Origin: Brevundimonas sp. NIBR10
GTDB lineage: Bacteria > Pseudomonadota > Alphaproteobacteria > Caulobacterales > Caulobacteraceae
Assembly: GCF_027912515.1 (NCBI RefSeq)
Contig: NZ_CP115464.1
Span: 434,001-498,000, forward strand
DNA length: 64,000 nt
Direction: 5' to 3'
The notes below the pieces were generated by a model. It was not told where the DNA came from, searched no databases, and saw nothing but the letters and a program-made list of their open reading frames with translations. Position numbers and translations under genes: made by a program. The stretch's first letter is position 1, and the number at the start of each line of letters is the position of its first letter. Below are positions 1 through 64,000 of the stretch, piece after piece.

Positions 1-818
1 CGGTGCAGGAAGGCGACCTCAAGGCGCGCGCCCAGGTCCGCACCTCCGGCGATGAGCTCAACGAACTGGGACGCGGCCTGAACGGGATGCTGGACCGTCT
101 GGAGGCCTCCATGGCCTCGATCCGTCACGCCGGGGATGCCGTGGCCCACGACCTGCGCTCGCCCCTGACCCGGATGCGGGCCAAGCTGGAGGTCGCCCTG
201 ATCGACGCCGATTCCGGCAAGGTTTCGGGCGTGGAGGCCCTGGAGGTCGCCCTGGCCGAGACCGATCACCTGCTCAAGACCTTCAACACCGTGCTCGCCA
301 TCGCCCGGCTTCAGGCGGGGGGTGCGCCCGACCCCGTCGTGTTCGACGCCGCAGACCTCGCCGCCGACATGGCCGAGCTTTACGAGCCCGCCGCCGAGGA
401 CAAGGGGCTGGAATTCTCCGCCGAGATCGAGCGCGGCCTGATGATCGAGGGCAACCAGCCCTTCCTGGCCCAGGCCCTGGCCAACGTCATCGACAACGCC
501 ATCAAATACACGCCCAGCGGCGGCGCGGTGATGCTGCGCGCGCGTCGGCGATCCTCGGGCGACATCGAATACTCGGTCACCGACACCGGCCCCGGCGTGC
601 CCGAGGCCGACCGTGGCCGCGTCATCGATCGGTTCGTCCGCCTCGACAACAGCCGCACCGAGGCCGGGTCGGGCCTCGGCCTGTCCCTGGTGTCCGCCGT
701 GCTGGAGGCCCATTCCGGCCGCGTCCAGCTCGACGAAGGCCCCGGTGCCTATGGCGGCTTCGGCCCCGGCCTGAGGGTGGCCCTCGTTCTGCCGCCTGCG
801 ACGGCGGCGGTCGCGTGA
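1..818 (+). CDS. Sensor histidine kinase, C-terminal part (cut by window edge)
   Basis: This is the cytoplasmic part of a two-component sensor kinase; the start lies left of the window. Counting from the first in-frame GTG at position 3, the end of a HAMP linker covers residues 1-35. The H-box is AVAHDLRSPLTRMR with phospho-acceptor His49, followed by the N-box NVIDNAIKYTP (about 161-171), the G1 box DTGPG (194-198) and the G2 box GSGLGLSLV (222-230). All ATP-binding boxes are intact, so the kinase should be active. Its stop overlaps the glnE start by 4 nt (GTGA), which suggests translational coupling. The partner response regulator is presumably upstream, outside the window, and the signal cannot be inferred. 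Confidence 0.92.
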   Translation, partial: VQEGDLKARAQVRTSGDELNELGRGLNGMLDRLEASMASIRHAGDAVAHDLRSPLTRMRAKLEVALIDADSGKVSGVEALEVALAETDHLLKTFNTVLAIARLQAGGAPDPVVFDAADLAADMAELYEPAAEDKGLEFSAEIERGLMIEGNQPFLAQALANVIDNAIKYTPSGGAVMLRARRRSSGDIEYSVTDTGPGVPEADRGRVIDRFVRLDNSRTEAGSGLGLSLVSAVLEAHSGRVQLDEGPGAYGGFGPGLRVALVLPPATAAVA

Positions 819-3691
819 TCGGCCCGCTCGTCGATCGTCTCGTCCCCTGCGGACCCGTGCTGAACCCCGAGGTCGCCGCCCGCGCCCAGGCCCGCCTCGC
901 CGAGGCCGCCGACATCGCCGGCTGGCGCGCCCTGTTCGACCGGGCCTGGCCTGCGCTGGAGCCGGTCTTCGCCGCCTCGCCCTACCTTTACGGCATCGCG
1001 CGACGCTGGCCCGAGCGGCTGAAGGCCATCCTCGAGGCCGATCCCGACGCCCGGCTGGCGGAGATCCTCGCCGAAACCGAGGCACTGACCGGCGGTGCCG
1101 ACGAGGCCCGCAAACCCCTGCGCCTGCTCAAGGCTGAACTGCACCTGCTGACCGCCCTGGCCGACCTCGGCGGCGTCTGGGATCTGGACCAGGTCACCAG
1201 CGCCCTCAGCCGCTTCGCCGACGCCGTCACCCACCGCGCCCTGTGCGCCGTGGCCCACGACCAGCGCGAGAAGGGCCGGCTGATCTCCGAAGCCGAAGAC
1301 CCCGGCGGCCCCATCCCCGGGCTGTTCGTCCTGGCCATGGGCAAGCACGGTGCCGACGAGCTCAACTATTCCAGCGACATCGACCTCAGCCTGTTCTTCG
1401 ACCCCGACGTCCTCGAACCGGCGCTCGCCCCCGGCGTCGAGGCGCAGGGCTTCGTCAACCGCGCGGCCCAGGCCCTGGCCTCCCTGCTCTCGGAACGGAC
1501 GGCCGACGGCTATGTCTTCCGCGTCGACCTGCGCCTGCGCCCCGACCCGTCCTCGACCCCGCCGGTGGTCACCACCCCCATGGCCCTGGCCTATTACGAA
1601 TCGGTCGGCCAGAACTGGGAGCGCGCCGCCTTCATCAAGGCCCGCTGCGTCGCCGGCGACCGGCGCGCCGCCGCCGACTTTCTCAAGGCCCTGATCCCCT
1701 TCGTCTGGCGCCGCAGCCTGGATTATCAGGCCGTCCTCGACATCCAGTCGATCAAGCGACAGATCCACGCCCACAAGACCGGCGAGGGCATGGTCGCCAT
1801 GGGGGCCAATCTGAAACTGGGCCGCGGCGGCATACGCGAGATCGAATTCTATGCCCAGACTCAACAGTTGATTCTCGGTGGCCGCGACCCCCGCCTGCGC
1901 TGCCCCCGCACCGAGGCCGCCCTGGCCGCGCTCGCCGGCGCCGGCCATATCCCGATCGAGGTCGCCTGGGAGCTGACCCAGGCCTATCGCGAGCTGCGGG
2001 CCCTGGAACATCGGGTCCAGATGCTGGACGACGAACAGACCCATTCCCTGCCGATCGACGGCACCCGCCGCGCCGCCGTCGCCGTCCTGGCCGGAGAGGG
2101 CGACCTCGCGGCCTTCGACGCCGGGGTCGAGGCCCTGCTGGTCGGGGTCAATCGCCGCTACGGCGAACTGTTCGAAGGCGAAGAGGACCTGTCCTCGTCC
2201 TGGGGCAGTCTGGTCTTCACGGGCGTGGACAACGACCCGGAGACACTCAAGACCCTGACGCGCATGGGTTTCACCGAGCCTGCTTCCGTCTCCGACACCA
2301 TCCGCAGCTGGCACCACGGCCGGATCGGCGCGACCCGGTCGGCGCGGGGCCGCGAGTTGTTCACCCGCCTGGCCCCCAAGCTGCTGGAAGCCGTGGCGGC
2401 GACCGGATCGCCCGACGCCGCCTTCCGCCGCTTCGGCGTCTTCTTCTCGGGCATGAGCTCGGGGGTCCAGGTCCAGGCCCTGTTCCTGAACCAGCCCCAG
2501 CTGTTCGAGATGATCGTCGGCGTCATGGCCTTCGCCCCCCGGCTGGCCCGGACGCTCGGCCGCTATCCGGCCGCGCTGGATTCCATGCTGGACGCCCGGT
2601 TCCAGACCCCCCTCGGCCCCAACACCGGCCTGTTCGACCAGATGGAGGCCGAGGCCCGCGCCGCCGGCGATTTCGAGGGAGCCATGAACGCCGTCCGCCG
2701 CCTGCACCGCGAGCAGCAGTTCCGCATCGGGGTCCAGACCCTGACCGGCCGGATCGGGCCCGAGGCCGCGGGACTGGGCTTCACCAACCTGGCCGACGCG
2801 GTCATGCGCACCCTGGCCGATGCGGCGCTCAATGAGACCGTCCGTCTGGGTGGGGCCATGCTGGGCGCGGTCGCGGTGATCGCGCTCGGCAAGGCCGGGT
2901 CGCGCGAGATGACGGCCGGCTCGGACCTCGACCTGATGACCGTCTATGACGCCCCGCCCGAGGCGACCTCGGCGTCGAAAGGCTGGACCGCCGACGTCTT
3001 CAACATCCGCTTCACCCAGAGGCTGATCTCGGCCCTGTCGGCCCATACCGCTGAGGGGGGCCTGTACGAGGTCGACATGCGGTTGAGGCCGTCGGGATCG
3101 AAAGGGCCGGTGTCGGTGCCCCTGTCTGCCTTCGCCGACTACTATGCGACCGAGGCCGCGACCTGGGAGTTCATGGCCCTGACTCGCGCCCGCGTCGCCT
3201 GGGCCAGCGATCCGGACTTCGGCGCCCGGGTCACGGCCGGGATCGAGGCGGCCCTGCGTCGGCCCCGCCCCGGCATCGACGTCGCCGCCGACATCCGGGC
3301 CATGCGCTCGCTGATGGAGCGGGAACGCCGCCCGTCCGGTTTCTGGGACCTGAAACTGTCACCGGGCGGCCTGGTCGACGCCGAGTTCGTCGGCCAGTAC
3401 CGCCAGCTCCAGGCCGCCGCGTCCGGCGGCCCCCTGACCGTTCGCACCCTCGACCAGCTGGCCAACGACCCGGCCCTTGCCGAGGCCTGGCGGTTGCAAC
3501 AGCGGCTGGGCCAGCTGTTCGCCGTCGCCTTCGACGACAAGCCGGACCCCGATACCGAGTCCACCGCCTTCCGTCGGCGTCTGGCCGAGGCGGCCGGAGA
3601 GACCGGTTTCGAGGCCCTGATCGCGCGTCTGGAGCGCACGCGTCGCGAGGCCCGCGCGGCCTTCGACACCGTCCTGCCGGCCCCGCAATAG
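815..3691 (+). CDS. glnE: Bifunctional glutamine synthetase adenylyltransferase/deadenylyltransferase
   Basis: GlnE attaches AMP to, and removes it from, glutamine synthetase according to nitrogen state signalled by PII. The product is 958 aa, close to the usual length of about 950. The two nucleotidyltransferase halves are visible: the N-terminal motif NYSSDIDLSLFFD near residue 185 and the C-terminal motif AGSDLDLMTVYD near residue 700. The GTG start overlaps the kinase stop by 4 nt, so the gene is probably co-translated with the upstream sensor kinase. The kinase-glnE pairing is notable, but nothing in the sequence shows that the kinase senses nitrogen. The following gene starts about 80 nt downstream and belongs to a separate unit. 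Confidence 0.96.
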   Translation: MIGPLVDRLVPCGPVLNPEVAARAQARLAEAADIAGWRALFDRAWPALEPVFAASPYLYGIARRWPERLKAILEADPDARLAEILAETEALTGGADEARKPLRLLKAELHLLTALADLGGVWDLDQVTSALSRFADAVTHRALCAVAHDQREKGRLISEAEDPGGPIPGLFVLAMGKHGADELNYSSDIDLSLFFDPDVLEPALAPGVEAQGFVNRAAQALASLLSERTADGYVFRVDLRLRPDPSSTPPVVTTPMALAYYESVGQNWERAAFIKARCVAGDRRAAADFLKALIPFVWRRSLDYQAVLDIQSIKRQIHAHKTGEGMVAMGANLKLGRGGIREIEFYAQTQQLILGGRDPRLRCPRTEAALAALAGAGHIPIEVAWELTQAYRELRALEHRVQMLDDEQTHSLPIDGTRRAAVAVLAGEGDLAAFDAGVEALLVGVNRRYGELFEGEEDLSSSWGSLVFTGVDNDPETLKTLTRMGFTEPASVSDTIRSWHHGRIGATRSARGRELFTRLAPKLLEAVAATGSPDAAFRRFGVFFSGMSSGVQVQALFLNQPQLFEMIVGVMAFAPRLARTLGRYPAALDSMLDARFQTPLGPNTGLFDQMEAEARAAGDFEGAMNAVRRLHREQQFRIGVQTLTGRIGPEAAGLGFTNLADAVMRTLADAALNETVRLGGAMLGAVAVIALGKAGSREMTAGSDLDLMTVYDAPPEATSASKGWTADVFNIRFTQRLISALSAHTAEGGLYEVDMRLRPSGSKGPVSVPLSAFADYYATEAATWEFMALTRARVAWASDPDFGARVTAGIEAALRRPRPGIDVAADIRAMRSLMERERRPSGFWDLKLSPGGLVDAEFVGQYRQLQAAASGGPLTVRTLDQLANDPALAEAWRLQQRLGQLFAVAFDDKPDPDTESTAFRRRLAEAAGETGFEALIARLERTRREARAAFDTVLPAPQ

Positions 3692-3773
3692 GCCCCGCGA
3701 CGGATTCGTCGTCGATCCGTCGTTGAACGGTACAGGTGGGCAATCGGGTCATGGACCCATGGGAGACTTGCAG

Positions 3774-4529
3774 ATGAGCAGATTTGGTTTCGCCGGCGTG
3801 GCCGCTGTGTCGCTCGCCGCCCTTCTGGCCGGATCGGCCATGGCCCAGACGTCCGCGCCTCAGGGCCCGGCGGCGGCCCGACAGGCCCGTCTGGATCCCG
3901 ACGCCGACGGCAAGATCAGCCAGGCCGAGTTCGTCCAGGCCCGCACGGCCCGCCTCACCGCGTTGGACACCGACCGCGACGGCCAGGTCACGGCCGCCGA
4001 ACGCCAGGCCGGACGTCAGGCGATGCGCGCGACCCGCGCCGCCGCCCGCTTCGACCGGCTGGATGCCGACAAGAACGGCGAGATCAGCCGCTCCGAGTTC
4101 GACTCAGCCCGCACCGCCCGCGCCGAGGCCCCCCGTCAGGCCCGCCGGGGTGACGGCCGTCGCGCCCAACGCATGCACAATGCACGCCCCGGCGGTGCCC
4201 GCTGGGCCCAACGCGCCGAACGCCGCATGAACCGGACGCCGGGCCGCGCCTCTGAGACCCGCCCGGCCGCCGTCGTCATCGCCGACGTCCAGACCCGCGC
4301 CGCCGCCAACTTCACCCGTCTGGACAAGGACAACGACGGCTTCCTGACCGCCCCCGAGGTCATGGGCCGTCGCGCCATGGCCGGTCATCGCATGGGTCGT
4401 GCCGCGCATCGCATGGGTGCCGGCCGCATGGCCCCCCCCCGCATGGCTCAGCGCATGAACCGACCCATGCATCGCCAGATGCACGCCCCCGCCGTTACGC
4501 CATCGCCTTCCGCCCCCGCTTCGGAGTAG
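3774..4529 (+). CDS. Exported EF-hand protein with Met/His/Arg-rich C-terminus
   Basis: This is a predicted periplasmic Ca2+-binding protein of 251 aa. The start at 3774 is chosen because GGGAGA lies 8 nt upstream and the first residues form a clean signal peptide ending at AMAQ (about residues 1-25). Four EF-hand-type loops are visible: DPDADGKISQAE (41-52), DTDRDGQVTAAE (65-76), DADKNGEISRSE (97-108) and DKDNDGFLTAPE (184-195). From about 197 to 238 the sequence is dominated by Met, His and Arg, with repeated HRMG and RMA units, which could also bind soft metals. The coding sequence contains a run of nine C at 4432-4440, a place to check for sequencing error. It lies directly upstream of the ECF sigma operon. 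The specific role is unknown. Confidence 0.85.
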   Translation: MSRFGFAGVAAVSLAALLAGSAMAQTSAPQGPAAARQARLDPDADGKISQAEFVQARTARLTALDTDRDGQVTAAERQAGRQAMRATRAAARFDRLDADKNGEISRSEFDSARTARAEAPRQARRGDGRRAQRMHNARPGGARWAQRAERRMNRTPGRASETRPAAVVIADVQTRAAANFTRLDKDNDGFLTAPEVMGRRAMAGHRMGRAAHRMGAGRMAPPRMAQRMNRPMHRQMHAPAVTPSPSAPASE

Positions 4530-4592
4530 TCAGGGTGGCGCGGGAGGCCCGGATGTCGCCGGTCCCAGCCTTGGACAGAGGAAGAGGCCGGA

Positions 4593-5168
4593 TTGGCTCT
4601 GAGCGCCGACCCCGACGAGGATCTGGTGCGCCGCGTGGGTCAGGGCGACCCTGCGGCCATCCAGGCCATGGTGGCGCGCAAGCTCCCGCGCATGCTGGCC
4701 CTGGCGCAGCGCATGCTGGGCGATCCGGTCGAGGCCGAGGATGTGGCGCAGGAAGCCATGCTCCGGGCCTGGAAACAGGCCCCGCGCTGGGTGCCGGGCA
4801 AGGCACGTTTCGACACCTGGCTGCACCGGGTGGGGCTCAACCTCTGCTACGACCGGCTGCGGCGCCGCCGCGAGGTGCCGACCGAGACCCCGCCCGATCG
4901 TCCCGACGACGGCCCGGCCCCGGATCAGGGTCTGCTCAGCGCCGAGCTGGGCGTCCGGGTCGATGCCGCGCTGAGGCGGTTGCCGGACCGGCAGCGCGAG
5001 GCCATCGTGCTGTGCCACTATCAGGAGCTCGGCAATATCGAGGCCGCCTCCCTGATGGAGGTCAGCGTCGAGGCGCTGGAAAGTTTGCTGTCGCGCGGTC
5101 GCCGCACCCTGCGACAGACCCTGGCGGATCTCGGACCCGCCGCCGGGCGGGGGGTTGAACGAGGATGA
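4593..5168 (+). CDS. ECF-type RNA polymerase sigma factor
   Basis: This is a sigma-70 family extracytoplasmic-function sigma factor of 191 aa. Region 2 spans about residues 25-92, with the DNA-melting segment ending in NLCYDRLRRRR; region 4 spans about 124-176 (LPDRQREAIVLCHYQELGN and SRGRRTLRQTL). The start is TTG at 4593, preceded by a purine-rich AGAGGAAGAGG; no suitable ATG occurs before region 2. It is the first gene of a three-gene operon joined by ATGA overlaps (stop overlapping the next ATG at 5165). The arrangement sigma, small membrane protein, CpxP/CnrX-like protein resembles the CnrYXH-type metal-response design, so control by the membrane partners is likely but inferred. Confidence 0.9.
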   Translation: MALSADPDEDLVRRVGQGDPAAIQAMVARKLPRMLALAQRMLGDPVEAEDVAQEAMLRAWKQAPRWVPGKARFDTWLHRVGLNLCYDRLRRRREVPTETPPDRPDDGPAPDQGLLSAELGVRVDAALRRLPDRQREAIVLCHYQELGNIEAASLMEVSVEALESLLSRGRRTLRQTLADLGPAAGRGVERG

Positions 5169-5596
5169 CGATGACGACCGACAGGCTGAAAGCCCTGACC
5201 GAGGCCTATGGTGCCGACCCACGTCGCTGGCCCCAGGCCGAGCGCGAGACCGCGCGTGCCGTCGTGGCGCGTGACGGCGACTCCGCCCGTCTCCTGCTGT
5301 CCGACGCCGACCGCATCGATGGGGCGCTCGACGCCTCGCCCCGACCCGTCGTCTCGACCGCCCTGCGCGACCGGGTCCTGGCCTCTGCCGTCGCGGCCGG
5401 ACTGACGCCGAAACAGGCGCGTCGGATCTGGGATCGGCTGGTGGTCTGGTTCGCAGCCGGCTGGGCCGCAGCGGCCTGCGCGGGGGTCGTCGCCGGGGTC
5501 AATCTGACCAGCCATCTGACCGCCGACGACCAGACCGACGCCGTCATCTCCCAGTCGATGTCGGGCGTCGTCGACGACACCGAGGTGCTGGGATGA
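5165..5596 (+). CDS. Small single-pass membrane protein, candidate anti-sigma factor
   Basis: This 143-aa protein has a charged N-terminal cytoplasmic-looking region of about 90 residues, one hydrophobic segment at about 92-114 (beginning LVVWFAAGWAAAACAG) and a short acidic C-terminus of about 28 residues. I recognise no named domain. Size, topology and position directly after an ECF sigma gene, overlapping it by ATGA, fit a membrane anti-sigma factor, a role usually played by the gene in this position. That function is an inference from context. The stop overlaps the ATG of the next gene at 5593, so the three proteins are probably made in fixed ratio. Confidence 0.82.
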   Translation: MTMTTDRLKALTEAYGADPRRWPQAERETARAVVARDGDSARLLLSDADRIDGALDASPRPVVSTALRDRVLASAVAAGLTPKQARRIWDRLVVWFAAGWAAAACAGVVAGVNLTSHLTADDQTDAVISQSMSGVVDDTEVLG

Positions 5597-6078
5597 CGGG
5601 CCGCACCCTCAAGATCGCCCTGGCCCTGTCGGTCGCGCTGAATGTCTTCGGCCTGGCCGGTGGCGTCGCGGCCTGGGTGGCGCGCGAGAAGGTCGAACAA
5701 CGCACCGGCGCGCCCTCGCAACCGGGCCGACCCGGCTTCCGCCAGATCATGGACGGCCTCGACCCCGCCGTCCGCGACCGCGTCCGCACCACCTTCCGCA
5801 CCGCCGCCCAGGCGGCCCGGCCCGACTTCCAGGCCTCGCGCGAGGCCCGCCAGGCCGCCATCGCCCTGGCCGCCTCCCCGAACGGCGACCCGGCCCAGGT
5901 CGCGGCCCTGCTGGACCAGTCCCGCGCCGCCGAGATCCGCGGCCGCGAACGGATGGAACGCGACGTCGTCCCCCTGTTCGCCACCCTGAGCCCCGCCGAC
6001 CGCCAGTCCCTGTCGGTACTTCTCAACAAGCGCAGCCGCAACGACGGCCCGCGCGAAGGCGGCGGCGAGAAGAAGTAG
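5593..6078 (+). CDS. CpxP/CnrX-like periplasmic (heavy-metal sensor) protein
   Basis: The 161-aa product has one N-terminal membrane segment (about 7-30) followed by a helical periplasmic domain rich in Arg, Ala and Gln. This is the architecture of the heavy-metal-resistance/Spy/CnrX family, in which the domain senses metal or unfolded envelope protein. Motif-like stretches are FRQIMDGLDPAVRDRVRTTF and LFATLSPADRQSLSVLL, the latter close to the LTPEQR-type element of CpxP relatives. No His-rich metal site is obvious. It is translationally coupled to the preceding membrane protein. Likely role: periplasmic input to the sigma/anti-sigma pair, by analogy with CnrX. Confidence 0.78.
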   Translation: MTGRTLKIALALSVALNVFGLAGGVAAWVAREKVEQRTGAPSQPGRPGFRQIMDGLDPAVRDRVRTTFRTAAQAARPDFQASREARQAAIALAASPNGDPAQVAALLDQSRAAEIRGRERMERDVVPLFATLSPADRQSLSVLLNKRSRNDGPREGGGEKK

Positions 6079-6931
6079 TAGGGCGCGCCTTTTCTTCCCC
6101 CGCTTGCGGGGGAAAGCGATCCGTCGTCGAGCGCAGCGAGACCAGGACCGATGGGGGAAGTCTTTCTTCTTCGCCCTGCGTGACACAGCCCCCATCGTCG
6201 CTGTTCTCGCTTCGCTCGAAGACGCGACCGTCGTCCGACCGGCTTCGCCGCTCGTTCCTCCACCCCCGCTGCGCGGGAGAAGAAGAAATCCGGCTCGTCC
6301 GACGCCTCGAAGTTGCGAACCTCGAGCCACCAATCCCTTGCCCTGCAACGGATTGGAGATTTTTCGGCCCCTCGAACGCGCCCAGGGTTCAAAGCCCCTT
6401 ATGATGCTTCCCGTCCCGTCGCGGGGAAGGGCGCAAGGCCTTGCGATCTTGTTGCGGCGGGGGTGTGTGGAGCGGGATCGGTACCGGTCGCGTCACGGTC
6501 GTAAGCGCCCGTGTCAGGCCGAGGCCGAACAAAGGGTCTGGCGCAGAGAGTCGGATCGATCAGGGGACGGGCACGCAAGGCGCCCGCCTTCCCGCCGGGG
6601 GCGCGGTAGCGGCAAGGGGTTAACACCCCCGCTGGTTCGAGCGATCGAGCCGTACAGCTCCCGGAAAACCACGCACGCGGAGCGACGACGCGATGCCGAA
6701 ACATACTCTCTCTACGGTCACCGGGCGTCGCGCCCGGCGCTCCGCCGGCCCTTTCCATCACTTCAGCGCCTCGGCGCGTGAGGGCAAAGAGGTGTGTGTG
6801 TGGTGGGTGATCAGTGGCTGGTGATTTGTGGTTGCTGCATCTGGCAGCGCGCCCGGCTGGGGACGTCGTCGTGGCGTCGAGGATGCGACAACCACTAATC
6901 ATGCAGAAAGGAGGAGCGATCCGACCCCGAC
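6079..6931. other. 853-nt stretch with no convincing gene
   Basis: No reading frame here has gene-like composition or a recognisable product. The left part (6091-6288) is an inverted-repeat element described separately. The remainder holds a short GC hairpin at 6721-6737 (CCGGGCG, loop TCG, CGCCCGG) and a GT tract near 6791-6804. No tRNA or rRNA sequence was seen. It separates the sigma operon from the convergent Anbu operon. Confidence 0.6.
6091..6288. repeat. Inverted-repeat (MITE-like) intergenic element
   Basis: The left end TTTCTTCCCCCGCTTGCGGG forms a hairpin with its own G run, and the right end (CCCCCGCTGCGCGGGAGAAG, then AAGAAA) is its near reverse complement. The interior repeats the theme (CGAGCGCAGCGAGACC; CTCGCTTCGCTCGAAG). 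No transposase frame is inside. The layout matches the element at 61425-61567, so both probably belong to one family of small non-coding elements. Confidence 0.6.
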
Positions 6932-7708
6932 CTAGCTGACGATGGAAATATTCGGCCGACCCGCCGTCTGGGGTTCCAGCCACGGCGGGGCGGGCATGGC
7001 GCGGTGGGCCTGGGCGAGGGCCTCGGACCAGCGGCGGCCCAGGTCCTTGAAATAGGGGTCGTCGCTCTCGATGCGGCGTTGGTGGCCGTGCAGGCTGTCG
7101 CGGTTGATGACCACCATGTCGAAGGGGGGCCCCACGGCGACGTTGGAGCGGATCGTCGAATCGAACGAGATCAGCCCCAGCTTGACCGCCTCGGCCATCG
7201 GGGTGTCGGGCCGCAACGCCCGGTCAAGAATGGGCTTGCCGTACTTGAGCTCGCCGATCTGCAGATAGGGGGTGTCCAGGCCGCACTCGATGAAATTGCC
7301 CTGGGCATAGATCAGGTACAGCCCCATCCTGCCGCCCCGGATCTGGCCGCCCAGCAGCATCGAGGCCGTCACCTTGAGCGCATCGGCCGACAGGGAGGGA
7401 GCGATCTGGTTGCGTACCTGGTTCAGGGCATAACCGACCAGCTGGGCCGCGCGGAACAGGCTGGGGACGTTTTCCAGGGTCTCGACGTCGTCGTGGCCGG
7501 GCATCTTGATGCCCTCGGCGACCATGGCCAGGGCCGTCTGAGTCACCGACAGATTGCCGGCGGTCGAGATGGCGATGACCCGCTCGCCCGTGATCTCGGT
7601 CACGTGCAGTTTCTTGTAGGAGGAGATGTTGTCGACACCCGCATTCGTGCGCGTGTCGGCGATCATCGCCAATCCATCGTTCACCAGCATTCCGACGCAA
7701 TAGGTCAT
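6932..7708 (-). CDS. Anbu (proteasome-type Ntn-hydrolase) peptidase
   Basis: This is a 258-aa ancestral beta-subunit (Anbu/BPH) peptidase, a bacterial relative of HslV and 20S proteasome beta subunits that assembles into open ring-like or helical particles. The sequence starts MTYCVGMLVNDGLAMIADTR; removal of Met exposes Thr as the presumed nucleophile, with Asp18 and Lys33 matching the conserved Thr1/Asp17/Lys33-type active site. It is the last gene of the operon ATP-grasp, alpha-E, transglutaminase, Anbu, with a 91-nt gap before it. The neighbours are the ones predicted in the literature to ligate and cleave peptides, so Anbu would degrade or mature the tagged products. In vivo substrates of this family remain poorly defined. 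Confidence 0.92.
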   Translation of the reverse strand: MTYCVGMLVNDGLAMIADTRTNAGVDNISSYKKLHVTEITGERVIAISTAGNLSVTQTALAMVAEGIKMPGHDDVETLENVPSLFRAAQLVGYALNQVRNQIAPSLSADALKVTASMLLGGQIRGGRMGLYLIYAQGNFIECGLDTPYLQIGELKYGKPILDRALRPDTPMAEAVKLGLISFDSTIRSNVAVGPPFDMVVINRDSLHGHQRRIESDDPYFKDLGRRWSEALAQAHRAMPAPPWLEPQTAGRPNISIVS

Positions 7709-7799
7709 CGGCTCAGTTCAGACCCCCAAACGCACGACATCGCCGCAAGGACAGGAAACGCTAACAGATTCGTGTCGCACGGCGACCCTTGCCAAAGGG

Positions 7800-8636
7800 T
7801 CACCAACCAATTCCTTGCTGTTGCTGCTGAAGCTGTTGCATCTGGCGCACACGCAGGGCCACGGTCATGGTCTCCATCCCACCGCCATAGCTGGTCCCCC
7901 GGAACGGCGTGGCCCCCAGCGCATCCAGCCCCGAGGCCACCCGGACATAGTGTTCGGTGGGCGCGATCCCGTTGGCGGCGTCGAACCCGACCCAGCCCAG
8001 ATCCGGGACCCAGCCCTCGGCCCAGGCATGGGCCGCGTCCTGGTCTTCCAGCCCGTCGGTGCGGTGCAGATGGCCCGAGACGTAGCGTGCCGGGATGCCG
8101 ATGCGGCGGGCGCAGGCAATGAAGATCTGGGCGTGGTCCTGACACACACCCTTCTTCTGGGCGAAGGCGTCGGCGGCGGTGTGGTCGGCCGTGGTCGACC
8201 CGACCATGAAGGCCACCTCCTCGTGGATCATGGCCATCAGCCGGTGCAGCCGGGTCAGGTCGTCGCCCGGGCCCACCCGATCGGCGAAGGCGCGCAGGGC
8301 GTCGTCCGCATGGGTCAGCGGGCTGTCCCTCAGATAGACCCGCGGCGACAGCCGCTCGGGCACGCCCCGCAGGACGCCGCCGGTCTCGGTCGTCGCCACC
8401 TCGCCGGTGACCCGCACGGTCAGCCCCTCCGTCGGACGCTCGGTGTAGAGGGTGTGGACGATGTTGCCGAAGGAATCCTCGGCGCGGCGCAGCTTGGTGT
8501 CCACGTCGGTCTCGATCCGCCACTCCCGCACCTGCTGGCTCTCGGTCGAGCGCGGCGTGACGCGAAGGGTCTGGACGATGAACCGCGCCGGCCGGCTGTA
8601 GGAATAACGGGTTTCGTAGTCGATCCGGATACGCAT
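7800..8636 (-). CDS. Transglutaminase-like cysteine peptidase/amidase
   Basis: This 278-aa protein has an N-terminal beta-rich transglutaminase-associated domain (about 1-95) and a transglutaminase core. The catalytic triad is visible: Cys165 in GVCQDHAQIF, His203 in AAHAWAEGWV and Asp219 in GFDAANG. The family can cleave or form amide bonds. A Gln-rich tail (MQQLQQQQQG) ends the protein. The start is 3 nt downstream of the alpha-E gene, giving a tight operon. In such Anbu clusters it is thought to act on peptides made by the ATP-grasp partner; this is inferred from known gene neighbourhoods. No signal peptide is present, so it is cytoplasmic. Confidence 0.93.
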   Translation of the reverse strand: MRIRIDYETRYSYSRPARFIVQTLRVTPRSTESQQVREWRIETDVDTKLRRAEDSFGNIVHTLYTERPTEGLTVRVTGEVATTETGGVLRGVPERLSPRVYLRDSPLTHADDALRAFADRVGPGDDLTRLHRLMAMIHEEVAFMVGSTTADHTAADAFAQKKGVCQDHAQIFIACARRIGIPARYVSGHLHRTDGLEDQDAAHAWAEGWVPDLGWVGFDAANGIAPTEHYVRVASGLDALGATPFRGTSYGGGMETMTVALRVRQMQQLQQQQQGIGW

Positions 8637-8639
8637 GAT

Positions 8640-9578
8640 CTAAACCAGATACTGGTCCTGGATCGCCGCCGCGAGCTTGTTGTTCTCGCCGAGGAAACCC
8701 AGGATGTATTCGTGCAGGCCGGACTGGAAAATGTCCTCGATCCTGGCGTCGTTGAACTGGGCCAGCCGCGCCGAGGCCAGCCGCTGGGCGGGGCCGCGCC
8801 GTCCGTAGTCGGTCGCCAGCCGCTCCAGATACGACACGATCATCCCCTGGCACGAGGCCAGCGAACGCGGCATCTGGCGGTTCAGCACCATCAGGTCGGC
8901 GACCAGCCAGGGCCGCACGGACTCACGGTAAACCCACCGATAGGCGGTCAGGGCCGAGACCTCGCGCAACAGGGTGGTCCACTGGAAATAGTCGAGCTGC
9001 CCCCCGACCCGCTCGCCCGCCGGCAGCAGCAGATGGTATTTGACGTCCAGCAGACGGGCGGTGTTGTCGGCCCGCTCGATCGCCATGCCGAGGCGCAGGA
9101 ACCAGTAGGCGTCGTTGCGCAACATCGTTCGCGACGAAGCGCCTTCGACGTTCAGCGACGTCGACTTGACCCACTCCAGGAAGCGCACGAAGTCGTCGCG
9201 CTTGCCCGGCTCGCCCAGTTCGTTCAGCCCGTTCCAGGCCCCGTTGATCGCCTCCCACAGCTCGATGGTCAGGGCGGTGCGGACGGACCGGGCATTGGTG
9301 CGGGCGGCGGTGATACAGGCCCGGATCGACGACGGATTGTCCGAAGCGAAGGCCAGGTATTCGCGCACCGACTTCTCGGTCGGCGACCGGCCCGAGGCGG
9401 CGAAGGCGCGACTGACCCCGGCCGAGGCGATGGCGCTGGCCCAGGCGGTCGCGGCCGCCCCGTCCTTGGCCGGCAGGGCGGCCAGACGCACGGCGGCCTC
9501 CAGGATGCGCGCCAGGAAATCGGCCCGCTCCATATAGCGGCCGGTCCAGTACAGGCTTTCGGCAGTCCGGCTCAGCAT
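8640..9578 (-). CDS. Alpha-E domain protein
   Basis: This 312-aa, all-helical protein of the alpha-E family (DUF403) begins MLSRTAESLYWTGRYMERAD, the highly conserved start of the family, and contains AIERADNTARLLDVKYHLLL. The family always accompanies circularly permuted ATP-grasp ligases and transglutaminases. No catalytic activity has been established, and it is thought to be an accessory or scaffold for amide-bond formation. It lies 6 nt after the ATP-grasp gene and 3 nt before the transglutaminase gene. It is full length with no disruption. Confidence 0.92.
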   Translation of the reverse strand: MLSRTAESLYWTGRYMERADFLARILEAAVRLAALPAKDGAAATAWASAIASAGVSRAFAASGRSPTEKSVREYLAFASDNPSSIRACITAARTNARSVRTALTIELWEAINGAWNGLNELGEPGKRDDFVRFLEWVKSTSLNVEGASSRTMLRNDAYWFLRLGMAIERADNTARLLDVKYHLLLPAGERVGGQLDYFQWTTLLREVSALTAYRWVYRESVRPWLVADLMVLNRQMPRSLASCQGMIVSYLERLATDYGRRGPAQRLASARLAQFNDARIEDIFQSGLHEYILGFLGENNKLAAAIQDQYLV

Positions 9579-9584
9579 GGGCGA

Positions 9585-10988
9585 TCACTCATCCAGCACC
9601 CACGTATCCTTGGTCCCGCCGCCCTGGCTGGAGTTGACGACCAGCGATCCGGCCTTGAGCGCCACCCGGGTCAGACCGCCGGGCGCCACCTTGACCCCCG
9701 CCGGGCTCGACAGCACGAAAGGCCGCAGATCCACGTGGCGCGGCGACAGGCCGGACCCGTCCAGCGTCGGGGCCGTGGACAGCGACAGGGTCGGCTGGGC
9801 GATGAAGTCGTCGGGGTCGGCGATCAGCTTTGCGCGGAAATCCTCGATCTCGGCCTTGGTCGAGGCCGGGCCGACCAGCATGCCATAGCCGCCCGATCCC
9901 CCGACCTCCTTGACGACCAGCTCCGGCAGCTTGTCGAGGACCTCCTTGAGCGCATCCGGCTCGCGGCAGCGCCAGGTCGGCACGTTCTTGAGGATCGGCT
10001 CCTCGCCCGAGAAGAACCGGATGATCTCGGGCATGTAGGTATAGACGGCCTTGTCGTCGGCGACGCCCGTGCCGACCGCGTTCGACAGGGTGACGTTGCC
10101 GGCCGCATAGGCGTTCATGATGCCGGGCACCCCGACCGACGAATCCGGACGGAAGGTCAGGGGGTCCAGCCAGTCGTCGTCGATGCGGCGATAGATGACG
10201 TCGACCCGCTTGGGCCCCTGGGTGGTGCGCATGAAGACGATGTCGTCGTTGACGAACAGATCGCCCCCCTCGACCAGCTCGACCCCCAGCTTGTCGGCCA
10301 GGAACGAGTGCTCGTAGTAGGCCGAGTTGTACGGCCCGGGCGTCAGGACGACGATGTTCGGATCGCCGCCCGCCCCTTCCGGCGCCGAGGCCTGGAGCGA
10401 GGACAGCAGCATGTCCGTATAGGTCTCGACCGGCCGGATGCGGTGCTCTGCGAACAGGTCCGGGAACAGCCGCATCATCATCTCGCGGTTCTCCAGCATG
10501 TAGGAGACGCCCGACGGGGTACGGCAGTTGTCCTCCAGCACGATGAAGCCGTCCTCGCCCGTGCGGACCAGATCGACGCCACAGATATGGGTCCAGATGT
10601 CGCCGGGCGGACGGCGGCCCTGCATCTCGGGCCGGTAGTGCGGGTTGGTGAAGATCAGGTCGGCCGGGATGATCCCCGCCTTGATGCATTCCTGGGCACC
10701 GTAGATGTCCTTCAGGAAGGCGTTCAGCCCGTTGACCCGCTGGACCAGGCCCTTTTCAAGGGCCGTCCATTCGGCGGCGCCGATGATGCGGGGCACCACG
10801 TCGAAGGGGATCAGCCGCTCGTTGGATTCGACGTCGCCATAGACGGCGAAGGTCACCCCCATCCGGCGGAAGAACAGTTCGGCCTGGCGCGAGCGCGAAG
10901 TCAGTAGGTCAGCCGGCGCGGCATCCAGCCACCGGGACAGGGTCCGGTAGGGGTGACGGACCTCTCCGGGTCCGCTCGTGCCTGTCAT
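9585..10988 (-). CDS. Circularly permuted type 2 ATP-grasp ligase
   Basis: This 467-aa protein is the first gene of the Anbu operon. Visible family signatures are FIVLEDNCRTPSGVSYMLEN (about 149-168), VDVIYRRIDDDWLDPL (about 270-285), the nucleotide-loop segment VVKEVGGSGGYGM, RHVDLRPF and the C-terminal GGLTRVA and NSSQGGGTKDTW. These mark the permuted ATP-grasp fold that forms amide bonds through an acyl-phosphate. Predicted role: ATP-dependent ligation of an amino acid or peptide to a substrate later handled by the transglutaminase and Anbu. The substrate is unknown. The ATG at 10988 is favoured; the sequence upstream is non-coding up to the globin gene at 11101. Confidence 0.93.
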   Translation of the reverse strand: MTGTSGPGEVRHPYRTLSRWLDAAPADLLTSRSRQAELFFRRMGVTFAVYGDVESNERLIPFDVVPRIIGAAEWTALEKGLVQRVNGLNAFLKDIYGAQECIKAGIIPADLIFTNPHYRPEMQGRRPPGDIWTHICGVDLVRTGEDGFIVLEDNCRTPSGVSYMLENREMMMRLFPDLFAEHRIRPVETYTDMLLSSLQASAPEGAGGDPNIVVLTPGPYNSAYYEHSFLADKLGVELVEGGDLFVNDDIVFMRTTQGPKRVDVIYRRIDDDWLDPLTFRPDSSVGVPGIMNAYAAGNVTLSNAVGTGVADDKAVYTYMPEIIRFFSGEEPILKNVPTWRCREPDALKEVLDKLPELVVKEVGGSGGYGMLVGPASTKAEIEDFRAKLIADPDDFIAQPTLSLSTAPTLDGSGLSPRHVDLRPFVLSSPAGVKVAPGGLTRVALKAGSLVVNSSQGGGTKDTWVLDE

Positions 10989-11100
10989 CTCGTCGAACGT
11001 GGCCCTGCTCCCTTTAAGGCTGAATGTCAGATTGGGCTGGAGGCCACGGTTCGCGCAACAGAAATGTTGCAGCGCGAAGACGATAACCGCCGATTCCGTG

Positions 11101-11628
11101 TCAGCGCGTGACCACGTCGGGCTTCATCGGGGCAAGCTTTGCCAGAAAACGGTTCTGCACCGCGAAGGGCACACCCTCCTCGCGCATGGCGGCCTGAAGG
11201 TTCTCGACCAAGGCCCCCATATCCGCCGCCTGGGCCCCCATCTCGGCATGGGCCGCCGCCATGTCACGGCCCGAATAGGCACAGCCGCCGCCCAGGATAT
11301 AGCAGAACTGCTCCTTCAGCGTCCGGCGCAAGCGCACCAGATCCGAGGCCGCGAAGATGCCCGAGATGCGGGGATCGGCGACGCTGCGCGCGACCAGCCC
11401 GTCCACGATGCGTCCGACGCCGGCCTCGCCGTGAAAGGCCTCGTACATGGCCGTGCCCTCGAAGGGCGTCGCGCCGGCATGGGCGTTGGATTGGGCGTAG
11501 GGGGCGACGGCCAGCTCACCGGGGTGCTCGGTGGACATGACGTCGGCGGGAGCCGACGGGGCTGCGTCCTGGGCCAGGACCGGCGCAGCGATCAGGGCGA
11601 AGGCGGCGACAAGGGCGAAGCGGATCAT
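11101..11628 (-). CDS. Exported group 1 truncated haemoglobin-like protein
   Basis: The 175-aa protein has a signal peptide (MIRFALVAAFALIAAPVLAQ, cleavage near residue 19-20) and a globin domain of about 120 residues. The trHb1 pattern is visible: MYEAFHGEAGVGRIVDGLVA near the AB helices, GGGCAYSGRDM in the EF region and AAAHAEMG carrying the presumed haem-proximal His127. The usual B10 Tyr of the FY pair is replaced (GLVA), so the distal pocket should differ from NO-dioxygenating trHbs. It follows the DUF3034 gene by 3 nt on the same strand, so the two are probably co-transcribed. Periplasmic location and haem binding are inferred. Confidence 0.82.
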   Translation of the reverse strand: MIRFALVAAFALIAAPVLAQDAAPSAPADVMSTEHPGELAVAPYAQSNAHAGATPFEGTAMYEAFHGEAGVGRIVDGLVARSVADPRISGIFAASDLVRLRRTLKEQFCYILGGGCAYSGRDMAAAHAEMGAQAADMGALVENLQAAMREEGVPFAVQNRFLAKLAPMKPDVVTR

Positions 11629-11631
11629 GGT

Positions 11632-12573
11632 TCAGAACCCGACCTGGAGGGACAGATAAAGCCCGCGCTGATCCTCGAAGGTCGCGATCGACCCGAGATC
11701 GGCCCAGGCGGCCGTGACGGACAGGTGCTTGTTCAAGGCATAGGCGGCATAGACATCGACCCAGTCGTCTTCGCTGGCGAAGCCCAGATTGTCCGGCTTG
11801 GTCCGGTATTCGGCACCGACCACAAGGTTCGAGCTCAACAGATATCCGACCGAACCCTCGAACTGGGGCTCCAGGTCGTCGTTCCGATCGCCGCCGTAGC
11901 CGAGCAGGCCGGTCTGATTTGCGTTCGTCCAGCGGACTGCCCCCGAGACCAGCAGGCTCTGGCCCAGGAACAGTTTGGTCGCGGCGACATAGACGTCGGT
12001 TCCCTCGTCGTCCTGTCCGCCGACGGCCGCGATGATCGCGCCCTGGTCGTTGGACTTGAACTGGGCCCCCACGGCGATCTGGGGCATCCAGCTGTCCGAG
12101 GCATAGACGGCGTCGCCCAGGACCTTGACCTTCACCCCCACGATGTCCTGGGTGAAGGTGAACCCCTTGCCCAGGCCCAGCAGGGCACCGGTCGCGCCGG
12201 TGTCGAACTCCTGCCTCGCGATCGACACCTCGACCCGGTCCCACAGACCGACGGCGGCTCCGACCGAGCGAAACTCATAGTCGGGCAGGTTGATGTAGGT
12301 GGCGTGCAGATTGGCCCCGACGCCGTCTTCGGCCCCGTACCCCGTTGTCACGGCCCATGTCGCGATCCCGCCCCCGCCCGACCCCTCGACCGAGGACACC
12401 CCGCCGGTCAGCAACAGCTTGCCGCCCGTCCGCGATTCCGGAACCCAGTCGAAGACCTGGGCCGCGACGGGACCGGCGGCGCTCATCACGGCGGCGGCAA
12501 TGGCGAACGGTGCCGCAGGTCGGGCGGCACGCCCGGGTGCCCTCCGGAGGGAGAAGACAGGGGGGAAGAACAC
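11632..12573 (-). CDS. DUF3034-type outer-membrane-like protein
   Basis: The product is about 313 aa when started at the GTG at 12573, chosen because GAGG lies 7 nt upstream and the next residues form a signal peptide ending AAGPVAAQ. The mature part has alternating hydrophobic beta-strand character, Gly-rich turns (GGVSSVEGSGGGGIATWAVT) and a C-terminal GLYLSLQVGF typical of outer-membrane barrels ending in Phe. The pattern matches the uncharacterised DUF3034 family. It precedes the globin gene by 3 nt and is divergent from the cupredoxin gene, from which it is separated by about 175 nt holding the control region for both. Function unknown; a porin-like role is possible. Confidence 0.75.
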   Translation of the reverse strand: MFFPPVFSLRRAPGRAARPAAPFAIAAAVMSAAGPVAAQVFDWVPESRTGGKLLLTGGVSSVEGSGGGGIATWAVTTGYGAEDGVGANLHATYINLPDYEFRSVGAAVGLWDRVEVSIARQEFDTGATGALLGLGKGFTFTQDIVGVKVKVLGDAVYASDSWMPQIAVGAQFKSNDQGAIIAAVGGQDDEGTDVYVAATKLFLGQSLLVSGAVRWTNANQTGLLGYGGDRNDDLEPQFEGSVGYLLSSNLVVGAEYRTKPDNLGFASEDDWVDVYAAYALNKHLSVTAAWADLGSIATFEDQRGLYLSLQVGF

Positions 12574-12747
12574 GGTCAGCCTCGATGCCGGGAAGGAGCA
12601 GCAAGGCCGAAAAAGCCAGAGTACGGTTAACGACACTTGAACGCCGTCGCCTTTGCTACCCCAAAGACAAGGACGCCAAGCCACACAACAACTCCTGATT
12701 GTATTATGGTTTACGGCAAGTTCACGGCCGTCTGTTACTCAGAAAGA

Positions 12748-13365
12748 ATGCGCTTTGTTCTCGCCCTGGCCTTGGCCTTGCTTTTCGGGTTGCCTGCGGT
12801 CGCCGCTGATCTGACGGTCAGCGTCCGCGATACCGCCGGGCGGCCCGTGCGCGACGCCGTGATCACGGTGGTTCCGAACTCGGGTGTCCCACGCGGACCG
12901 ATCCGGTTCGCCTGGCCTCTGCGCGTCACGCAGTCCAACGTCCAGTTCGACCCCTTCGTCCTGGTCGTGCCCGTCGGCGCGACCGTCAGCTTTCCGAACC
13001 TCGATCGGGTCCGCCACCACGTCTATTCCTTCTCGCGCGGCAACCGGTTCGAGATCGAGCTGTATGGCCGCGACGAGAGCCGAAGCCACGTCTTCGGGGC
13101 GGCCGGGGTCGCCGCCCTGGGCTGCAACATCCACGACCAGATGCTGGCCTATGTGAAGGTCGTCGATACCCCGTGGGCCGCCAAGACCGGGGCGACCGGC
13201 GACGTGACGGTGACCGGCCTGCCCGCGGGCGGTGCCACCTTGCGCGTCTGGCACCCGCGCCTGACCGGACGCGGCAACGAGATCGCCACCATCTATACCC
13301 AGGCGGCAGCGGGTTCGCGCCAGCTGATCACCGGCGACTTCTCCGGTCGGGCCGCCGTCCGATGA
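12748..13365 (+). CDS. Exported cupredoxin-like (methylamine-utilisation-type) protein
   Basis: The 205-aa protein starts MRFVLALALALLFGLPAVAA, a clear signal peptide. The start at 12748 is preferred over in-frame codons upstream because those add a non-conserved leader. The cupredoxin copper site is visible: His90/His91 in RHHVYSF, then Cys126, His129 and Met132 in GCNIHDQM, matching a type 1 copper centre (two His, Cys, Met). Proteins of this family are often named methylamine utilisation protein, although no mau genes are nearby. Its stop overlaps the ATG of the EAL protein at 13362. The coupling suggests the cupredoxin works with that membrane sensor. Confidence 0.85.
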   Translation: MRFVLALALALLFGLPAVAADLTVSVRDTAGRPVRDAVITVVPNSGVPRGPIRFAWPLRVTQSNVQFDPFVLVVPVGATVSFPNLDRVRHHVYSFSRGNRFEIELYGRDESRSHVFGAAGVAALGCNIHDQMLAYVKVVDTPWAAKTGATGDVTVTGLPAGGATLRVWHPRLTGRGNEIATIYTQAAAGSRQLITGDFSGRAAVR

Positions 13366-15674
13366 AGATCCGCTTCAACCGTCTCCAGACCCGACTGACG
13401 GTCCTCTATATGGGGCTGTTCGGGATCGCCCTCGTGCTGGTCGCGATCGCCGTGGTCACGGCGGTCACGTCCAGCGCCCACCGCGTGGTGCGCGACGAAC
13501 TGACGGCATCGGGCGCCGTCTACAACCAGATCTGGGCCGGTCGGTCCGAACAGCTGCGTCAGGGCGCGTCGGTGCTCGCTCAGGACTTCGGATTCCGCGA
13601 AGCGGTCGCCACCAATGACGAGGCCACCATCCGCTCGGCCCTGGACAATCTGCGCGCCCGCCAGAAGGTGGACGGGGCCATGATCGTCGGCATCGATGGC
13701 TACGTCACTGCCGCCGGCCTGAACCCCGATGAAGCCGCGATCGACACCCTGTACGCGGGTCTCGAATCCGGTCGGCTGGACGCCGGGGTGATGACCATCG
13801 GTACCGGACCCTATCAGGTCGTCGCGGCCCCGATCATGGCTCCGGTCCTGATCGGCTGGGTCGTGTTCGTCGATCCCCTCGACGTGGGCCAGATGCAGAA
13901 CCTGGAGAGCCTTTCGGCCATTCCGCTGAACGCCACCGTCGCCACCCGCGCAACCACCGGCTGGCGCGACATGGTCGGGGCCGCGAGTCCGCTGGGCGCA
14001 CTGCTCGACCGCCAGACCTTCAACGGCGCAGCCCAGGCCGTCACGACCCGCACGCCCGAAGGTTCAGCCATGGTCCTGGCCAGGGCCCTGCCCTCGTTCG
14101 ACACCGATGCGCCGGCCGTGCTGGTGCTCAACTATCCCCTGAAGCGGGCGATGAAGCCCTATGAGCCGCTGTTTCTGGCCCTAGCCGTGATCGGCCTGGC
14201 TGGTCTGGCCCTGCTGATGGCCGGAACCTGGGTCCTGGCGCGCGGCCTGACCCGGCCGATCAGCGCGCTCGACGACGCCGTCCACCGGCTGCAACAGGGC
14301 GAACATGCCGAGGTCGAGGTCGGATCGACCGACGAGATCGGCCGCCTGGCCGCCAGCTTCAACCTCATGGCGGGCGACATCCGCGACCGCGAGGCCCGCC
14401 TGACCCACATGGCCCTGCACGATCAGGAGACCGGACTGCCCAACCGGCTGTCGCTGGAGCGCCAGGCCGCCGCCCATCCGGGCGTCTACGTCGCCGTGGT
14501 CGGGGTCGACCGGTTCGAGGTCGTGCGCAACGCCATCGGCTATGATTCCATGGCCCAGCTTCTGTCCGCCCTGGGTGGCCGGCTGGCGACCCTGACCGAA
14601 GGATCGGCCATCGCCCGCGTCAGCGGCGGGACCCTGGGTTTCAGTTTCGCGGCCGGCGACGACGCCGAAGCCATTGCCATCGCCGACGCCGTCTGCGCCC
14701 AGGCCGAAACACCGGTGCGCCTCAGCGGCGCGACCGTCGATGTCTCGCTCAGCGCCGGCCTGGCCCGCGCAGGCAAGAGCCTGTCCGGGGTCGATTCGAC
14801 CGTCGATCGCGCCGCCATCGCCCTGGATCAGGCGCGAGCGGCCCGCCGTCGGTGCAGCCTGTTCGATGCGGCCAGCTACGGCGATCCCGGCGGCAACCTG
14901 TCGCTGATCTCCGAGCTTATGGCGGCGGTCGAGTCCGGCGACGTCTGGATGGCCTATCAGCCCAAGCACGACCTGCGCGCCGATGCGATCACCGGCGTCG
15001 AGGCCTTGATGCGGTGGCGGCACCCCCGGCGCGGCTTCGTCTCGCCCGACCTGTTCATCGGCATGGCCGAGGAGACGGGCCATATCCGTCCCCTGACCGA
15101 ATGGGTCATCCACCAAGCCATCGCCGACCAGAAAATTCTGGCCGATCAGGGCCACGACCTGATGATGTCGGTCAATATCTCCGGCCGGTTGCTGTCCGAC
15201 GAGGCCTTCGCCGACTTCGCCCTGAACGAAGTCACGGCCAGCGGCGCCGACCTGTGCTTCGAGATCACCGAGACCGCCGTCATCGACAATCCCGAACTGG
15301 CCCTGGCCATCATCGACCGGTTCTCGGCGGCGGGGATCAAGGTCTCGATCGACGACTATGGATCGGGCCTGTCGTCCTTGGCCTATCTGAAGCGAATCAA
15401 GGCCGACGAGCTCAAGATCGACAAGGCCTTCGTCCTGGCCCTGGACGAGAGCTCGCGCGACGCCCTGCTGGTCAAGTCCACCATCGACCTGGCCCACAGC
15501 CTCGGCCTCAAGGTCGTTGCCGAAGGGGTCGAGACCGCGACCGCCATGGCCCTGCTGCAAGGCATGGGCTGCGACATCGCCCAGGGCTATTTCATCGGCA
15601 AGCCGATGGCCCTGAAGGACCTGAGCGAGCGGCTGGCCGCGCCGGTCGGCGAGGCACGGACGGCCGCCGCCTAA
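13362..15674 (+). CDS. Membrane HAMP-GGDEF(degenerate)-EAL c-di-GMP phosphodiesterase
   Basis: This 770-aa protein has TM1 at about 11-36, a periplasmic sensor domain at about 37-265 (Cache-like in size), TM2 at about 270-292, HAMP at about 292-345, a GGDEF-like domain at about 350-500 and an EAL domain at about 515-755. The GGDEF signature is replaced by SGGTL near residue 420, so cyclase activity is unlikely. The EAL site is intact: GVEALMRWRHP near 546, DDYGSGLSSL near 664, a KIDKAFV segment and EGVET. It should hydrolyse c-di-GMP under control of a periplasmic signal. It overlaps the cupredoxin gene by ATGA, and its stop overlaps the convergent FAD-protein stop by 3 nt. Confidence 0.93.
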   Translation: MKIRFNRLQTRLTVLYMGLFGIALVLVAIAVVTAVTSSAHRVVRDELTASGAVYNQIWAGRSEQLRQGASVLAQDFGFREAVATNDEATIRSALDNLRARQKVDGAMIVGIDGYVTAAGLNPDEAAIDTLYAGLESGRLDAGVMTIGTGPYQVVAAPIMAPVLIGWVVFVDPLDVGQMQNLESLSAIPLNATVATRATTGWRDMVGAASPLGALLDRQTFNGAAQAVTTRTPEGSAMVLARALPSFDTDAPAVLVLNYPLKRAMKPYEPLFLALAVIGLAGLALLMAGTWVLARGLTRPISALDDAVHRLQQGEHAEVEVGSTDEIGRLAASFNLMAGDIRDREARLTHMALHDQETGLPNRLSLERQAAAHPGVYVAVVGVDRFEVVRNAIGYDSMAQLLSALGGRLATLTEGSAIARVSGGTLGFSFAAGDDAEAIAIADAVCAQAETPVRLSGATVDVSLSAGLARAGKSLSGVDSTVDRAAIALDQARAARRRCSLFDAASYGDPGGNLSLISELMAAVESGDVWMAYQPKHDLRADAITGVEALMRWRHPRRGFVSPDLFIGMAEETGHIRPLTEWVIHQAIADQKILADQGHDLMMSVNISGRLLSDEAFADFALNEVTASGADLCFEITETAVIDNPELALAIIDRFSAAGIKVSIDDYGSGLSSLAYLKRIKADELKIDKAFVLALDESSRDALLVKSTIDLAHSLGLKVVAEGVETATAMALLQGMGCDIAQGYFIGKPMALKDLSERLAAPVGEARTAAA

Positions 15675-16996
15675 CCGACCGGACGCTTACCCGAGACCAG
15701 GGCGTCGACCACCGCCTCGATCCGCTTGCGGATGTCGGGCACCGCGATCGTCTCCCAGAAGGCCGCGCGGGCCGGCGGCCCAAGCACGAACAGTCTCGGA
15801 TCGGCGACGCCCTTGATGTCCAGCACCCGGCCGGACGGATCGAGATCGAGACCGAGGCGCAGCGGATCCAGCCGTGCTCGCCCCGAGGCCAGCAGCGGAG
15901 CGGTCAGCGGGTCGGTCGCCGGAGAATGGGCCGGGCCCGTGCAGTCGATCAGCCAGTTCGCAGTCAGCGGCGGCTGTGCCCCACCGCCGCGCGGCGACCA
16001 GCCGGCCCAGACGCCATCCCGATCCGTCTCGACGACGCCCAGCCGGCCGGCGACGACTCGTAGCCGCCGTGACGCGATCAGTCCGGTCAGGGTCTCGGCG
16101 ATCCGGGGCGCGATCCGGTGGCGGTGAACGTCCCACCAGGGCCGCAGGTGCCGAACCATCCGGGCACGCTGATCGGTGTCAGCCATCGCCCACAGGTCGG
16201 CGGTGATCGGTCGATAGGCCTCCATCACGCCGCGCCAGCCGCTGGCGCAGGTCGTCGCGCGCGCCGCCGCGAGACGGTTCGACACCGGCCCGGTCAGGGC
16301 ATCTGCGGGCAGGTCGGCGGGAAGGTCAGGTGTGGCGGCATGGGCGCGCGGAACCAGGCCGCGTCGCGACAGGGCCGTCGCGCGCCCCTTCCAGCCTCTC
16401 GCCAACAGGCTCTGGATCATGTCGACCATGGTCAGGCCCGTGCCGACGATCAGGATGCTGTCGTCCGCGCCGACAAGGTCCAGCGCGCCGGGGGCCCAAG
16501 GGTCGCTCACGACCCTTCCGCCGGGCTCGGCCGAGGCTGTCGCAGGTGCCGGATTGCCCGTGGCCAGAACCACGGCATCGGCCGCGATCGTCCGTCCGTC
16601 GGTCAGGCCTATGCCAGTGCCGTCGATCGCGTGAGCCCGTGCGACGATGCGCTCGATCCGACCAGGAAACGTGCCCTCGATCATGGCCAGGCGGTCGCGC
16701 ACATAGTCGCCGTAGACCTTCCTCGGTGCAAAATCGATCGGGTCGGCAAGCTCCGGCCGATTAGCCCGCAGCCACGCCACGAAGTCGTCCGGTCGGCCAT
16801 CGACCGCGCTCATCCGCCCCGTCCGCACGTTGAGCAGATGGCCCTCGAACGCCGTCGAATAGGCGACACCCAAACCGGCATCGGCGTTGTCGTGGATGAG
16901 GACGGACGCGACGCCGCTTTCGGCCAGCCGCGCCGCCAGCATGGCTCCGGAAAAGCCGCCACCGACGATCGCTACCGGGTACGCCGCCTCAGCCAC
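15671..16996 (-). CDS. FAD/NAD(P)-binding oxidoreductase of the FAD_NAD_binding family
   Basis: The 441-aa protein has an N-terminal dinucleotide-binding motif GGGFSGAMLAARLAESG, the LNVRTGRMSAV segment typical of PF13454-type proteins, a second glycine-rich motif around ILIVGTGLTMVDM and a C-terminal LFVLGPPARAAFWETIAVPD. The family includes uncharacterised flavoproteins and relatives of amino-acid N-hydroxylases. The start is GTG at 16996, preceded by TTGGAGG. It is a single gene, tail to tail with the EAL gene. No substrate can be named from the sequence. Confidence 0.85.
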   Translation of the reverse strand: MAEAAYPVAIVGGGFSGAMLAARLAESGVASVLIHDNADAGLGVAYSTAFEGHLLNVRTGRMSAVDGRPDDFVAWLRANRPELADPIDFAPRKVYGDYVRDRLAMIEGTFPGRIERIVARAHAIDGTGIGLTDGRTIAADAVVLATGNPAPATASAEPGGRVVSDPWAPGALDLVGADDSILIVGTGLTMVDMIQSLLARGWKGRATALSRRGLVPRAHAATPDLPADLPADALTGPVSNRLAAARATTCASGWRGVMEAYRPITADLWAMADTDQRARMVRHLRPWWDVHRHRIAPRIAETLTGLIASRRLRVVAGRLGVVETDRDGVWAGWSPRGGGAQPPLTANWLIDCTGPAHSPATDPLTAPLLASGRARLDPLRLGLDLDPSGRVLDIKGVADPRLFVLGPPARAAFWETIAVPDIRKRIEAVVDALVSGKRPVG

Positions 16997-17053
16997 TCGA
17001 CCTCCAACTCAGGCGGTGACAGTGGACCCGCCGCCGCCGCCGCGCAATCGGAG

Positions 17054-18553
17054 TCAGATTTCCTGATTGTAGGCGCCGATTTCGGGGTGGGCGGCCAGGC
17101 GCGGCTTGATCTCCTCGCGGAACAGGGCGCGCATGTCGTCCTCGGACCGCATGGACTCGACCACCACGACCATCTCCGGCTTGTTCGACGAGGCGCGAAC
17201 CAGGACCCAGGATCCGTCCTCCAGATGCACCCGGGCACCGTTGACCGTGATGACCTCGAGGATCTTGCGCCCCAGGATCGAGCCGCCCTCGGCCGCAAGC
17301 TCCTCGTACTCGGCGACGATCTTGTCGAGCACCCCGTACTTCACCTCGTCGCCGCAGTGGGGCGACATGGTCAGGCTGGTCCAGGCGTCCGGCAGGGCGG
17401 TCTTGAGTTCGGACAAAGCCTTGCCGGGATTGCGATCCATCATCTGGAGCACGGCGGCGGCGGCGACCAGGCCGTCGTCGTAGCCACGGCCGATCGGGTT
17501 CGCGAGGAAGAAGTGCCCGGACTTCTCGAACCCGGCCAGGGCCCCCAGTTCAGCGGTCTTGCGCTTGATGTAGGAGTGGCCCGTCTTCCAGTAGACGGTG
17601 GTGGCACCGTTGGCCTTGAGCACTTCGTCGGTCTTGTACAGGCCGGTCGATTTCACATCGACGACGAAGGTCGCGTCCTTGTAGATCGCCGACAGATCGC
17701 GGGCCAGCAACAGGCCGATCTTGTCGGCGAAGATCTCATTACCCGTATCGTCGACCACGCCGCAGCGGTCGCCGTCGCCGTCGAAGCCCAGGGCCAGGTC
17801 GGCGCCCGTCTCGCGCAGCCGCTCGGCCATGGAGACCAGCATCTCGTGGTCCTCGGGGTTCGGATTGTATTTGGGGAAGGTGTAGTCGAGGTCGCAGTCC
17901 ATCTCGATCACCTCGGCACCCATCATCCGCAGGGCGTCGGGAGCGAAGGCACCGGCCGTGCCGTTGCCGCAGGCGGCGATGACCTTGAGCGGGCGGCTCA
18001 GCTTGATGTCGCCGACCACCTCCTTGAGATAGGTTTCCCGGAAATTCTCGATCCGCTCGACCCGTCCGCCCGGGCGCGAGACGCCCAGGCCGCCCAGCAC
18101 GATTTCCTTCAGCCGGCCCATCTCATCCGGTCCGAAGGTGACGGGCGGATTGGTGCCCATCTTGACGCCGGTCCAGCCGTTCTCGTTGTGCGAGGCGGTG
18201 ACCATGGCGACGCACGGCGCATTCAGGGCGAACTGTCCGAAATAGGCCATCGGCGACAGGGCCAGGCCGATGTCCAGCACCTCCATCCCGCCCTCGATCA
18301 GGCCCAGGATCAGCGCCTGCTTCACCATCAGCGAATAGGAGCGGAAGTCGTGGCCGACGACGATGCGAGGCTGAACGCCGCTTTCGTGGACAAAGGTGGC
18401 CAGGCCCAGACCCAGGGCCTGGATGCCCAGAAGATTGATCTCCTTATCCAGGATCCAGCGGGCGTCATATTCCCGGAACCCCGTCGGCTTGACGAAGGGA
18501 ATGTTCTCGAAGTCGATCGTGTTCGGCGTCAGGTCCTGGCGCGGCTTCATCAT
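17054..18553 (-). CDS. Phosphomannomutase/phosphoglucomutase
   Basis: This alpha-D-phosphohexomutase of about 499 aa interconverts mannose- or glucose-6-phosphate and 1-phosphate for exopolysaccharide and LPS precursors. The active-site phosphoserine is Ser121 in TASHNENGWTG, the metal-binding loop is GFDGDGDRCG (about 255-264) and the sugar-binding loop is FEKSGH. The start ATGATG at 18553/18550 is chosen because the family begins shortly before NTIDFENIPFVKPTGFREYD; the open frame upstream is not conserved-looking. The gene is divergent from gpmA with about 227 nt between them. It resembles AlgC/ManB-type enzymes; dual specificity is inferred from family. Confidence 0.93.
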   Translation of the reverse strand: MMKPRQDLTPNTIDFENIPFVKPTGFREYDARWILDKEINLLGIQALGLGLATFVHESGVQPRIVVGHDFRSYSLMVKQALILGLIEGGMEVLDIGLALSPMAYFGQFALNAPCVAMVTASHNENGWTGVKMGTNPPVTFGPDEMGRLKEIVLGGLGVSRPGGRVERIENFRETYLKEVVGDIKLSRPLKVIAACGNGTAGAFAPDALRMMGAEVIEMDCDLDYTFPKYNPNPEDHEMLVSMAERLRETGADLALGFDGDGDRCGVVDDTGNEIFADKIGLLLARDLSAIYKDATFVVDVKSTGLYKTDEVLKANGATTVYWKTGHSYIKRKTAELGALAGFEKSGHFFLANPIGRGYDDGLVAAAAVLQMMDRNPGKALSELKTALPDAWTSLTMSPHCGDEVKYGVLDKIVAEYEELAAEGGSILGRKILEVITVNGARVHLEDGSWVLVRASSNKPEMVVVVESMRSEDDMRALFREEIKPRLAAHPEIGAYNQEI

Positions 18554-18780
18554 GGGACGGGTCCTGGCGGTGATGGTGTGGGTAAGCGAAGAGCGGAACC
18601 GGATACCGGCCCCATGCCTCGCCAAGGTCGCGACGGTATAGCCAATGCCCCTGCGGGTCACAACCAACCTGCTGAAAGTCCTCGGATTGCGACTTTCGGA
18701 TGACACGGTTCGGCCCCGACCCGCTTGACCCCCGGCGAGGTGCGACCTACGCCGGAGCGCTGAACTTCGCGGAGCCGCCC

Positions 18781-19494
18781 ATGCCTCGTCTGATCCTGTT
18801 GCGCCACGGCCAGAGCCAGTGGAACCTGGAAAACCGCTTCACCGGCTGGGTCGACGTCGATCTTACGCCTGAGGGCGAGGCCCAGGCGCGGCGGGGCGGC
18901 GAACTGATCGCCGGTGCGGATTTCAAGCCGACCGTCATGTTCACCTCGGTCCTGACCCGGGCCAAACGCACCGGGGCCCTGGCCCTCCAATCGGCGGGGC
19001 TGACCGGGGTGCCGGTGATCGAGGACTGGCGGCTGAACGAGCGGCACTACGGCGGGCTCACCGGGCTCGACAAGGCCGAGACGGCCGCCAAGCACGGCGA
19101 GGATCAGGTCAAGGTCTGGCGCCGAAGCTATGACGTCCCGCCGCCGCCGCTGGCCCCGGGCGGGGAATGGGACTTCAACGCCGACCCCCGCTATGCCGGC
19201 CAGACCATTCCCGACACCGAGAGCCTGAAGACCACGCTCGACCGCGTCCTGCCCTATTGGAACGAGGCCATCGCACCGCGCCTGAAGGCCGGCGAGGATG
19301 TGCTCATCACGGCCCACGGCAACTCGCTGCGAGCGATCGTCAAACTGCTGTTCGATGTGCCGGACGACCAGATCGTGGGCGTCGAGATTCCGACCGGGAA
19401 TCCGCTCGAGATCACCCTGGGCGCTGACCTGAAGCCCACGGCGGCCCGCTATCTCGACGAAGGACGGGCTCAAGCCCTGCCGCCGGTCGCATGA
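18781..19494 (+). CDS. gpmA: 2,3-bisphosphoglycerate-dependent phosphoglycerate mutase
   Basis: This glycolytic enzyme interconverts 3- and 2-phosphoglycerate in the cytoplasm. The 237-aa sequence opens MPRLILLRHGQSQWNLENRF, containing the phospho-His9 RHG motif, followed by TGWVDVDLTPEG and NERHYGGLTG, all typical of dPGM. ITAHGNSLRAIVK supplies the second active-site His. The start at 18781 follows a GGAG at proper spacing; the frame open upstream lacks homology. The stop overlaps the ATG of the RibD-like deaminase gene, so the two are translationally coupled. Confidence 0.96.
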   Translation: MPRLILLRHGQSQWNLENRFTGWVDVDLTPEGEAQARRGGELIAGADFKPTVMFTSVLTRAKRTGALALQSAGLTGVPVIEDWRLNERHYGGLTGLDKAETAAKHGEDQVKVWRRSYDVPPPPLAPGGEWDFNADPRYAGQTIPDTESLKTTLDRVLPYWNEAIAPRLKAGEDVLITAHGNSLRAIVKLLFDVPDDQIVGVEIPTGNPLEITLGADLKPTAARYLDEGRAQALPPVA

Positions 19495-20135
19495 CGGCGT
19501 CCTCAGCCGAGGTCGGATCGAACGATACGGCCCATATGGGGCGGGCCATCGAACTGGCCCTGTCGCGGATGGGCGAGACCTGGCCGAATCCTGCCGTCGG
19601 CTGTGTGATCGTCAAGGACGGCGTCGTCCTGTCCGAGGCGGCGACCGCGCCTGGCGGCCGTCCGCACGCTGAGGAACAGGCTGTGCCCGGGGCCGGACCG
19701 GACGTGCGTGGCGCAACAGCCTATGTGACGCTGGAGCCCTGCGGGGCGCGGTCGTCGGGCCGACAGTCCTGCGCCCAGTTCCTGGCCGAGGCCGGGATCG
19801 CGCGGGTGGTGGTGGCCTGTCTGGACCCTTCGCCCTTCGCCTCGGGGCGGGGCACCGAGCGGCTGCGGCAGGCCGGGCTCACCGTCGAGACGGGACTGCT
19901 GGGATCCGAGGCCCGGGTGCTGTGCGAAGGCTTCCTGCATCGGCTCGAAACCGGCCGGCCAATGGTCAAGATCAGCACGGACGGGGCCGGCTTCGACGCC
20001 CGCTTCGCGGCCTCGCCCCGCGCCGATCTGGTCACCGAACTGCAACGCCTCGGCGAGGCCGGATACACGCGCCTGTGGACCGGTCCCGGCGAACTGGCCG
20101 ACGCCCTGTCGGCTCAAGGGTTGCTGACCGTTTAA
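19491..20135 (+). CDS. RibD-like deaminase, reductase domain missing
   Basis: This 214-aa protein corresponds to the cytidine-deaminase-fold half of RibD. The zinc site is His59-Ala-Glu61 (RPHAEEQA) and Cys84/Cys94 (EPCGARSSGRQSC); the spacing between the cysteines is one residue longer than in canonical PCSHHGRTPPC. The C-terminal stretch LETGRPMVKISTDGAGFDAR resembles only the beginning of the reductase domain, so about 150 residues of a full RibD (about 360 aa) are absent. It is coupled to gpmA by an ATGA overlap. It may be a stand-alone deaminase with a changed substrate, or a decaying RibD copy. Confidence 0.85.
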   Translation: MTASSAEVGSNDTAHMGRAIELALSRMGETWPNPAVGCVIVKDGVVLSEAATAPGGRPHAEEQAVPGAGPDVRGATAYVTLEPCGARSSGRQSCAQFLAEAGIARVVVACLDPSPFASGRGTERLRQAGLTVETGLLGSEARVLCEGFLHRLETGRPMVKISTDGAGFDARFAASPRADLVTELQRLGEAGYTRLWTGPGELADALSAQGLLTV

Positions 20136-20195
20136 GCGTGACAAAACGCTGATTGCGCAAGCCTTCCTTAAGTGAGGCGGGTGCAAACTTCGGTC

Positions 20196-21467
20196 ATGAC
20201 TCCGCTTGCCGAGCATCCACCGAGACGCCGCATCAGCCAGTCCGAGCTGAACGCGATCTGCGCACGCCATGATCGGCTCTGGCAGGCGAAGCCGGGCGGG
20301 GCTCGCGCCGTCTTCGCCTGGATGGATATCTCGGGTCTGGTCCTGACCGGCCGGAACCTGGCTGACGCGGACTTCACGGCAGCCTGCCTGAGCGGTTGCG
20401 ACCTGACCGGGGCCAAGCTCGACAACGCCATCTTCTTCGGGGCCGACCTGCAAGGTGCCAGCCTGACCGAGGCCAGTCTGCGACGGGCCGACCTGCGCGG
20501 CGCCTGTTTGCGCGGTGCCGACTTGTCGGGGGCTGATTTGTTTGAGGCCGATCTGCGCGAAGGAACCCTGGCCACCGCCCGACCCGAAGGCGGCTTCGCC
20601 ATCGTCGAGGCGGCGCGATCGCACGATACCCAGGCCCAGGGTGCCTGTCTGGCCGGAGCCAATCTGCAACGCTCGCGTCTGTCGGGGATCGCCGCCCAGG
20701 CCGCCGACTTTTCCGACGCGATCATGAAGGACTGCAAACTGGTGCGGGCCAATCTGAAACAGGCCTGTTTCCGGGGCGCGGACCTGGCCGGTGCCGATAT
20801 GTCGGGTGCCGACCTGTCCGGCGCCGACCTTCGCGATGCCGTCCTGGTAGGGGTCACGGCCTCGATGTGGCGGACCGACGGAGCCAATCTGGACGGTGCT
20901 CTGACCGACGACCGGTCCTCGGGATCGCGGGTCGCCGACCTGCCCGCCGCCGACATGCTGCACGACCATGCGACCTGGTGCGAGACCGGCGGAGCCAAGG
21001 GCCAGCCTTCGGTCTTCGACGACGTCGACCTGCGACCGCTGCGGTCGATCACGGGCCTGAACCTGACCGCCCTGTCGGCCCGCCGCGCCGTCTTCTACGG
21101 CCTCGACATGGAGGGGGTACAGCTTCAGGGGGCTCGCCTGGAAGGTGCCGACCTGCGGCAGACCCATCTGCGCCGGGCCGACCTGCGGGGCGCCCGTCTG
21201 ACCGGCGCGAAGCTGTCCGGTGCGGACATGCGCGAGGCTCAGCTGGGCCCGCTGATGATCGGCCCGGACCGGTTGCTGGCCGCCGATCTGACCGGCGCGA
21301 CGATGAGGGGCACCGACCTGGGCGGGGCCGATCTGCGACGGGCCTGCCTGGCGAAGGCCGACCTGACGCGCGCCATCCTGCACGGCGCGCAGACACGACA
21401 TACCGATTTCGACGGGGCGACCCTGACCGGCGTCAAGGGTCTGGATATCGAGGAGAAGGCCGCATGA
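20196..21467 (+). CDS. Pentapeptide-repeat protein A
   Basis: The 423-aa protein is built almost entirely of A(D/N)LxG-type pentapeptides, for example GADLSGADLFEADLR and GADMSGADLSGADLRDAV, which fold as a right-handed quadrilateral beta helix. It has two repeat blocks (about 40-235 and 285-420) separated by a non-repeat linker with CETGGAKGQPSVFDDVDLRPL. No signal peptide or TM segment is seen. The start at ATG 20196 is chosen over GTG 20172, and both lack a strong ribosome-binding site. The stop overlaps the ATG of the paralogue at 21464. Function unknown; some members mimic DNA and bind gyrase, others are structural. Confidence 0.85.
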   Translation: MTPLAEHPPRRRISQSELNAICARHDRLWQAKPGGARAVFAWMDISGLVLTGRNLADADFTAACLSGCDLTGAKLDNAIFFGADLQGASLTEASLRRADLRGACLRGADLSGADLFEADLREGTLATARPEGGFAIVEAARSHDTQAQGACLAGANLQRSRLSGIAAQAADFSDAIMKDCKLVRANLKQACFRGADLAGADMSGADLSGADLRDAVLVGVTASMWRTDGANLDGALTDDRSSGSRVADLPAADMLHDHATWCETGGAKGQPSVFDDVDLRPLRSITGLNLTALSARRAVFYGLDMEGVQLQGARLEGADLRQTHLRRADLRGARLTGAKLSGADMREAQLGPLMIGPDRLLAADLTGATMRGTDLGGADLRRACLAKADLTRAILHGAQTRHTDFDGATLTGVKGLDIEEKAA

Positions 21468-22717
21468 GCGTGGTGCGACGCAAGCTGGGTCAGGGCGACC
21501 TGGATCTGTTCGTGACGGCCCATGTCCGCTTCGTCGAAGGCAAGTCGGGCGGCCGCCGCCTGTCGCTGAAATTCGTCGATCTGACCGGGCTGGACCTGAC
21601 CGGTCGCCTACTCGATGACGCAGACTTCACAGGGTCCTCGCTGGAGGGGGTCAGGATGTCGGGTGCCCGGCTGGAACGGGCGATCCTGTTCGGCTGCGAC
21701 CTGCGCGGCGCGGACCTGTCGGGGGCCTGTCTGCGCCGGGCCGATATCCGGGGCACCTGCCTCCAAGGGGCCAACCTCAGCCAGGCCGACCTGACCCAGG
21801 CGGACTTCCGCGAAGGCGTCATCGCCATCCCCCACGCCACCAAGGGGCTGGCGGAGATGAAACACGAACAGCGGCCGGGCCTGGCCGACGGGGCCCGGTT
21901 CGCCGGTGCCACCCTGGACGGCTCGCGCTTCGAAGGCGTCAGCGCCTTCAAGGCCGACTTCACCGACTGTTCGATGAAGGGGGCCCGTCTGACAGGAGCC
22001 AACCTCAAGGATGCCGATCTGTCGGGTGCCATGCTCGAAGGTGCCGAGGTCGGAGGTGCCAACCTGGCCGGGGCCCGACTGATCGGGGCCGACCTGTCGG
22101 GCGTGGTCATGGAAAGCGCTCGCCTGGACCGGACCGACATGACTGGCAGCCTGAGGGCACCGAGCGCGGCCGCAATCGACCGGGCCGAGACCCTGATGGA
22201 GATGGCGCTGGATGCCAACGCCTGGGCCGAGAGCGGCGGAGAACTGGGGGCGCCGGCCTGTTTCGACGGCGAGGATCTGCGTCCCCTCGGAGACCGCCTG
22301 ACTGGTCTCAAGCTGCCGGCGCTCAGCGCCAAGGGGGCCTGTCTGGTCGGCTTCGACCTGCGCAAGATGTTCCTTCAGGGGGCCAATCTGGAGAACGCCG
22401 ACCTGCGCGGGTCCGATCTGCGGGGCGCGGACCTGCGCGGCGCGCGGATGTCCGGCGCCATCCTGAACAAGGCCAATCTGGGCGGCGCCCAGCTGGGGCC
22501 CCTGCCTCTGGGCCCAACCCGGTCGATGCCGTCGGTCCTCAAGGGCGCGCGCCTGCGCTATTCCAGCCTGCATGGAACCGACCTGACGCGCGCCAATCTG
22601 GACGGAGCCGACCTCGCGGGAGCCGATTTCACCGGGGCGACGGTGATGGAGGCCACCTTCGTCGAGGCCCACCTCGACCACGCCCTGGGCCTGCCTGCCC
22701 AGCGGATCGCGGCATAG
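21464..22717 (+). CDS. Pentapeptide-repeat protein B (paralogue of A)
   Basis: This 417-aa protein has the same architecture as its upstream neighbour: a short N-terminal lead (MSVVRRKLGQGDLDLFVTAH), a first repeat block, a linker containing ACFDGEDLRPLGDRLTGLKL that aligns with FDDVDLRPL of protein A, and a second block ending near residue 405. The shared linker motif shows duplication of the whole gene, not independent origin. It is translationally coupled to A by an ATGA overlap, so the two are probably made in equal amounts and may form a hetero-oligomer. A bidirectional terminator candidate follows at 22724. Function unknown. Confidence 0.88.
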   Translation: MSVVRRKLGQGDLDLFVTAHVRFVEGKSGGRRLSLKFVDLTGLDLTGRLLDDADFTGSSLEGVRMSGARLERAILFGCDLRGADLSGACLRRADIRGTCLQGANLSQADLTQADFREGVIAIPHATKGLAEMKHEQRPGLADGARFAGATLDGSRFEGVSAFKADFTDCSMKGARLTGANLKDADLSGAMLEGAEVGGANLAGARLIGADLSGVVMESARLDRTDMTGSLRAPSAAAIDRAETLMEMALDANAWAESGGELGAPACFDGEDLRPLGDRLTGLKLPALSAKGACLVGFDLRKMFLQGANLENADLRGSDLRGADLRGARMSGAILNKANLGGAQLGPLPLGPTRSMPSVLKGARLRYSSLHGTDLTRANLDGADLAGADFTGATVMEATFVEAHLDHALGLPAQRIAA

Positions 22718-22723
22718 AAAAGG

Positions 22724-22757
22724 GGCGACGCACCGCGCCGCCTCTCGCCTTCTTTTC
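22724..22757. terminator. Candidate bidirectional terminator
   Basis: Between the convergent pentapeptide and hsp20 genes, GGCGA (22724-22728) can pair with TCGCC (22745-22749). A T-rich tail (TTCTTTTCT) follows on the plus strand and CCCCTTTTCT on the minus strand. The stem is short with a large loop, so confidence is moderate. Confidence 0.45.
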
Positions 22758-22799
22758 TGGCCTGTCGCGCGTTCGGGCGACTTGAGGCCGGTCACTGCC

Positions 22800-23270
22800 T
22801 TATGCGGCGGCGGCTTCGCCTTCGATCAGACGGGCTGCGCCCGTGCCGATCTCGATGCGGCGGGGCTTGAGGGCCTCGGGCAGTTCGCGCTTCAGGCTGA
22901 TGGACAGCAGGCCATTGTCAAGGTTCGCGTCGGTGACGACGACATAGTCGGCCAGCTGGAACCGGCGCTCGAAGTCACGCTTGGCCAGACCGCGGTGCAG
23001 ATAGGTCTTCTGCGCGGCGGTGGCGTCGTCGTTGGCGGCCTTCTTTCCGACCACGGTCAGCAGGTTTTCCTTGACCTCGAGCGACAGCTCGTCGGGCTTG
23101 AAGCCGGCGACGGCGATCTCGATCCGATAGGCGTTCTCGCCGGTCGTCTCGATATTGTAGGGCGGCCAGCCGTTCTCCTGGCTGGTGCGCGCGGCGCTTT
23201 CCAGCATGCCCGCCAGACGGTCGAAGCCGACGGCCGAGCGATAGAGGGGGGTGAAGTCGATGGTACGCAT
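22800..23270 (-). CDS. Small heat-shock protein, Hsp20/IbpA family
   Basis: This 156-aa ATP-independent holdase chaperone opens MRTIDFTPLYRSAVGFDRL, as in alphaproteobacterial IbpA-type proteins. The alpha-crystallin domain covers about 38-135, containing YRIEIAVAGFKPDELSLEV and FERRFQLADYV, with the NGLLSISLKRELPE segment near its end (the usual GVL-type motif reads GLL). AGGAGA lies 6 nt before the ATG. The single-gene unit is probably heat-induced. I looked for a sigma-32 promoter in the about 90 nt upstream and found only a partial -10-like CCATCT, which I do not call. Confidence 0.94.
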   Translation of the reverse strand: MRTIDFTPLYRSAVGFDRLAGMLESAARTSQENGWPPYNIETTGENAYRIEIAVAGFKPDELSLEVKENLLTVVGKKAANDDATAAQKTYLHRGLAKRDFERRFQLADYVVVTDANLDNGLLSISLKRELPEALKPRRIEIGTGAARLIEGEAAAA

Positions 23271-23510
23271 GTCGATCTCCTGATCATCAGCAAGATGGAG
23301 CCGCCCCGCGTTTTGTGCCCGGGCCGGCGGTGGTGATCAAAGTTCCGGTCCCTGATGGGCCCCGGCGCTCTGGAAGGCCCGCGAGCGGCACCTTCGATTG
23401 ACGATGTGGGAAGCGGTTTTCGGCGCGCAAGAGGTCAGGTCAGGACGTTTCGCCGCCTTTCCTTCGCCGACATGACCGGGCTATCTGGGCGCTACCCATT
23501 GGAGTTCCCC

Positions 23511-24332
23511 ATGCGCCTGATCGCCCCCGTCCTGATTTCATGCGCCCTGCTCGCGGCGGTTCCGGCTGCTGCGCAGCAAGCCACCCGGCTCGACCTGCCG
23601 ACGCTGGGCGAGACCCCGGCCCAGCGTGTCGCCCGTCGCGCGGCCATGACCCCGCCGGTGCTTCAGGAGGACGAGGCGTTGCAGGCGGCGATCGGTTCCG
23701 ACACCCGGCCTGACGCCGACGTCGCCCGCGACGGCCAGCGCCGGCCGTTGGAGACCCTGACCTTCTGGGGTCTGAACCCCGGCACGACCATCGTCGAGAT
23801 CGAGCCCGGCGCGGCCGGCTGGTGGCGCAACATCCTGCAACCCTATGCCGCCGCGACCGGCGGAACCTATGTCGGGGTGGCCAAGCCACTGGAGGGGATG
23901 GGGGTCGCCGACGGCACGGCCGACATCGTCATCGTGGCCCGCGCCCTGCACAACTGGGCCCGTGACGGCCGCACCGAGCCCTATCTGGCGGCCTTCTTCA
24001 AGGCGCTGAAGCCCGGCGGCATCCTGGCCATCGAGGAGCAACGCAGCGTCGACGGCATCAATATCGCGACCGTCGCCTCCACCGGCTATGTGCCCGAAAG
24101 CTATGTGATCCACGCCGCCCAGGACGCCGGCTTCGTGCTGGAGGCCCGCAGCGAGCTGAACGCCAATGCGAAGGACGACCGCGACCACCCGTTCGGCGTC
24201 TGGACCCTGCCGCCCGCCCGTCGCTCGGCCAACCGCGACGGCACGGGAGCCCTGACCCCGGAACAGCGCGCCGAGTACGATGCGATCGGCGAGGCGGACC
24301 GGATGACGCTGCGCTTCCGCAAACCGGGCTGA
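23511..24332 (+). CDS. Exported methyltransferase-like protein 1 (COG4798 type)
   Basis: The 273-aa protein has a signal peptide (MRLIAPVLISCALLAAVPAAA) and a Rossmann-type methyltransferase domain. Family features are GQRRPLETLTFWGLNPGTTI, VEIEPGAAGWW in place of the usual SAM loop, KALKPGGILAIEEQRS and C-terminal DPYDAIGE-like EYDAIGEADRMTLRFRKPG. The SAM-binding motif I is degenerate (EPGAAGWW, versus DFWPGSGWY in the next gene). It is paralogous to the gene at 24420. Export is odd for a SAM-dependent enzyme, because SAM is cytoplasmic, so a non-methyltransferase role is possible. The start at 23511 follows GGAG and opens the signal peptide. Confidence 0.8.
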   Translation: MRLIAPVLISCALLAAVPAAAQQATRLDLPTLGETPAQRVARRAAMTPPVLQEDEALQAAIGSDTRPDADVARDGQRRPLETLTFWGLNPGTTIVEIEPGAAGWWRNILQPYAAATGGTYVGVAKPLEGMGVADGTADIVIVARALHNWARDGRTEPYLAAFFKALKPGGILAIEEQRSVDGINIATVASTGYVPESYVIHAAQDAGFVLEARSELNANAKDDRDHPFGVWTLPPARRSANRDGTGALTPEQRAEYDAIGEADRMTLRFRKPG

Positions 24333-24419
24333 TCGGCCCCTTTTGACCGCACGATAGAACCCCGTTAAGCCCTCACCCTTGGGCGACCGTGGGTCAGCAC
24401 GGTTGGGTGGGAGACCTTG

Positions 24420-25334
24420 ATGCGACAGCGCGCGCCAACCTCGCGGACGACGCCCTCGCGGCGATCCATGCTGATGATGGCGGCGGCGACGCTGGTCCTT
24501 CCCAGCGCCTGTGACCGCAAGCCCGAACCCGCCGAGACCAAGGCCCCGGACACGCCCGCCGGTCCGCCCGAAGGCACGCTGGAATGGGCCATCCAGGGGC
24601 CCTGGCGCGCGGCTGACCGGGTCCGCGATCCGGCGCGGCACCCGATGGAGACACTGCGATTCTTCGGCCTGCAGCCCCGGATGACGGTGGTGGATTTCTG
24701 GCCCGGCAGCGGCTGGTACACCGAGATCCTGGCCCCCTATCTGTCGCGGGGCGAGGGCACCTACTATGCGGCGGGCTTCCCGACCGGACCGGGTGCCGAT
24801 CCGGCGCAGGCGGCCCTGATGGCCAACTACGAACAGCGGTTTACGGCCGACCCGAAACTGTATGGAGAGGTCAAATTCTCCGCCTTCGGGCCGACCACGG
24901 GTGCTGTCGCCCCGGCGGGGTCGGCGGACCTGGTCCTGTTCATGCGCAACATCCACGCCTGGATGGCCGCGGGTATTGCCGAGAAGGCTTTCTCCGACGC
25001 CTTCGAGGCCTTGCGACCCGCCGGGGTGCTCGGAATCGAGCAGCACAGGCTGGCCCCCGACGAGGACCAGGACCCGTCTGCGGCCAATGGCTATGTCCAG
25101 GAGGCCTTCGTGCGCCAGCTGGCGGCCGAGGCGGGCTTTATTTTCGTGGCCGCCTCGGAAATCAACGCGAATGCAACGGATACCAAGGATCATCCGTTCG
25201 GCGTCGAAACCCTGCCGCCCCAGCGTCTGACGGCGCCGCAGGGTCAGGCGCCCGACCCGACGTTCGACCGCAGCAAATACGATGCGATCGGTGAAAGCGA
25301 CCGCATGACCTTGAAGTTCAGGAAGCCTGAGTGA
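24420..25334 (+). CDS. Exported methyltransferase-like lipoprotein 2 (COG4798 type)
   Basis: The 304-aa paralogue of the preceding gene begins MRQRAPTSRTTPSRRSMLMM; an SRRS twin-arginine-like motif and a lipobox ending LPSAC suggest a lipidated, possibly Tat-exported protein. The motif I region reads MTVVDFWPGSGWYTEIL, better preserved than in copy 1. The common C-terminal signature KYDAIGESDRMTLKFRKPE is shared nearly word for word with copy 1, proving duplication. The ATG at 24420 follows GGGAGAC. The stop overlaps the GTG of the hydrolase gene by 4 nt. Catalytic function is unproven. Confidence 0.82.
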   Translation: MRQRAPTSRTTPSRRSMLMMAAATLVLPSACDRKPEPAETKAPDTPAGPPEGTLEWAIQGPWRAADRVRDPARHPMETLRFFGLQPRMTVVDFWPGSGWYTEILAPYLSRGEGTYYAAGFPTGPGADPAQAALMANYEQRFTADPKLYGEVKFSAFGPTTGAVAPAGSADLVLFMRNIHAWMAAGIAEKAFSDAFEALRPAGVLGIEQHRLAPDEDQDPSAANGYVQEAFVRQLAAEAGFIFVAASEINANATDTKDHPFGVETLPPQRLTAPQGQAPDPTFDRSKYDAIGESDRMTLKFRKPE

Positions 25335-26365
25335 ACCGAGCCCAAGCCTTTGCCGCTCAGGCACCCCTGATGGGGGTTCCGGGTGCCTCCTCGCCTCCGG
25401 GCGGACAGGGAGACTGGTTCCGGGGGGCCGGGGGCTTGCGGCTGCGCGCTGCCTTCTGGACGCCGTCGACCATGGTGGCGAAGAAGCCGCGCGGCACGGT
25501 CATTCTCTCGCCCGGCCGCACCGAGCCGATCGAGAAATATTTCGAGGTGATCGGCAATTTTCTGGCCCGGGGTTTCTGCGTCCTGGCCCACGACTGGCGT
25601 GGACAGGGGCTGTCGGCACGGCTGCTGCCCGACCGGCTGAAGGGCCATGCCCGGGCGGTCGAGGAGTTCCTGGACGACTACGACCGGCTGCTGAACGCCT
25701 TCGAGACCCGCGCGCCCAAGCCCTGGATCATGGTCGGCCATTCGATGGGAGCGGCGCTGAACCTGCTGACCCTCGAGAACGGCGAGAACCGGTTCTCCGG
25801 CGCTGTCCTGGTCGGACCGATGCTGCGCATCAAGACCGGCAAGCGGTCGATGTGGTCGGTCAAGCTGGCCGTCCGCTGGAACCTGCGTCACGGCAAGGCG
25901 GGCGAGTTCGTGCTCGACGACGCCGACGATCCGTTCGACCACACCTTCGAGAAGGACGCCCTGACCTCGGACGAGGGCCGCTACGAGCTGTGGCGTCAGC
26001 AGCTGTACGCCTGTCCGCACCTGGCTGTCGGTGGCCCGACCTGGGGCTGGCTTGCGTTTGCGCTGGACGCCGGCGAGCGGGCGCTCAAGCCCAAGGCCCT
26101 GAAAGCCGTCAAGATTCCGACCACCTTCGTCCAGGCGGCCGAGGATGACCGGGTCTGGAAACAGACCAACAAATGGGCGGCCAAACGCCTGGGCCGGGGT
26201 CGCTATGTCGAGGTTCCGGGGGCCAAGCACGAGGTCATCATGGAGACCGACGACCTGCGCGCCCACTTCCTGAGCGAGTTCGACGCCATGGCCGACTATA
26301 TCTCGCCCGTCGAGGACCTGCGCCCCCTGCCCCAGCCCGATGATGCCGAGGTCGGCGCGGCCTGA
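25331..26365 (+). CDS. Alpha/beta hydrolase, lysophospholipase (PldB-like)
   Basis: This 344-aa hydrolase has the nucleophile elbow GHSMG (Ser138), an oxyanion-region segment ILSPGRTEPIEKYFEVIGNF and AHDWRGQGLS, and a late AKHEVIMETDD with the probable catalytic His. These are typical of monoacylglycerol lipase/lysophospholipase L2-like enzymes. No signal peptide is seen, so cytoplasmic or membrane-surface action is likely. The GTG start overlaps the upstream lipoprotein stop (GTGA), so the three genes 23511-26365 may form one unit. The substrate, probably a lysophospholipid or monoacylglycerol, is inferred. Confidence 0.88.
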   Translation: MNRAQAFAAQAPLMGVPGASSPPGGQGDWFRGAGGLRLRAAFWTPSTMVAKKPRGTVILSPGRTEPIEKYFEVIGNFLARGFCVLAHDWRGQGLSARLLPDRLKGHARAVEEFLDDYDRLLNAFETRAPKPWIMVGHSMGAALNLLTLENGENRFSGAVLVGPMLRIKTGKRSMWSVKLAVRWNLRHGKAGEFVLDDADDPFDHTFEKDALTSDEGRYELWRQQLYACPHLAVGGPTWGWLAFALDAGERALKPKALKAVKIPTTFVQAAEDDRVWKQTNKWAAKRLGRGRYVEVPGAKHEVIMETDDLRAHFLSEFDAMADYISPVEDLRPLPQPDDAEVGAA

Positions 26366-26474
26366 GCCTTCCGGTCCTTGCGATGACGTTCCTTCCGCTG
26401 ACGTCGGAACGAAACAGGGTCGCGCAATCGGGTTGCTGACGCGGGCTGCATTGGCGGTGGCGCAGCGAAAACAC

Positions 26475-26504
26475 ACCGCCAAACCGCCAAACCGCCAAGC
26501 CGCC
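26475..26504. repeat. 8-nt tandem repeat (ACCGCCAA)
   Basis: Three perfect copies of ACCGCCAA (26475-26482, 26483-26490, 26491-26498) are followed by a partial GCCGCC. It is intergenic and could vary in copy number by slippage. No function is apparent. Confidence 0.8.
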
Positions 26505-26734
26505 TCGGGCGGCTCAGCGAAAACAATGGCTTATCCGGGCGACGTCGTGGACGACCGCCAGATCTGTCGGTTCTCACCCTGGCCGCGGCGAGCCTCTGGA
26601 CCTGCACATTTCAAAGACCTGTCGATCGATGTGGGCACGTCGCAATACGGGCGCAAGAGTCCCAGAAGAATTTAATCCTATATCCACGGCCCGATGTCGA
26701 TCCGACCTGAAACCCCGAGGCCCAAGAGGACAAC

Positions 26735-26763
26735 AAAAAGGGGCCGCGATCGCTCGCGGCCCC
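26735..26763 (-). terminator. Rho-independent terminator of the TonB receptor gene
   Basis: On the minus strand GGGGCCGCGA pairs perfectly with TCGCGGCCCC across a 4-nt loop (26740-26763) and is followed by TTTTT (26739-26735). It lies 30 nt past the receptor stop. It is a strong intrinsic terminator by structure. Confidence 0.9.
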
Positions 26764-26792
26764 TTTCGCAGTTCTGATCCTGAAGCGTGTCC

Positions 26793-29306
26793 TTAGAAGG
26801 AAACGCGCAGGCTGGCCATGACGGTGCGCGGAGCACCGACACCGGCGAAGCGACGGCCGTAGCCCAGAGCGCCCGGGGTCGCCGAAGCGCCCGTGCCCAG
26901 GTTGGCGTAGTAGTCTTCGTCCGTGACGTTGGTGACGTTGAACTGCATATAGGTGCCTTCCAGGCCGAAGGTGGCCAGGTCGAAGCGGGCATCCATGTCG
27001 ACGATCGTATAGGCGTCGGTCTTCAGGTCGTTGACGTCGGTGACCCAGCGTTCGCCGGTGTACTTGGCCTGAACGCCGGCCGAGAACACGTCGTTGAACT
27101 TGTAGCTGGCGCGGGCCGAGAACATTTCCTCAGGTGTTTCCACCTGCTTCTTGCCCTTGGTCTGCAGTTGGGCACCGGCGGCGTTGAAGACGTAGTTGTC
27201 TTGCAGTTCGCTGTCGAGGAACGAGGCCGTGGCGTACAGGCTCAGGTTCTCGATCGGCTCCCAGCCCACCGAGAACTCGGCGCCCATGGATTCCACCGAG
27301 CCCACGTTCCGGTCCACGAAGGTGTCCAGGTCGGGGTCGAAGGTCGAGACGATGCGGTTGTCGAACTGGTTCGAGAACACCGAGGCCTGAACGACCAGGG
27401 TCGAGGCCGTGTAGCGATAGCCCAGGTCGATGTTCTTGGACTGTTCGGGCTGGACCGTCGGGTTGCCGATGGAACCGTCGGCCAGACGACGCACGACGTA
27501 CAGGCTGTCGGTACGCGGGGCCGACAGGGATTCGCCGTAGCTGGCGAAGACTGAGTGACCGTCGCCGAAGCGATAGGTCGCACCGACGTTGGGCAGGATG
27601 TCGTCGTACTTCTTCGTCAGCGAATAGGGACGGATGTACTGGGTCGTCGAGGTGCCGAAGGTCACATTGCCGTTGGCCAGGGGCGCGTTCGGCAGCTGGC
27701 TGGTGCAGAGCACGTTCGAGGACGAGTTCTGCGAGAAGCAATACTGGTTCAGTTCACGCTCGAAGAAGGGCGCGCGCACACCGATATTGACCGTCAGGGC
27801 GTCGGCCAGGAAGCGGCCGCGATATTCCAGCGAGAACTGGTTCAGCATGGCGATCGACTTGCGGTCGCGGGCCTGCAGCTCATAGCCGTCCAGGTTGGTG
27901 ACGCGGTTGTCCTCATCGTTGCGACCACCGAACACGTCGACGAAGACGGGCTTGGTCGGGATGGTGAAGTCAACGAAGCCGTAGTGGCCGTTCTGGCGGT
28001 GACGACCCCAGTCCAGCGCATAGGCGGCGCGCAGGCGGTGGCTGTCGTTCAGGTCCCAGATCAGCGAGGAGTTCAGGCCATAGCGATGGGTGTTGGTGTT
28101 CGACGGCGTCATGACGCGGACGCTGTCGAGGGTGTCGCCGTCGCCGTTCAGATCGACGCCGCCCGTGGTGCGGGTGCCGCGCAGGAGCTGGTTGGTTTCC
28201 GACAGAACCGCCTGCTGGGTGCCGCCGTTGGCCAGGGTGTACTGGAACGACGGGTCGACCGTCAGGACCAGGCCTTCCATCAGGGTGAAGCGCGAGTTGC
28301 CGCGAATGTTGCCGGTGTTGGACGGGTTGACCCGCAGACCCCAGTAGCCGGTGCCGTTGGTATCGACGTCAGCGACGCCCGTGCGGACGGTCGGAGCGAC
28401 ATAGGTGCGATCGAAGTCGATGTTCCAGCCGAACGGGTTGGCCGGATCGTTGACCTGATCACCGCAGACCTGGGTCCGGGCGACGTCGCAGAAGCCGGTC
28501 GAGGTGGCCAGGTTCGGGCCGTTGTAGTTGTTGTTGCGGTTCTCGTTGTAGTGACCCGACAGGGCGACGAAGTCGCCGTTGTCACCGAGCGGCTGATAGA
28601 TGCGGCCGTTGAACTGGGTCTTCTCCAGCTCGCCGATGCCCTTGAACTTGTCGTAGTTCTGGTACGAGACGGCGAACCAGGCCGTCGTGCCCCAGGGGCC
28701 GATTTCGCCGGTGTCGACGAGGCCCATGATGCGGCGATAGTTGAAGTCACCGAGCGAACCCTGGACCCAGCCACCGAAGTCCGCGGCCGGACGGCGCGTG
28801 ACGTAGTTGATGGTGCCGCCGGTCGCCGAGGCGGTCGGGCTATCGACGTCGGTCGAGCCCGTGTTCACCGAGGCGCGCTCGATCAGTTCCGGGTCCAGCT
28901 GCTGGTTGGTGTAGGTGGCGTAGTTGCCGGTGTCGTTCAGCGGGATACCGTCGAAGGTCAGCGAGACGCGGTTGCCGTCGAAGCCGCGCAGACGGATGTT
29001 GCCGCCCGACGAGCCGTAGGGGTCGGCGTTGGTGAAGCTGAGGCCCGGCGTCAGGTTCAGGACCTGCAGGATGGTCTGACCGGCCTGCTGGGTGGCGATG
29101 AATTCCTGATTGATGGTGTTGCGCGTCTTGGCGACGTTCTCGGCGATGGCGACGCCGGCGGCAGCGGGACCGCGCGCGCCCGTGACGACGACGGATTCGA
29201 CTTCGGTCGCTTCGGTGCCGGTCGACTGAGCGGAGGCGGCACCGGCGGCGAGCATGCCGGTGAAGAGGGCGGTCGTCGCCCAGAACACGCGTTTGCGGTT
29301 CATCAT
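26793..29306 (-). CDS. TonB-dependent outer-membrane receptor
   Basis: This 837-aa receptor has a signal peptide (MMNRKRVFWATTALFTGMLA, then AGAASAQ), a TonB-box-like start (VESVVVTGARG), a plug domain (TILQVLNLTPGLSFTNADPYG, beginning near residue 85) and a 22-strand-type barrel ending VMASLRVSF with terminal Phe. The ATGATG at 29306/29303 is taken as start because the signal peptide begins there. No periplasmic binding protein, ABC transporter or sigma/anti-sigma pair is adjacent, so the substrate cannot be assigned. It stands alone, ending in a strong terminator; the upstream region holds 11-nt direct repeats that may be an operator. Confidence 0.93.
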   Translation of the reverse strand: MMNRKRVFWATTALFTGMLAAGAASAQSTGTEATEVESVVVTGARGPAAAGVAIAENVAKTRNTINQEFIATQQAGQTILQVLNLTPGLSFTNADPYGSSGGNIRLRGFDGNRVSLTFDGIPLNDTGNYATYTNQQLDPELIERASVNTGSTDVDSPTASATGGTINYVTRRPAADFGGWVQGSLGDFNYRRIMGLVDTGEIGPWGTTAWFAVSYQNYDKFKGIGELEKTQFNGRIYQPLGDNGDFVALSGHYNENRNNNYNGPNLATSTGFCDVARTQVCGDQVNDPANPFGWNIDFDRTYVAPTVRTGVADVDTNGTGYWGLRVNPSNTGNIRGNSRFTLMEGLVLTVDPSFQYTLANGGTQQAVLSETNQLLRGTRTTGGVDLNGDGDTLDSVRVMTPSNTNTHRYGLNSSLIWDLNDSHRLRAAYALDWGRHRQNGHYGFVDFTIPTKPVFVDVFGGRNDEDNRVTNLDGYELQARDRKSIAMLNQFSLEYRGRFLADALTVNIGVRAPFFERELNQYCFSQNSSSNVLCTSQLPNAPLANGNVTFGTSTTQYIRPYSLTKKYDDILPNVGATYRFGDGHSVFASYGESLSAPRTDSLYVVRRLADGSIGNPTVQPEQSKNIDLGYRYTASTLVVQASVFSNQFDNRIVSTFDPDLDTFVDRNVGSVESMGAEFSVGWEPIENLSLYATASFLDSELQDNYVFNAAGAQLQTKGKKQVETPEEMFSARASYKFNDVFSAGVQAKYTGERWVTDVNDLKTDAYTIVDMDARFDLATFGLEGTYMQFNVTNVTDEDYYANLGTGASATPGALGYGRRFAGVGAPRTVMASLRVSF

Positions 29307-29412
29307 GGTTTCTGTATCCCCAGAAAGATGCGGGCCAATGCCCATGCCCGGCGAAAAGGAGGCAGCCGGTCGAAATCTCGCCCCGTCTACGTCCCGTATT
29401 GGAACGAGCGAC

Positions 29413-29440
29413 GACAGTGATGTGACAGTGATATGACAAG
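29413..29440. promoter_or_regulatory. 11-nt direct repeats upstream of TonB receptor, candidate operator
   Basis: GACAGTGATGT (29413-29423) is directly followed by GACAGTGATAT (29424-29434) and a third partial GACAAG. One helical turn of spacing would present the same face to a DNA-binding protein. It lies about 107 nt upstream of the receptor ATG. It is called from pattern only; no regulator is adjacent. Confidence 0.4.
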
Positions 29441-29523
29441 GCCACAGGGTGACCCTTGGGCCACAGTGCTGTCCGTACCTCGCCCAAGTCGATTCGTGAC
29501 CCGGATGGGGCGGTCCATGGGCG

Positions 29524-29615
29524 AGGTTCGAGGTTAGAGGGACGAAGGTCAGTGTTGAGGACGAGTATGAGCGTCCGGTCGCGGGGCCGCCCCTCGCCCC
29601 TCACCCCTCGAACCT
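29524..29615. repeat. Inverted repeat with 10-nt arms
   Basis: AGGTTCGAGG (29524-29533) and its exact reverse complement CCTCGAACCT (29606-29615) flank about 72 nt. No transposase is inside. It may be another small intergenic element. Confidence 0.55.
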
Positions 29616-29630
29616 TCAGAGCCCTTCCGG

Positions 29631-30251
29631 TCAGGCCCCCCAGACCTGCCTCAGACGGGCGGCGCGACCGCAGAAGCGGGTGTAGCCGCCGTAGCGGACC
29701 GGGTTCAGGCGGGCGAAGTCCTGATGATAGGCCTCGGCGGGCCAGAAGCGGGCCGTGTCGCGGACAGGTGTGACGAAGCGACGCGCGCCGATCACGGCGA
29801 CCGCAGCCTGACGCGAGGCCAGGGCGGCGGGCTTCTGGGCAGGCGTCGCGAAGACGGCCGTGGCATAGGTCGCGCCCTGGTCGCAGAACTGTCCGTCGGG
29901 ATCGGTCGGGTCGATGGTGCGCCAGAACCGGTCGACCAGCTGGCGATAGCTGATCCGGGCGGGGTCGAAGGTGACCTGGACCGCCTCCAGATGGCCCGTG
30001 CCGCCTCGTACCACCTGGTCATAAGTGGGATTGGTCACCCGCCCGCCCGCAAAGCCCGACACGGCGGAGACCACGCCCGGTATGCGCTCGAAATTCGCCT
30101 CGACGGACCAGAAACAGCCGCCGGCGAAGACCGCGACCTCGCGCCGGCCGCTGTCGGGCCCCGACGCCTGGGCCGAGGCGGGCGGGGCAGCCGGGGAACA
30201 TGCCGCCGCGGCGGCGATGGCTGTGGCGATGAGGATGGATCGAAGGGACAT
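29631..30251 (-). CDS. msrA: Exported peptide-methionine (S)-S-oxide reductase
   Basis: This enzyme reduces methionine-S-sulfoxide in proteins. The 206-aa form starting at ATG 30251 has an N-terminal hydrophobic segment with a lipobox-like AAAAAC (Cys18), suggesting an exported lipoprotein rather than the cytoplasmic enzyme. The catalytic motif is GGCFWSVEANF with Cys46, followed by GYAGG-like GFAGGRVTNPTYDQV, GHLEAVQVTFDP and the late AEAYHQDF. Resolving cysteines are FCDQ and FCGR. An alternative start at 30287 adds 12 residues. It repairs oxidised envelope proteins, by family inference. Confidence 0.92.
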   Translation of the reverse strand: MSLRSILIATAIAAAAACSPAAPPASAQASGPDSGRREVAVFAGGCFWSVEANFERIPGVVSAVSGFAGGRVTNPTYDQVVRGGTGHLEAVQVTFDPARISYRQLVDRFWRTIDPTDPDGQFCDQGATYATAVFATPAQKPAALASRQAAVAVIGARRFVTPVRDTARFWPAEAYHQDFARLNPVRYGGYTRFCGRAARLRQVWGA

Positions 30252-30341
30252 GGCGGGGCTCCGAAAAGCAAAGGACGGCGTCTGCAATCAGATACGTCCG
30301 TCCCGACCCTTCGGATACATCATCCGACACCTTGGCCCGGC

Positions 30342-31640
30342 TCAGCGGCGCTTGCGGCCCTGGAAGGCGTCGGCGATGGCCTGGGCGGTCGGGCCCAGAG
30401 CGCGCGGTTCGTGATAGTTGCCGTTCAGCTGGCTGCGCGCGATCACATGGGCGCGGAAGCGGTGGAACAGGTCGGAGTCCGGCGTGGCGGGCCGGGTCCA
30501 GAAGCCGTCCAGCGGCTGCTGGTCCGTCAGGCCGTCGAAGTCGAAGAAGGCCTCGCCCAGCACCTTGACCGGGGTGTGGAAACCCAGGGCCGACAGGGCG
30601 GCGCTGGAGTTGTTGACCACCATGCCCAGCGACGCCCGGCACAGCTGGGCCAGATTGCCGCCGTCGATGAAATCGACCCGGCTCTCCAGCCCCCGGTCCA
30701 CCGCCAGCCGATAGGTGATCCGGCCCAGATCGACCAGGCCGGGATCCAGCGGATGGTTCTTGACGATCAGCCGGGCATCCCTGGGCGCGTTGGCGGCGAA
30801 GCTGGTCATGACCTCGGCCAGGAAGGCCGTGTTGTCCGCGAAATGCGAATAGCGCAGAAGTTGGGCGTCGCCCTCGCGTTGCAGGCAGGCGATGAAGAAG
30901 GGTCCCTTGCGGCGGATCGCGACGGGGTCGCAGGCATCGCCCCTCTGGAAGGCCAGGCCGATGTAGCGGCGGATATGGCCGGCGCACTGAAGCCAGGGCG
31001 CGACGGTATAGGGGGCCTTGTAGCGCGGGAACAGCCACCGGCCCGGCAGCTGGATCAGGTGATACAGGCTGATGTTCAGCACATGGTGGGGCAGGATCTT
31101 GCCGACGGCGCGAGTCACCGGAATCTCGGGCGTCGGCGGCTCATAGGCGACACGGGTTCGCGGCAGGTTGGACGAGGCGTTGACGCCGTTCCTTTCCAGC
31201 GTGACCCAGTCGGGGCGGAAATAGCCGTTCTCGAGTACCCAGACGGTGGCGGAGAACCGTTCGACGTCGCGCAGGACGGCCTGGTTGTAGGCCCCACCCT
31301 CACCGAAGACGACGATGTCCGTATAGTCCGGAGCCATGGCGTCGAGCGCGGCGGGCCATGCCGTCGCCTCGCCCTTGAAGGTGATCCCGCCCGGTCCGCG
31401 CCAGTAGAGCAGGTCACCGGCGTTAAGCAGCATCCGCGACACCTCGGCGCCGCGCGCCCGCAGGGTCTCCGCCAGAACGCGGCCGAAAGGCCCGAAAGGC
31501 GCCGTGACGATCAGGAACCGGCGGCCGGCCAACCCGAGGGCGTCGACGACCGTGCTCTCTGAGGCCGGGACCTCGGGATAATCAGGATCGAGACTGGCGA
31601 GCAAACCTTGTAAATTCCTGAGCTCAGCACGGCGGTTCAT
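30342..31640 (-). CDS. Capsule polysaccharide biosynthesis/export protein, KpsS-like
   Basis: The 432-aa cytoplasmic protein opens MNRRAELRNLQGLLASLDPD; GRRFLIVTAPFGPFGRVLAE, KGPFFIACLQREGDAQLLRYS, RLIVKNHPLDPGL and MVVNNSSAALSALGFHTPV are typical of the Capsule_synth family (KpsS/KpsC type), which adds the Kdo linker to the lipid anchor of capsules. The KNHP and NNSS segments correspond to the nucleotide-sugar site. It stands alone; the KdsD, glycosyltransferase and export genes are about 10 kb away. A role in capsule anchoring is inferred from family. Confidence 0.85.
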   Translation of the reverse strand: MNRRAELRNLQGLLASLDPDYPEVPASESTVVDALGLAGRRFLIVTAPFGPFGRVLAETLRARGAEVSRMLLNAGDLLYWRGPGGITFKGEATAWPAALDAMAPDYTDIVVFGEGGAYNQAVLRDVERFSATVWVLENGYFRPDWVTLERNGVNASSNLPRTRVAYEPPTPEIPVTRAVGKILPHHVLNISLYHLIQLPGRWLFPRYKAPYTVAPWLQCAGHIRRYIGLAFQRGDACDPVAIRRKGPFFIACLQREGDAQLLRYSHFADNTAFLAEVMTSFAANAPRDARLIVKNHPLDPGLVDLGRITYRLAVDRGLESRVDFIDGGNLAQLCRASLGMVVNNSSAALSALGFHTPVKVLGEAFFDFDGLTDQQPLDGFWTRPATPDSDLFHRFRAHVIARSQLNGNYHEPRALGPTAQAIADAFQGRKRR

Positions 31641-31797
31641 CTTCCTAGAGGCCGCAGACGCCGCATGGCAAGGCTCGCGACGCCCCCTCTCGCAGAACTT
31701 GTCGAATCCGTCATGTCAGCGGCGGATTTGTGACGCAGAAACCCGTTCTGAAACGGCCGTTTCCGGAAAAAACGCTCGCCAGGACTGAAATCAAACG

Positions 31798-31828
31798 AAA
31801 AATCGCCGGCCGCGTGAGCGACCGGCGA
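31798..31828 (-). terminator. Intrinsic terminator downstream of OmpA gene
   Basis: On the minus strand TCGCCGG (31828-31822) pairs with CCGGCGA (31809-31803) and is followed by TTTTT (31802-31798). It is the second of two hairpins after the stop. Confidence 0.85.
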
Positions 31829-31854
31829 TTCTTCAGTATCAGATCGTCCAGGCC

Positions 31855-31878
31855 GGGACCGCGCCGAAACGCGGTCCC
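31855..31878 (-). terminator. Hairpin between OmpA stop and terminator
   Basis: A perfect 9-bp stem (GGGACCGCG with CGCGGTCCC) with a 6-nt loop begins 7 nt after the OmpA stop. It lacks its own T run, so it may protect the mRNA 3' end or assist termination at the next hairpin. Confidence 0.65.
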
Positions 31879-31885
31879 GTTCGTC

Positions 31886-33046
31886 CTAGAAGTTGATGTC
31901 GATCGTGGCGCGACGGTTCAGCGGCTCGCGCACGCCGTCGGCCGTGGCCTTGGCGAGTTGCGTTTCACCCACGCCGTTCAGCGACAGGATGCCGCCGGGG
32001 ACGCCTTGGGCGACCAGGGCGTCAGCCGTGGTGCGGGCACGACGGTTCGACAGGCCGATGTTGTAGGCGGCCGAGCCGGAGGTGTCGGCGTGGCCGACGA
32101 CCAGGACGCGGGTCGGACGACCGGACTTGGCGTAGTTGGCCGCCGAGGTGATGACCGTGCGGGCTTCCGGCGTCAGGTCCGAGCGATCCCAGTCGAAGTA
32201 GACCACGAACTCACGACGCACGGGGCCCTGAACGGGAGCCGGGGGCGGCGGGGGCGGGGGCGCGACGACCGGCGGAGCGGGCGGCGGGACGTAGGGCGGG
32301 GGCGGCGGTGCGACCGGCTCGGCGTCGGGGCCGAAGGCGTAACGCAGGCCCAGGGTCACGGTGTGCGAGGAGTCGTAGTCGCCTTCCATCGTGCCTTGCG
32401 AGAAGGCCGCGACCGACGAGGTCGTGAAGAACTCGGCGTCGCCCGTCAGGTAGCGATAGGTCAGGTCGATGTTGGCGCGGTCCGAAACGGCCCAGGCCAG
32501 ACCCGCGATGGCTTGCGCCGCGAACTTGGTGGACGAGTCGTCGGCGGCGAAGCCGACCGTGCGGTTGTTGCGGTGACGGCCGATCAGGTCGGTGTTGACG
32601 TGGTTCACACCGGCACCCAGGCCGACGAAGGGACGGATGCCCCAATATTCCCAGCCGAAGTCATAGATGACGTTGGCCATCAGGGTCGTCGAGGTGATGT
32701 CACCTTCGGGCGAGTAGCAGGGACCGATGGCGGGATCCAGATTGCAGACGCCGTTCGGGCCGGTCGAGGCGCGGACGCGGCCGACATCGCCAGAGCGATA
32801 TCCACCTTCAAGTTCAACGCGCCAGTTCGGGTTGAACCGGTAACCCAGGCGCCCGAAAGCGGCCCAGCCGTCGTTGACCTCGAAATGGAAATTGTTGCCG
32901 GTGGTGGCCGACTCCATGACCATGTCGCGGTCCATGTGATGGTAGCCGGCGTCAACGGCACCGTACCAGCCGTCGGGCTCAGCCGCCGCAGCACCGGCTG
33001 CGAACAGCCCCGCAACAGCAACACTCGCGAGAAGTTTCAGCTTCAT
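31886..33046 (-). CDS. OmpA family outer-membrane protein
   Basis: This 386-aa structural porin has a signal peptide (MKLKLLASVAVAGLFAAGAA), an 8-stranded barrel (about 22-240, starting WYGAVDAGYHHMD), a Pro-rich hinge (PPPPPYVPPPAPPV, then further prolines) and a peptidoglycan-binding OmpA domain with FDWDRSDLTPEA, VVGHADTSGSAAYN and LSNRRARTTADAL. The ATG at 33046 is chosen because AGGA lies 6 nt upstream; an ATG 12 nt earlier exists. Two hairpins terminate the message. A high-expression envelope role is typical. The barrel sequence has no recognised ligand. Confidence 0.95.
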   Translation of the reverse strand: MKLKLLASVAVAGLFAAGAAAAEPDGWYGAVDAGYHHMDRDMVMESATTGNNFHFEVNDGWAAFGRLGYRFNPNWRVELEGGYRSGDVGRVRASTGPNGVCNLDPAIGPCYSPEGDITSTTLMANVIYDFGWEYWGIRPFVGLGAGVNHVNTDLIGRHRNNRTVGFAADDSSTKFAAQAIAGLAWAVSDRANIDLTYRYLTGDAEFFTTSSVAAFSQGTMEGDYDSSHTVTLGLRYAFGPDAEPVAPPPPPYVPPPAPPVVAPPPPPPPAPVQGPVRREFVVYFDWDRSDLTPEARTVITSAANYAKSGRPTRVLVVGHADTSGSAAYNIGLSNRRARTTADALVAQGVPGGILSLNGVGETQLAKATADGVREPLNRRATIDINF

Positions 33047-33256
33047 GGTCGTCCTCATACAAAGATAATGTCGATGGGCCTCGCTCGCCGCGAAGCACTC
33101 GACTGCCGGAACGGTGACCCGTGTGCAGGGTTCCGTACCGATCCACATTTTGACCCTGAATGTGGCGACTGTGGCGCCGTTTCAACACATCCGGCGCTCT
33201 TGGCTTACGTAACGACGCACGCTTAAACGCGATCCGAAGCTTCAAGGAGGATGACC

Positions 33257-34165
33257 ATGGCAATCCGGTTCGACGGCAAGGTGGCGATCGTGACGGGCGC
33301 AGGCGGCGGCCTGGGTCGACAGCACGCCCTGGCGCTGGCGGCACGGGGGGCCAGAGTGGTCGTCAACGATCTGGGGGTCGCGCGCGACGGCGAAGGCTCA
33401 TCCGCCAGCCCGGCCCAGGCCGTTGTGGCCGAGATCGTCGCGGCGGGCGGCGAAGCCATCGCCAACGGGGCCTCGGTCACCGATCCGGTCGCGGTCCAGG
33501 CCATGGTCGACGACGCAGTCGCCAGATGGGGCTCCGTCGACATCCTGGTCAACAACGCCGGCGTCCTGCGCGACAAGTCGTTCGCCAAGATGACGCTCGA
33601 GGATTTCCGCTTCGTCGTCGACGTCCACCTGATGGGGGCGGTCAACTGCACCAAGGCGGTCTGGGACGGGATGCGGGCGCGCAACTATGGCCGCATCGTC
33701 ATGACCACCTCGTCGTCGGGCCTGTACGGCAATTTCGGCCAGGCCAACTACGGCGCGGCCAAGATGGCGCTGGTCGGGCTGATGCAGACCCTGTCGATCG
33801 AGGGGGCCAAGAACAACATCAAGGTCAACTGCCTGGCCCCGACCGCCCACACCCGCATGACCGAGGATCTGGGTGCCGCCCTGCCGCTCGAGGCCCTGGG
33901 GCCCGAACTCGTGTCGCCGGGCCTGCTGTACCTCGTCAGCGAGGACGCCCCCAGCCGGGTCATCCTGGCCGCCGGGGCCGGTGGATTCGAGCGGGCCTAT
34001 GTCACGATCACGCAAGGCGACTATGCGACGGGTCCCGACGCGCTGGAACAGATCGCCGACCGCTTCGACGTCATCTCGGCTCGCACCGGCGAGATCGTGC
34101 CCGAGATGGGTGCCGCCCAGGGCATGATCGAACTGACCAAGGCGCAGGCTGCCCATGGCGGCTGA
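33257..34165 (+). CDS. SDR family oxidoreductase, MFE-2 (3R)-hydroxyacyl-CoA dehydrogenase-like
   Basis: The 302-aa short-chain dehydrogenase has the cofactor motif TGAGGGLGRQHA, the NNAG motif (LVNNAGVLRDKSF) and the catalytic Ser-Tyr-Lys region (SSSGLYGNFGQANYGAAKMA). RDKSFAKMTLEDFRFVVDVH is typical of the dehydrogenase half of peroxisomal multifunctional protein 2. The ATG at 33257 is chosen over 33251 because AAGGAGG ends at 33250 and leaves correct spacing. A thiolase gene follows about 200 nt downstream in the same orientation, so a role in acyl-CoA oxidation is likely. A copy of the 40-nt repeat begins 7 nt after its stop. Confidence 0.92.
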   Translation: MAIRFDGKVAIVTGAGGGLGRQHALALAARGARVVVNDLGVARDGEGSSASPAQAVVAEIVAAGGEAIANGASVTDPVAVQAMVDDAVARWGSVDILVNNAGVLRDKSFAKMTLEDFRFVVDVHLMGAVNCTKAVWDGMRARNYGRIVMTTSSSGLYGNFGQANYGAAKMALVGLMQTLSIEGAKNNIKVNCLAPTAHTRMTEDLGAALPLEALGPELVSPGLLYLVSEDAPSRVILAAGAGGFERAYVTITQGDYATGPDALEQIADRFDVISARTGEIVPEMGAAQGMIELTKAQAAHGG

Positions 34166-34172
34166 CGCCGCC

Positions 34173-34212
34173 GCGCCTACGTTCGCGACGCGGTCGCTCA
34201 CTGCTTCAGGCG
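34173..34212 (-). repeat. 40-nt structured repeat, copy F (antisense, after SDR stop)
   Basis: Read on the minus strand: CGCCTGAAGCAGTGA, then the inner hairpin GCGACCGCGTCGC, then GAACGTAGGCGC. The outer CGCCT can pair with AGGCG. It starts 7 nt after the SDR stop, the same spacing as copy E after mdh. Confidence 0.8.
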
Positions 34213-34305
34213 CATGCTGCTTGCGTTGACGCCACGGCAGGTGCGTAGGTTCGACACGAAAGCGCGCGATCCCGGACACAGAAGCCGGACGCGAAGAGGA
34301 AACCC

Positions 34306-34345
34306 GCGCTCAAGCAGTGAGGCTCCGCGAGCCGAACGGTAGCGC
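34306..34345 (+). repeat. 40-nt structured repeat, copy A (thiolase leader)
   Basis: GCGCTCAAGCAGTGA, then the inner hairpin GGCTCCGCGAGCC, then GAACGGTAGCGC. The outer GCGCT pairs with AGCGC. It ends 22 nt before the thiolase ATG, in sense orientation. Confidence 0.85.
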
Positions 34346-34367
34346 CCTAGAACAAGGATGCATCCCC

Positions 34368-35570
34368 ATGCGTGAAGCCGTCATCGTCTCGACCGCCCGG
34401 ACCCCGATCGGTCGAGCCTATCGCGGGGCCTTCAACGACACCGCGCCCCAGCAACTGGGCGCTCATGCGGTCAGACACGCCGTCGCCCGCGCCGGTGTCG
34501 ATCCGGCCGAGATCGAGGACGTCGTCATGGGCGCGGCCCTGCAACAGGGCGGCACCGGCACCAATGTCGCCCGCCAGGTCGCCCTGGCCGCCGGGCTGCC
34601 GGCGTCGGTGCCGGGCATGAGCCTGGACCGCCAGTGCGCCTCTGGCCTGATGGGGATCGCGACGGCGGCCAAACAGGTGGTCTTCGACCAGATGAAGATG
34701 GCGGTCGGGGGCGGGCTGGAGTCCATCTCGCTGGTCCAGAACCAGCATATGAACCTGTACCGGATGAAGGACGAAGAGCTGCTGAAGCTGTCGCCCCACA
34801 TCTATATGTCGATGCTGGAGACGGCCGAGGTGGTGTCGCGCCGCTATGGCATTTCGCGCGACCGTCAGGACGAATACGCCCTGCGCTCGCAGCAGCGCAC
34901 GGCGGCGGCCCAGGACGCCGGTCGCTTCGACGCCGAGATCGTGCCGATGACCACCACCATGCAGGTGATGGACAAGGCGACAGGCCAGGCCTCGGCCAAG
35001 GAAGTGACCCTGTCCAAGGACGAAGGCAACCGCGCCGACACCACGCTGGAAGGCCTGAAATCGCTGAAGACCGTCTTCGGCGGCGGCGAGGAAATCCAGC
35101 AGGGCGAGTTCATTACCGCCGGCAATGCGTCCCAGCTGTCGGACGGCGCCTCGGCCTGTGTGGTCATGGAGGCGGGGGAGGCTGTGAAGCGGGCGCTGCA
35201 GCCGCTCGGTGCCTATCGCGGCATGGCCGTGGCAGGGTGCGAGCCTGACGAGATGGGGATCGGCCCGATCTATGCCGTGCCGATCCTGCTGCGCCGCCAC
35301 GGTCTGACCGTCGACGACATCGGCATCTGGGAGCTGAACGAAGCCTTCGCGGCCCAGGTGCTGCATTGCCAGGACGTGCTGGGCATTCCCGACGAGCGGC
35401 TCAATGTCTCGGGCGGCGCCATCTCGATCGGCCACCCCTATGGCATGTCGGGCGCGCGGATGACCGGCCACGTCCTGATCGAGGGCAAGCGGCGCGGCGC
35501 CAAATATGGCGTCGTCACCATGTGCATCGGCGGCGGCATGGGCGCAGCGGGTCTGTTCGAGATCTATTGA
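34368..35570 (+). CDS. Acetyl-CoA C-acyltransferase (thiolase)
   Basis: This 400-aa thiolase performs the last step of beta-oxidation or a biosynthetic condensation. The nucleophile Cys lies in [16 protein letters not shown] (near residue 88), the His motif is [19 protein letters not shown] and the second Cys is in [14 protein letters not shown]. The ATG at 34368 is chosen because the conserved start [19 protein letters not shown] follows; the longer open frame runs through repeat copy A. It is paired with the upstream SDR as an acyl-CoA degradation set. The 3' end overlaps the convergent WYL regulator gene by 7 nt. Confidence 0.95.
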
Positions 35571-36292
35571 TCGAACGGCGGGGAACCGGCGGCCTGATGC
35601 CGTCGGTGCTCTTCGTCCATCTTGGCCTGCCAGCGGGCGCGGAGTTGGGCCGGGCGGCCCGGATAGCGATCGTCCAGGAAGATCGCCGCCACCACCCGGT
35701 CCGTGCGGAAGGTGCGGAAGTCGGCGCGGCTCTCGCACCAGCCGACCAACAGTCGCGTCGTTTCGCGATAGCCGATCAGGAAGGGCCAGATGACGCGCCG
35801 GCTGGCCCGCCCCTGTTCATCCGAATAGTCTAGCGTCAGCTTGCGCCCCGCATGGATCCAGGCCCGGACCTGAGCCATGTCCAGTCGATCCGCCTCCGCC
35901 GGCTTCCAGACCGGCCCGGACGACACCGCCGGCTCCAGCACCACAGGCCGCAGTCGCTCCGGCACGGTCGCCGCGATCTTGGCCACCAGATCACGGGCGG
36001 CGCGGGCCAGGGCCGGGTCGCCGCGCCCGGCCACCCACTGGGCACCGAGCACCGCCGCCTCGATCTCGTCCGACGTCAGCATCAGGGGCGGCATGTCGAA
36101 GCCGCCCTCCAGCACATAGCCGATACCGGCCTCGCCCCGAATAGGCACCCGCTGGCCCATCAGGGCGGCGATGTCGCGATAGACGCTGCGTTTGGACGTC
36201 TCCAGCTCGACAGCGATCGCCTCGGCCGTCAGCGGTCGCGAACTGCGGCGCAGCAGCTGGACGATCTGGAACAGGCGGTCGGCGCGTCTCAT
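35564..36292 (-). CDS. WYL-domain HTH transcriptional regulator (YafY type)
   Basis: The 242-aa regulator has an N-terminal HTH_11 winged helix ([20 protein letters not shown] to [13 protein letters not shown], residues 1-60) and a C-terminal WYL domain (about 130-225: [20 protein letters not shown], then [19 protein letters not shown]). WYL domains bind nucleic-acid or small ligands. The ATG at 36292 opens the conserved HTH; the longer frame upstream is unsupported. Its leader carries repeat copy D 9 nt before the ATG. It is divergent from the GST gene and may control it; that is inference. Confidence 0.93.
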
Positions 36293-36301
36293 GAATTCAG
36301 G

Positions 36302-36341
36302 GCCCTGACGCTCGGCTCGCGGAGCCACGCTGCTTGAGGGC
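36302..36341 (-). repeat. 40-nt structured repeat, copy D (WYL regulator leader)
   Basis: Minus strand: GCCCTCAAGCAGCGT, then the inner hairpin GGCTCCGCGAGCC, then GAGCGTCAGGGC. The outer stem is GCCCT with AGGGC, a compensatory change from GCGCT/AGCGC. It lies 9 nt before the regulator ATG, in sense orientation. Confidence 0.85.
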
Positions 36342-36467
36342 GATTCCCTCCCTGAGGACGGCGATTGAGCGCGTCCGATTTCACCCTGGATCTTCGCTGC
36401 TGACAGCATGCTGGCAGCAGGGTGGCAATAGTCAATCCCTGCCGCCGGGGAGGGCTCGGCCGCCATC

Positions 36468-36507
36468 GCGCTCAAGCAGCGAGCCGCCGCGCGGCGAGCG
36501 ATAGCGC
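36468..36507 (+). repeat. 40-nt structured repeat, copy B (GST leader)
   Basis: GCGCTCAAGCAGCGA, then the inner hairpin GCCGCCGCGCGGC, then GAGCGATAGCGC. The inner stem differs from copies A, C and D at several paired positions yet remains complementary. It ends 17 nt before the GST ATG, in sense orientation. Confidence 0.85.
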
Positions 36508-36524
36508 ACAAGGAGGGTTTCATC

Positions 36525-37133
36525 ATGCTGACGCTGTTTCACGCCCCGCAATCGCGCTCGTCGCGCCTGGTCTGGCTGATCGAGGAGTTGGGGGCCGAGG
36601 TCGATATCCATTATTGCGACATCCTGCGCGGCGACGGTTCGGGCGCCCGGGATCCGCAAAACCCGCATCCGGACGGCAAGGTGCCGGCCCTGTTGCATGA
36701 CGGGGCGCTGATCACCGAGTCTGGAGCGGTCGCCGTCTATCTGGCCGGGCTTTATCCCGAGGCGGGTCTGGGTTTTCCGCAAGGGTCCCCCGAGCGCGGC
36801 GTTCTGTTGAGCTGGATGTTCTGGGCGGCGGGCGAGATGGAGCCGGCCTTCTGGGGCAGGATCAGCGGCGCGACGGGGACGGACCCGATGGCCCAACGCC
36901 GCTATGAACAGGCGACCAATCGGCTGATCGAGGCGCTGTGGGAGGGGCCGTGGTTGATGGGGGAGCGGTTCACCATCGCCGATGTCATCATCGGCAGCGC
37001 CCTGACCTGGGGACGGGCCTATCTGCCGGACAGTCCGGTGTTCGACCGCTATATCGGGCAGCTGAACGCCCGCCCGGCCAAGGTTCGCGCCGACGCGCGC
37101 GACGGCGATCTCACCCTGACGCGAGCCGCCTGA
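36525..37133 (+). CDS. Glutathione S-transferase family protein
   Basis: This 202-aa GST has a thioredoxin-fold N-terminal domain (MLTLFHAPQSRSSRLVWLIE), the cis-Pro region DGKVPALLHDGALITESGAV that binds glutathione, and an all-helical C-terminal domain. The substrate is unknown; detoxification or redox roles are typical. The strong ribosome site AAGGAGG (36510-36516) precedes the ATG. The leader carries repeat copy B. It is divergent from the WYL regulator. Confidence 0.92.
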   Translation: MLTLFHAPQSRSSRLVWLIEELGAEVDIHYCDILRGDGSGARDPQNPHPDGKVPALLHDGALITESGAVAVYLAGLYPEAGLGFPQGSPERGVLLSWMFWAAGEMEPAFWGRISGATGTDPMAQRRYEQATNRLIEALWEGPWLMGERFTIADVIIGSALTWGRAYLPDSPVFDRYIGQLNARPAKVRADARDGDLTLTRAA

Positions 37134-37193
37134 TGGCACCTGACGCGACGAACCGGCGAGACCTATACCGAGCGCTTTCCTGACGGATAGGCG

Positions 37194-38639
37194 TCAGGCC
37201 GCGTCGGCCTGGCTGTGATGGTGGAACGGGTCCTGATGGAACAGGGCGTCGCCGTCGCCCGTGATGACGACGTTCAGAAGGTCGCCGACGAAATCATCCC
37301 GCCATATGGCCACGTCCGTGTCGCGGACGACCTTCATCAGGGCCTGCCATTTCCGCACCCGTTCCTCCCGCGGCATGGTCAGGGCGCGTTTGATGGCGTC
37401 GGCGACCTCCTCGCGGCTGAAGGGATTGACCAGCAGGGCCTCGCCCATCTGTTCGGCCGCCCCCGCGAACCGCGACAGGATCAGCACGCCCGGATCCTCG
37501 GGGTTCTGGGCCGCGACATATTCCTTGGCCACCAGGTTCATGCCGTCACGCAGCGGCGTCACCAGACAGACCCGCGCGGCGCGGTAGATCCCGGCCAGCT
37601 GGTCCCGGCGATAGCTGCGGTTCAGATAGCGGATCGGCTGCCAGTCCATGTCGGCATATTCGCCGTTGATCCGCCCGGCCAGGGCGTCCAGCCGGGCCCG
37701 GATGTCCTGATAGGTGTCGACCTCGTCCCTGCTGATGGGTGTGACCTGGACCAGGAAGACGTCACCACGCATGTCGGGATTGTCGTGCAGGAACTGCTCA
37801 TAACCGAGCATCCGCTCCTCCAGCCCCTTGGAATAGTCGAGCCGATCGACCCCGACCATCATCGAGCGGAAGGCCGATGACGCCGCCATCCGGTCGTAGG
37901 TCCGATTGCCCTGGGGTGAATTCCGCGCGTCGATGAAGGCGTCCACGTCGATGCCGATCGGATAGACGCCCGCCTGGACCGTGCGGCCGAAACATTCGAG
38001 CCCGCCGTCGCCGACCAGATCACCCCTCGCCTCCGACACCACATAGTCGCGGAACAGGTCGAGCCATTCCTGGGTCTGGAAGCCGATCAGGTCATAGGCG
38101 AACAGGCTCTCCACCAGCCGACGATGGTGCGGCAGGGTCACCAGCAACTGCCGGGCCGGCCAAGGGGTGTGCAGGAAGAAGCCGATCCGGTTGGTCACGC
38201 CCAGCCGCCTCAGGTCCCGCGCGATGGGGATCAGGTGATAGTCGTGGATCCAGATGATGTCGTCCGGCTGGATCTGGGGCCGGAGGACCTCGGCGAACCG
38301 GGCGTTCACCCGCTCGTAGCCCTCGCCATAGGACCGCTCATAGGCGGTCAGGTCGACTCGGTGGTGGAACAGGGGCCACAGGGTCTTGTTGGCATAGCCA
38401 TTGTAGTATTCGTCGACGTCCTGGGCCTCCAGATCGACGAGGGCGACGGTCACACCGGCGCGGTCTTCCCATTTGATGTCGCCGGTGAAGTGATCGACGG
38501 TTTCGCCGGACCATCCGAACCACAGGCCGTCGTACTTGCGCAGGGCGGCGGACAGGGCCATGGCCAGGCCACCGGCCGAGCCGGCGGCGGGGTCGGCGGG
38601 GGCCGACACCCGGTTCGAGACAACGATAAGTCGAGACAT
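37194..38639 (-). CDS. otsA: Alpha,alpha-trehalose-phosphate synthase (UDP-forming)
   Basis: This enzyme makes trehalose 6-phosphate from UDP-glucose and glucose 6-phosphate; it is a GT20 of 481 aa. Visible motifs are [14 protein letters not shown] at the start, the Gly-rich [10 protein letters not shown] loop, [21 protein letters not shown] and [17 protein letters not shown], all characteristic of OtsA. Third gene of the operon otsB, GH15, otsA, 65 nt after the GH15 gene. Trehalose serves as an osmolyte and stress protectant, so control by stress is expected but no promoter was identified. Confidence 0.96.
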
Positions 38640-38704
38640 GCCCCTATAACGCCAAGCTCGGCGATTGGATCACGCCGATGAACCGGACGTGAACGGACTG
38701 TGCG

Positions 38705-40507
38705 TCAGCGGACATCAGTCCACGACCGGCTGAGCTCGATGGCGCAGTTGATGATCCCGACCAGAGAATAGGTCTGGGGGTAGTTGCCCCACAGTTCGTC
38801 ATCGCCCAGCGAGATGTCTTCGGACAGCAGGCCGGCGTTGGTCCGGCGCGACAGCATCTGCTCGAAGATCTCGCGCGCCTCTTCGGTGCGCCCGTTCTGA
38901 TGCAGGGCCTCGATGAACCAGAAGGTGCAGAAGTTGAACGCCGTTTCCGGCTCGCCGAAGTCGTCGGGGATCACATAGCGGAACAGATAGGGGCCCTTCT
39001 TCAGGTCGCGCTCGATGGCCTCAAAGGTAGCGACCTGGCGTGGATCGTCTGGCGTCAGGAAGCCCAGATCGACCAGTTGCAGCAGGGAGGCGTCCAGCTC
39101 GTCACCGCCGAACGAGGCCCCGAAGCGGCCCTCTGCGGGGATGAAGGTCTCCTTTTCGACCCGCGCGTGGATGATGCGGGCGCGGTCGGTCCAGAAGGCG
39201 GCGCGCTCGGCGAGGCCCAGATGATCGGCGGCCTTGGCCAGCCGGTCGCAGGCGGCCCAGCACATCACCGACGAATAGGTGTGGACCCGGGCGATGGTCC
39301 GAAACTCCCACAGACCCGCATCGACCTGGTCGTGCATGGCGAAGGCCCGCTCTCCGACCTTTTCCAGCGCATAGAAGTCGTCGATCGTGCCGGGACGCAG
39401 CAGGCGGGTGTCGTAGAAGCTCTGCACCAGCGGCAGGACGATCTGGCCATAGACGTCGTGCTGGAGATGTTCGCGGGCCTGGTTGCCGACGCGGACGGGC
39501 TCCATACCGCGATAGCCGGCGACCGAGGTGACGATCCGCTCGTCGATGTCCTCTTCCAGCCCGACGCCATAGACCGGCTGGACGTGCCCTCCGGCCGACT
39601 GATCGACCAGGTTTCGGAGGTAGACGAGGTAGTTCTCGAGGATGTCCACCGCCCCCAGCCGGTTGAGCGCGCGCACCGTGTAATAGGCGTCGCGGACCCA
39701 GCAGTAACGATAGTCCCAGTTGCGGCCGCTCTCGGGGAACTCGGGCACCGAGGTGGTCATGGCCGCGACGATGGCTCCGGTCTCTTCGTAGACGCAGAGC
39801 TTGAGGGTGATGGCGGCGCGGATCACCGCATCCTGATAGTCGAGCGGGATATAGAGGGTGCGGACCCAGTCCTTCCAGTAGGCGATGGTCCGGTCGAGCG
39901 TGGCGTTGACGCCGGGCCCGACCTCCTGGTCGTAGCCCTCGTCCGGACCGAGGAAGAAGGCCAGGGGCCGCTCCAGCCGGAAGGTCCGCTCCTCCAGGAT
40001 GTGCGACACCGGGCAGTCGGTGGTCAACCTCAGGGTGATGTCGGTGCACAGGTAGCGGATATGGTTCGAGCCCGAGGTCACCTCGGCCCGGCGCGCGCCC
40101 CAGTCGGCCGAGGGGCGCAGGCGGATGGTCACACGCGGGGCCCCGGCCAGCGGACGGATGATCCGGCTGAAGGCCAGCGGGCGGTAGGTCCGCGCATGCT
40201 TCATGTGCCGGGGCGCGAAATCGATGATCTCGACCGAGGCCCCGTCCTCGGCGGTCAGGACGGTCCTGAGCACGGGCGTGTTGCGGACATAGGCCTGGGA
40301 GACATCCTTCAGCCCCTCCAGCTCCACCGTCCAGAAGCCGTGCTCGGGCGTCTCACCGTTCATCAGGGCGGAGAAGACCGGGTCGCCGTCGATGCGCGGG
40401 GCGCAGGCCCAGACGAACCGGCCCTGACGGTCGATCAGGGCGCTGATCGAACAGTTGCCGATGGGGGCCAGGTCCAGGTTGGGGCGAAGGGGGGTCATGC
40501 CGCTCAT
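38705..40507 (-). CDS. Glycoside hydrolase family 15 protein (glucoamylase/trehalase-like)
   Basis: The 600-aa GH15 enzyme has an N-terminal beta-sandwich starting NLDLAPIGNCSISALIDRQG and an (alpha/alpha)6 barrel with NWDYRYCWVRDAYYTVRALN. The acidic catalytic region EEDIDERIVTSVAGYRGMEP lies near the middle, and WGNYPQTYSLVGIINCAIEL closes the protein. Such enzymes placed between otsB and otsA are often trehalases, or glucoamylases acting on alpha-glucans; the choice cannot be made from the sequence. The start overlaps the otsB stop by 4 nt (ATGA). An ATG 9 nt downstream is an alternative. Confidence 0.92.
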   Translation of the reverse strand: MSGMTPLRPNLDLAPIGNCSISALIDRQGRFVWACAPRIDGDPVFSALMNGETPEHGFWTVELEGLKDVSQAYVRNTPVLRTVLTAEDGASVEIIDFAPRHMKHARTYRPLAFSRIIRPLAGAPRVTIRLRPSADWGARRAEVTSGSNHIRYLCTDITLRLTTDCPVSHILEERTFRLERPLAFFLGPDEGYDQEVGPGVNATLDRTIAYWKDWVRTLYIPLDYQDAVIRAAITLKLCVYEETGAIVAAMTTSVPEFPESGRNWDYRYCWVRDAYYTVRALNRLGAVDILENYLVYLRNLVDQSAGGHVQPVYGVGLEEDIDERIVTSVAGYRGMEPVRVGNQAREHLQHDVYGQIVLPLVQSFYDTRLLRPGTIDDFYALEKVGERAFAMHDQVDAGLWEFRTIARVHTYSSVMCWAACDRLAKAADHLGLAERAAFWTDRARIIHARVEKETFIPAEGRFGASFGGDELDASLLQLVDLGFLTPDDPRQVATFEAIERDLKKGPYLFRYVIPDDFGEPETAFNFCTFWFIEALHQNGRTEEAREIFEQMLSRRTNAGLLSEDISLGDDELWGNYPQTYSLVGIINCAIELSRSWTDVR

Positions 40508-41313
40508 GCCGCCTTCTCCCCGACCGCGGCCTCAACCCCGTCGGCGACCGCCTCCAGCCAGGTCAGGACTGCGTCCACATTCTCAAGCATGTGGCTGGCC
40601 AGGGTTTCCCGCATCGGCCCGACCAGGACCCCGAAGCCCCCGAGGGCCGTCACGGCCCGGAACGCGTTCTCGTCCGTCAGGTCGTCGCCGAGCATCACCG
40701 GGGTTGCGCCCTGAAACGGCGGCTCAGCCATGAAGGCGGTGATCGCCGAGCCCTTGTCCGACCCGGGCGTCTTCAGCTCGACCACCATGACGCCGGGCTG
40801 GACCGACAGCCCGTGTTCGGCCGCGAGCGAGCGCGACAGGGTCAGGGCAGCCTGGCCAGCCTCGGGAGCCTGACGATAATGCAGGCCGACCGAAACGCCC
40901 TTTTCTTCGACGATCACCTCCGGGTGCTCGCCCTGGAAGGCGCGCAGCACCCGGGTCGCGGGCGCAATGCCGGGCGAGGCCGACGCGATCACCGTCGAAC
41001 CGTCCCGGCGACGACGTTGCAGCCCATGCACCCCGGATGCGGCCAGGGGGCCGGCCGCGCTGATCCGGTCGATCTCGGACAGGGTACGACCGCTGACGAT
41101 GGCCAGCCGGCCCTCAAGCCGCTCATCCAGACGGCGCAGCACCGCCGTCCGCCGCGCGACAGGGCCGACCGCGTCAGGGGTCTCGGCCAGAGGCGCGAGC
41201 ACGCCGTCCATGTCCAGAAACAGGGCCAGCCGATCGAACCGCACCGGCGGAGGCGTCAGGGCGAGCGGCCCCGTGGACGCGGCGTCGGGCGCACGAATTC
41301 CGGCGTTCGGCAT
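40504..41313 (-). CDS. otsB: Trehalose-phosphatase
   Basis: The 269-aa HAD-superfamily phosphatase removes phosphate from trehalose 6-phosphate. The DxD motif is LALFLDMDGVLAPLAETPDA (Asp nucleophile near residue 34), with IVSGRTLSEIDRI (motif II) and ELKTPGSDKGSAI plus VMLGDDLTDENAF (motifs III/IV). The ATG at 41313 is used because GGGAG precedes it; another ATG lies 12 nt upstream. It is first in the otsB-GH15-otsA operon. The promoter is in the 176-nt gap shared with divergent kdsD. Confidence 0.95.
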   Translation of the reverse strand: MPNAGIRAPDAASTGPLALTPPPVRFDRLALFLDMDGVLAPLAETPDAVGPVARRTAVLRRLDERLEGRLAIVSGRTLSEIDRISAAGPLAASGVHGLQRRRRDGSTVIASASPGIAPATRVLRAFQGEHPEVIVEEKGVSVGLHYRQAPEAGQAALTLSRSLAAEHGLSVQPGVMVVELKTPGSDKGSAITAFMAEPPFQGATPVMLGDDLTDENAFRAVTALGGFGVLVGPMRETLASHMLENVDAVLTWLEAVADGVEAAVGEKAA

Positions 41314-41489
41314 TGGATCTCCCATGGTCTTCAAGTCCCCTTGCACACCCCAACGCGCCACGACGGCAAAGGTTGGCGATTGGGCGAGCTTTGCCGGACT
41401 ACGACTTTCCGTAGGATTGTGCCGGGGGCCGATCTGGGGCAATTCCGGACCCGGAACGGGGCGATGGCCTCGGTCAGGACGCCTCGACC

Positions 41490-42482
41490 ATGCCCGAACT
41501 GCCTCACTCATCGCCCGCCGACATCGCCGTCATGACCGGCCGGGCGCGAGAGGTGATGCAGCTCAATATCGAGGCCTTGCAGGCTCTGGAGCGGACCATC
41601 GACGCGTCCCTGGCCCGCGCCTGCGAGGTCATATTGTCGCGGCCCGGCTATGTGGTGGTCACCGGCATCGGCAAGTCCGGCCACATCGGCGGCAAGATCG
41701 CCGCGACCCTGGCCTCCACCGGCACCAACGCCTTCTTCGTCCACCCCGCCGAGATGAGCCACGGCGACCTGGGGATGTTGCGGTCCGACACGACCTTGCT
41801 GGCCATCTCGGCGTCCGGCGAGAGCCGCGAGTTGCGCGATCCGCTGATCTTCTGCCAGCGCGCAGGCATTCCGGTCATCGGCATGACCCAGCGCAGTTCC
41901 AGCTTCCTGGCGCGGATGTCGGCGGTTCCCCTGATCATGCCCAACGTCGCCGAGGCCTGTCCCAACGGCCTGGCACCGACCACCTCGACCCTGATGACGC
42001 TGGCGCTGGGCGATGCCCTGGCCATGGTGCTGATGGACCGGCGCGAGTTCACCGCCACCGATTTCGGCCTGCATCATCCCGGCGGAGCCCTGGGCATGAG
42101 CCTGCAGAGCGTGCGCGAGTGGATGGGCGACAACCATGCTCCGCCGGCCAGCGTGCCGCTGGACGCCTCCTTCGCCGACGTGGTGGCTACGATCACCGCG
42201 GGCCGCAAGGGGGCCGTGGCCGTGCTCAACGCCGAAGGGGCCCTGGCCGGAATGATCACGGACGGCGACGTGCGCCGCGCCTTCGCCAACGACATTTCCA
42301 GCATCACCGCCGCCGACATCATGAGCCGGACCCCGATCACCGTGAACCCGGACCAGCGGATGAGCGACGTCGTCGACCTGCTGGCGGCCAACAAGATCGC
42401 GACCCTGTTCGTGATGGAGAGCGACCGACCGGTGGCCATCATCCATGTCGCCGAACTGATGCAGGCGGGCTACGTCTCGTGA
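41490..42482 (+). CDS. kdsD: Arabinose-5-phosphate isomerase, KpsF/GutQ family
   Basis: The 330-aa enzyme makes arabinose 5-phosphate, the first precursor of Kdo for LPS and capsule. An N-terminal SIS domain (about 35-180) contains TGIGKSGHIGGKIAATLA and VHPAEMSHGDLGML, followed by TSTLMTLALGDALAMVL. Two CBS domains follow (about 215-270 and 280-330: MITDGDVRRAF, IMSRTPITVNPDQRMSD). The start at 41490 is the first ATG with the conserved leader. It is followed by polysaccharide genes, consistent with Kdo supply to surface glycans, though the 253-nt gap suggests a separate unit. Confidence 0.95.
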   Translation: MPELPHSSPADIAVMTGRAREVMQLNIEALQALERTIDASLARACEVILSRPGYVVVTGIGKSGHIGGKIAATLASTGTNAFFVHPAEMSHGDLGMLRSDTTLLAISASGESRELRDPLIFCQRAGIPVIGMTQRSSSFLARMSAVPLIMPNVAEACPNGLAPTTSTLMTLALGDALAMVLMDRREFTATDFGLHHPGGALGMSLQSVREWMGDNHAPPASVPLDASFADVVATITAGRKGAVAVLNAEGALAGMITDGDVRRAFANDISSITAADIMSRTPITVNPDQRMSDVVDLLAANKIATLFVMESDRPVAIIHVAELMQAGYVS

Positions 42483-42735
42483 TCGGAAACCGTCAGGACA
42501 CCGCGATTGACCCTTCCCCGACAAGGGGTTACGTCAGTCAAAAGGCTCGCGGCACAGACCGTACGGGCACCGGACGCAACGGACGGAACGGGGAATTCTT
42601 GGACAAGGTTTGCCCTTCGCGCCACGGGCGTTCGCCAGCGTATCCAGTCGCCCGGCGGTTGTCCGCTACAGCGAGGCCGGCACTCCGCCTCTACCCGTTC
42701 GGGTCTCACGGGTCTTGCAGTCAGGTCGGCGTATC

Positions 42736-44019
42736 ATGATCGAGGGCGTGCTGTTCGACGCCAGCCGGCTGATCAGCCGGACCGAGCGTACTGCGCCCAC
42801 GGGCGTCGATCGGGTCTGTCTGGCCTACGCCGAGTGGCTGCTGGCCCGGCCCGACCTGAAGATGATCCCGGTGCGGTCAAAGCACGATGAACTGGTCGCC
42901 GTTGACGACGCCTGGTTCCGGACCTGCGTCGAAACGCTGCGGGCGCGCTGGACCGGCCTCGACGCCGAGCACGCCCTGACCGGCAATGCGACCCGGCTTC
43001 TGGCCGCCCTGAACTCCGAGAGACCCGCCGCCCAGTCGGTGATCGGCGCGCCGCCGCCGCCGCCCTCGAACTCCGGAGGCGACAAGGGTCGTCGTCGCCA
43101 GTTGCGGGTCTTCAAACAGTTCTTCCGGTCCCGCCGGATGCTGGACCTGCCGCCGAGCCGGGTCTATTTCAACGTCGGCCACACCAGCCTGAACACGCCG
43201 CAGATCCTGACCTCGCTGAAGGTGCGGGCGATCCCCAGCGTCGTCCTGCTGCATGACCTGATCCCGATCACCCATCCCGAATTCTGTCGGCCCGGCGACG
43301 GCGCCAAACACCGGCTGCGGGTGCTGACGGCGCTGAAATACGCCTCGCGGATCATCGTCAATTCCCAGTACACGGCCGAGGAGCTGTTGCGGTTCGCCGC
43401 CTTCGAGCGAGTTTCGGCACCGCCGATCGATGCGGTGCATCTGGGTCTGGAATCGGTCTTCGTGGCCAAGCCCCAGGCCGCGCCGCCCCGCCCCTATTTC
43501 GTCCACGTCGGCACGATCGAGGCGCGCAAGAACCTGGCCTTCCTGCTGACCGTCTGGCGTCGCCTCCAGGAGCGGATGGGAGCCGAGACCCCGCAACTGG
43601 TGCTGGTCGGCCGCTACGGATGGGAGAACGAGGCGGTCCTGGATCACCTCGAGCGCTCGCCCAATCTTCGCGGACTGGTGCATCAATCGGCCAACCTGCC
43701 GGACGCCTCTCTCGCCACCCTGATGAACAACGCCCAGGCGGTGCTCGCGCCGTCGTCGGTCGAGGGTTTCGACCTGCCGGCGGTGGAGGCCTGTGCTCTG
43801 GGCGTGCCCCTGATCGCCTCGGACATCCCCGCCCACCGCGAACTGGTGCCTCACGCCCAGCTGATCGATCCGCTGGACGGGCTGGGCTGGCTGGCGGCCC
43901 TGGAAAAGGCGACCCGAGTGCGTCCGCTGGCGGCACCGTACCGGGCCCCGACGTGGACGGACCACTTCCGTCTGGTCGAGGAACGGACAGGCCTGAACCG
44001 CGATCTCGTCGCCGTATGA
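42736..44019 (+). CDS. Glycosyltransferase, GT4/GT1 family
   Basis: The 427-aa GT-B-fold glycosyltransferase starts MIEGVLFDASRLISRTERTA. The N-terminal half has VVLLHDLIPITHPEF and IIVNSQYTAEELLRF; the C-terminal half has YFVHVGTIEARKNLAFLLTV and EGFDLPAVEACALGVPLIAS, the nucleotide-sugar-binding EX7E-like motif. Cytoplasmic, probably adding a sugar to a polysaccharide intermediate. The start at 42736 is chosen because the conserved segment begins there; an open frame upstream lacks a family signature. It lies 78 nt upstream of a Wza-like gene. Confidence 0.88.
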   Translation: MIEGVLFDASRLISRTERTAPTGVDRVCLAYAEWLLARPDLKMIPVRSKHDELVAVDDAWFRTCVETLRARWTGLDAEHALTGNATRLLAALNSERPAAQSVIGAPPPPPSNSGGDKGRRRQLRVFKQFFRSRRMLDLPPSRVYFNVGHTSLNTPQILTSLKVRAIPSVVLLHDLIPITHPEFCRPGDGAKHRLRVLTALKYASRIIVNSQYTAEELLRFAAFERVSAPPIDAVHLGLESVFVAKPQAAPPRPYFVHVGTIEARKNLAFLLTVWRRLQERMGAETPQLVLVGRYGWENEAVLDHLERSPNLRGLVHQSANLPDASLATLMNNAQAVLAPSSVEGFDLPAVEACALGVPLIASDIPAHRELVPHAQLIDPLDGLGWLAALEKATRVRPLAAPYRAPTWTDHFRLVEERTGLNRDLVAV

Positions 44020-44097
44020 GGCCTGCGGGTCTCGCTGACGATCGAATCATCTCGCGGGGTCTGGCTCCAGGCCGCAAAGGCCGGTAATCACTGGCGT

Positions 44098-45255
44098 ATG
44101 ACCATGCCCAACGCCCTGACCCGCACCGTCTCGACCCTGGCGCTAATCGCCATCCTGGGAGGGTGCTCGACCCTGCCGCGCGACGGACCCTCGGGCCGCG
44201 CGGTCGCCCGCGGTGCGTCGGCCGAACAGGCCAACTATGTGATCGTCGATCTGGACTATGCGTTGACCGAGCAGATCAAGGCCCAGCCGTCCCAGTTCCT
44301 GGGCTCGCTGACGGACGCGACAGAGCCTGCGGCCGGCGGAATGATCGGTCCCGGCGATACCCTGGCCGTGGCCATTCTGGAGCCCAGCGGCACGCTGTTC
44401 GGCGGCGGATCGGGAGGCGAGGGCATCCGTCCCGGCAATCAGAATCTGCCCGCCATCGTGGTCAACTCGGCGGGTTCCGTGACCATCCCCTATGCCGGGC
44501 AGGTCAATGTCGCAGGTCTCAGCGCCACCGAAGCCGGTCAGGCCATCCAACGCGCGCTTCGCGGCAAGGTCGGCAACCCCCAGGTCGTCGTCTCCGTGGC
44601 CAACAACGCGTACAACACCGTCACCGTTCTGGGCGAGGTTCGCCAGCCCGGCCGGGCCCTGCTGAGCGGCAACGCCAACACCATCCTGGATGTCATCGCG
44701 GCCGCCGGGGGATCGACCCGTACCCCCGAGGATGTGATCGTCAACATCCAGCGCGACGGCCGGACCTATACGGCACCGCTCGGCGTGGTCACGACCGAGT
44801 TCGGCGAGAACATCCGCCTGCAACGCGGCGATCAGGTGAACCTGACCTACCGTCCCCGTCGCTATTCGACGTTCGGGGCCCTGGGCGCGATCTCACAGGT
44901 CGAGATGGCGGCCGGTCCCCTGACCCTGGCCGGAGCCCTCAGCCGCGTCGGCGGGTTGAACTCCACCATCGCCAATGCACGGTCGGTCCTGGTCTTCCGC
45001 TTCGAGCGGCCCGAGGTCGCCCAGGCGATCGGCCTGACGCAAACCGCCCTGCCGCGCGGGGTTCCGGTGGTCTATCGCCTCAACCTTGAGGAAGGGACCG
45101 GCTTCTTCACCGCCAACAACTTCATGATCCAGCCGGACGACATCCTGTACGTCCCGAACTCGGATTCGGCGGAACTGAGCAAATTCTTCACCCTGGTCCA
45201 GACCTTCACGCGGGTGATCTACGACATCTCGGTGACCAACACCCTGAACCAGTAG
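44098..45255 (+). CDS. Polysaccharide export lipoprotein, Wza/HfsD-like
   Basis: The 385-aa outer-membrane polysaccharide export protein has a lipobox AILGGC with Cys23. A Poly_export domain spans about 75-160 (GMIGPGDTLAVAI, VNSAGSVTIPYAGQVNVAGL), followed by SLBB domains (VTVLGEVRQPGRALLSGNAN, about 190-245, and a second, about 250-330). Family members form the translocation channel for capsule or exopolysaccharide. It is preceded by a glycosyltransferase gene and followed after 4 nt by an unknown gene, suggesting one transcription unit. In Caulobacter relatives such proteins serve holdfast or capsule export; which glycan here is unknown. Confidence 0.92.
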   Translation: MTMPNALTRTVSTLALIAILGGCSTLPRDGPSGRAVARGASAEQANYVIVDLDYALTEQIKAQPSQFLGSLTDATEPAAGGMIGPGDTLAVAILEPSGTLFGGGSGGEGIRPGNQNLPAIVVNSAGSVTIPYAGQVNVAGLSATEAGQAIQRALRGKVGNPQVVVSVANNAYNTVTVLGEVRQPGRALLSGNANTILDVIAAAGGSTRTPEDVIVNIQRDGRTYTAPLGVVTTEFGENIRLQRGDQVNLTYRPRRYSTFGALGAISQVEMAAGPLTLAGALSRVGGLNSTIANARSVLVFRFERPEVAQAIGLTQTALPRGVPVVYRLNLEEGTGFFTANNFMIQPDDILYVPNSDSAELSKFFTLVQTFTRVIYDISVTNTLNQ

Positions 45256-45259
45256 CGCC

Positions 45260-45862
45260 ATGGGCTGGCGTCCGCCGCGCATTCCATGGGCCTGGCCGGG
45301 GTCTCGGCGTCGCCGGGCCGAAGCGTCGCCAATCGATCCCTGGGAGGCCGCGCCGCGCCGTGAACGCGTGCCCGACGACACCCCGGCCGCGCGCCTCCTG
45401 TCCGAGATCGAGGCCGGGGCCCTGGCCGTCTATGCCGCCCACGATCTGCCGACACGGCCGGGTCAGTACGCCCGGTCACCGCGCGCGACCGGCTGGCGCT
45501 ATCTGGCCGACGACCTGACCGCTGAGGAGCGCTGGGCTTTGGTCCTGGCCCAGAAGGACGGGTCGGGCTGGCGGTTCGGCTCGCTGGAGGACATCGGCGA
45601 CCAGCCGGACAGTCCACCGGACCTGAAGGAGGCGTCGCTCATGCTGCGCGATTGTCACACACTGCGCACCCGGCTGGCGGAACGCAGCGGCCCGGACTTC
45701 GCCAACGATGTCGAGACGGCCATCGACCTGGGCATGGCCTGGCGGCAACTCCAGCTTTCGCCGCCCCGGTCGGTCGAGGTTCGGATCGCCCCACCGGCCA
45801 AACCGAAGAAACCTCGGAAATCCCGCGCCAAGCCCAAGCCGGCCAAGGACAGCCAGGACTGA
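45260..45862 (+). CDS. Unknown protein with basic Lys/Pro-rich tail
   Basis: I do not recognise this 200-aa protein. It has an Arg/Trp/Pro-rich start (MGWRPPRIPWAWPGSRRRRA), a globular middle (about 45-165) without clear motif, and a C-terminal tail of Lys, Pro and Arg (PPAKPKKPRKSRAKPKPAKD). No signal peptide or TM. It begins 4 nt after the exporter stop, so it is probably co-expressed with it. The basic tail could bind nucleic acid or a polyanionic surface polymer; this is speculation. Confidence 0.72.
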   Translation: MGWRPPRIPWAWPGSRRRRAEASPIDPWEAAPRRERVPDDTPAARLLSEIEAGALAVYAAHDLPTRPGQYARSPRATGWRYLADDLTAEERWALVLAQKDGSGWRFGSLEDIGDQPDSPPDLKEASLMLRDCHTLRTRLAERSGPDFANDVETAIDLGMAWRQLQLSPPRSVEVRIAPPAKPKKPRKSRAKPKPAKDSQD

Positions 45863-46233
45863 TCGACCTTCACGTGACGCGAGGACCGTGAGGGTCAGCA
45901 AATGTCACCGTGACACAAGCGACGTGCCATACCGTGCCAGGTCATGGCGGGTTATCAGAAATCAGACTGTTAACAGTTTGGCGGGCCCCGGACGGGCTGG
46001 ACTGTAGAGTTCGGACGCGTCACCTCGTAACGGCTGGCTCCCATCGCATTGTCAAAGACCCCGGTGCCGAGATGGAGACAGCAAGTCCAGACCGCAAGGG
46101 ATAAAGAGGATTATATTCCTTTTCCTTCGCCGCGCCGTCGACCGGGCAAATCCGGACATCCCATACGACCGAGGGGTCCTCACAACAGGCCCGAAGATCG
46201 TCGAACACACAGCCCGACTGGACCCACGACGGC
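45863..46233. other. 371-nt gap between convergent genes, no gene seen
   Basis: The gap lies between the unknown gene and the convergent LLM gene. It is unusually AT-rich in places for this window (GGATTATATTCCTTTTCC at about 46109-46126; GACTGTTAACAGTTTGG at about 45966-45982). No reading frame is gene-like. It could hold a small RNA or a relic of inserted DNA, and no terminator was identified. Confidence 0.55.
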
Positions 46234-47244
46234 CTAAGCCGCTATCGCCAGTCCACCCATCGCGTCGGCCAGCAGTTCCAGCGAGCGGACGCGGTCGGCG
46301 TGGGACCAGATCTGGCTGGTGATCATCAGCTCGTCGGCGCCGGTGCGGGCGACGAAGGCGTCGATCTCGCGACGGACCGTGGCCGGCGACCCGACCGCCG
46401 AACAGGCCAGGGCCTGGGCGATCATGCCGCGTTCGGCCTCGCCCAGTGCCTGCTCATAGCCCTCGACCGGCGGCGGCAGCTTGCCCGGGCGGCCCGAGCG
46501 CAGGTTGACGAAGGCCTGCTGGACCGAGCTGAACAACAGTCGCGCCTGATCGTCGGTCTCGGCCGCAAAGACGTTGAAACCCAGCATCACATAGGGCTTT
46601 GCCAGCCGGTCGGAGGCCCGGAAGGTCCGGCGATAGGTCTGGATCGCCGCCATCATCTCGGACGGGGCGAAATGGCTGGCAAAGGCGTAGGGCAGGCCCA
46701 GATGCGCCGCCAGCTGGGCCCCATAGGTGGATGAACCCAGGATCCAGACCGGGATGTCCTGGCCCTCGCCGGGATTGGCGCGGATGCGCTGGTCCTCGGT
46801 CGCCGGGGCGAACCAGTGCATCAGCTCCATCACATCCTGGGGGAAGTTGTCGACGTCCCCCTGGAGCGTGCGCCTCAGGGCCCGCGCCGTGGCCATGTCC
46901 GAGCCCGGCGCGCGACCCAGACCCAGGTCGATACGGCCGGGATGGAGAGCCGCCAGGGTGCCGAACTGTTCGGCGATGACGAGGGGCGCGTGGTTCGGCA
47001 GCATGACCCCGCCCGCTCCGACGCGGATCGTCTTCGTCGCCGCCGCCACGGCCCCGATCACCACCGAGGTCGCCGCCGAAGCGATGCCCGCCATATTGTG
47101 GTGCTCGGCCAGCCAATAGCGGTTGAAGCCCAGCCGCTCGGCGTGGCGGGCCAGATCGATCGTGTTGGCGAGCGCTTGCGACACATCCGAGCCTTGCGGC
47201 ACCGGGGCGAGATCGAGGATCGACAGGGTGGTCATGGACGCCAT
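46234..47244 (-). CDS. LLM-class flavin-dependent oxidoreductase (luciferase-like)
   Basis: This 336-aa monooxygenase-like protein of the bacterial luciferase fold is close to E. coli YhbW by motif: [56 protein letters not shown] and [14 protein letters not shown]. Flavin (FMN) binding is expected; the physiological substrate is unknown. ATG at 47244 and 47235 are both possible; the longer is listed because the extra residues fit the family leader length. No operon partner. Confidence 0.92.
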
Positions 47245-47377
47245 ATGGGGTGGCGGCCCCTGATCGAAACCCCCGCCACAGTCACAGTTGCATTCGCGCC
47301 TGCGGTGTTCTTGCGCGACCGATTTCGCTACGGAGGGTTAGGTTGGGTTGAATGCTCAAGCTGGAGCCGCCTGTCGA

Positions 47378-48319
47378 ATGCGTCGTTTCCTGATCTGGTC
47401 TGGCCTGGCGGTCGTGATCGGCCTTGTCCTGGCCGTGAGCGGATACCTGGCCTACGACCATTTTTACGCGCGTTTCCAGCCCGTTACGATCGCGCGAAAC
47501 CAGGGCGAGATCCAGCGGCTGCTGGACGAGGCGTCCTGGGTGTCGCCGGGTGGCGGCGACCAGCCCCTCTATATCATCGGCTATCGCGGCAGTGCCTCGA
47601 CCCATGCCTATGAGGCCGAAGAGGCCGAGAAACTGCGTGCCGGTGGGGCCGATGTGCGTGTGCTGATGTTCGCCCGGTCCGACCGCGAAGGGGCGACCCA
47701 GTCGACGCCGGCCGAACGGGCCACGATCGCCGAGCTGTGGCTGAACCGGGACTGGAACCTGTACCGCCGCTGGGCGGATACGCCGAGCGCCGGCTGGAAG
47801 GCCGAGGGCATCGCACCCGCCGACGGCAACCTGGCCCGCACCGCCGTGGTCGATGCCAGCCGACAGTTCGTCGCGCGGCTGGACACCCTCATGCGGGACG
47901 CTGGAGTCAAGCCGACCTGGCCTCTGGTCATCTGGCGCGACCGCGAGGGATTCCTGAAGGCCTGCGCCTGTGCCGACCGGCGGTCCTGGGCCTTCATCCG
48001 CGACGACCTGGATGCGCCGGACACCATCGCCGTCGAGGCCGCGCCGGTCGCCCCGGCCGGACCGATGACGCCGACGCCCGTGCCCGAGACCCAGGGTCTG
48101 CCTTATCCGGACCTGCCCGCTACACCCCCGGCGGCCACGCCACCGACCACAGCGCCCCAGCCAAGCCAGGCGGTGCCGGCCCCGACAGGTCAGGCGTCAG
48201 GCTCTTCTGCTCAGCGTCCGACCTCGCGGCTGGAGACCAACCGTCCGCGACCTCCGCGCGCCCAGACCCGGCCGACGACCCCGCCGCCGCCCGAGCCCGA
48301 AGACACCCAGTTCTACTGA
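47378..48319 (+). CDS. Unknown single-pass membrane protein with Pro-rich tail
   Basis: The 313-aa protein begins MRRFLIWSGLAVVIGLVLAV, an N-terminal TM anchor (about 5-25), followed by a periplasmic domain (about 30-230) and a low-complexity Pro/Thr/Ala tail (about 240-313). The domain contains PLYIIGYRGSASTHAYEAEE, VRVLMFARSDREGATQSTPA, LVIWRDREGFLKACACAD and RRSWAFIRDDL; the VIGxxGs-strand-helix pattern and CAC are vaguely thioredoxin-like, but no CxxC is present. The start at 47378 is chosen because the TM segment follows; a longer frame begins at 47348. Function not known. It is tail to tail with the kynureninase-like gene. Confidence 0.78.
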   Translation: MRRFLIWSGLAVVIGLVLAVSGYLAYDHFYARFQPVTIARNQGEIQRLLDEASWVSPGGGDQPLYIIGYRGSASTHAYEAEEAEKLRAGGADVRVLMFARSDREGATQSTPAERATIAELWLNRDWNLYRRWADTPSAGWKAEGIAPADGNLARTAVVDASRQFVARLDTLMRDAGVKPTWPLVIWRDREGFLKACACADRRSWAFIRDDLDAPDTIAVEAAPVAPAGPMTPTPVPETQGLPYPDLPATPPAATPPTTAPQPSQAVPAPTGQASGSSAQRPTSRLETNRPRPPRAQTRPTTPPPPEPEDTQFY

Positions 48320-48323
48320 AACG

Positions 48324-49487
48324 TCAGAACAGGCGTCGGCAGATGGAAATCAGGCGTTCGACGTCCTCGGCGTCCTGATACAGGCCAAAGCCGAAGCGGA
48401 TGGTGTCGTCGCGCACGTCAGTCACGACATTGGCGGCCAGCAGCGCCGCCCGCCAGGTCTGGGCATCCGGGTGCCGGAGGGCGATGAACCGTGCGCGGGG
48501 TCCCTCGCCCCCGACCGGATTGAGCACCGTCGCCTGACCCAGCGCGCGGCACTCACCGGCCGCCAGTGCCTGTGAGAACCGCTTTTGCAGCGCCAGCGCA
48601 TGGGCCGAGACATCGGCTGTGGTCAGCCCGGCCTCGTCCAGCATCCGCCGCACGCCGTTGAACCGGTACAGCGGTGTGGAATCGAAGGTCGCGCCCCAGA
48701 ACCGGCCCGCGTCCTCGCGGTACTGAACCCCACCCGGCGGCCCCATCAGATTGCCGAACTCCGCGAACCAGCCCGTCACCACGGGCCGCAGACAGAAGCC
48801 GTCCGGCGCGTGCAGGAACCCCGCCCCCTCGCCGGTCATGGCGTATTTATAGCCGCCCGAGACGTAGAATACACGGTCCGCGACGCCCGACAGGTCCGTC
48901 GGTGTGGCCATGAAGCCGTGATAGCCGTCGACGACGACCCATGGCCCATCAGGCTGCGCCAGAGCCGCCAGATCGGCGATCCGGTCGAAGGCCTGACCGG
49001 TCTTGAAGAAGACCTGACTGACCACGATCAGGTCATAGGCGCCCCGTTCGGCCTCGGCGACGAACCGGTCCGCAAAACTGGCGAACGGCTCCAGCGGCAC
49101 CCGCGTCACCACTGCCTCGCCCGCCTCCTCCCAGCGTTCGGCCTGACGGCGAAAGGCGTGGAACTCGCCGTCCGTGGTCAGGATGCGGAGGGGCTTTTTC
49201 GACAGGCCCGAAAAGATGCGGATCAGGAAGTCATGGGTGTTGGGGGCGAACACCACTGTCTCGGGATCCGGCAGGCCGAGCTCGGACGCGATATGCCTCT
49301 GCGCCTCGGGCACCACCTCACCGAAGACCAGATCCCATTTCCGGTCCGCGAACCGGTTCGCCTCGTCCCAGGCCCGCACCTGTCCGTCGAACGAGGCGTC
49401 AGGCCACAGGTGATGGCTATGCGCCGCGAAATGCAGCCGCGCGGGGTCGAGGGCTAGAGCGCGGGAGAAGAGGGGTTTGTGGGTCAT
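48324..49487 (-). CDS. PLP-dependent class V aminotransferase/kynureninase-like enzyme
   Basis: The 387-aa PLP enzyme carries the Schiff-base Lys214 in YVSGGYKYAMTGEGAGF, the PLP-holding Asp188 in VVVDGYHGFM and a His-rich start (AAHSHHLWPDASFDG). The overall pattern resembles kynureninase and related class V enzymes, but tryptophan-pathway neighbours are absent. The ATG at 49487 is 2 nt after the ParE stop, so it is the third gene of the ParD-ParE operon. Its substrate is unknown. The C-terminus DTIRFGFGLYQDAEDVERLI is typical of the family. Confidence 0.85.
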   Translation of the reverse strand: MTHKPLFSRALALDPARLHFAAHSHHLWPDASFDGQVRAWDEANRFADRKWDLVFGEVVPEAQRHIASELGLPDPETVVFAPNTHDFLIRIFSGLSKKPLRILTTDGEFHAFRRQAERWEEAGEAVVTRVPLEPFASFADRFVAEAERGAYDLIVVSQVFFKTGQAFDRIADLAALAQPDGPWVVVDGYHGFMATPTDLSGVADRVFYVSGGYKYAMTGEGAGFLHAPDGFCLRPVVTGWFAEFGNLMGPPGGVQYREDAGRFWGATFDSTPLYRFNGVRRMLDEAGLTTADVSAHALALQKRFSQALAAGECRALGQATVLNPVGGEGPRARFIALRHPDAQTWRAALLAANVVTDVRDDTIRFGFGLYQDAEDVERLISICRRLF

Positions 49488-49489
49488 GG

Positions 49490-49795
49490 CTATGCCGATA
49501 CACAACGACCGAAGACACCCTCATCGATATGGCGCGAAGAGGAGAGGATGCGTTCGATCAACACATGATCTTCTCGCACGGAATAGAAGATGCGGTATCG
49601 CCCCTCAACGGCCTGACGCACCGGTGGGTCCAAAGAGTACACGATGCGAAAGCGCAGCGGGCGTTTGGCCAACCCCAGACAGCGCGCCTCCAGAACATCC
49701 AGGAAGCGGTTGGCGGCTTCGTTGCTGCTCTCGCTGATATGGTCGCCGATCTCGCGAAGATCACGTTTGGTGGCTCGCGAGAAGACAACCCTCAT
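49490..49795 (-). CDS. parE: RelE/ParE-type toxin
   Basis: The 101-aa toxin has the ParE fold signature MRVVFSRATKRDLREIGDHI, RFRIVYSLDPPVRQAVEGRY and RIFYSVREDHVLIERILSSS. ParE toxins poison DNA gyrase; RelE relatives cleave mRNA. The ATG at 49795 overlaps the antitoxin stop (ATGA). The longer open frame upstream lies inside the antitoxin gene and is ignored. Downstream, 2 nt separate it from the PLP-enzyme gene. Confidence 0.88.
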   Translation of the reverse strand: MRVVFSRATKRDLREIGDHISESSNEAANRFLDVLEARCLGLAKRPLRFRIVYSLDPPVRQAVEGRYRIFYSVREDHVLIERILSSSRHIDEGVFGRCVSA

Positions 49796-50073
49796 TCCTT
49801 GATACTCACGGGATCGGCATATCGCGCCCGAAGCTCCGCGAAGACCTCCTCCATCGGATAGCCGGGGTGAGAATCCCTGCGTGACTCTTCGATCATTGCA
49901 AGAGCGTGCGCCCTGAACTCGGGTGAGTCCGCCCGTCGGTTTGTGGACCACTCTGTCGCCAGAGTGGTGACGGCGTCTTGGACCGAGCTGAATTCTCCGG
50001 CCGAGACGGCCTCTTCGATGTCCGCAAAGACATCCTTCGGAAGCTCGGCGACGACCCGTTCCATCTTGCCCAT
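49792..50073 (-). CDS. parD: ParD-like type II antitoxin
   Basis: This small antitoxin (93 aa from ATG 50073) has a ribbon-helix-helix-like start MERVVAELPKDVFADIEEAV and an acidic C-terminal toxin-binding region. It precedes and overlaps the parE gene, the standard ParDE order. GGAGG lies 6 nt before the ATG at 50073; a codon further upstream at 50106 is less likely. It should repress its own promoter together with the toxin. Confidence 0.85.
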   Translation of the reverse strand: MGKMERVVAELPKDVFADIEEAVSAGEFSSVQDAVTTLATEWSTNRRADSPEFRAHALAMIEESRRDSHPGYPMEEVFAELRARYADPVSIKE

Positions 50074-50131
50074 CACGGACCTCCGATCCCTTTCAGGATC
50101 GGTCATCCCCGTTGATTGCGCAAGGCTGCGG

Positions 50132-52987
<2,856 letters not shown>

Positions 52988-53226
52988 GGAGTATCCGAGG
53001 GCGGTCGAGCGTCTGAAGGCTCTTGAACAGGGTGGCCGAGAAAGGCCGTCAGCGCCTGGGTCCGAAAGGCCCGGTCATCGACGACCCGGCGCGCCTGAAA
53101 CAGGGCGCTGCGCGGGGCCGCGCGAACGATCGAAAACCCCTCGACTTGGGCGCAGGCGGGACTTAAGCACCGGCCATACCCCTGTCAACGCGAGGGCCTT
53201 TGCGGTCCGGGACGGAGAGCCTCCCC

Positions 53227-54195
53227 TTGTCCCTTTTTTCCACCGGGCGTCATTCGCGCAACCCCCTGATCCTGATCGCTTTCGTCGCCGTTCTGGCCGT
53301 CGCGGCCTGCGGTCGGGGCAGTGGCGACGATGCACCGCCGGAACCCGGCGATCGGGCCGTGGCCAAGGTCCAGGGCGAGACCCTGTGGGCGTCGGACGTC
53401 AAGCGCGAGGCAGTGGCCCAGGGGCTGGTCGGCGAGGGCGAGCCGCTGGACGTGACCAGCGACCTGTTCCGCCGGGTGCTGGACGAGGTCATCGACCAGA
53501 AGCTTCTGGCCGCCGAGGCCGAGCGGCGGGGGCTCGACAACTCCGCCCTGGCCCAGCGCCGGCTGAAGGCGACGCAGGAGCGGATCCTGGGCGACATGCT
53601 GGTCGAGAACGAGGTCAACGGCCGGATCAACGATCAGGCGGTCCAGACCCTGTATCAGGAGCAACTGCGCCTGGCCCGGACGTCGGAGGAGATCCGCATC
53701 CGCCTGATCCTGTCGCGCACCAAGCCCGAGGCGGACGCGGTGCTCGGCATCCTGGCCCAAGGGGCCCAGTTCGGGGCGGTGGCGCAGGAGCGGTCGGTGG
53801 ACGAGGCGACGCGCTTCTCGGGCGGCGACCTGGGCTATTCGACGATCGACGTGATGCCCCAGGCCTATGCCAACGCGCTGCGCGACGCGCCGGCCGGGTC
53901 GACGGTCGGCCCGTTCCAGACCGACGGCGGCTGGGCCGTGCTGCGGGTCGAGGACCGGAGGAAGGAAAGCCCGCCGACTCTGGAACAGGCGCGGCCCCAG
54001 ATCGTGCGCTATCTGACCTATGAAGGCGTACGCCAGTTGCTGGAACAGCTTCGCGGTCGAGCCAAGGTCGAGGTGCTGCTGGCCGGCGAGACCACGACCG
54101 GGCCGGAACCGCAGGAACCCGCCTCGGCGCCTGCGCCTGCGCCCGCCGCAGCGACATCCCCTGCCGCCCAACCCACCGCCGGAGCCCCGAAATGA
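53227..54195 (+). CDS. PpiC-type peptidyl-prolyl isomerase lipoprotein
   Basis: The 322-aa protein has a signal peptide with a lipobox LAVAAC (Cys28), an N-terminal SurA/PpiC-like chaperone region and a parvulin domain (about 155-255) with EEIRIRLILSRTKPEAD, ARFSGGDLGY-type TRFSGGDLGYSTIDVMPQAY and GPFQTDGGWAVLRVEDRR. An Ala/Pro-rich tail ends it. It probably helps fold outer-membrane proteins. The start is TTG at 53227, because GGAGAG lies 7 nt upstream and the signal peptide follows. The stop overlaps the argJ ATG. Confidence 0.9.
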   Translation: MSLFSTGRHSRNPLILIAFVAVLAVAACGRGSGDDAPPEPGDRAVAKVQGETLWASDVKREAVAQGLVGEGEPLDVTSDLFRRVLDEVIDQKLLAAEAERRGLDNSALAQRRLKATQERILGDMLVENEVNGRINDQAVQTLYQEQLRLARTSEEIRIRLILSRTKPEADAVLGILAQGAQFGAVAQERSVDEATRFSGGDLGYSTIDVMPQAYANALRDAPAGSTVGPFQTDGGWAVLRVEDRRKESPPTLEQARPQIVRYLTYEGVRQLLEQLRGRAKVEVLLAGETTTGPEPQEPASAPAPAPAAATSPAAQPTAGAPK

Positions 54196-55577
54196 GCCGG
54201 ACGCCACCGCCCCCCGGCAAGCCCTCGGCCGGCCAGAAGTTCGAGGCGGCGGTCGGCAAGGCGCTGGATCCCTTCGCCTCGGCCCTGAAGCGCGCCACGA
54301 CGCCGACAGCCCCCGCGCCTGCAGCGCCCGGCAAGCCCGGTCTGGCCGTCTCGCCCCTGGCCGTGCCCTTCCCGACCATCCCGCCCATCGGTGGGGTCGA
54401 GATCGCGACGGCGCGCGCGGGCTTCTACAAGCACGAGCGTGACGACCTGGTGGTCTTCTCCTTCGCCAAGGGCACGACCTGCGCCGGCGTCTTCACGCGG
54501 CACAAGATCGGCTCGGCCCCGGTGGACTGGTGCAAGCGGCACCTCGACGCGGCCGAGGGCGGCAAGGATGTGCGCGCCCTGGTGGTCAACGCGGGATGCG
54601 CCAACGCCTTCACCGGCAAGGCCGGGGCCGACGCGGCCCGCCGCACGGCCTCAGAAGTGGCAAAACGTTTCGGCTGTCGCCAGCGCGACGTCATGCTGGC
54701 CTCGACCGGGGTCATCGGCGTGGTGCTGGATGACAAGAAGATCGCCGCCCGGATGCCCGACATCGAGGCGGGTCTCGACGCCGACGGCTGGGCTCGCGCC
54801 GGTCGCGGCATCATGACCACCGACACCTTCCCCAAGGGGTCCTATGCCGAATGCCTGATCGACGGCGAAAAGGTCAGGATCGCCGGGATCGCCAAGGGGT
54901 CGGGCATGATCGCCCCGGACATGGCGACCATGCTGGCCTTCATCGTCACCGACGCCGACATCCATCCCGGCGTGCTGCGCGCCCTGCTGGGCCTGCACGT
55001 CCGCACCACCTTCAACTCGGTGACGGTGGATGGCGACACCTCGACCAACGACACCTGTCTGATGTTCGCCACCGGAGCCTCCAACGCGCCGCGCATCGGC
55101 CGGGTCGGCGACCGGCGGCTCAAGGAGTTCTCGGCGGCCCTGGACAAGGTCATGCTGGACCTGGCGCACCAGCTGGTGCGCGACGGCGAGGGGGCGACCA
55201 AATTCGTGCGGATCACCGTGGACGGCGCCGCCTCGCCCGCCTCGGCCCGCAAGCTGGCCAAGTCGATCGCCGACAGCCCCCTGGTCAAGACCGCCATCGC
55301 CGGCGAGGACGCCAACTGGGGCCGGGTCGTCATGGCCGTGGGCAAGACCGAAGAACCGGTCGACCGCGACGCCCTGGCCATCCGTTTCGGCCCCAATATC
55401 GCAGCCATCGACGGCGCCCCGTCCCCGACCTACGACGAGGCCGCGATGTCGGCCTATATGAAGAACCCCGAGATCGACATCACCGTGGACGTCGGCTCGG
55501 GCCGGGCCTCGGCAACGGTGTGGACCTGCGACCTGACCAAGGGCTACATCGAGATCAACGGGGACTATCGGAGCTGA
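54192..55577 (+). CDS. argJ: Bifunctional ornithine acetyltransferase/N-acetylglutamate synthase
   Basis: ArgJ transfers acetyl from N-acetylornithine to glutamate in the cyclic arginine pathway. The precursor self-cleaves at the Ala-Thr-like site; here MLASTGVIG places the nucleophile Thr172. Other motifs are VVNAGCANAFTGKAG, TDTFPKGSYAECLIDGE, VDGDTSTNDTCL and NWGRVVMAVGKT. The 461-aa length exceeds the typical about 405-413, owing to an extra Pro/Ala/Lys-rich N-terminal segment (residues about 1-65). Its start overlaps the PpiC lipoprotein stop. The enzyme is cytoplasmic. Confidence 0.95.
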   Translation: MSRTPPPPGKPSAGQKFEAAVGKALDPFASALKRATTPTAPAPAAPGKPGLAVSPLAVPFPTIPPIGGVEIATARAGFYKHERDDLVVFSFAKGTTCAGVFTRHKIGSAPVDWCKRHLDAAEGGKDVRALVVNAGCANAFTGKAGADAARRTASEVAKRFGCRQRDVMLASTGVIGVVLDDKKIAARMPDIEAGLDADGWARAGRGIMTTDTFPKGSYAECLIDGEKVRIAGIAKGSGMIAPDMATMLAFIVTDADIHPGVLRALLGLHVRTTFNSVTVDGDTSTNDTCLMFATGASNAPRIGRVGDRRLKEFSAALDKVMLDLAHQLVRDGEGATKFVRITVDGAASPASARKLAKSIADSPLVKTAIAGEDANWGRVVMAVGKTEEPVDRDALAIRFGPNIAAIDGAPSPTYDEAAMSAYMKNPEIDITVDVGSGRASATVWTCDLTKGYIEINGDYRS

Positions 55578-55657
55578 CCAAGGCCCCCATTCGGTTGTAG
55601 CGACTTGACTCAAGCGCGAACCGTGTTCGACGATTGAGCAAGTTTTGGGGGAACGGT

Positions 55658-56266
55658 GTGCGCTGGGAGGATTTCCGGGAAAATTCGGGCTGGCTGGTCG
55701 CGGTATCGGTGCCGTTGATCGCTGGAATCGGCTTCCTCGTCCAACGCCACTATGCCGCCAGGGAAACGGCACCGCCCGCCACGTCGCTGCCCGCTGTCTT
55801 GAGGCCAGCCGCGCCCGAGTCGCCGGCGACAATACCGACCGTGACGCCGCCACCGCCTGCGCCGAAGGCGGCCGCCGTTGTTACCGTGCGTGACGCTCGC
55901 ATCGTCAGACAATCGGAAAACTCGTTCCGGCTGACCTACAAAGCTACATTTTCGGGCGACTTCCGGGGCGCGGAGGCCATTCGCTTCACCTCGGCCTCCG
56001 GTCTGTTCCACGGCATTTATCTGGCGGATTGCACGACGATCGACCTGTTGACAGAGACCGCTGAAAGCCGCTGGCCAATCATCCGCGGCCCGGTCGGCAC
56101 GGAGGTTGCCATCCGGGCGAACGCCCCCACGACCGTTTCAGTGATCGCTGAATGTGCCGAACCGATCACCGAGGGGAAAATCGCCTTCCGGTACGACGCC
56201 GTGCTGCCCGGAGGTCGATATTTCACCGACATCTTGCCGGACGTCACCGTTCACCCTCGCTCCTGA
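55658..56266 (+). CDS. Unknown single-pass membrane protein with Pro-rich linker
   Basis: I do not recognise this roughly 202-aa protein. It starts VRWEDFRENSGWLVAVSVPL, with one hydrophobic segment (about 12-30), a Pro/Ala-rich linker (about 35-80) and an extracytoplasmic beta-rich domain (about 85-202) containing FRLTYKATFSGDFRGAEAIR and two Cys (DCTT and ECAE) that may form a disulfide. The GTG at 55658 is chosen because GGGGG lies 7 nt upstream; TTG at 55634 is possible. Its 3' end overlaps the convergent HIT gene by 16 nt. Confidence 0.7.
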   Translation: MRWEDFRENSGWLVAVSVPLIAGIGFLVQRHYAARETAPPATSLPAVLRPAAPESPATIPTVTPPPPAPKAAAVVTVRDARIVRQSENSFRLTYKATFSGDFRGAEAIRFTSASGLFHGIYLADCTTIDLLTETAESRWPIIRGPVGTEVAIRANAPTTVSVIAECAEPITEGKIAFRYDAVLPGGRYFTDILPDVTVHPRS

Positions 56267-56670
56267 TCGAGGCCCGCCGCCAGCCCCGCCGTCTCGCCCT
56301 CCGCGCGCGGCACAGAAGCGCCCCGGCCCCAGATCGGATCGGGCCAGAGGGGATCGTCGTGGCGGCGGCCGACGATGTGGATGTGGAGCTGGGGCGTGAC
56401 ATTGCCGAGCGCCGCGGTGTTCAGCTTCTCCACGGGTCGTTCGAGGGCTTCGCCGACACGGCGGACCATGGCACCGACGGCAACAATCTCCTCGATCAGC
56501 ACAGCGCGCTGGCCCACATCGAGGTCGTCGAGCTGGGTCGCGCCGGGGACGCGCGGGATCAGCACCAGCCAGGGGAAGCGGGCGTCGTCCATCAGCCGCA
56601 GGTCCGACAGCGCCATCGGCGACAGGGCCACCGAATTGGCCAACAGGCGGGGATCGATCTCGAAGGTCAT
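56251..56670 (-). CDS. HIT family nucleotide hydrolase/transferase
   Basis: The 139-aa histidine-triad protein has the motif QLHIHIVGRRHDDPLWPDPI near residues 93-112, the HxHxH triad that cleaves phosphoramidates of nucleotides. WLVLIPRVPGATQLDDLD is the other typical segment. The ATG at 56670 is clear. Substrate unspecified. It overlaps the preceding convergent unknown gene. Confidence 0.9.
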   Translation of the reverse strand: MTFEIDPRLLANSVALSPMALSDLRLMDDARFPWLVLIPRVPGATQLDDLDVGQRAVLIEEIVAVGAMVRRVGEALERPVEKLNTAALGNVTPQLHIHIVGRRHDDPLWPDPIWGRGASVPRAEGETAGLAAGLDQERG

Positions 56671-56723
56671 GCGGCGATCCTAGCCTTAAGGGCCTTGCAA
56701 GGACGAGGCCCTAGACTGGTGCC

Positions 56724-57581
56724 ATGTCGATGATCGACCTCATTCTTCCGGCCGGCTGCGCGGTGGGCTTCGTCCTGCTGGAGCGGCTCGTCGCCTTGAA
56801 GCGGGGCCAGAAGGTCCTGCGCAGTGGCTGGCTGACGGATGTGCTTCACATCTTCGTCGGCGGGGCCGTGATCCGGCTGGGCATGATCGCCATCGCGGTG
56901 ATGCTGAGCCTGATCGCCGCCCCCCTCGTCCCGGGCCCGGTAGCGGACGCGGTCCGGGCTCAGCCGGTCTGGGCGCAGTATCTGGCGGTTCTGATCACCG
57001 CCGAGCTCGGCATCTACTGGACCCACCGGATGGCCCATGCGGTGCCGGTCCTGTGGCGCTTCCACGCCGTTCATCATTCCAGCCGCGAGCTGGACTGGAT
57101 GAGTTCGCACCGCGAGCATCCGGTCGAACAGCTGATGTTCTCGGGCGTGGCGCTCGCCCCTGCCATCGTGTTCGGGATCGAGCCCCTGCCGCTGCTGATC
57201 TATGGGGTGACCTATCATGTGCATGCGCTGCTGCTGCATGCCAACGTCCGGCTGGATTTCGGGCCCCTGGCCCAGGTCATCGGGTCGCCGCGCTTCCACC
57301 ACTGGCACCATGCCGATCAGCGCGAGGCCTATGACATGAATTTCGCCGCCCAGCTGTCGATCCTGGACCGGATCTTCGGCACCTTCCGCCTGCCGCAGAC
57401 GGGGCATCCTGAGCGGTACGGGGTCAGCGATCCGGTGCCGGAGGGGTTCGTCGGGCAGTTGGGTTATCCGATTGGGTCTCCCTTCTCCCAGAGGGTCGAC
57501 GAGGGATCGCATGCGATCCGAGGAGGGGTGGCCGCGAAGCGGACGGATGAGGGGTTCCGGCCTCAACGGGACGCACCGTAA
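56724..57581 (+). CDS. Fatty acid hydroxylase/sterol desaturase family membrane protein
   Basis: The 285-aa integral membrane di-iron enzyme has a His cluster: HRMAH (101-105), HAVHHSSRELDW (114-125), HREHP (129-133) and FHHWHHAD late in the protein, the metal ligands of this family. TM segments lie near 5-20, 40-70, 85-105 and 140-170. It may modify lipids such as carotenoids, sterol-like compounds or fatty acids. The last about 35 residues (from GYPIGSPFSQ) lie inside a 180-nt inverted-repeat element and do not look like family sequence. Confidence 0.88.
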   Translation: MSMIDLILPAGCAVGFVLLERLVALKRGQKVLRSGWLTDVLHIFVGGAVIRLGMIAIAVMLSLIAAPLVPGPVADAVRAQPVWAQYLAVLITAELGIYWTHRMAHAVPVLWRFHAVHHSSRELDWMSSHREHPVEQLMFSGVALAPAIVFGIEPLPLLIYGVTYHVHALLLHANVRLDFGPLAQVIGSPRFHHWHHADQREAYDMNFAAQLSILDRIFGTFRLPQTGHPERYGVSDPVPEGFVGQLGYPIGSPFSQRVDEGSHAIRGGVAAKRTDEGFRPQRDAP

Positions 57582-57656
57582 CCCCTCACCCTTTCGCGCA
57601 AGACCGGTCGCTGGCGCTCCCGGGCGCTCAAGCCCTCTCCCGATGGGAGAGGGAGG
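57477..57656. repeat. Inverted-repeat element overlapping the hydroxylase 3' end
   Basis: It opens with TCTCCCTTCTCCCAGAGGG and ends with CCCTCTCCCGATGGGAGAGG, the two ends being near reverse complements of each other. Inner arms TGAGGGGTT and AACCCCTCA also pair. No transposase is inside. The CDS stop at 57581 lies within it. Confidence 0.6.
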
Positions 57657-58580
57657 CTAGCTCAATCCGTAGACCACGCAGGCGCTGTCGGTCATCGTCT
57701 GCAGCGGCGGTTGCAGGGCCAGGCGGGCAGCCTCGATCTGGGCCTCGTCGGGTGCTTCGCCGGGCCGAACGGGCCTCGGCGGAGGCGGTGGCGCTGCGGG
57801 CGGCGCCATCAGGGCTTCGGACCGGGTCATGCGTGATCCCGTGACCACAACCTCATCCACATCGGTCTGCATCTGCCCGCCGCCCGCGCTGTAGGAGGGC
57901 CAGCCGGCCAGGACGTCGGTCTGGCAGGCCCGGCCCGTGGGGTCGATGACCCGGACCGAACCCAGGGTCGCGCCCGCGTTCTCGGCCGCCGCGACGGCCC
58001 GGCGGCGCGCATCCTTCATGGCCTCGGCTGCCAGGGCGGTCTTCCAGGCGTTCTCGGGCTCGAGGTTGAAATAGACGGGGCTGAGCGTCGTCGGCTGGGT
58101 CGCCACCACCGTGGCATAGGCCCGTTCCAGCACCGCGATGTCGCGGATGGTCAGCCGGACCGAGGCCTCGGTCTGGTAGCGGACGATCTTGTCGGCGCGC
58201 ACGTTGTCGCGCATCACCCCCGCCTCGTCGCGATACTGTTCATAGATCGGCCGGGTGGTCAGGCTGGTCTCGACCCGCACCTTGTCGGCGCCATAGGTCG
58301 CCAGTTGCTGGGACAGGGCGCGAACGAGGTCGGCGGCCTTGCGCGACGCCTCGGCGGCCGAACGGTCCAGGGCGGTGAAACCGGCGGTGAAGCCCGCCCG
58401 GTTGGCGGCGATCTCGGTCCGCACCTGGCCGATCGAGGCGATCACCGGATCGCGCATCCACCAAGGGGCGGGGACATACTGCTGGCCGATGGTCGCAGGT
58501 GGAGTCTGGGCCAGGGCCTGACCGGGCACCAGCGGGGCCGCGAGACCGGCCGCCAGAAGGCCGAAGAGGATGGGACGCAT
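57657..58580 (-). CDS. SIMPL-domain (DUF541) exported protein
   Basis: The 307-aa protein has a signal peptide (MRPILFGLLAAGLAAPLVPG, then QALA) and an oxidative-stress-defence-like SIMPL domain (about 60-240), with YQTEASVRLTIRDIAVLERA and YFNLEPENAWKTALAAEAMK typical of the family. The tail is Pro/Ala-rich. Periplasmic; function of these proteins is not established. The stop is next to the hairpin element at 57633-57656. Confidence 0.85.
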   Translation of the reverse strand: MRPILFGLLAAGLAAPLVPGQALAQTPPATIGQQYVPAPWWMRDPVIASIGQVRTEIAANRAGFTAGFTALDRSAAEASRKAADLVRALSQQLATYGADKVRVETSLTTRPIYEQYRDEAGVMRDNVRADKIVRYQTEASVRLTIRDIAVLERAYATVVATQPTTLSPVYFNLEPENAWKTALAAEAMKDARRRAVAAAENAGATLGSVRVIDPTGRACQTDVLAGWPSYSAGGGQMQTDVDEVVVTGSRMTRSEALMAPPAAPPPPPRPVRPGEAPDEAQIEAARLALQPPLQTMTDSACVVYGLS

Positions 58581-58736
58581 GCGAATCTCCCTGTCTTGAT
58601 TGGCTCAACCGTCCCGCGTTTTGCCGGAATGGGGAAGCGGTTTCAGACCGTCGGTCACGCGACAACGGGTCTGAAAGATCTGACAGGGAGTCTGCGGCCC
58701 TGGAAAAGGCGGAGGGTCAGGCGAAGGCGGCGGGCG

Positions 58737-59582
58737 TCAGATCAGCCCGCTGACATGATCGAACATGCCCTTGAAGGGCGGAGCAGGCGACAGGTCCGCC
58801 CGGTCGAACTCGGCGTAAGCGGCATAGGATTCCCAGACGAAGCCGGCCAGGTCCGTATGGCGGAAGACCATGTCGCGCTTGAAGTTGTAGGAACCTTCGA
58901 TCCCCAGGACCTCACCGATTTCGGGATAGACCGGCCAGCAGGGGCCGTTTCTCAGACCGTCGTAGGGCCGGAATTCGGAATCCTGAACCTCGACGCCGCC
59001 GGCGACGAGAAAGGCCTTGGCGACATCATAGATCACCTCGATCTTGGGGTGATCGCTCGAATGCATGAAGGAGCCGTAGCGGCCCCAGCGCACGAACTGC
59101 TCGGAAATGTCGATGCCGTGGGTCTTGAACTGGTTGAGGACGGTGGCCTTCTGCGGCTCCCAGTAGTCGAAATAGCCGCATTGCTCGAAGAATTTGGCGT
59201 TGAACAGCGCCACGGCATCCTCGAACGACAGTCCCTTCATATAGGCCGCGAAGGCGATCAGGGAGTGGTAGTTGCCCAAGGGCCCGCGCACCGCGCCGGC
59301 CGGGCCGTTGACGTAGCTCAGGTCAGGATGGAAGCCGGAGAACGACAGGGCCGGCACCCGCGTCAGGTTGGGCGCGTTCGGCAGGCCGTTGGGGATGAAG
59401 GCCTCGACCTCGGGTGAAACCACCACGCGGAAATAGTCGGAGAAGGACGCTTCCCATTTTTCGACGTCGTTCAGATAGCCCCAGATATCCAGGCCGGTCA
59501 CATCGAAACGCCGATTCAGGAGCTGGAACGAGTTGGCCAAGCCGACAGTCTGGCAGTTGGAGATAAGTAGCCAGCGTTCCAT
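58737..59582 (-). CDS. WcbI-like polysaccharide-associated protein
   Basis: The 281-aa protein opens MERWLLISNCQTVGLANSFQ, an LxSNCQ start as in the WcbI family of putative polysaccharide acetyltransferases. Other segments are PNLTRVPALSFSGFHPDLSY and SFMHSSDHPKIEVIYDVAKA, the latter with conserved-looking His and Asp. No TM segment or signal peptide. It stands alone, divergent from mdh. Family assignment rests on the N-terminal motif and overall pattern and is moderate. A role in modifying surface glycan is inferred. Confidence 0.6.
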   Translation of the reverse strand: MERWLLISNCQTVGLANSFQLLNRRFDVTGLDIWGYLNDVEKWEASFSDYFRVVVSPEVEAFIPNGLPNAPNLTRVPALSFSGFHPDLSYVNGPAGAVRGPLGNYHSLIAFAAYMKGLSFEDAVALFNAKFFEQCGYFDYWEPQKATVLNQFKTHGIDISEQFVRWGRYGSFMHSSDHPKIEVIYDVAKAFLVAGGVEVQDSEFRPYDGLRNGPCWPVYPEIGEVLGIEGSYNFKRDMVFRHTDLAGFVWESYAAYAEFDRADLSPAPPFKGMFDHVSGLI

Positions 59583-59698
59583 AATCTCTCGCGCACAATT
59601 TCCGGTGAGTTAGGGCGTAACGTCTCGTCAGGCAAGGACCGGGCCTAGCATGGCGCTTGACAGGCTGGCGGCTTGCCTGTGATCGGGCGTGCGTCTAG

Positions 59699-60712
<1,014 letters not shown>

Positions 60713-60719
60713 CCAGCGG

Positions 60720-60759
60720 GCGCTAACGCGCGCGACGCGGTCGCGCGCTGCTTGAGCGC
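60720..60759 (-). repeat. 40-nt structured repeat, copy E (antisense, after mdh stop)
   Basis: Minus strand: GCGCTCAAGCAGCGC, then the inner hairpin GCGACCGCGTCGC, then GCGCGTTAGCGC. The inner stem extends to 9 bp in this copy. It starts 7 nt after the mdh stop, the same spacing as copy F behind the SDR gene. Confidence 0.85.
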
Positions 60760-60776
60760 CTTTCGATCAAGAATGG

Positions 60777-60804
60777 GGGCCGCGGTGCAAACTGCGGCCC
60801 TTTT
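60777..60804 (+). terminator. Intrinsic terminator of mdh
   Basis: GGGCCGC (60777-60783) pairs perfectly with GCGGCCC (60794-60800) and is followed by TTTT (60801-60804). It directly abuts the stop of the convergent YbjN gene, so it may serve mainly mdh. Confidence 0.85.
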
Positions 60805-61368
60805 CTATTGTGCCGCAGGAGCCGCCGCCGCCCCGCCCACCGTCAGCCGGGCGAACTCGGGCAACAGGCCACGCCAGATGGCGAGGTGGTCGATGAGCTG
60901 GTCGGGGCCGTCGCCGGTCAGCAGGACGTCGTACTGGACCACCGCCGAGGCGGGGGTGGTGCCGTCCGGCGCCTCATAGATGGCCTTCAGGAATCGGCGG
61001 TCGCGGTTCCAGCCGTTGATCTTGTCGGGGGTAATGGTGGCGCTGGAGACGCCGGTCGAGAACTGCAGGTCCGAGCACATGCCGGCTGCGTCGCAGGACT
61101 GGAAGAACAGCAGCCAGCTGAGCCCGTCGGCCGAGACGCGCACGAAGGTGCGGCCCTCGTCGGTCTGGACCGGGCCGGGGGTGGTCCCCTGGGTGGTCAG
61201 CCAGGCGATGACGGCGGCGGGAGAAACCCCCTGGACCATGCGGGCCGGTGCGGCGGCGGCCGGGCGCGCAGCGGGGGCGGCGGCGACAGGCGCTGTCTGG
61301 GTCTGGGCCAGCGACAGGTCGGGCGTGGTGAGGGCGAGCACCGCGACGGCGGCGAGGGCGAGGGTCAT
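60805..61368 (-). CDS. Exported YbjN-domain protein
   Basis: The 187-aa protein starts MTLALAAVAVLALTTPDLSL, a signal peptide with a cleavage site near SLA-Q, followed by an Ala/Pro linker (about 25-45) and a YbjN-type domain (about 45-165: VIAWLTTQGTTPGPVQTDEG, FFQSCDAAGMCSDLQFST, INGWNRDRRFLKAIYE). Export of this chaperone-like fold is common in alphaproteobacteria. Function unknown. It runs convergent to mdh. Confidence 0.82.
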   Translation of the reverse strand: MTLALAAVAVLALTTPDLSLAQTQTAPVAAAPAARPAAAAPARMVQGVSPAAVIAWLTTQGTTPGPVQTDEGRTFVRVSADGLSWLLFFQSCDAAGMCSDLQFSTGVSSATITPDKINGWNRDRRFLKAIYEAPDGTTPASAVVQYDVLLTGDGPDQLIDHLAIWRGLLPEFARLTVGGAAAAPAAQ

Positions 61369-61424
61369 GTGCGGTGTCTCCAGCGGTCCGGCTCAGCCTA
61401 AGCTACAATACGGCGAAGTTGTGA

Positions 61425-61567
61425 GTTCTCCCTCCCCCGCGGGGGAGGGTGGTCGAAGCGCAGCGAAGACCGGGTGGGAAGGGCAAGGCAAGACAGCGCC
61501 GTATCACCTTGCCGCCCCCACCCGATCGCTTCGCGATCTGCCCTCCCCCGCAGGGGGAGGGAAGAAC
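61425..61567. repeat. Inverted-repeat (MITE-like) intergenic element
   Basis: Left end GTTCTCCCTCCCCCGCGGGG and right end CCCTCCCCCGCAGGGGGAGG (then GAAGAAC) are near reverse complements, each also a hairpin. Inner GACCGGGTGGG faces CCCACCCGATC. It is 143 nt long with no coding content, and similar in style to 6091-6288. It lies between the YbjN gene start and the zapE stop. Confidence 0.65.
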
Positions 61568-61575
61568 CGAATGCG

Positions 61576-62676
61576 CTACTCATGCGTCGCCTTCTCCAGC
61601 CAGCTGGCGCTGGCCATTTCGCGCAGGCGCGACGCGGTGCGCTCGAACTCGAAGGTGCCGTCGCCGGCGGGATACAGAGCCTCGGGCTCGGCGGCCGAGG
61701 TGGCGACCAGCCGGGTTCCGGCCTCGTACAGGGCGTCGATCAGGGTGACGAACCGCGCCGCCTCCTGACGGTTCTCGGGGCCGAGGCGGGGGATATCCGA
61801 CACGAACAGGGTGTGGAACCGCTGCGCCACCGCCAGATAGTCCTGCGGCCCCAGCGGCCGGGCGCAGAGGTCGGCGAAGGGGCTGCGCGCCAGGGACCCG
61901 GCGGTACGCTCGACCACGACATCGCGGCCCAGAACCGTCAGATGGGCCGGTTCCTCGGGCTCGCCGCCCTTGAGGTCGTACCACAGGGTCTCGAACGCCT
62001 GACGGCCCGCCACATCGTCGGCGAACCACACCGGTGAGCCCATCAGCCGATCAAGCCGCCAGTCGCGCGCCCCGGCGATCTCGATCACCGCGCAGCGGCT
62101 TTTGATCTCGTCGATGAAGGGGGTGAACAGCTGGCGGTTGATGCCGTTCCTGTAGAGTTGATCCGGCGCCCGGTTCGAGGTCACGGCCAGCACGACCCTC
62201 CTCTCGAACAGGGCGTCGAACAGCCGACCCAGGATCATGGCGTCGGCGATGTCGGTGACCTGAAGCTCGTCGAAGCACAGCAGCCGGGCCTCGGACGCGA
62301 TCAGGTCGGCGACCGGCTCGATCGGATCGTCGCCCTTGTGGCTACCGAACACGGCCTTGCGGCTCTTACGGTCGCCCTCGCGCCACTGGCGGACCAGGTC
62401 GTGGACCCGGGCCATGAAGGCGTGGAAATGGGCGCGCGTCTTTCTCGGCTCGGGCGAGGCCGAGACGAACAGGTCCATCAGCATCGACTTGCCTCGCCCG
62501 GGAGGCCCCCAGATGTAGAGACCGCGCACCTCGGGCTGTTTGCCGAACAGGCCCTTCTTCGCGAGGTCCTCCTCCAGCCGCTCCAGGGCCGCGATCAGCG
62601 GACCCTGCGCCGGATCGGGGGCGATGACGCCTTCCTCGACGCGGATGTCATAAGCGGAACGAATACGGGAGCCCAT
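61576..62676 (-). CDS. zapE: Cell division protein ZapE (AFG1-like ATPase)
   Basis: This 366-aa AFG1-family AAA-type ATPase has Walker A GPPGRGKSMLMDLF (57-64), Walker B LLCFDELQVTDIADAMILG and the arginine-containing VLAVTSNRAPDQLYRNGINR. It associates with FtsZ rings under stress in E. coli. The ATG at 62676 opens MGSRIRSAYDIRVEEGVIAP; a longer upstream frame is non-conserved. It runs divergent from asd with 186 nt between, part of which is repeat copy C. Confidence 0.93.
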   Translation of the reverse strand: MGSRIRSAYDIRVEEGVIAPDPAQGPLIAALERLEEDLAKKGLFGKQPEVRGLYIWGPPGRGKSMLMDLFVSASPEPRKTRAHFHAFMARVHDLVRQWREGDRKSRKAVFGSHKGDDPIEPVADLIASEARLLCFDELQVTDIADAMILGRLFDALFERRVVLAVTSNRAPDQLYRNGINRQLFTPFIDEIKSRCAVIEIAGARDWRLDRLMGSPVWFADDVAGRQAFETLWYDLKGGEPEEPAHLTVLGRDVVVERTAGSLARSPFADLCARPLGPQDYLAVAQRFHTLFVSDIPRLGPENRQEAARFVTLIDALYEAGTRLVATSAAEPEALYPAGDGTFEFERTASRLREMASASWLEKATHE

Positions 62677-62804
62677 CGAACTGGGGCATAGTCTTGCGCA
62701 AGCGATGTGAAAAGCGATGACTTCGCCCGCGCGAAGGCTTACATGCCTCGCCCTGCCGCAAGAAACCTTGCAGCAGACACGAAACCAACACCCACGCACC
62801 AACC

Positions 62805-62844
62805 GCGCTCAAGCAGCGAGGCTCCGTGAGCCGAGCGTTAGCGC
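62805..62844 (+). repeat. 40-nt structured repeat, copy C (asd leader)
   Basis: GCGCTCAAGCAGCGA, then the inner hairpin GGCTCCGTGAGCC, then GAGCGTTAGCGC. The outer GCGCT pairs with AGCGC. It ends 18 nt before the asd ATG, in sense orientation. Confidence 0.85.
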
Positions 62845-62862
62845 GTCCGAAGGACTAAGATC

Positions 62863-63906
62863 ATGGGCTATCGCGTCGCCGTCGTAGGCGCCACCGGCAA
62901 TGTCGGCCGGGAAATGCTGACCATCCTCGAGGAACTGAACTTCCCCGTCGAGACCATGCACGCGATCGCCTCGCGAAAATCCAAGGGGATGGACGTCGCC
63001 TGGGGCGACAAGACTATCAAGTGCGAGGACATGGAGACGTTCGACTTCTCCACCGTCGACATCGTCCTGATGTCGGCGGGCGGAACGGTGTCCAAGGCCT
63101 GGTCCGAGAAGATCGGCGCGGCCGGTCCGATCGTGATCGACAACTCCTCGGTCTTCCGCATGGACAAGGACGTCCCCCTGATCGTGCCCGAGGTGAACCC
63201 GGACGCCGTCAAGGATATCCGCAAGAACATCATCGCCAACCCGAACTGCTCGACCGCCCAGCTGGTCGTGGCGCTTAAGCCCCTGCATGACGCGGCCAAG
63301 ATCAAGCGCGTCGTGGTCTCGACCTATCAATCCGTGTCGGGTGCCGGCAAGGAGGGCATGGACGAGCTGTGGAACCAGACCAAGGCCATCTATGGCCTGG
63401 GCGATGCCAAGCCGAAGAAGTTTCCCAAGCAGATCGCCTTCAACGTCATCCCCTACATCGGGTCGTTCAACGAGGACGGCTACACCGACGAAGAGGCCAA
63501 GATGTGGAACGAGGTCCACAAGATGATGGATCCCGAGATCAAGCTGACGGTCACCTGCGTCCGCGTGCCGGTCTTCGTGGGTCACTCCGAGGCCGTGACC
63601 GTCGAGTTCGATAAGCCCATCAGCCCTGACGAGGCCCGCGCCATCCTGCGCGAGGCCCCCGGCGTCCTGGTGGTCGATAAGCAGGAGCACGACGGATACA
63701 TCACCCCCGTCGACGCGGCCGGCGAGCACGCCGTCTATGTGTCGCGGATCCGCAAGGACCACACGGTCGAGAACGGCCTGTGCTTCTGGGTCGTGTCCGA
63801 CAACCTGCGCAAGGGCGCCGCGCTCAACGCCGTCCAGATCGCCCAGCTGCTGGACGAGACGGGGACGATCAAACCGTCGACGGGGTATCGTTCGATCGCG
63901 GTGTAG
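62863..63906 (+). CDS. asd: Aspartate-semialdehyde dehydrogenase
   Basis: The enzyme reduces aspartyl phosphate for Lys, Met, Thr and diaminopimelate synthesis. The 347-aa protein opens MGYRVAVVGATGNVGREMLT, with active-site Cys129 in IANPNCSTAQLV and late HSEAVTVEFDKPIS including the catalytic His. The ATG at 62863 is clear. Its leader carries repeat copy C 18 nt upstream. Probably a single-gene unit, with a hairpin shortly downstream at 63929. Confidence 0.97.
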   Translation: MGYRVAVVGATGNVGREMLTILEELNFPVETMHAIASRKSKGMDVAWGDKTIKCEDMETFDFSTVDIVLMSAGGTVSKAWSEKIGAAGPIVIDNSSVFRMDKDVPLIVPEVNPDAVKDIRKNIIANPNCSTAQLVVALKPLHDAAKIKRVVVSTYQSVSGAGKEGMDELWNQTKAIYGLGDAKPKKFPKQIAFNVIPYIGSFNEDGYTDEEAKMWNEVHKMMDPEIKLTVTCVRVPVFVGHSEAVTVEFDKPISPDEARAILREAPGVLVVDKQEHDGYITPVDAAGEHAVYVSRIRKDHTVENGLCFWVVSDNLRKGAALNAVQIAQLLDETGTIKPSTGYRSIAV

Positions 63907-63928
63907 GTGATTGCCCAACATCGCCGTC

Positions 63929-63951
63929 ACCCTCGGACTTGATCCGAGGGT
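63929..63951. repeat. Short palindrome after asd
   Basis: ACCCTCGGA (63929-63937) pairs perfectly with TCCGAGGGT (63943-63951) across CTTGA. Its wording (CTCGGACTTGATCCGAG) matches a palindrome seen widely between genes in alphaproteobacteria. No T run follows, so terminator function is uncertain. Confidence 0.7.
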
Positions 63952-64000
63952 CGGACGTCGGGCTGCTCGAACAGTGAAGTGGGGTGAGATCGCGGCCCAA

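Follow-up and report, generated by a model that had tools for sequence, protein, structure and literature searches.

A REP-like family of palindromic repeats at gene edges in Brevundimonas

The CIR repeats of Caulobacter, which belongs to the same bacterial family as Brevundimonas, are intergenic inverted repeats of over 100 bp that are tied to CcrM sites, and the Rickettsia palindromic elements are palindromes that may sit in frame within genes. The latter are mentioned in a published study of REPs (PMC3733652). According to this study, GTAG REPs are palindromes of 20–40 nt that are mostly extragenic and dispersed, occur singly or in groups and display complementary stem changes and alternative loops, and the REPs analysed there adjoin gene 3′ ends (PMC3733652). 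The CGTC REPs described there carry a terminal CGTC (or TGTC or CCTC) tag, an AT-initiated stem of 8–9 bp and a CCA-like tail; they are mostly alphaproteobacterial, are without a dedicated transposase and include dRS3, RPE-4 and RPE-6 (PMC3733652). The repeat family of Brevundimonas presented here is real and widespread in the genus, and it is most likely a variant of the REP-like repeats that is new to the open-licence literature searched. A description of the element was not found in that literature (core strings and repeats of these groups, in titles and the starts of abstracts), and the window gave no match to Rfam release 15 at gathering cut-offs, in agreement with the earlier statement that no named family is known to have this sequence. 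Five loci with short-form copies gave six Rfam matches at E ≤ 1, none of them on the copy.

The window is the whole 64 000-nucleotide stretch of the Brevundimonas sp. NIBR10 genome that was analysed. Its first-pass annotation had reported six copies of the element, all of which were found where it had placed them, with the copies starting at 34173, 36302 and 60720 on the minus strand. The first, whose boundaries are best read as 34173–34213, is degenerate, with an outer stem GCGCCT/AGGCGC, and lies 7 nt beyond the stop of an SDR gene on the opposite strand. The second (34306–34345, plus strand) is followed after 22 nt by the ATG of a thiolase gene (34368), and the third (36302–36341, outer stem GCCCT/AGGGC) is 9 nt upstream of the gene for a WYL-domain regulator (35564–36292, minus strand). 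The fourth (36468–36507, plus strand), with ACAAGGAGG directly on its 3′ side, precedes the ATG of a GST-like gene (36525) by 17 nt. The fifth (60720–60759) lies 7 nt beyond the stop of a malate/lactate dehydrogenase gene (59750–60712, plus strand), with an intrinsic-terminator-like hairpin beyond its far side, and the sixth (62805–62844, plus strand) is 18 nt upstream of the asd ATG (62863). The window copies are thus 7–22 nt from starts or stops and, with placement far from random genome-wide, the proposal that their position tracks gene boundaries holds. The 15-nt lead said to be common to the six is exact in two (36468 and 62805), with one mismatch in two others, two mismatches in another and a more degenerate form in the 34173 copy. 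The stems are complementary, as had been described, both in the inner hairpin (GGCTC/GAGCC in three copies, GCGAC/GTCGC in two and GCCGC/GCGGC in one) and in the outer stem (GCGCT/AGCGC, GCCCT/AGGGC and CGCCT/AGGCG).

An alignment (A1) of 29 copies, 24 of them distinct, was assembled from 27 copies obtained via the exact string GCGCTCAAGCAG and two copies of the window; it omits two loci that by eye are non-members (L023 and L026), a longer variant (L016) and five of the 35 exact-string places, which are without a locus. The covariance model built from these 29 copies (R1; copy cut-off E ≤ 0.01) finds 53 copies in the single 4,006,378-base contig of the 4.0 Mb genome. In this whole-genome search five window copies have E values between 5e-15 and 1.4e-12 and the sixth has 2e-9, all six being part of the training set. 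Over the 24 distinct rows of A1, 96.5% of the cells are paired, compared with 84.9% after shuffling and at most 49.8% when partners are slid, and the covariation score reaches 0.284, where shuffling gives 0.091 and sliding the partners no more than 0.051; five pairs have changed on both sides. Two other measures are weaker, the both-side-changed pairs being equalled in 22 of 500 shuffles and the further pair types in 55 of 500. The R1 E values and the shuffles rule out a chance or low-complexity artefact. Outer-stem variation is understated in A1 because the selecting string covers the 5′ outer stem, and the model search added the outer stems GGG/CCC, TCC/GGA, TTC/GAA and TCG/CGA.

The first-pass annotation had taken the covariation as a sign of a selected structure. 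There is good support, one orthologous site included, for a hairpin that has been maintained with CAAGCAG fixed on one side. The inner-stem types of the window, however, do not represent three local compensations: a small set of types is found again and again across the genus, and much of the within-genome covariation therefore reflects shared family history, while another part resembles an exchange of the hairpin centre as a block. In five of 50 copies of the genome, by eye, a different palindrome sits within the inner hairpin or substitutes for it. A second palindrome of one relative (L072), searched in the NIBR10 genome with up to three mismatches, gave 41 matches compared with 34 in the control, which is not above chance. 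By eye, a CGTC-like palindrome is visible inside the centre of the copy at 3411072.

The hairpin unit comprises three variable outer pairs, a CT/AG step, an asymmetric internal loop (CAAGYA opposite G(R)T) and a GC/GC step, and is capped either by a GAA loop, in the 26-nt form of other genera, or by a second hairpin, in the Brevundimonas form of about 40 nt. As DNA, GCGAAGC forms an exceptionally stable mini-hairpin. A somewhat A-rich stretch often follows the unit on its 3′ side. Single-copy folding energies are unremarkable (z of −2.5 to +0.3), which speaks against the reading as a REP-like hairpin; folding predictions as DNA, made for the 26-mer and for each strand of one 40-mer, give a structure other than the hairpin proposed here, and when two leaders were folded as RNA, that at 36453–36530 was without it.

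Like the GTAG REPs, the element is a short, dispersed extragenic palindrome, with 53 copies in the genome and none of the 50 strong ones inside a predicted gene. It is nevertheless extremely unlikely to be a standard REP family that bears a GTAG or CGTC tag and is mobilised by a RAYT transposase. Its size, extragenic place, tandem organization and TAG near one end resemble those of the REPs described in PMC3733652, but this NTAG is neither terminal nor unpaired: it lies 4–7 nt from the end, its AG pairs with CT and is followed by a paired triplet, and the base before it varies in Brevundimonas. The asymmetric CAAGYA/GRT internal loop is a further difference from GTAG REPs, and copies in Brevundimonas often stand just before start codons, whereas the REPs analysed in the published study adjoin gene 3′ ends (PMC3733652). 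RAYT-type Y1 transposases (PF01797) are nearly absent from the genus, with no match in the NIBR10 genome and matches in two of 74 genus genomes; spread driven by RAYT was rejected on this ground, so that any movement of the family here would probably depend on another factor.

With the CGTC REPs, as defined in PMC3733652, the element shares a mostly alphaproteobacterial range, the lack of a dedicated transposase and heterogeneous stems and loops; it differs in its consensus, GCGCTCAAGCAGCGAG...CGAGCGNTAGCGC, which has no CGTC end and no AT-initiated stem of 8–9 bp. No conserved tag was found in the 5′ flank across 50 copies of the genome. Compared by description and not by sequence, the element resembles the Rickettsia palindromic elements in three in-frame copies within genes, in the gspG/H/I-like leaders of one relative, and differs from them in that the copies examined are nearly always extragenic. 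Also by description, it is distinct from the CIR repeats, being mostly 26–48 nt long with a consensus that is free of GANTC. The element is thus REP-like and a member of neither the GTAG nor the CGTC superfamily; the label was chosen because its size, place and heterogeneity are those of REPs, but an unpaired terminal GTAG or CGTC tag was not found.

The R1 search found 8–93 copies in each of 37 genus genomes, with copy number differing many-fold between species, and matches in five of 24 genomes from other families of the order. A separate sample of the family, with some 22 candidates scored in each genome, gave matches in 70 genus genomes, none in at least three others (G140, G225 and G257) and weaker ones in four other genera. 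Copies from other genera (28 listed) are mostly 26–27, 35–36 or 48 nt long and have GAA or another hairpin instead of the Brevundimonas apical hairpin, with NNN-CTCAAGYAGCG and AGCGNTAG-N′N′N′ retained. The core pattern, with up to one mismatch, is present in 15 of 385 alphaproteobacterial genomes, with one control match in all, and viral contigs, a few of them counted more than once, contain at least 120 stretches with the exact core. The outer triplets of the short form pair (G-T allowed) in 143 of 153 places with distinct flanks, some homologous places remaining among them, and are of 17 kinds; constancy of the core in this set is no evidence, because the search pattern fixed it. Plasmid and phage records searched with one 40-mer gave no match.

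Placement was assessed on 50 of the 53 genome copies, three weak matches (E 8e-5 to 4e-3) being excluded, with gene boundaries from our own simple gene caller trained on the window. With eight tandem copies dropped, the 3′ side is the one nearer a boundary in 35 of 42 copies (sign test, p = 1.5e-5); with them kept, the count is 38 of 50 (p = 3e-4). A boundary lies within 30 nt on the 3′ side of 32 of the 42 copies, namely 12 same-strand start codons, 17 opposite-strand stop codons and three opposite-strand RNA 3′ ends (SRP RNA, 6S RNA and tRNA-Leu), and on the 5′ side of six, all same-strand stops. Tandem copies in the genome are separated by spacers of 7–14 nt, with one of 24 nt. The set from relatives holds 73 copies in 57 loci, of which three inside or overlapping genes were dropped to leave 70, including one mis-parsed 51-nt copy (L111, 1515). 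Its 3′ side is nearer in 54 of the 68 copies with genes on both sides, and the accompanying p value of 1e-6 is too small because homologous sites were retained.

Pooling the genome copies (inner tandem copies dropped) with those of relatives (homologous sites retained) gives 27 sense and four antisense copies within 30 nt of starts, and 50 antisense and 14 sense copies within 30 nt of stops and RNA 3′ ends. Such counts are what a polar transcription barrier or insulator would give, admitting RNA polymerase as it enters a gene and stopping it as it exits. A barrier of this kind is very unlikely: the short form keeps the bias at starts (38 sense, 14 antisense) but reverses it at stops (33 antisense, 55 sense) and no T-run follows the element in either direction. 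Of 20 reversed copies examined at the 3′ ends of genes, four have an intrinsic-terminator-like site beyond them, compared with none of 200 random stretches, and the other 16 have none. An intrinsic terminator was itself rejected, T making up 13% of positions +1 to +10 of the 3′ flank and A, the equivalent of T in reverse, 26% of the final 10 bases in the 5′ flank. The 3′ flank in the NIBR10 genome is mildly A-rich (33% A compared with 26% in the 5′ flank; 28% in +1 to +7 at stops), and that of the short form is A-rich (47% A in +1 to +10).

An orthologous site upstream of asd was compared across the best 80 of 571 loci; 21 of these, outgroups included, lack the element, and a few records, going by their titles, appear mis-binned. 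The element occupies the same place in 59 of the 80, and its presence changes six times on the asd tree compared with 18.7 times in shuffles. The inner triplet pair is of eight kinds (GCT/AGC in 17 loci, CGA/TCG in 11, GCC/GGC in ten, CCG/CGG in nine, CGC/GCG in five, CCA/TGG and ACG/CGT in three each and GCG/CGC in one) and changes 32 times compared with 51 when shuffled, absence being treated as a state. It is Watson–Crick in 53 of 59 loci at a fixed offset and in all 59 if the parser allows the 3′ triplet to shift by one base; the outer triplets are so in 56 of 59, the parser taking the best of several lengths. At least one locus (L271) appears by eye to be degenerate. Since three pairs change at once at this site, the comparison suggests that the hairpin centre was replaced there as a block from other copies. 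That the element has been kept at asd for so long is more in line with domestication than with a mobile repeat of recent origin.

Adjoining the asd copy of the window is a mini-hairpin, GTCC-GAA-GGAC (62845–62855, plus strand), predicted by RNA folding and containing the likely asd ribosome-binding sequence. This mini-hairpin, GTCCGAAGGAC, is present in 49 of the 59 loci that carry the element and in none of the 21 that do not; among these 21, L272 has the shorter CCGAAGGA. Downstream of the SRP RNA 3′ end, reversed copies are present in 25 of 30 loci (the best 30 of 60 matches, by eye), one or two per locus and with differing inner stems, and the thiolase leader of relatives has up to four copies. 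In the NIBR10 genome, 12 of the 50 copies lie in the sense direction 7–29 nt upstream of a predicted start codon, and eight of these 12 are followed, by eye, by an AAGG-like sequence.

These start-adjoining copies, the asd mini-hairpin and the reversed copies after SRP RNA and, in the NIBR10 genome, after 6S RNA and tRNA-Leu would suit a family of cis-acting RNA hairpins under selection in untranslated regions, with 5′ copies tuning translation or protecting the mRNA and 3′ copies protecting the transcript. We regard such a family as possible, at a rather low probability, as the carrier genes are very different, copy number varies many-fold between species with none found in some, and both orientations relative to transcription occur. 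A riboswitch-like or ribosomal-protein leader was rejected on account of the many unrelated carrier genes. The selected structure in RNA or DNA envisaged by the first-pass annotation stands in part: the dispersed and tandem copies, their gain and loss and their presence in viral contigs favour a functional RNA no more than they do a mobile repeat of the REP-like kind.

Direct evidence of movement is sparse. An aligned site that is free of the element and net shorter was found for the 34173 copy in two relatives, with flanks 81–86% identical. At the GST-like site, which is the same by position, one relative (L501) has a copy and another (L504) has none, the site without the copy again being net shorter. 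The flanks at both element-free sites are 81–90% identical overall, and no target-site duplication was recognised at the compared sites. Truly empty sites are few: most of the 40 pairs listed from a set of 102 differ just in tandem copy number, and a further set of 86 pairs has the same weakness, so that neither set was used as a count.

Paired changes preserve the hairpin, and its copies are dispersed, in part tandem, variable between species and, in Brevundimonas, located at gene edges with a polarity. We consider it reasonably probable that the element constitutes a non-autonomous REP-like palindromic repeat family of Alphaproteobacteria that is tolerated at gene edges and has perhaps been put to use at asd-like sites. 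Its function and its mover we infer as follows. The folded single strand would be recognised via the internal loop by a putative enzyme acting in trans, which would copy the hairpin to new places, and copies would persist where genes stay unbroken. The apical hairpin would be swapped as a block between copies by gene conversion or template switching, which would keep both sides complementary. At a small number of sites, for example the asd leader, the copy may have gained a use. More doubtful is a gene-edge mark, in which an old alphaproteobacterial hairpin shared with viral sequences would have its CAAGYA/GRT loop read with gene-ward polarity by a putative dedicated protein, the apical stem being continually replaced as a complementary block through copy exchange.

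GTAG REPs are thought to be spread by RAYTs. A widespread REP-like family that retains an unusual internal loop, is tagless and, in this genus, nearly RAYT-free, is present in viral contigs and seems to swap its hairpin centre at a fixed site would be a clean system for asking what copies such hairpins, why gene edges are where they lie and how the two sides of palindromes are kept complementary. It would also account for the odd leader sequences of Brevundimonas genomes.

Several copies of the repeat in the genome of Brevundimonas sp. NIBR10 (contig C1, genome-wide coordinates) are associated with further palindromes. The centre of the element holds other palindromes at positions 1221747, 3386688, 3975701, 3411072 and 3608122, with the copy at 3411072 enclosing a CGTC-REP-like sequence (CGTCATTCCCGCGAAAGCGGGAA), and several copies (58030, 171146, 258368 and 1257760) have on their 5' side a palindrome of a separate family, with a sequence of the type CCTCCCC...GGGGAGG. 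At position 46383, a reversed copy begins 1 nt past the stop codon of a gene whose N-terminus, in our estimation, resembles that of the cell-cycle regulator GcrA. The window also contains an adjacent gene pair (20439–22608) built of pentapeptide-like repeats with a period of 15 nt, as read from the repeat output.

At locus L072 of a relative (genome G012; 1360–2700), three copies of the element, accompanied by a second palindrome (GCCGCGGTCACAAGGC...), lie within or next to the segments encoding the N-terminal leaders of successive pseudopilin genes, which we take to be gspG/H/I-like from their GFTLVEL or GFTLIEL motif; the copies are apparently in frame and precede this motif.

Inspection by eye shows that the element is often followed immediately, at its 3' end, by a GAA-looped mini-hairpin (loci L003, L004, L005, L008, L014, L020 and L024); ahead of genes, this mini-hairpin carries a ribosome-binding-like GAAGGA or GAAGGG on its 3' arm.

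The 26-nt core, a short form in which a GAA loop replaces the apical hairpin, often lies directly ahead of an ATG in other genera and viral contigs (loci L298–L477), where some clusters resemble those of gene transfer agents. In 38 of the 153 short-form places, a reading frame of 60 codons or more starts with an ATG 2–25 nt beyond the hairpin, and 21 of these 38 have the ATG 4–8 nt past the hairpin, which leaves scant space for a normal ribosome-binding site.
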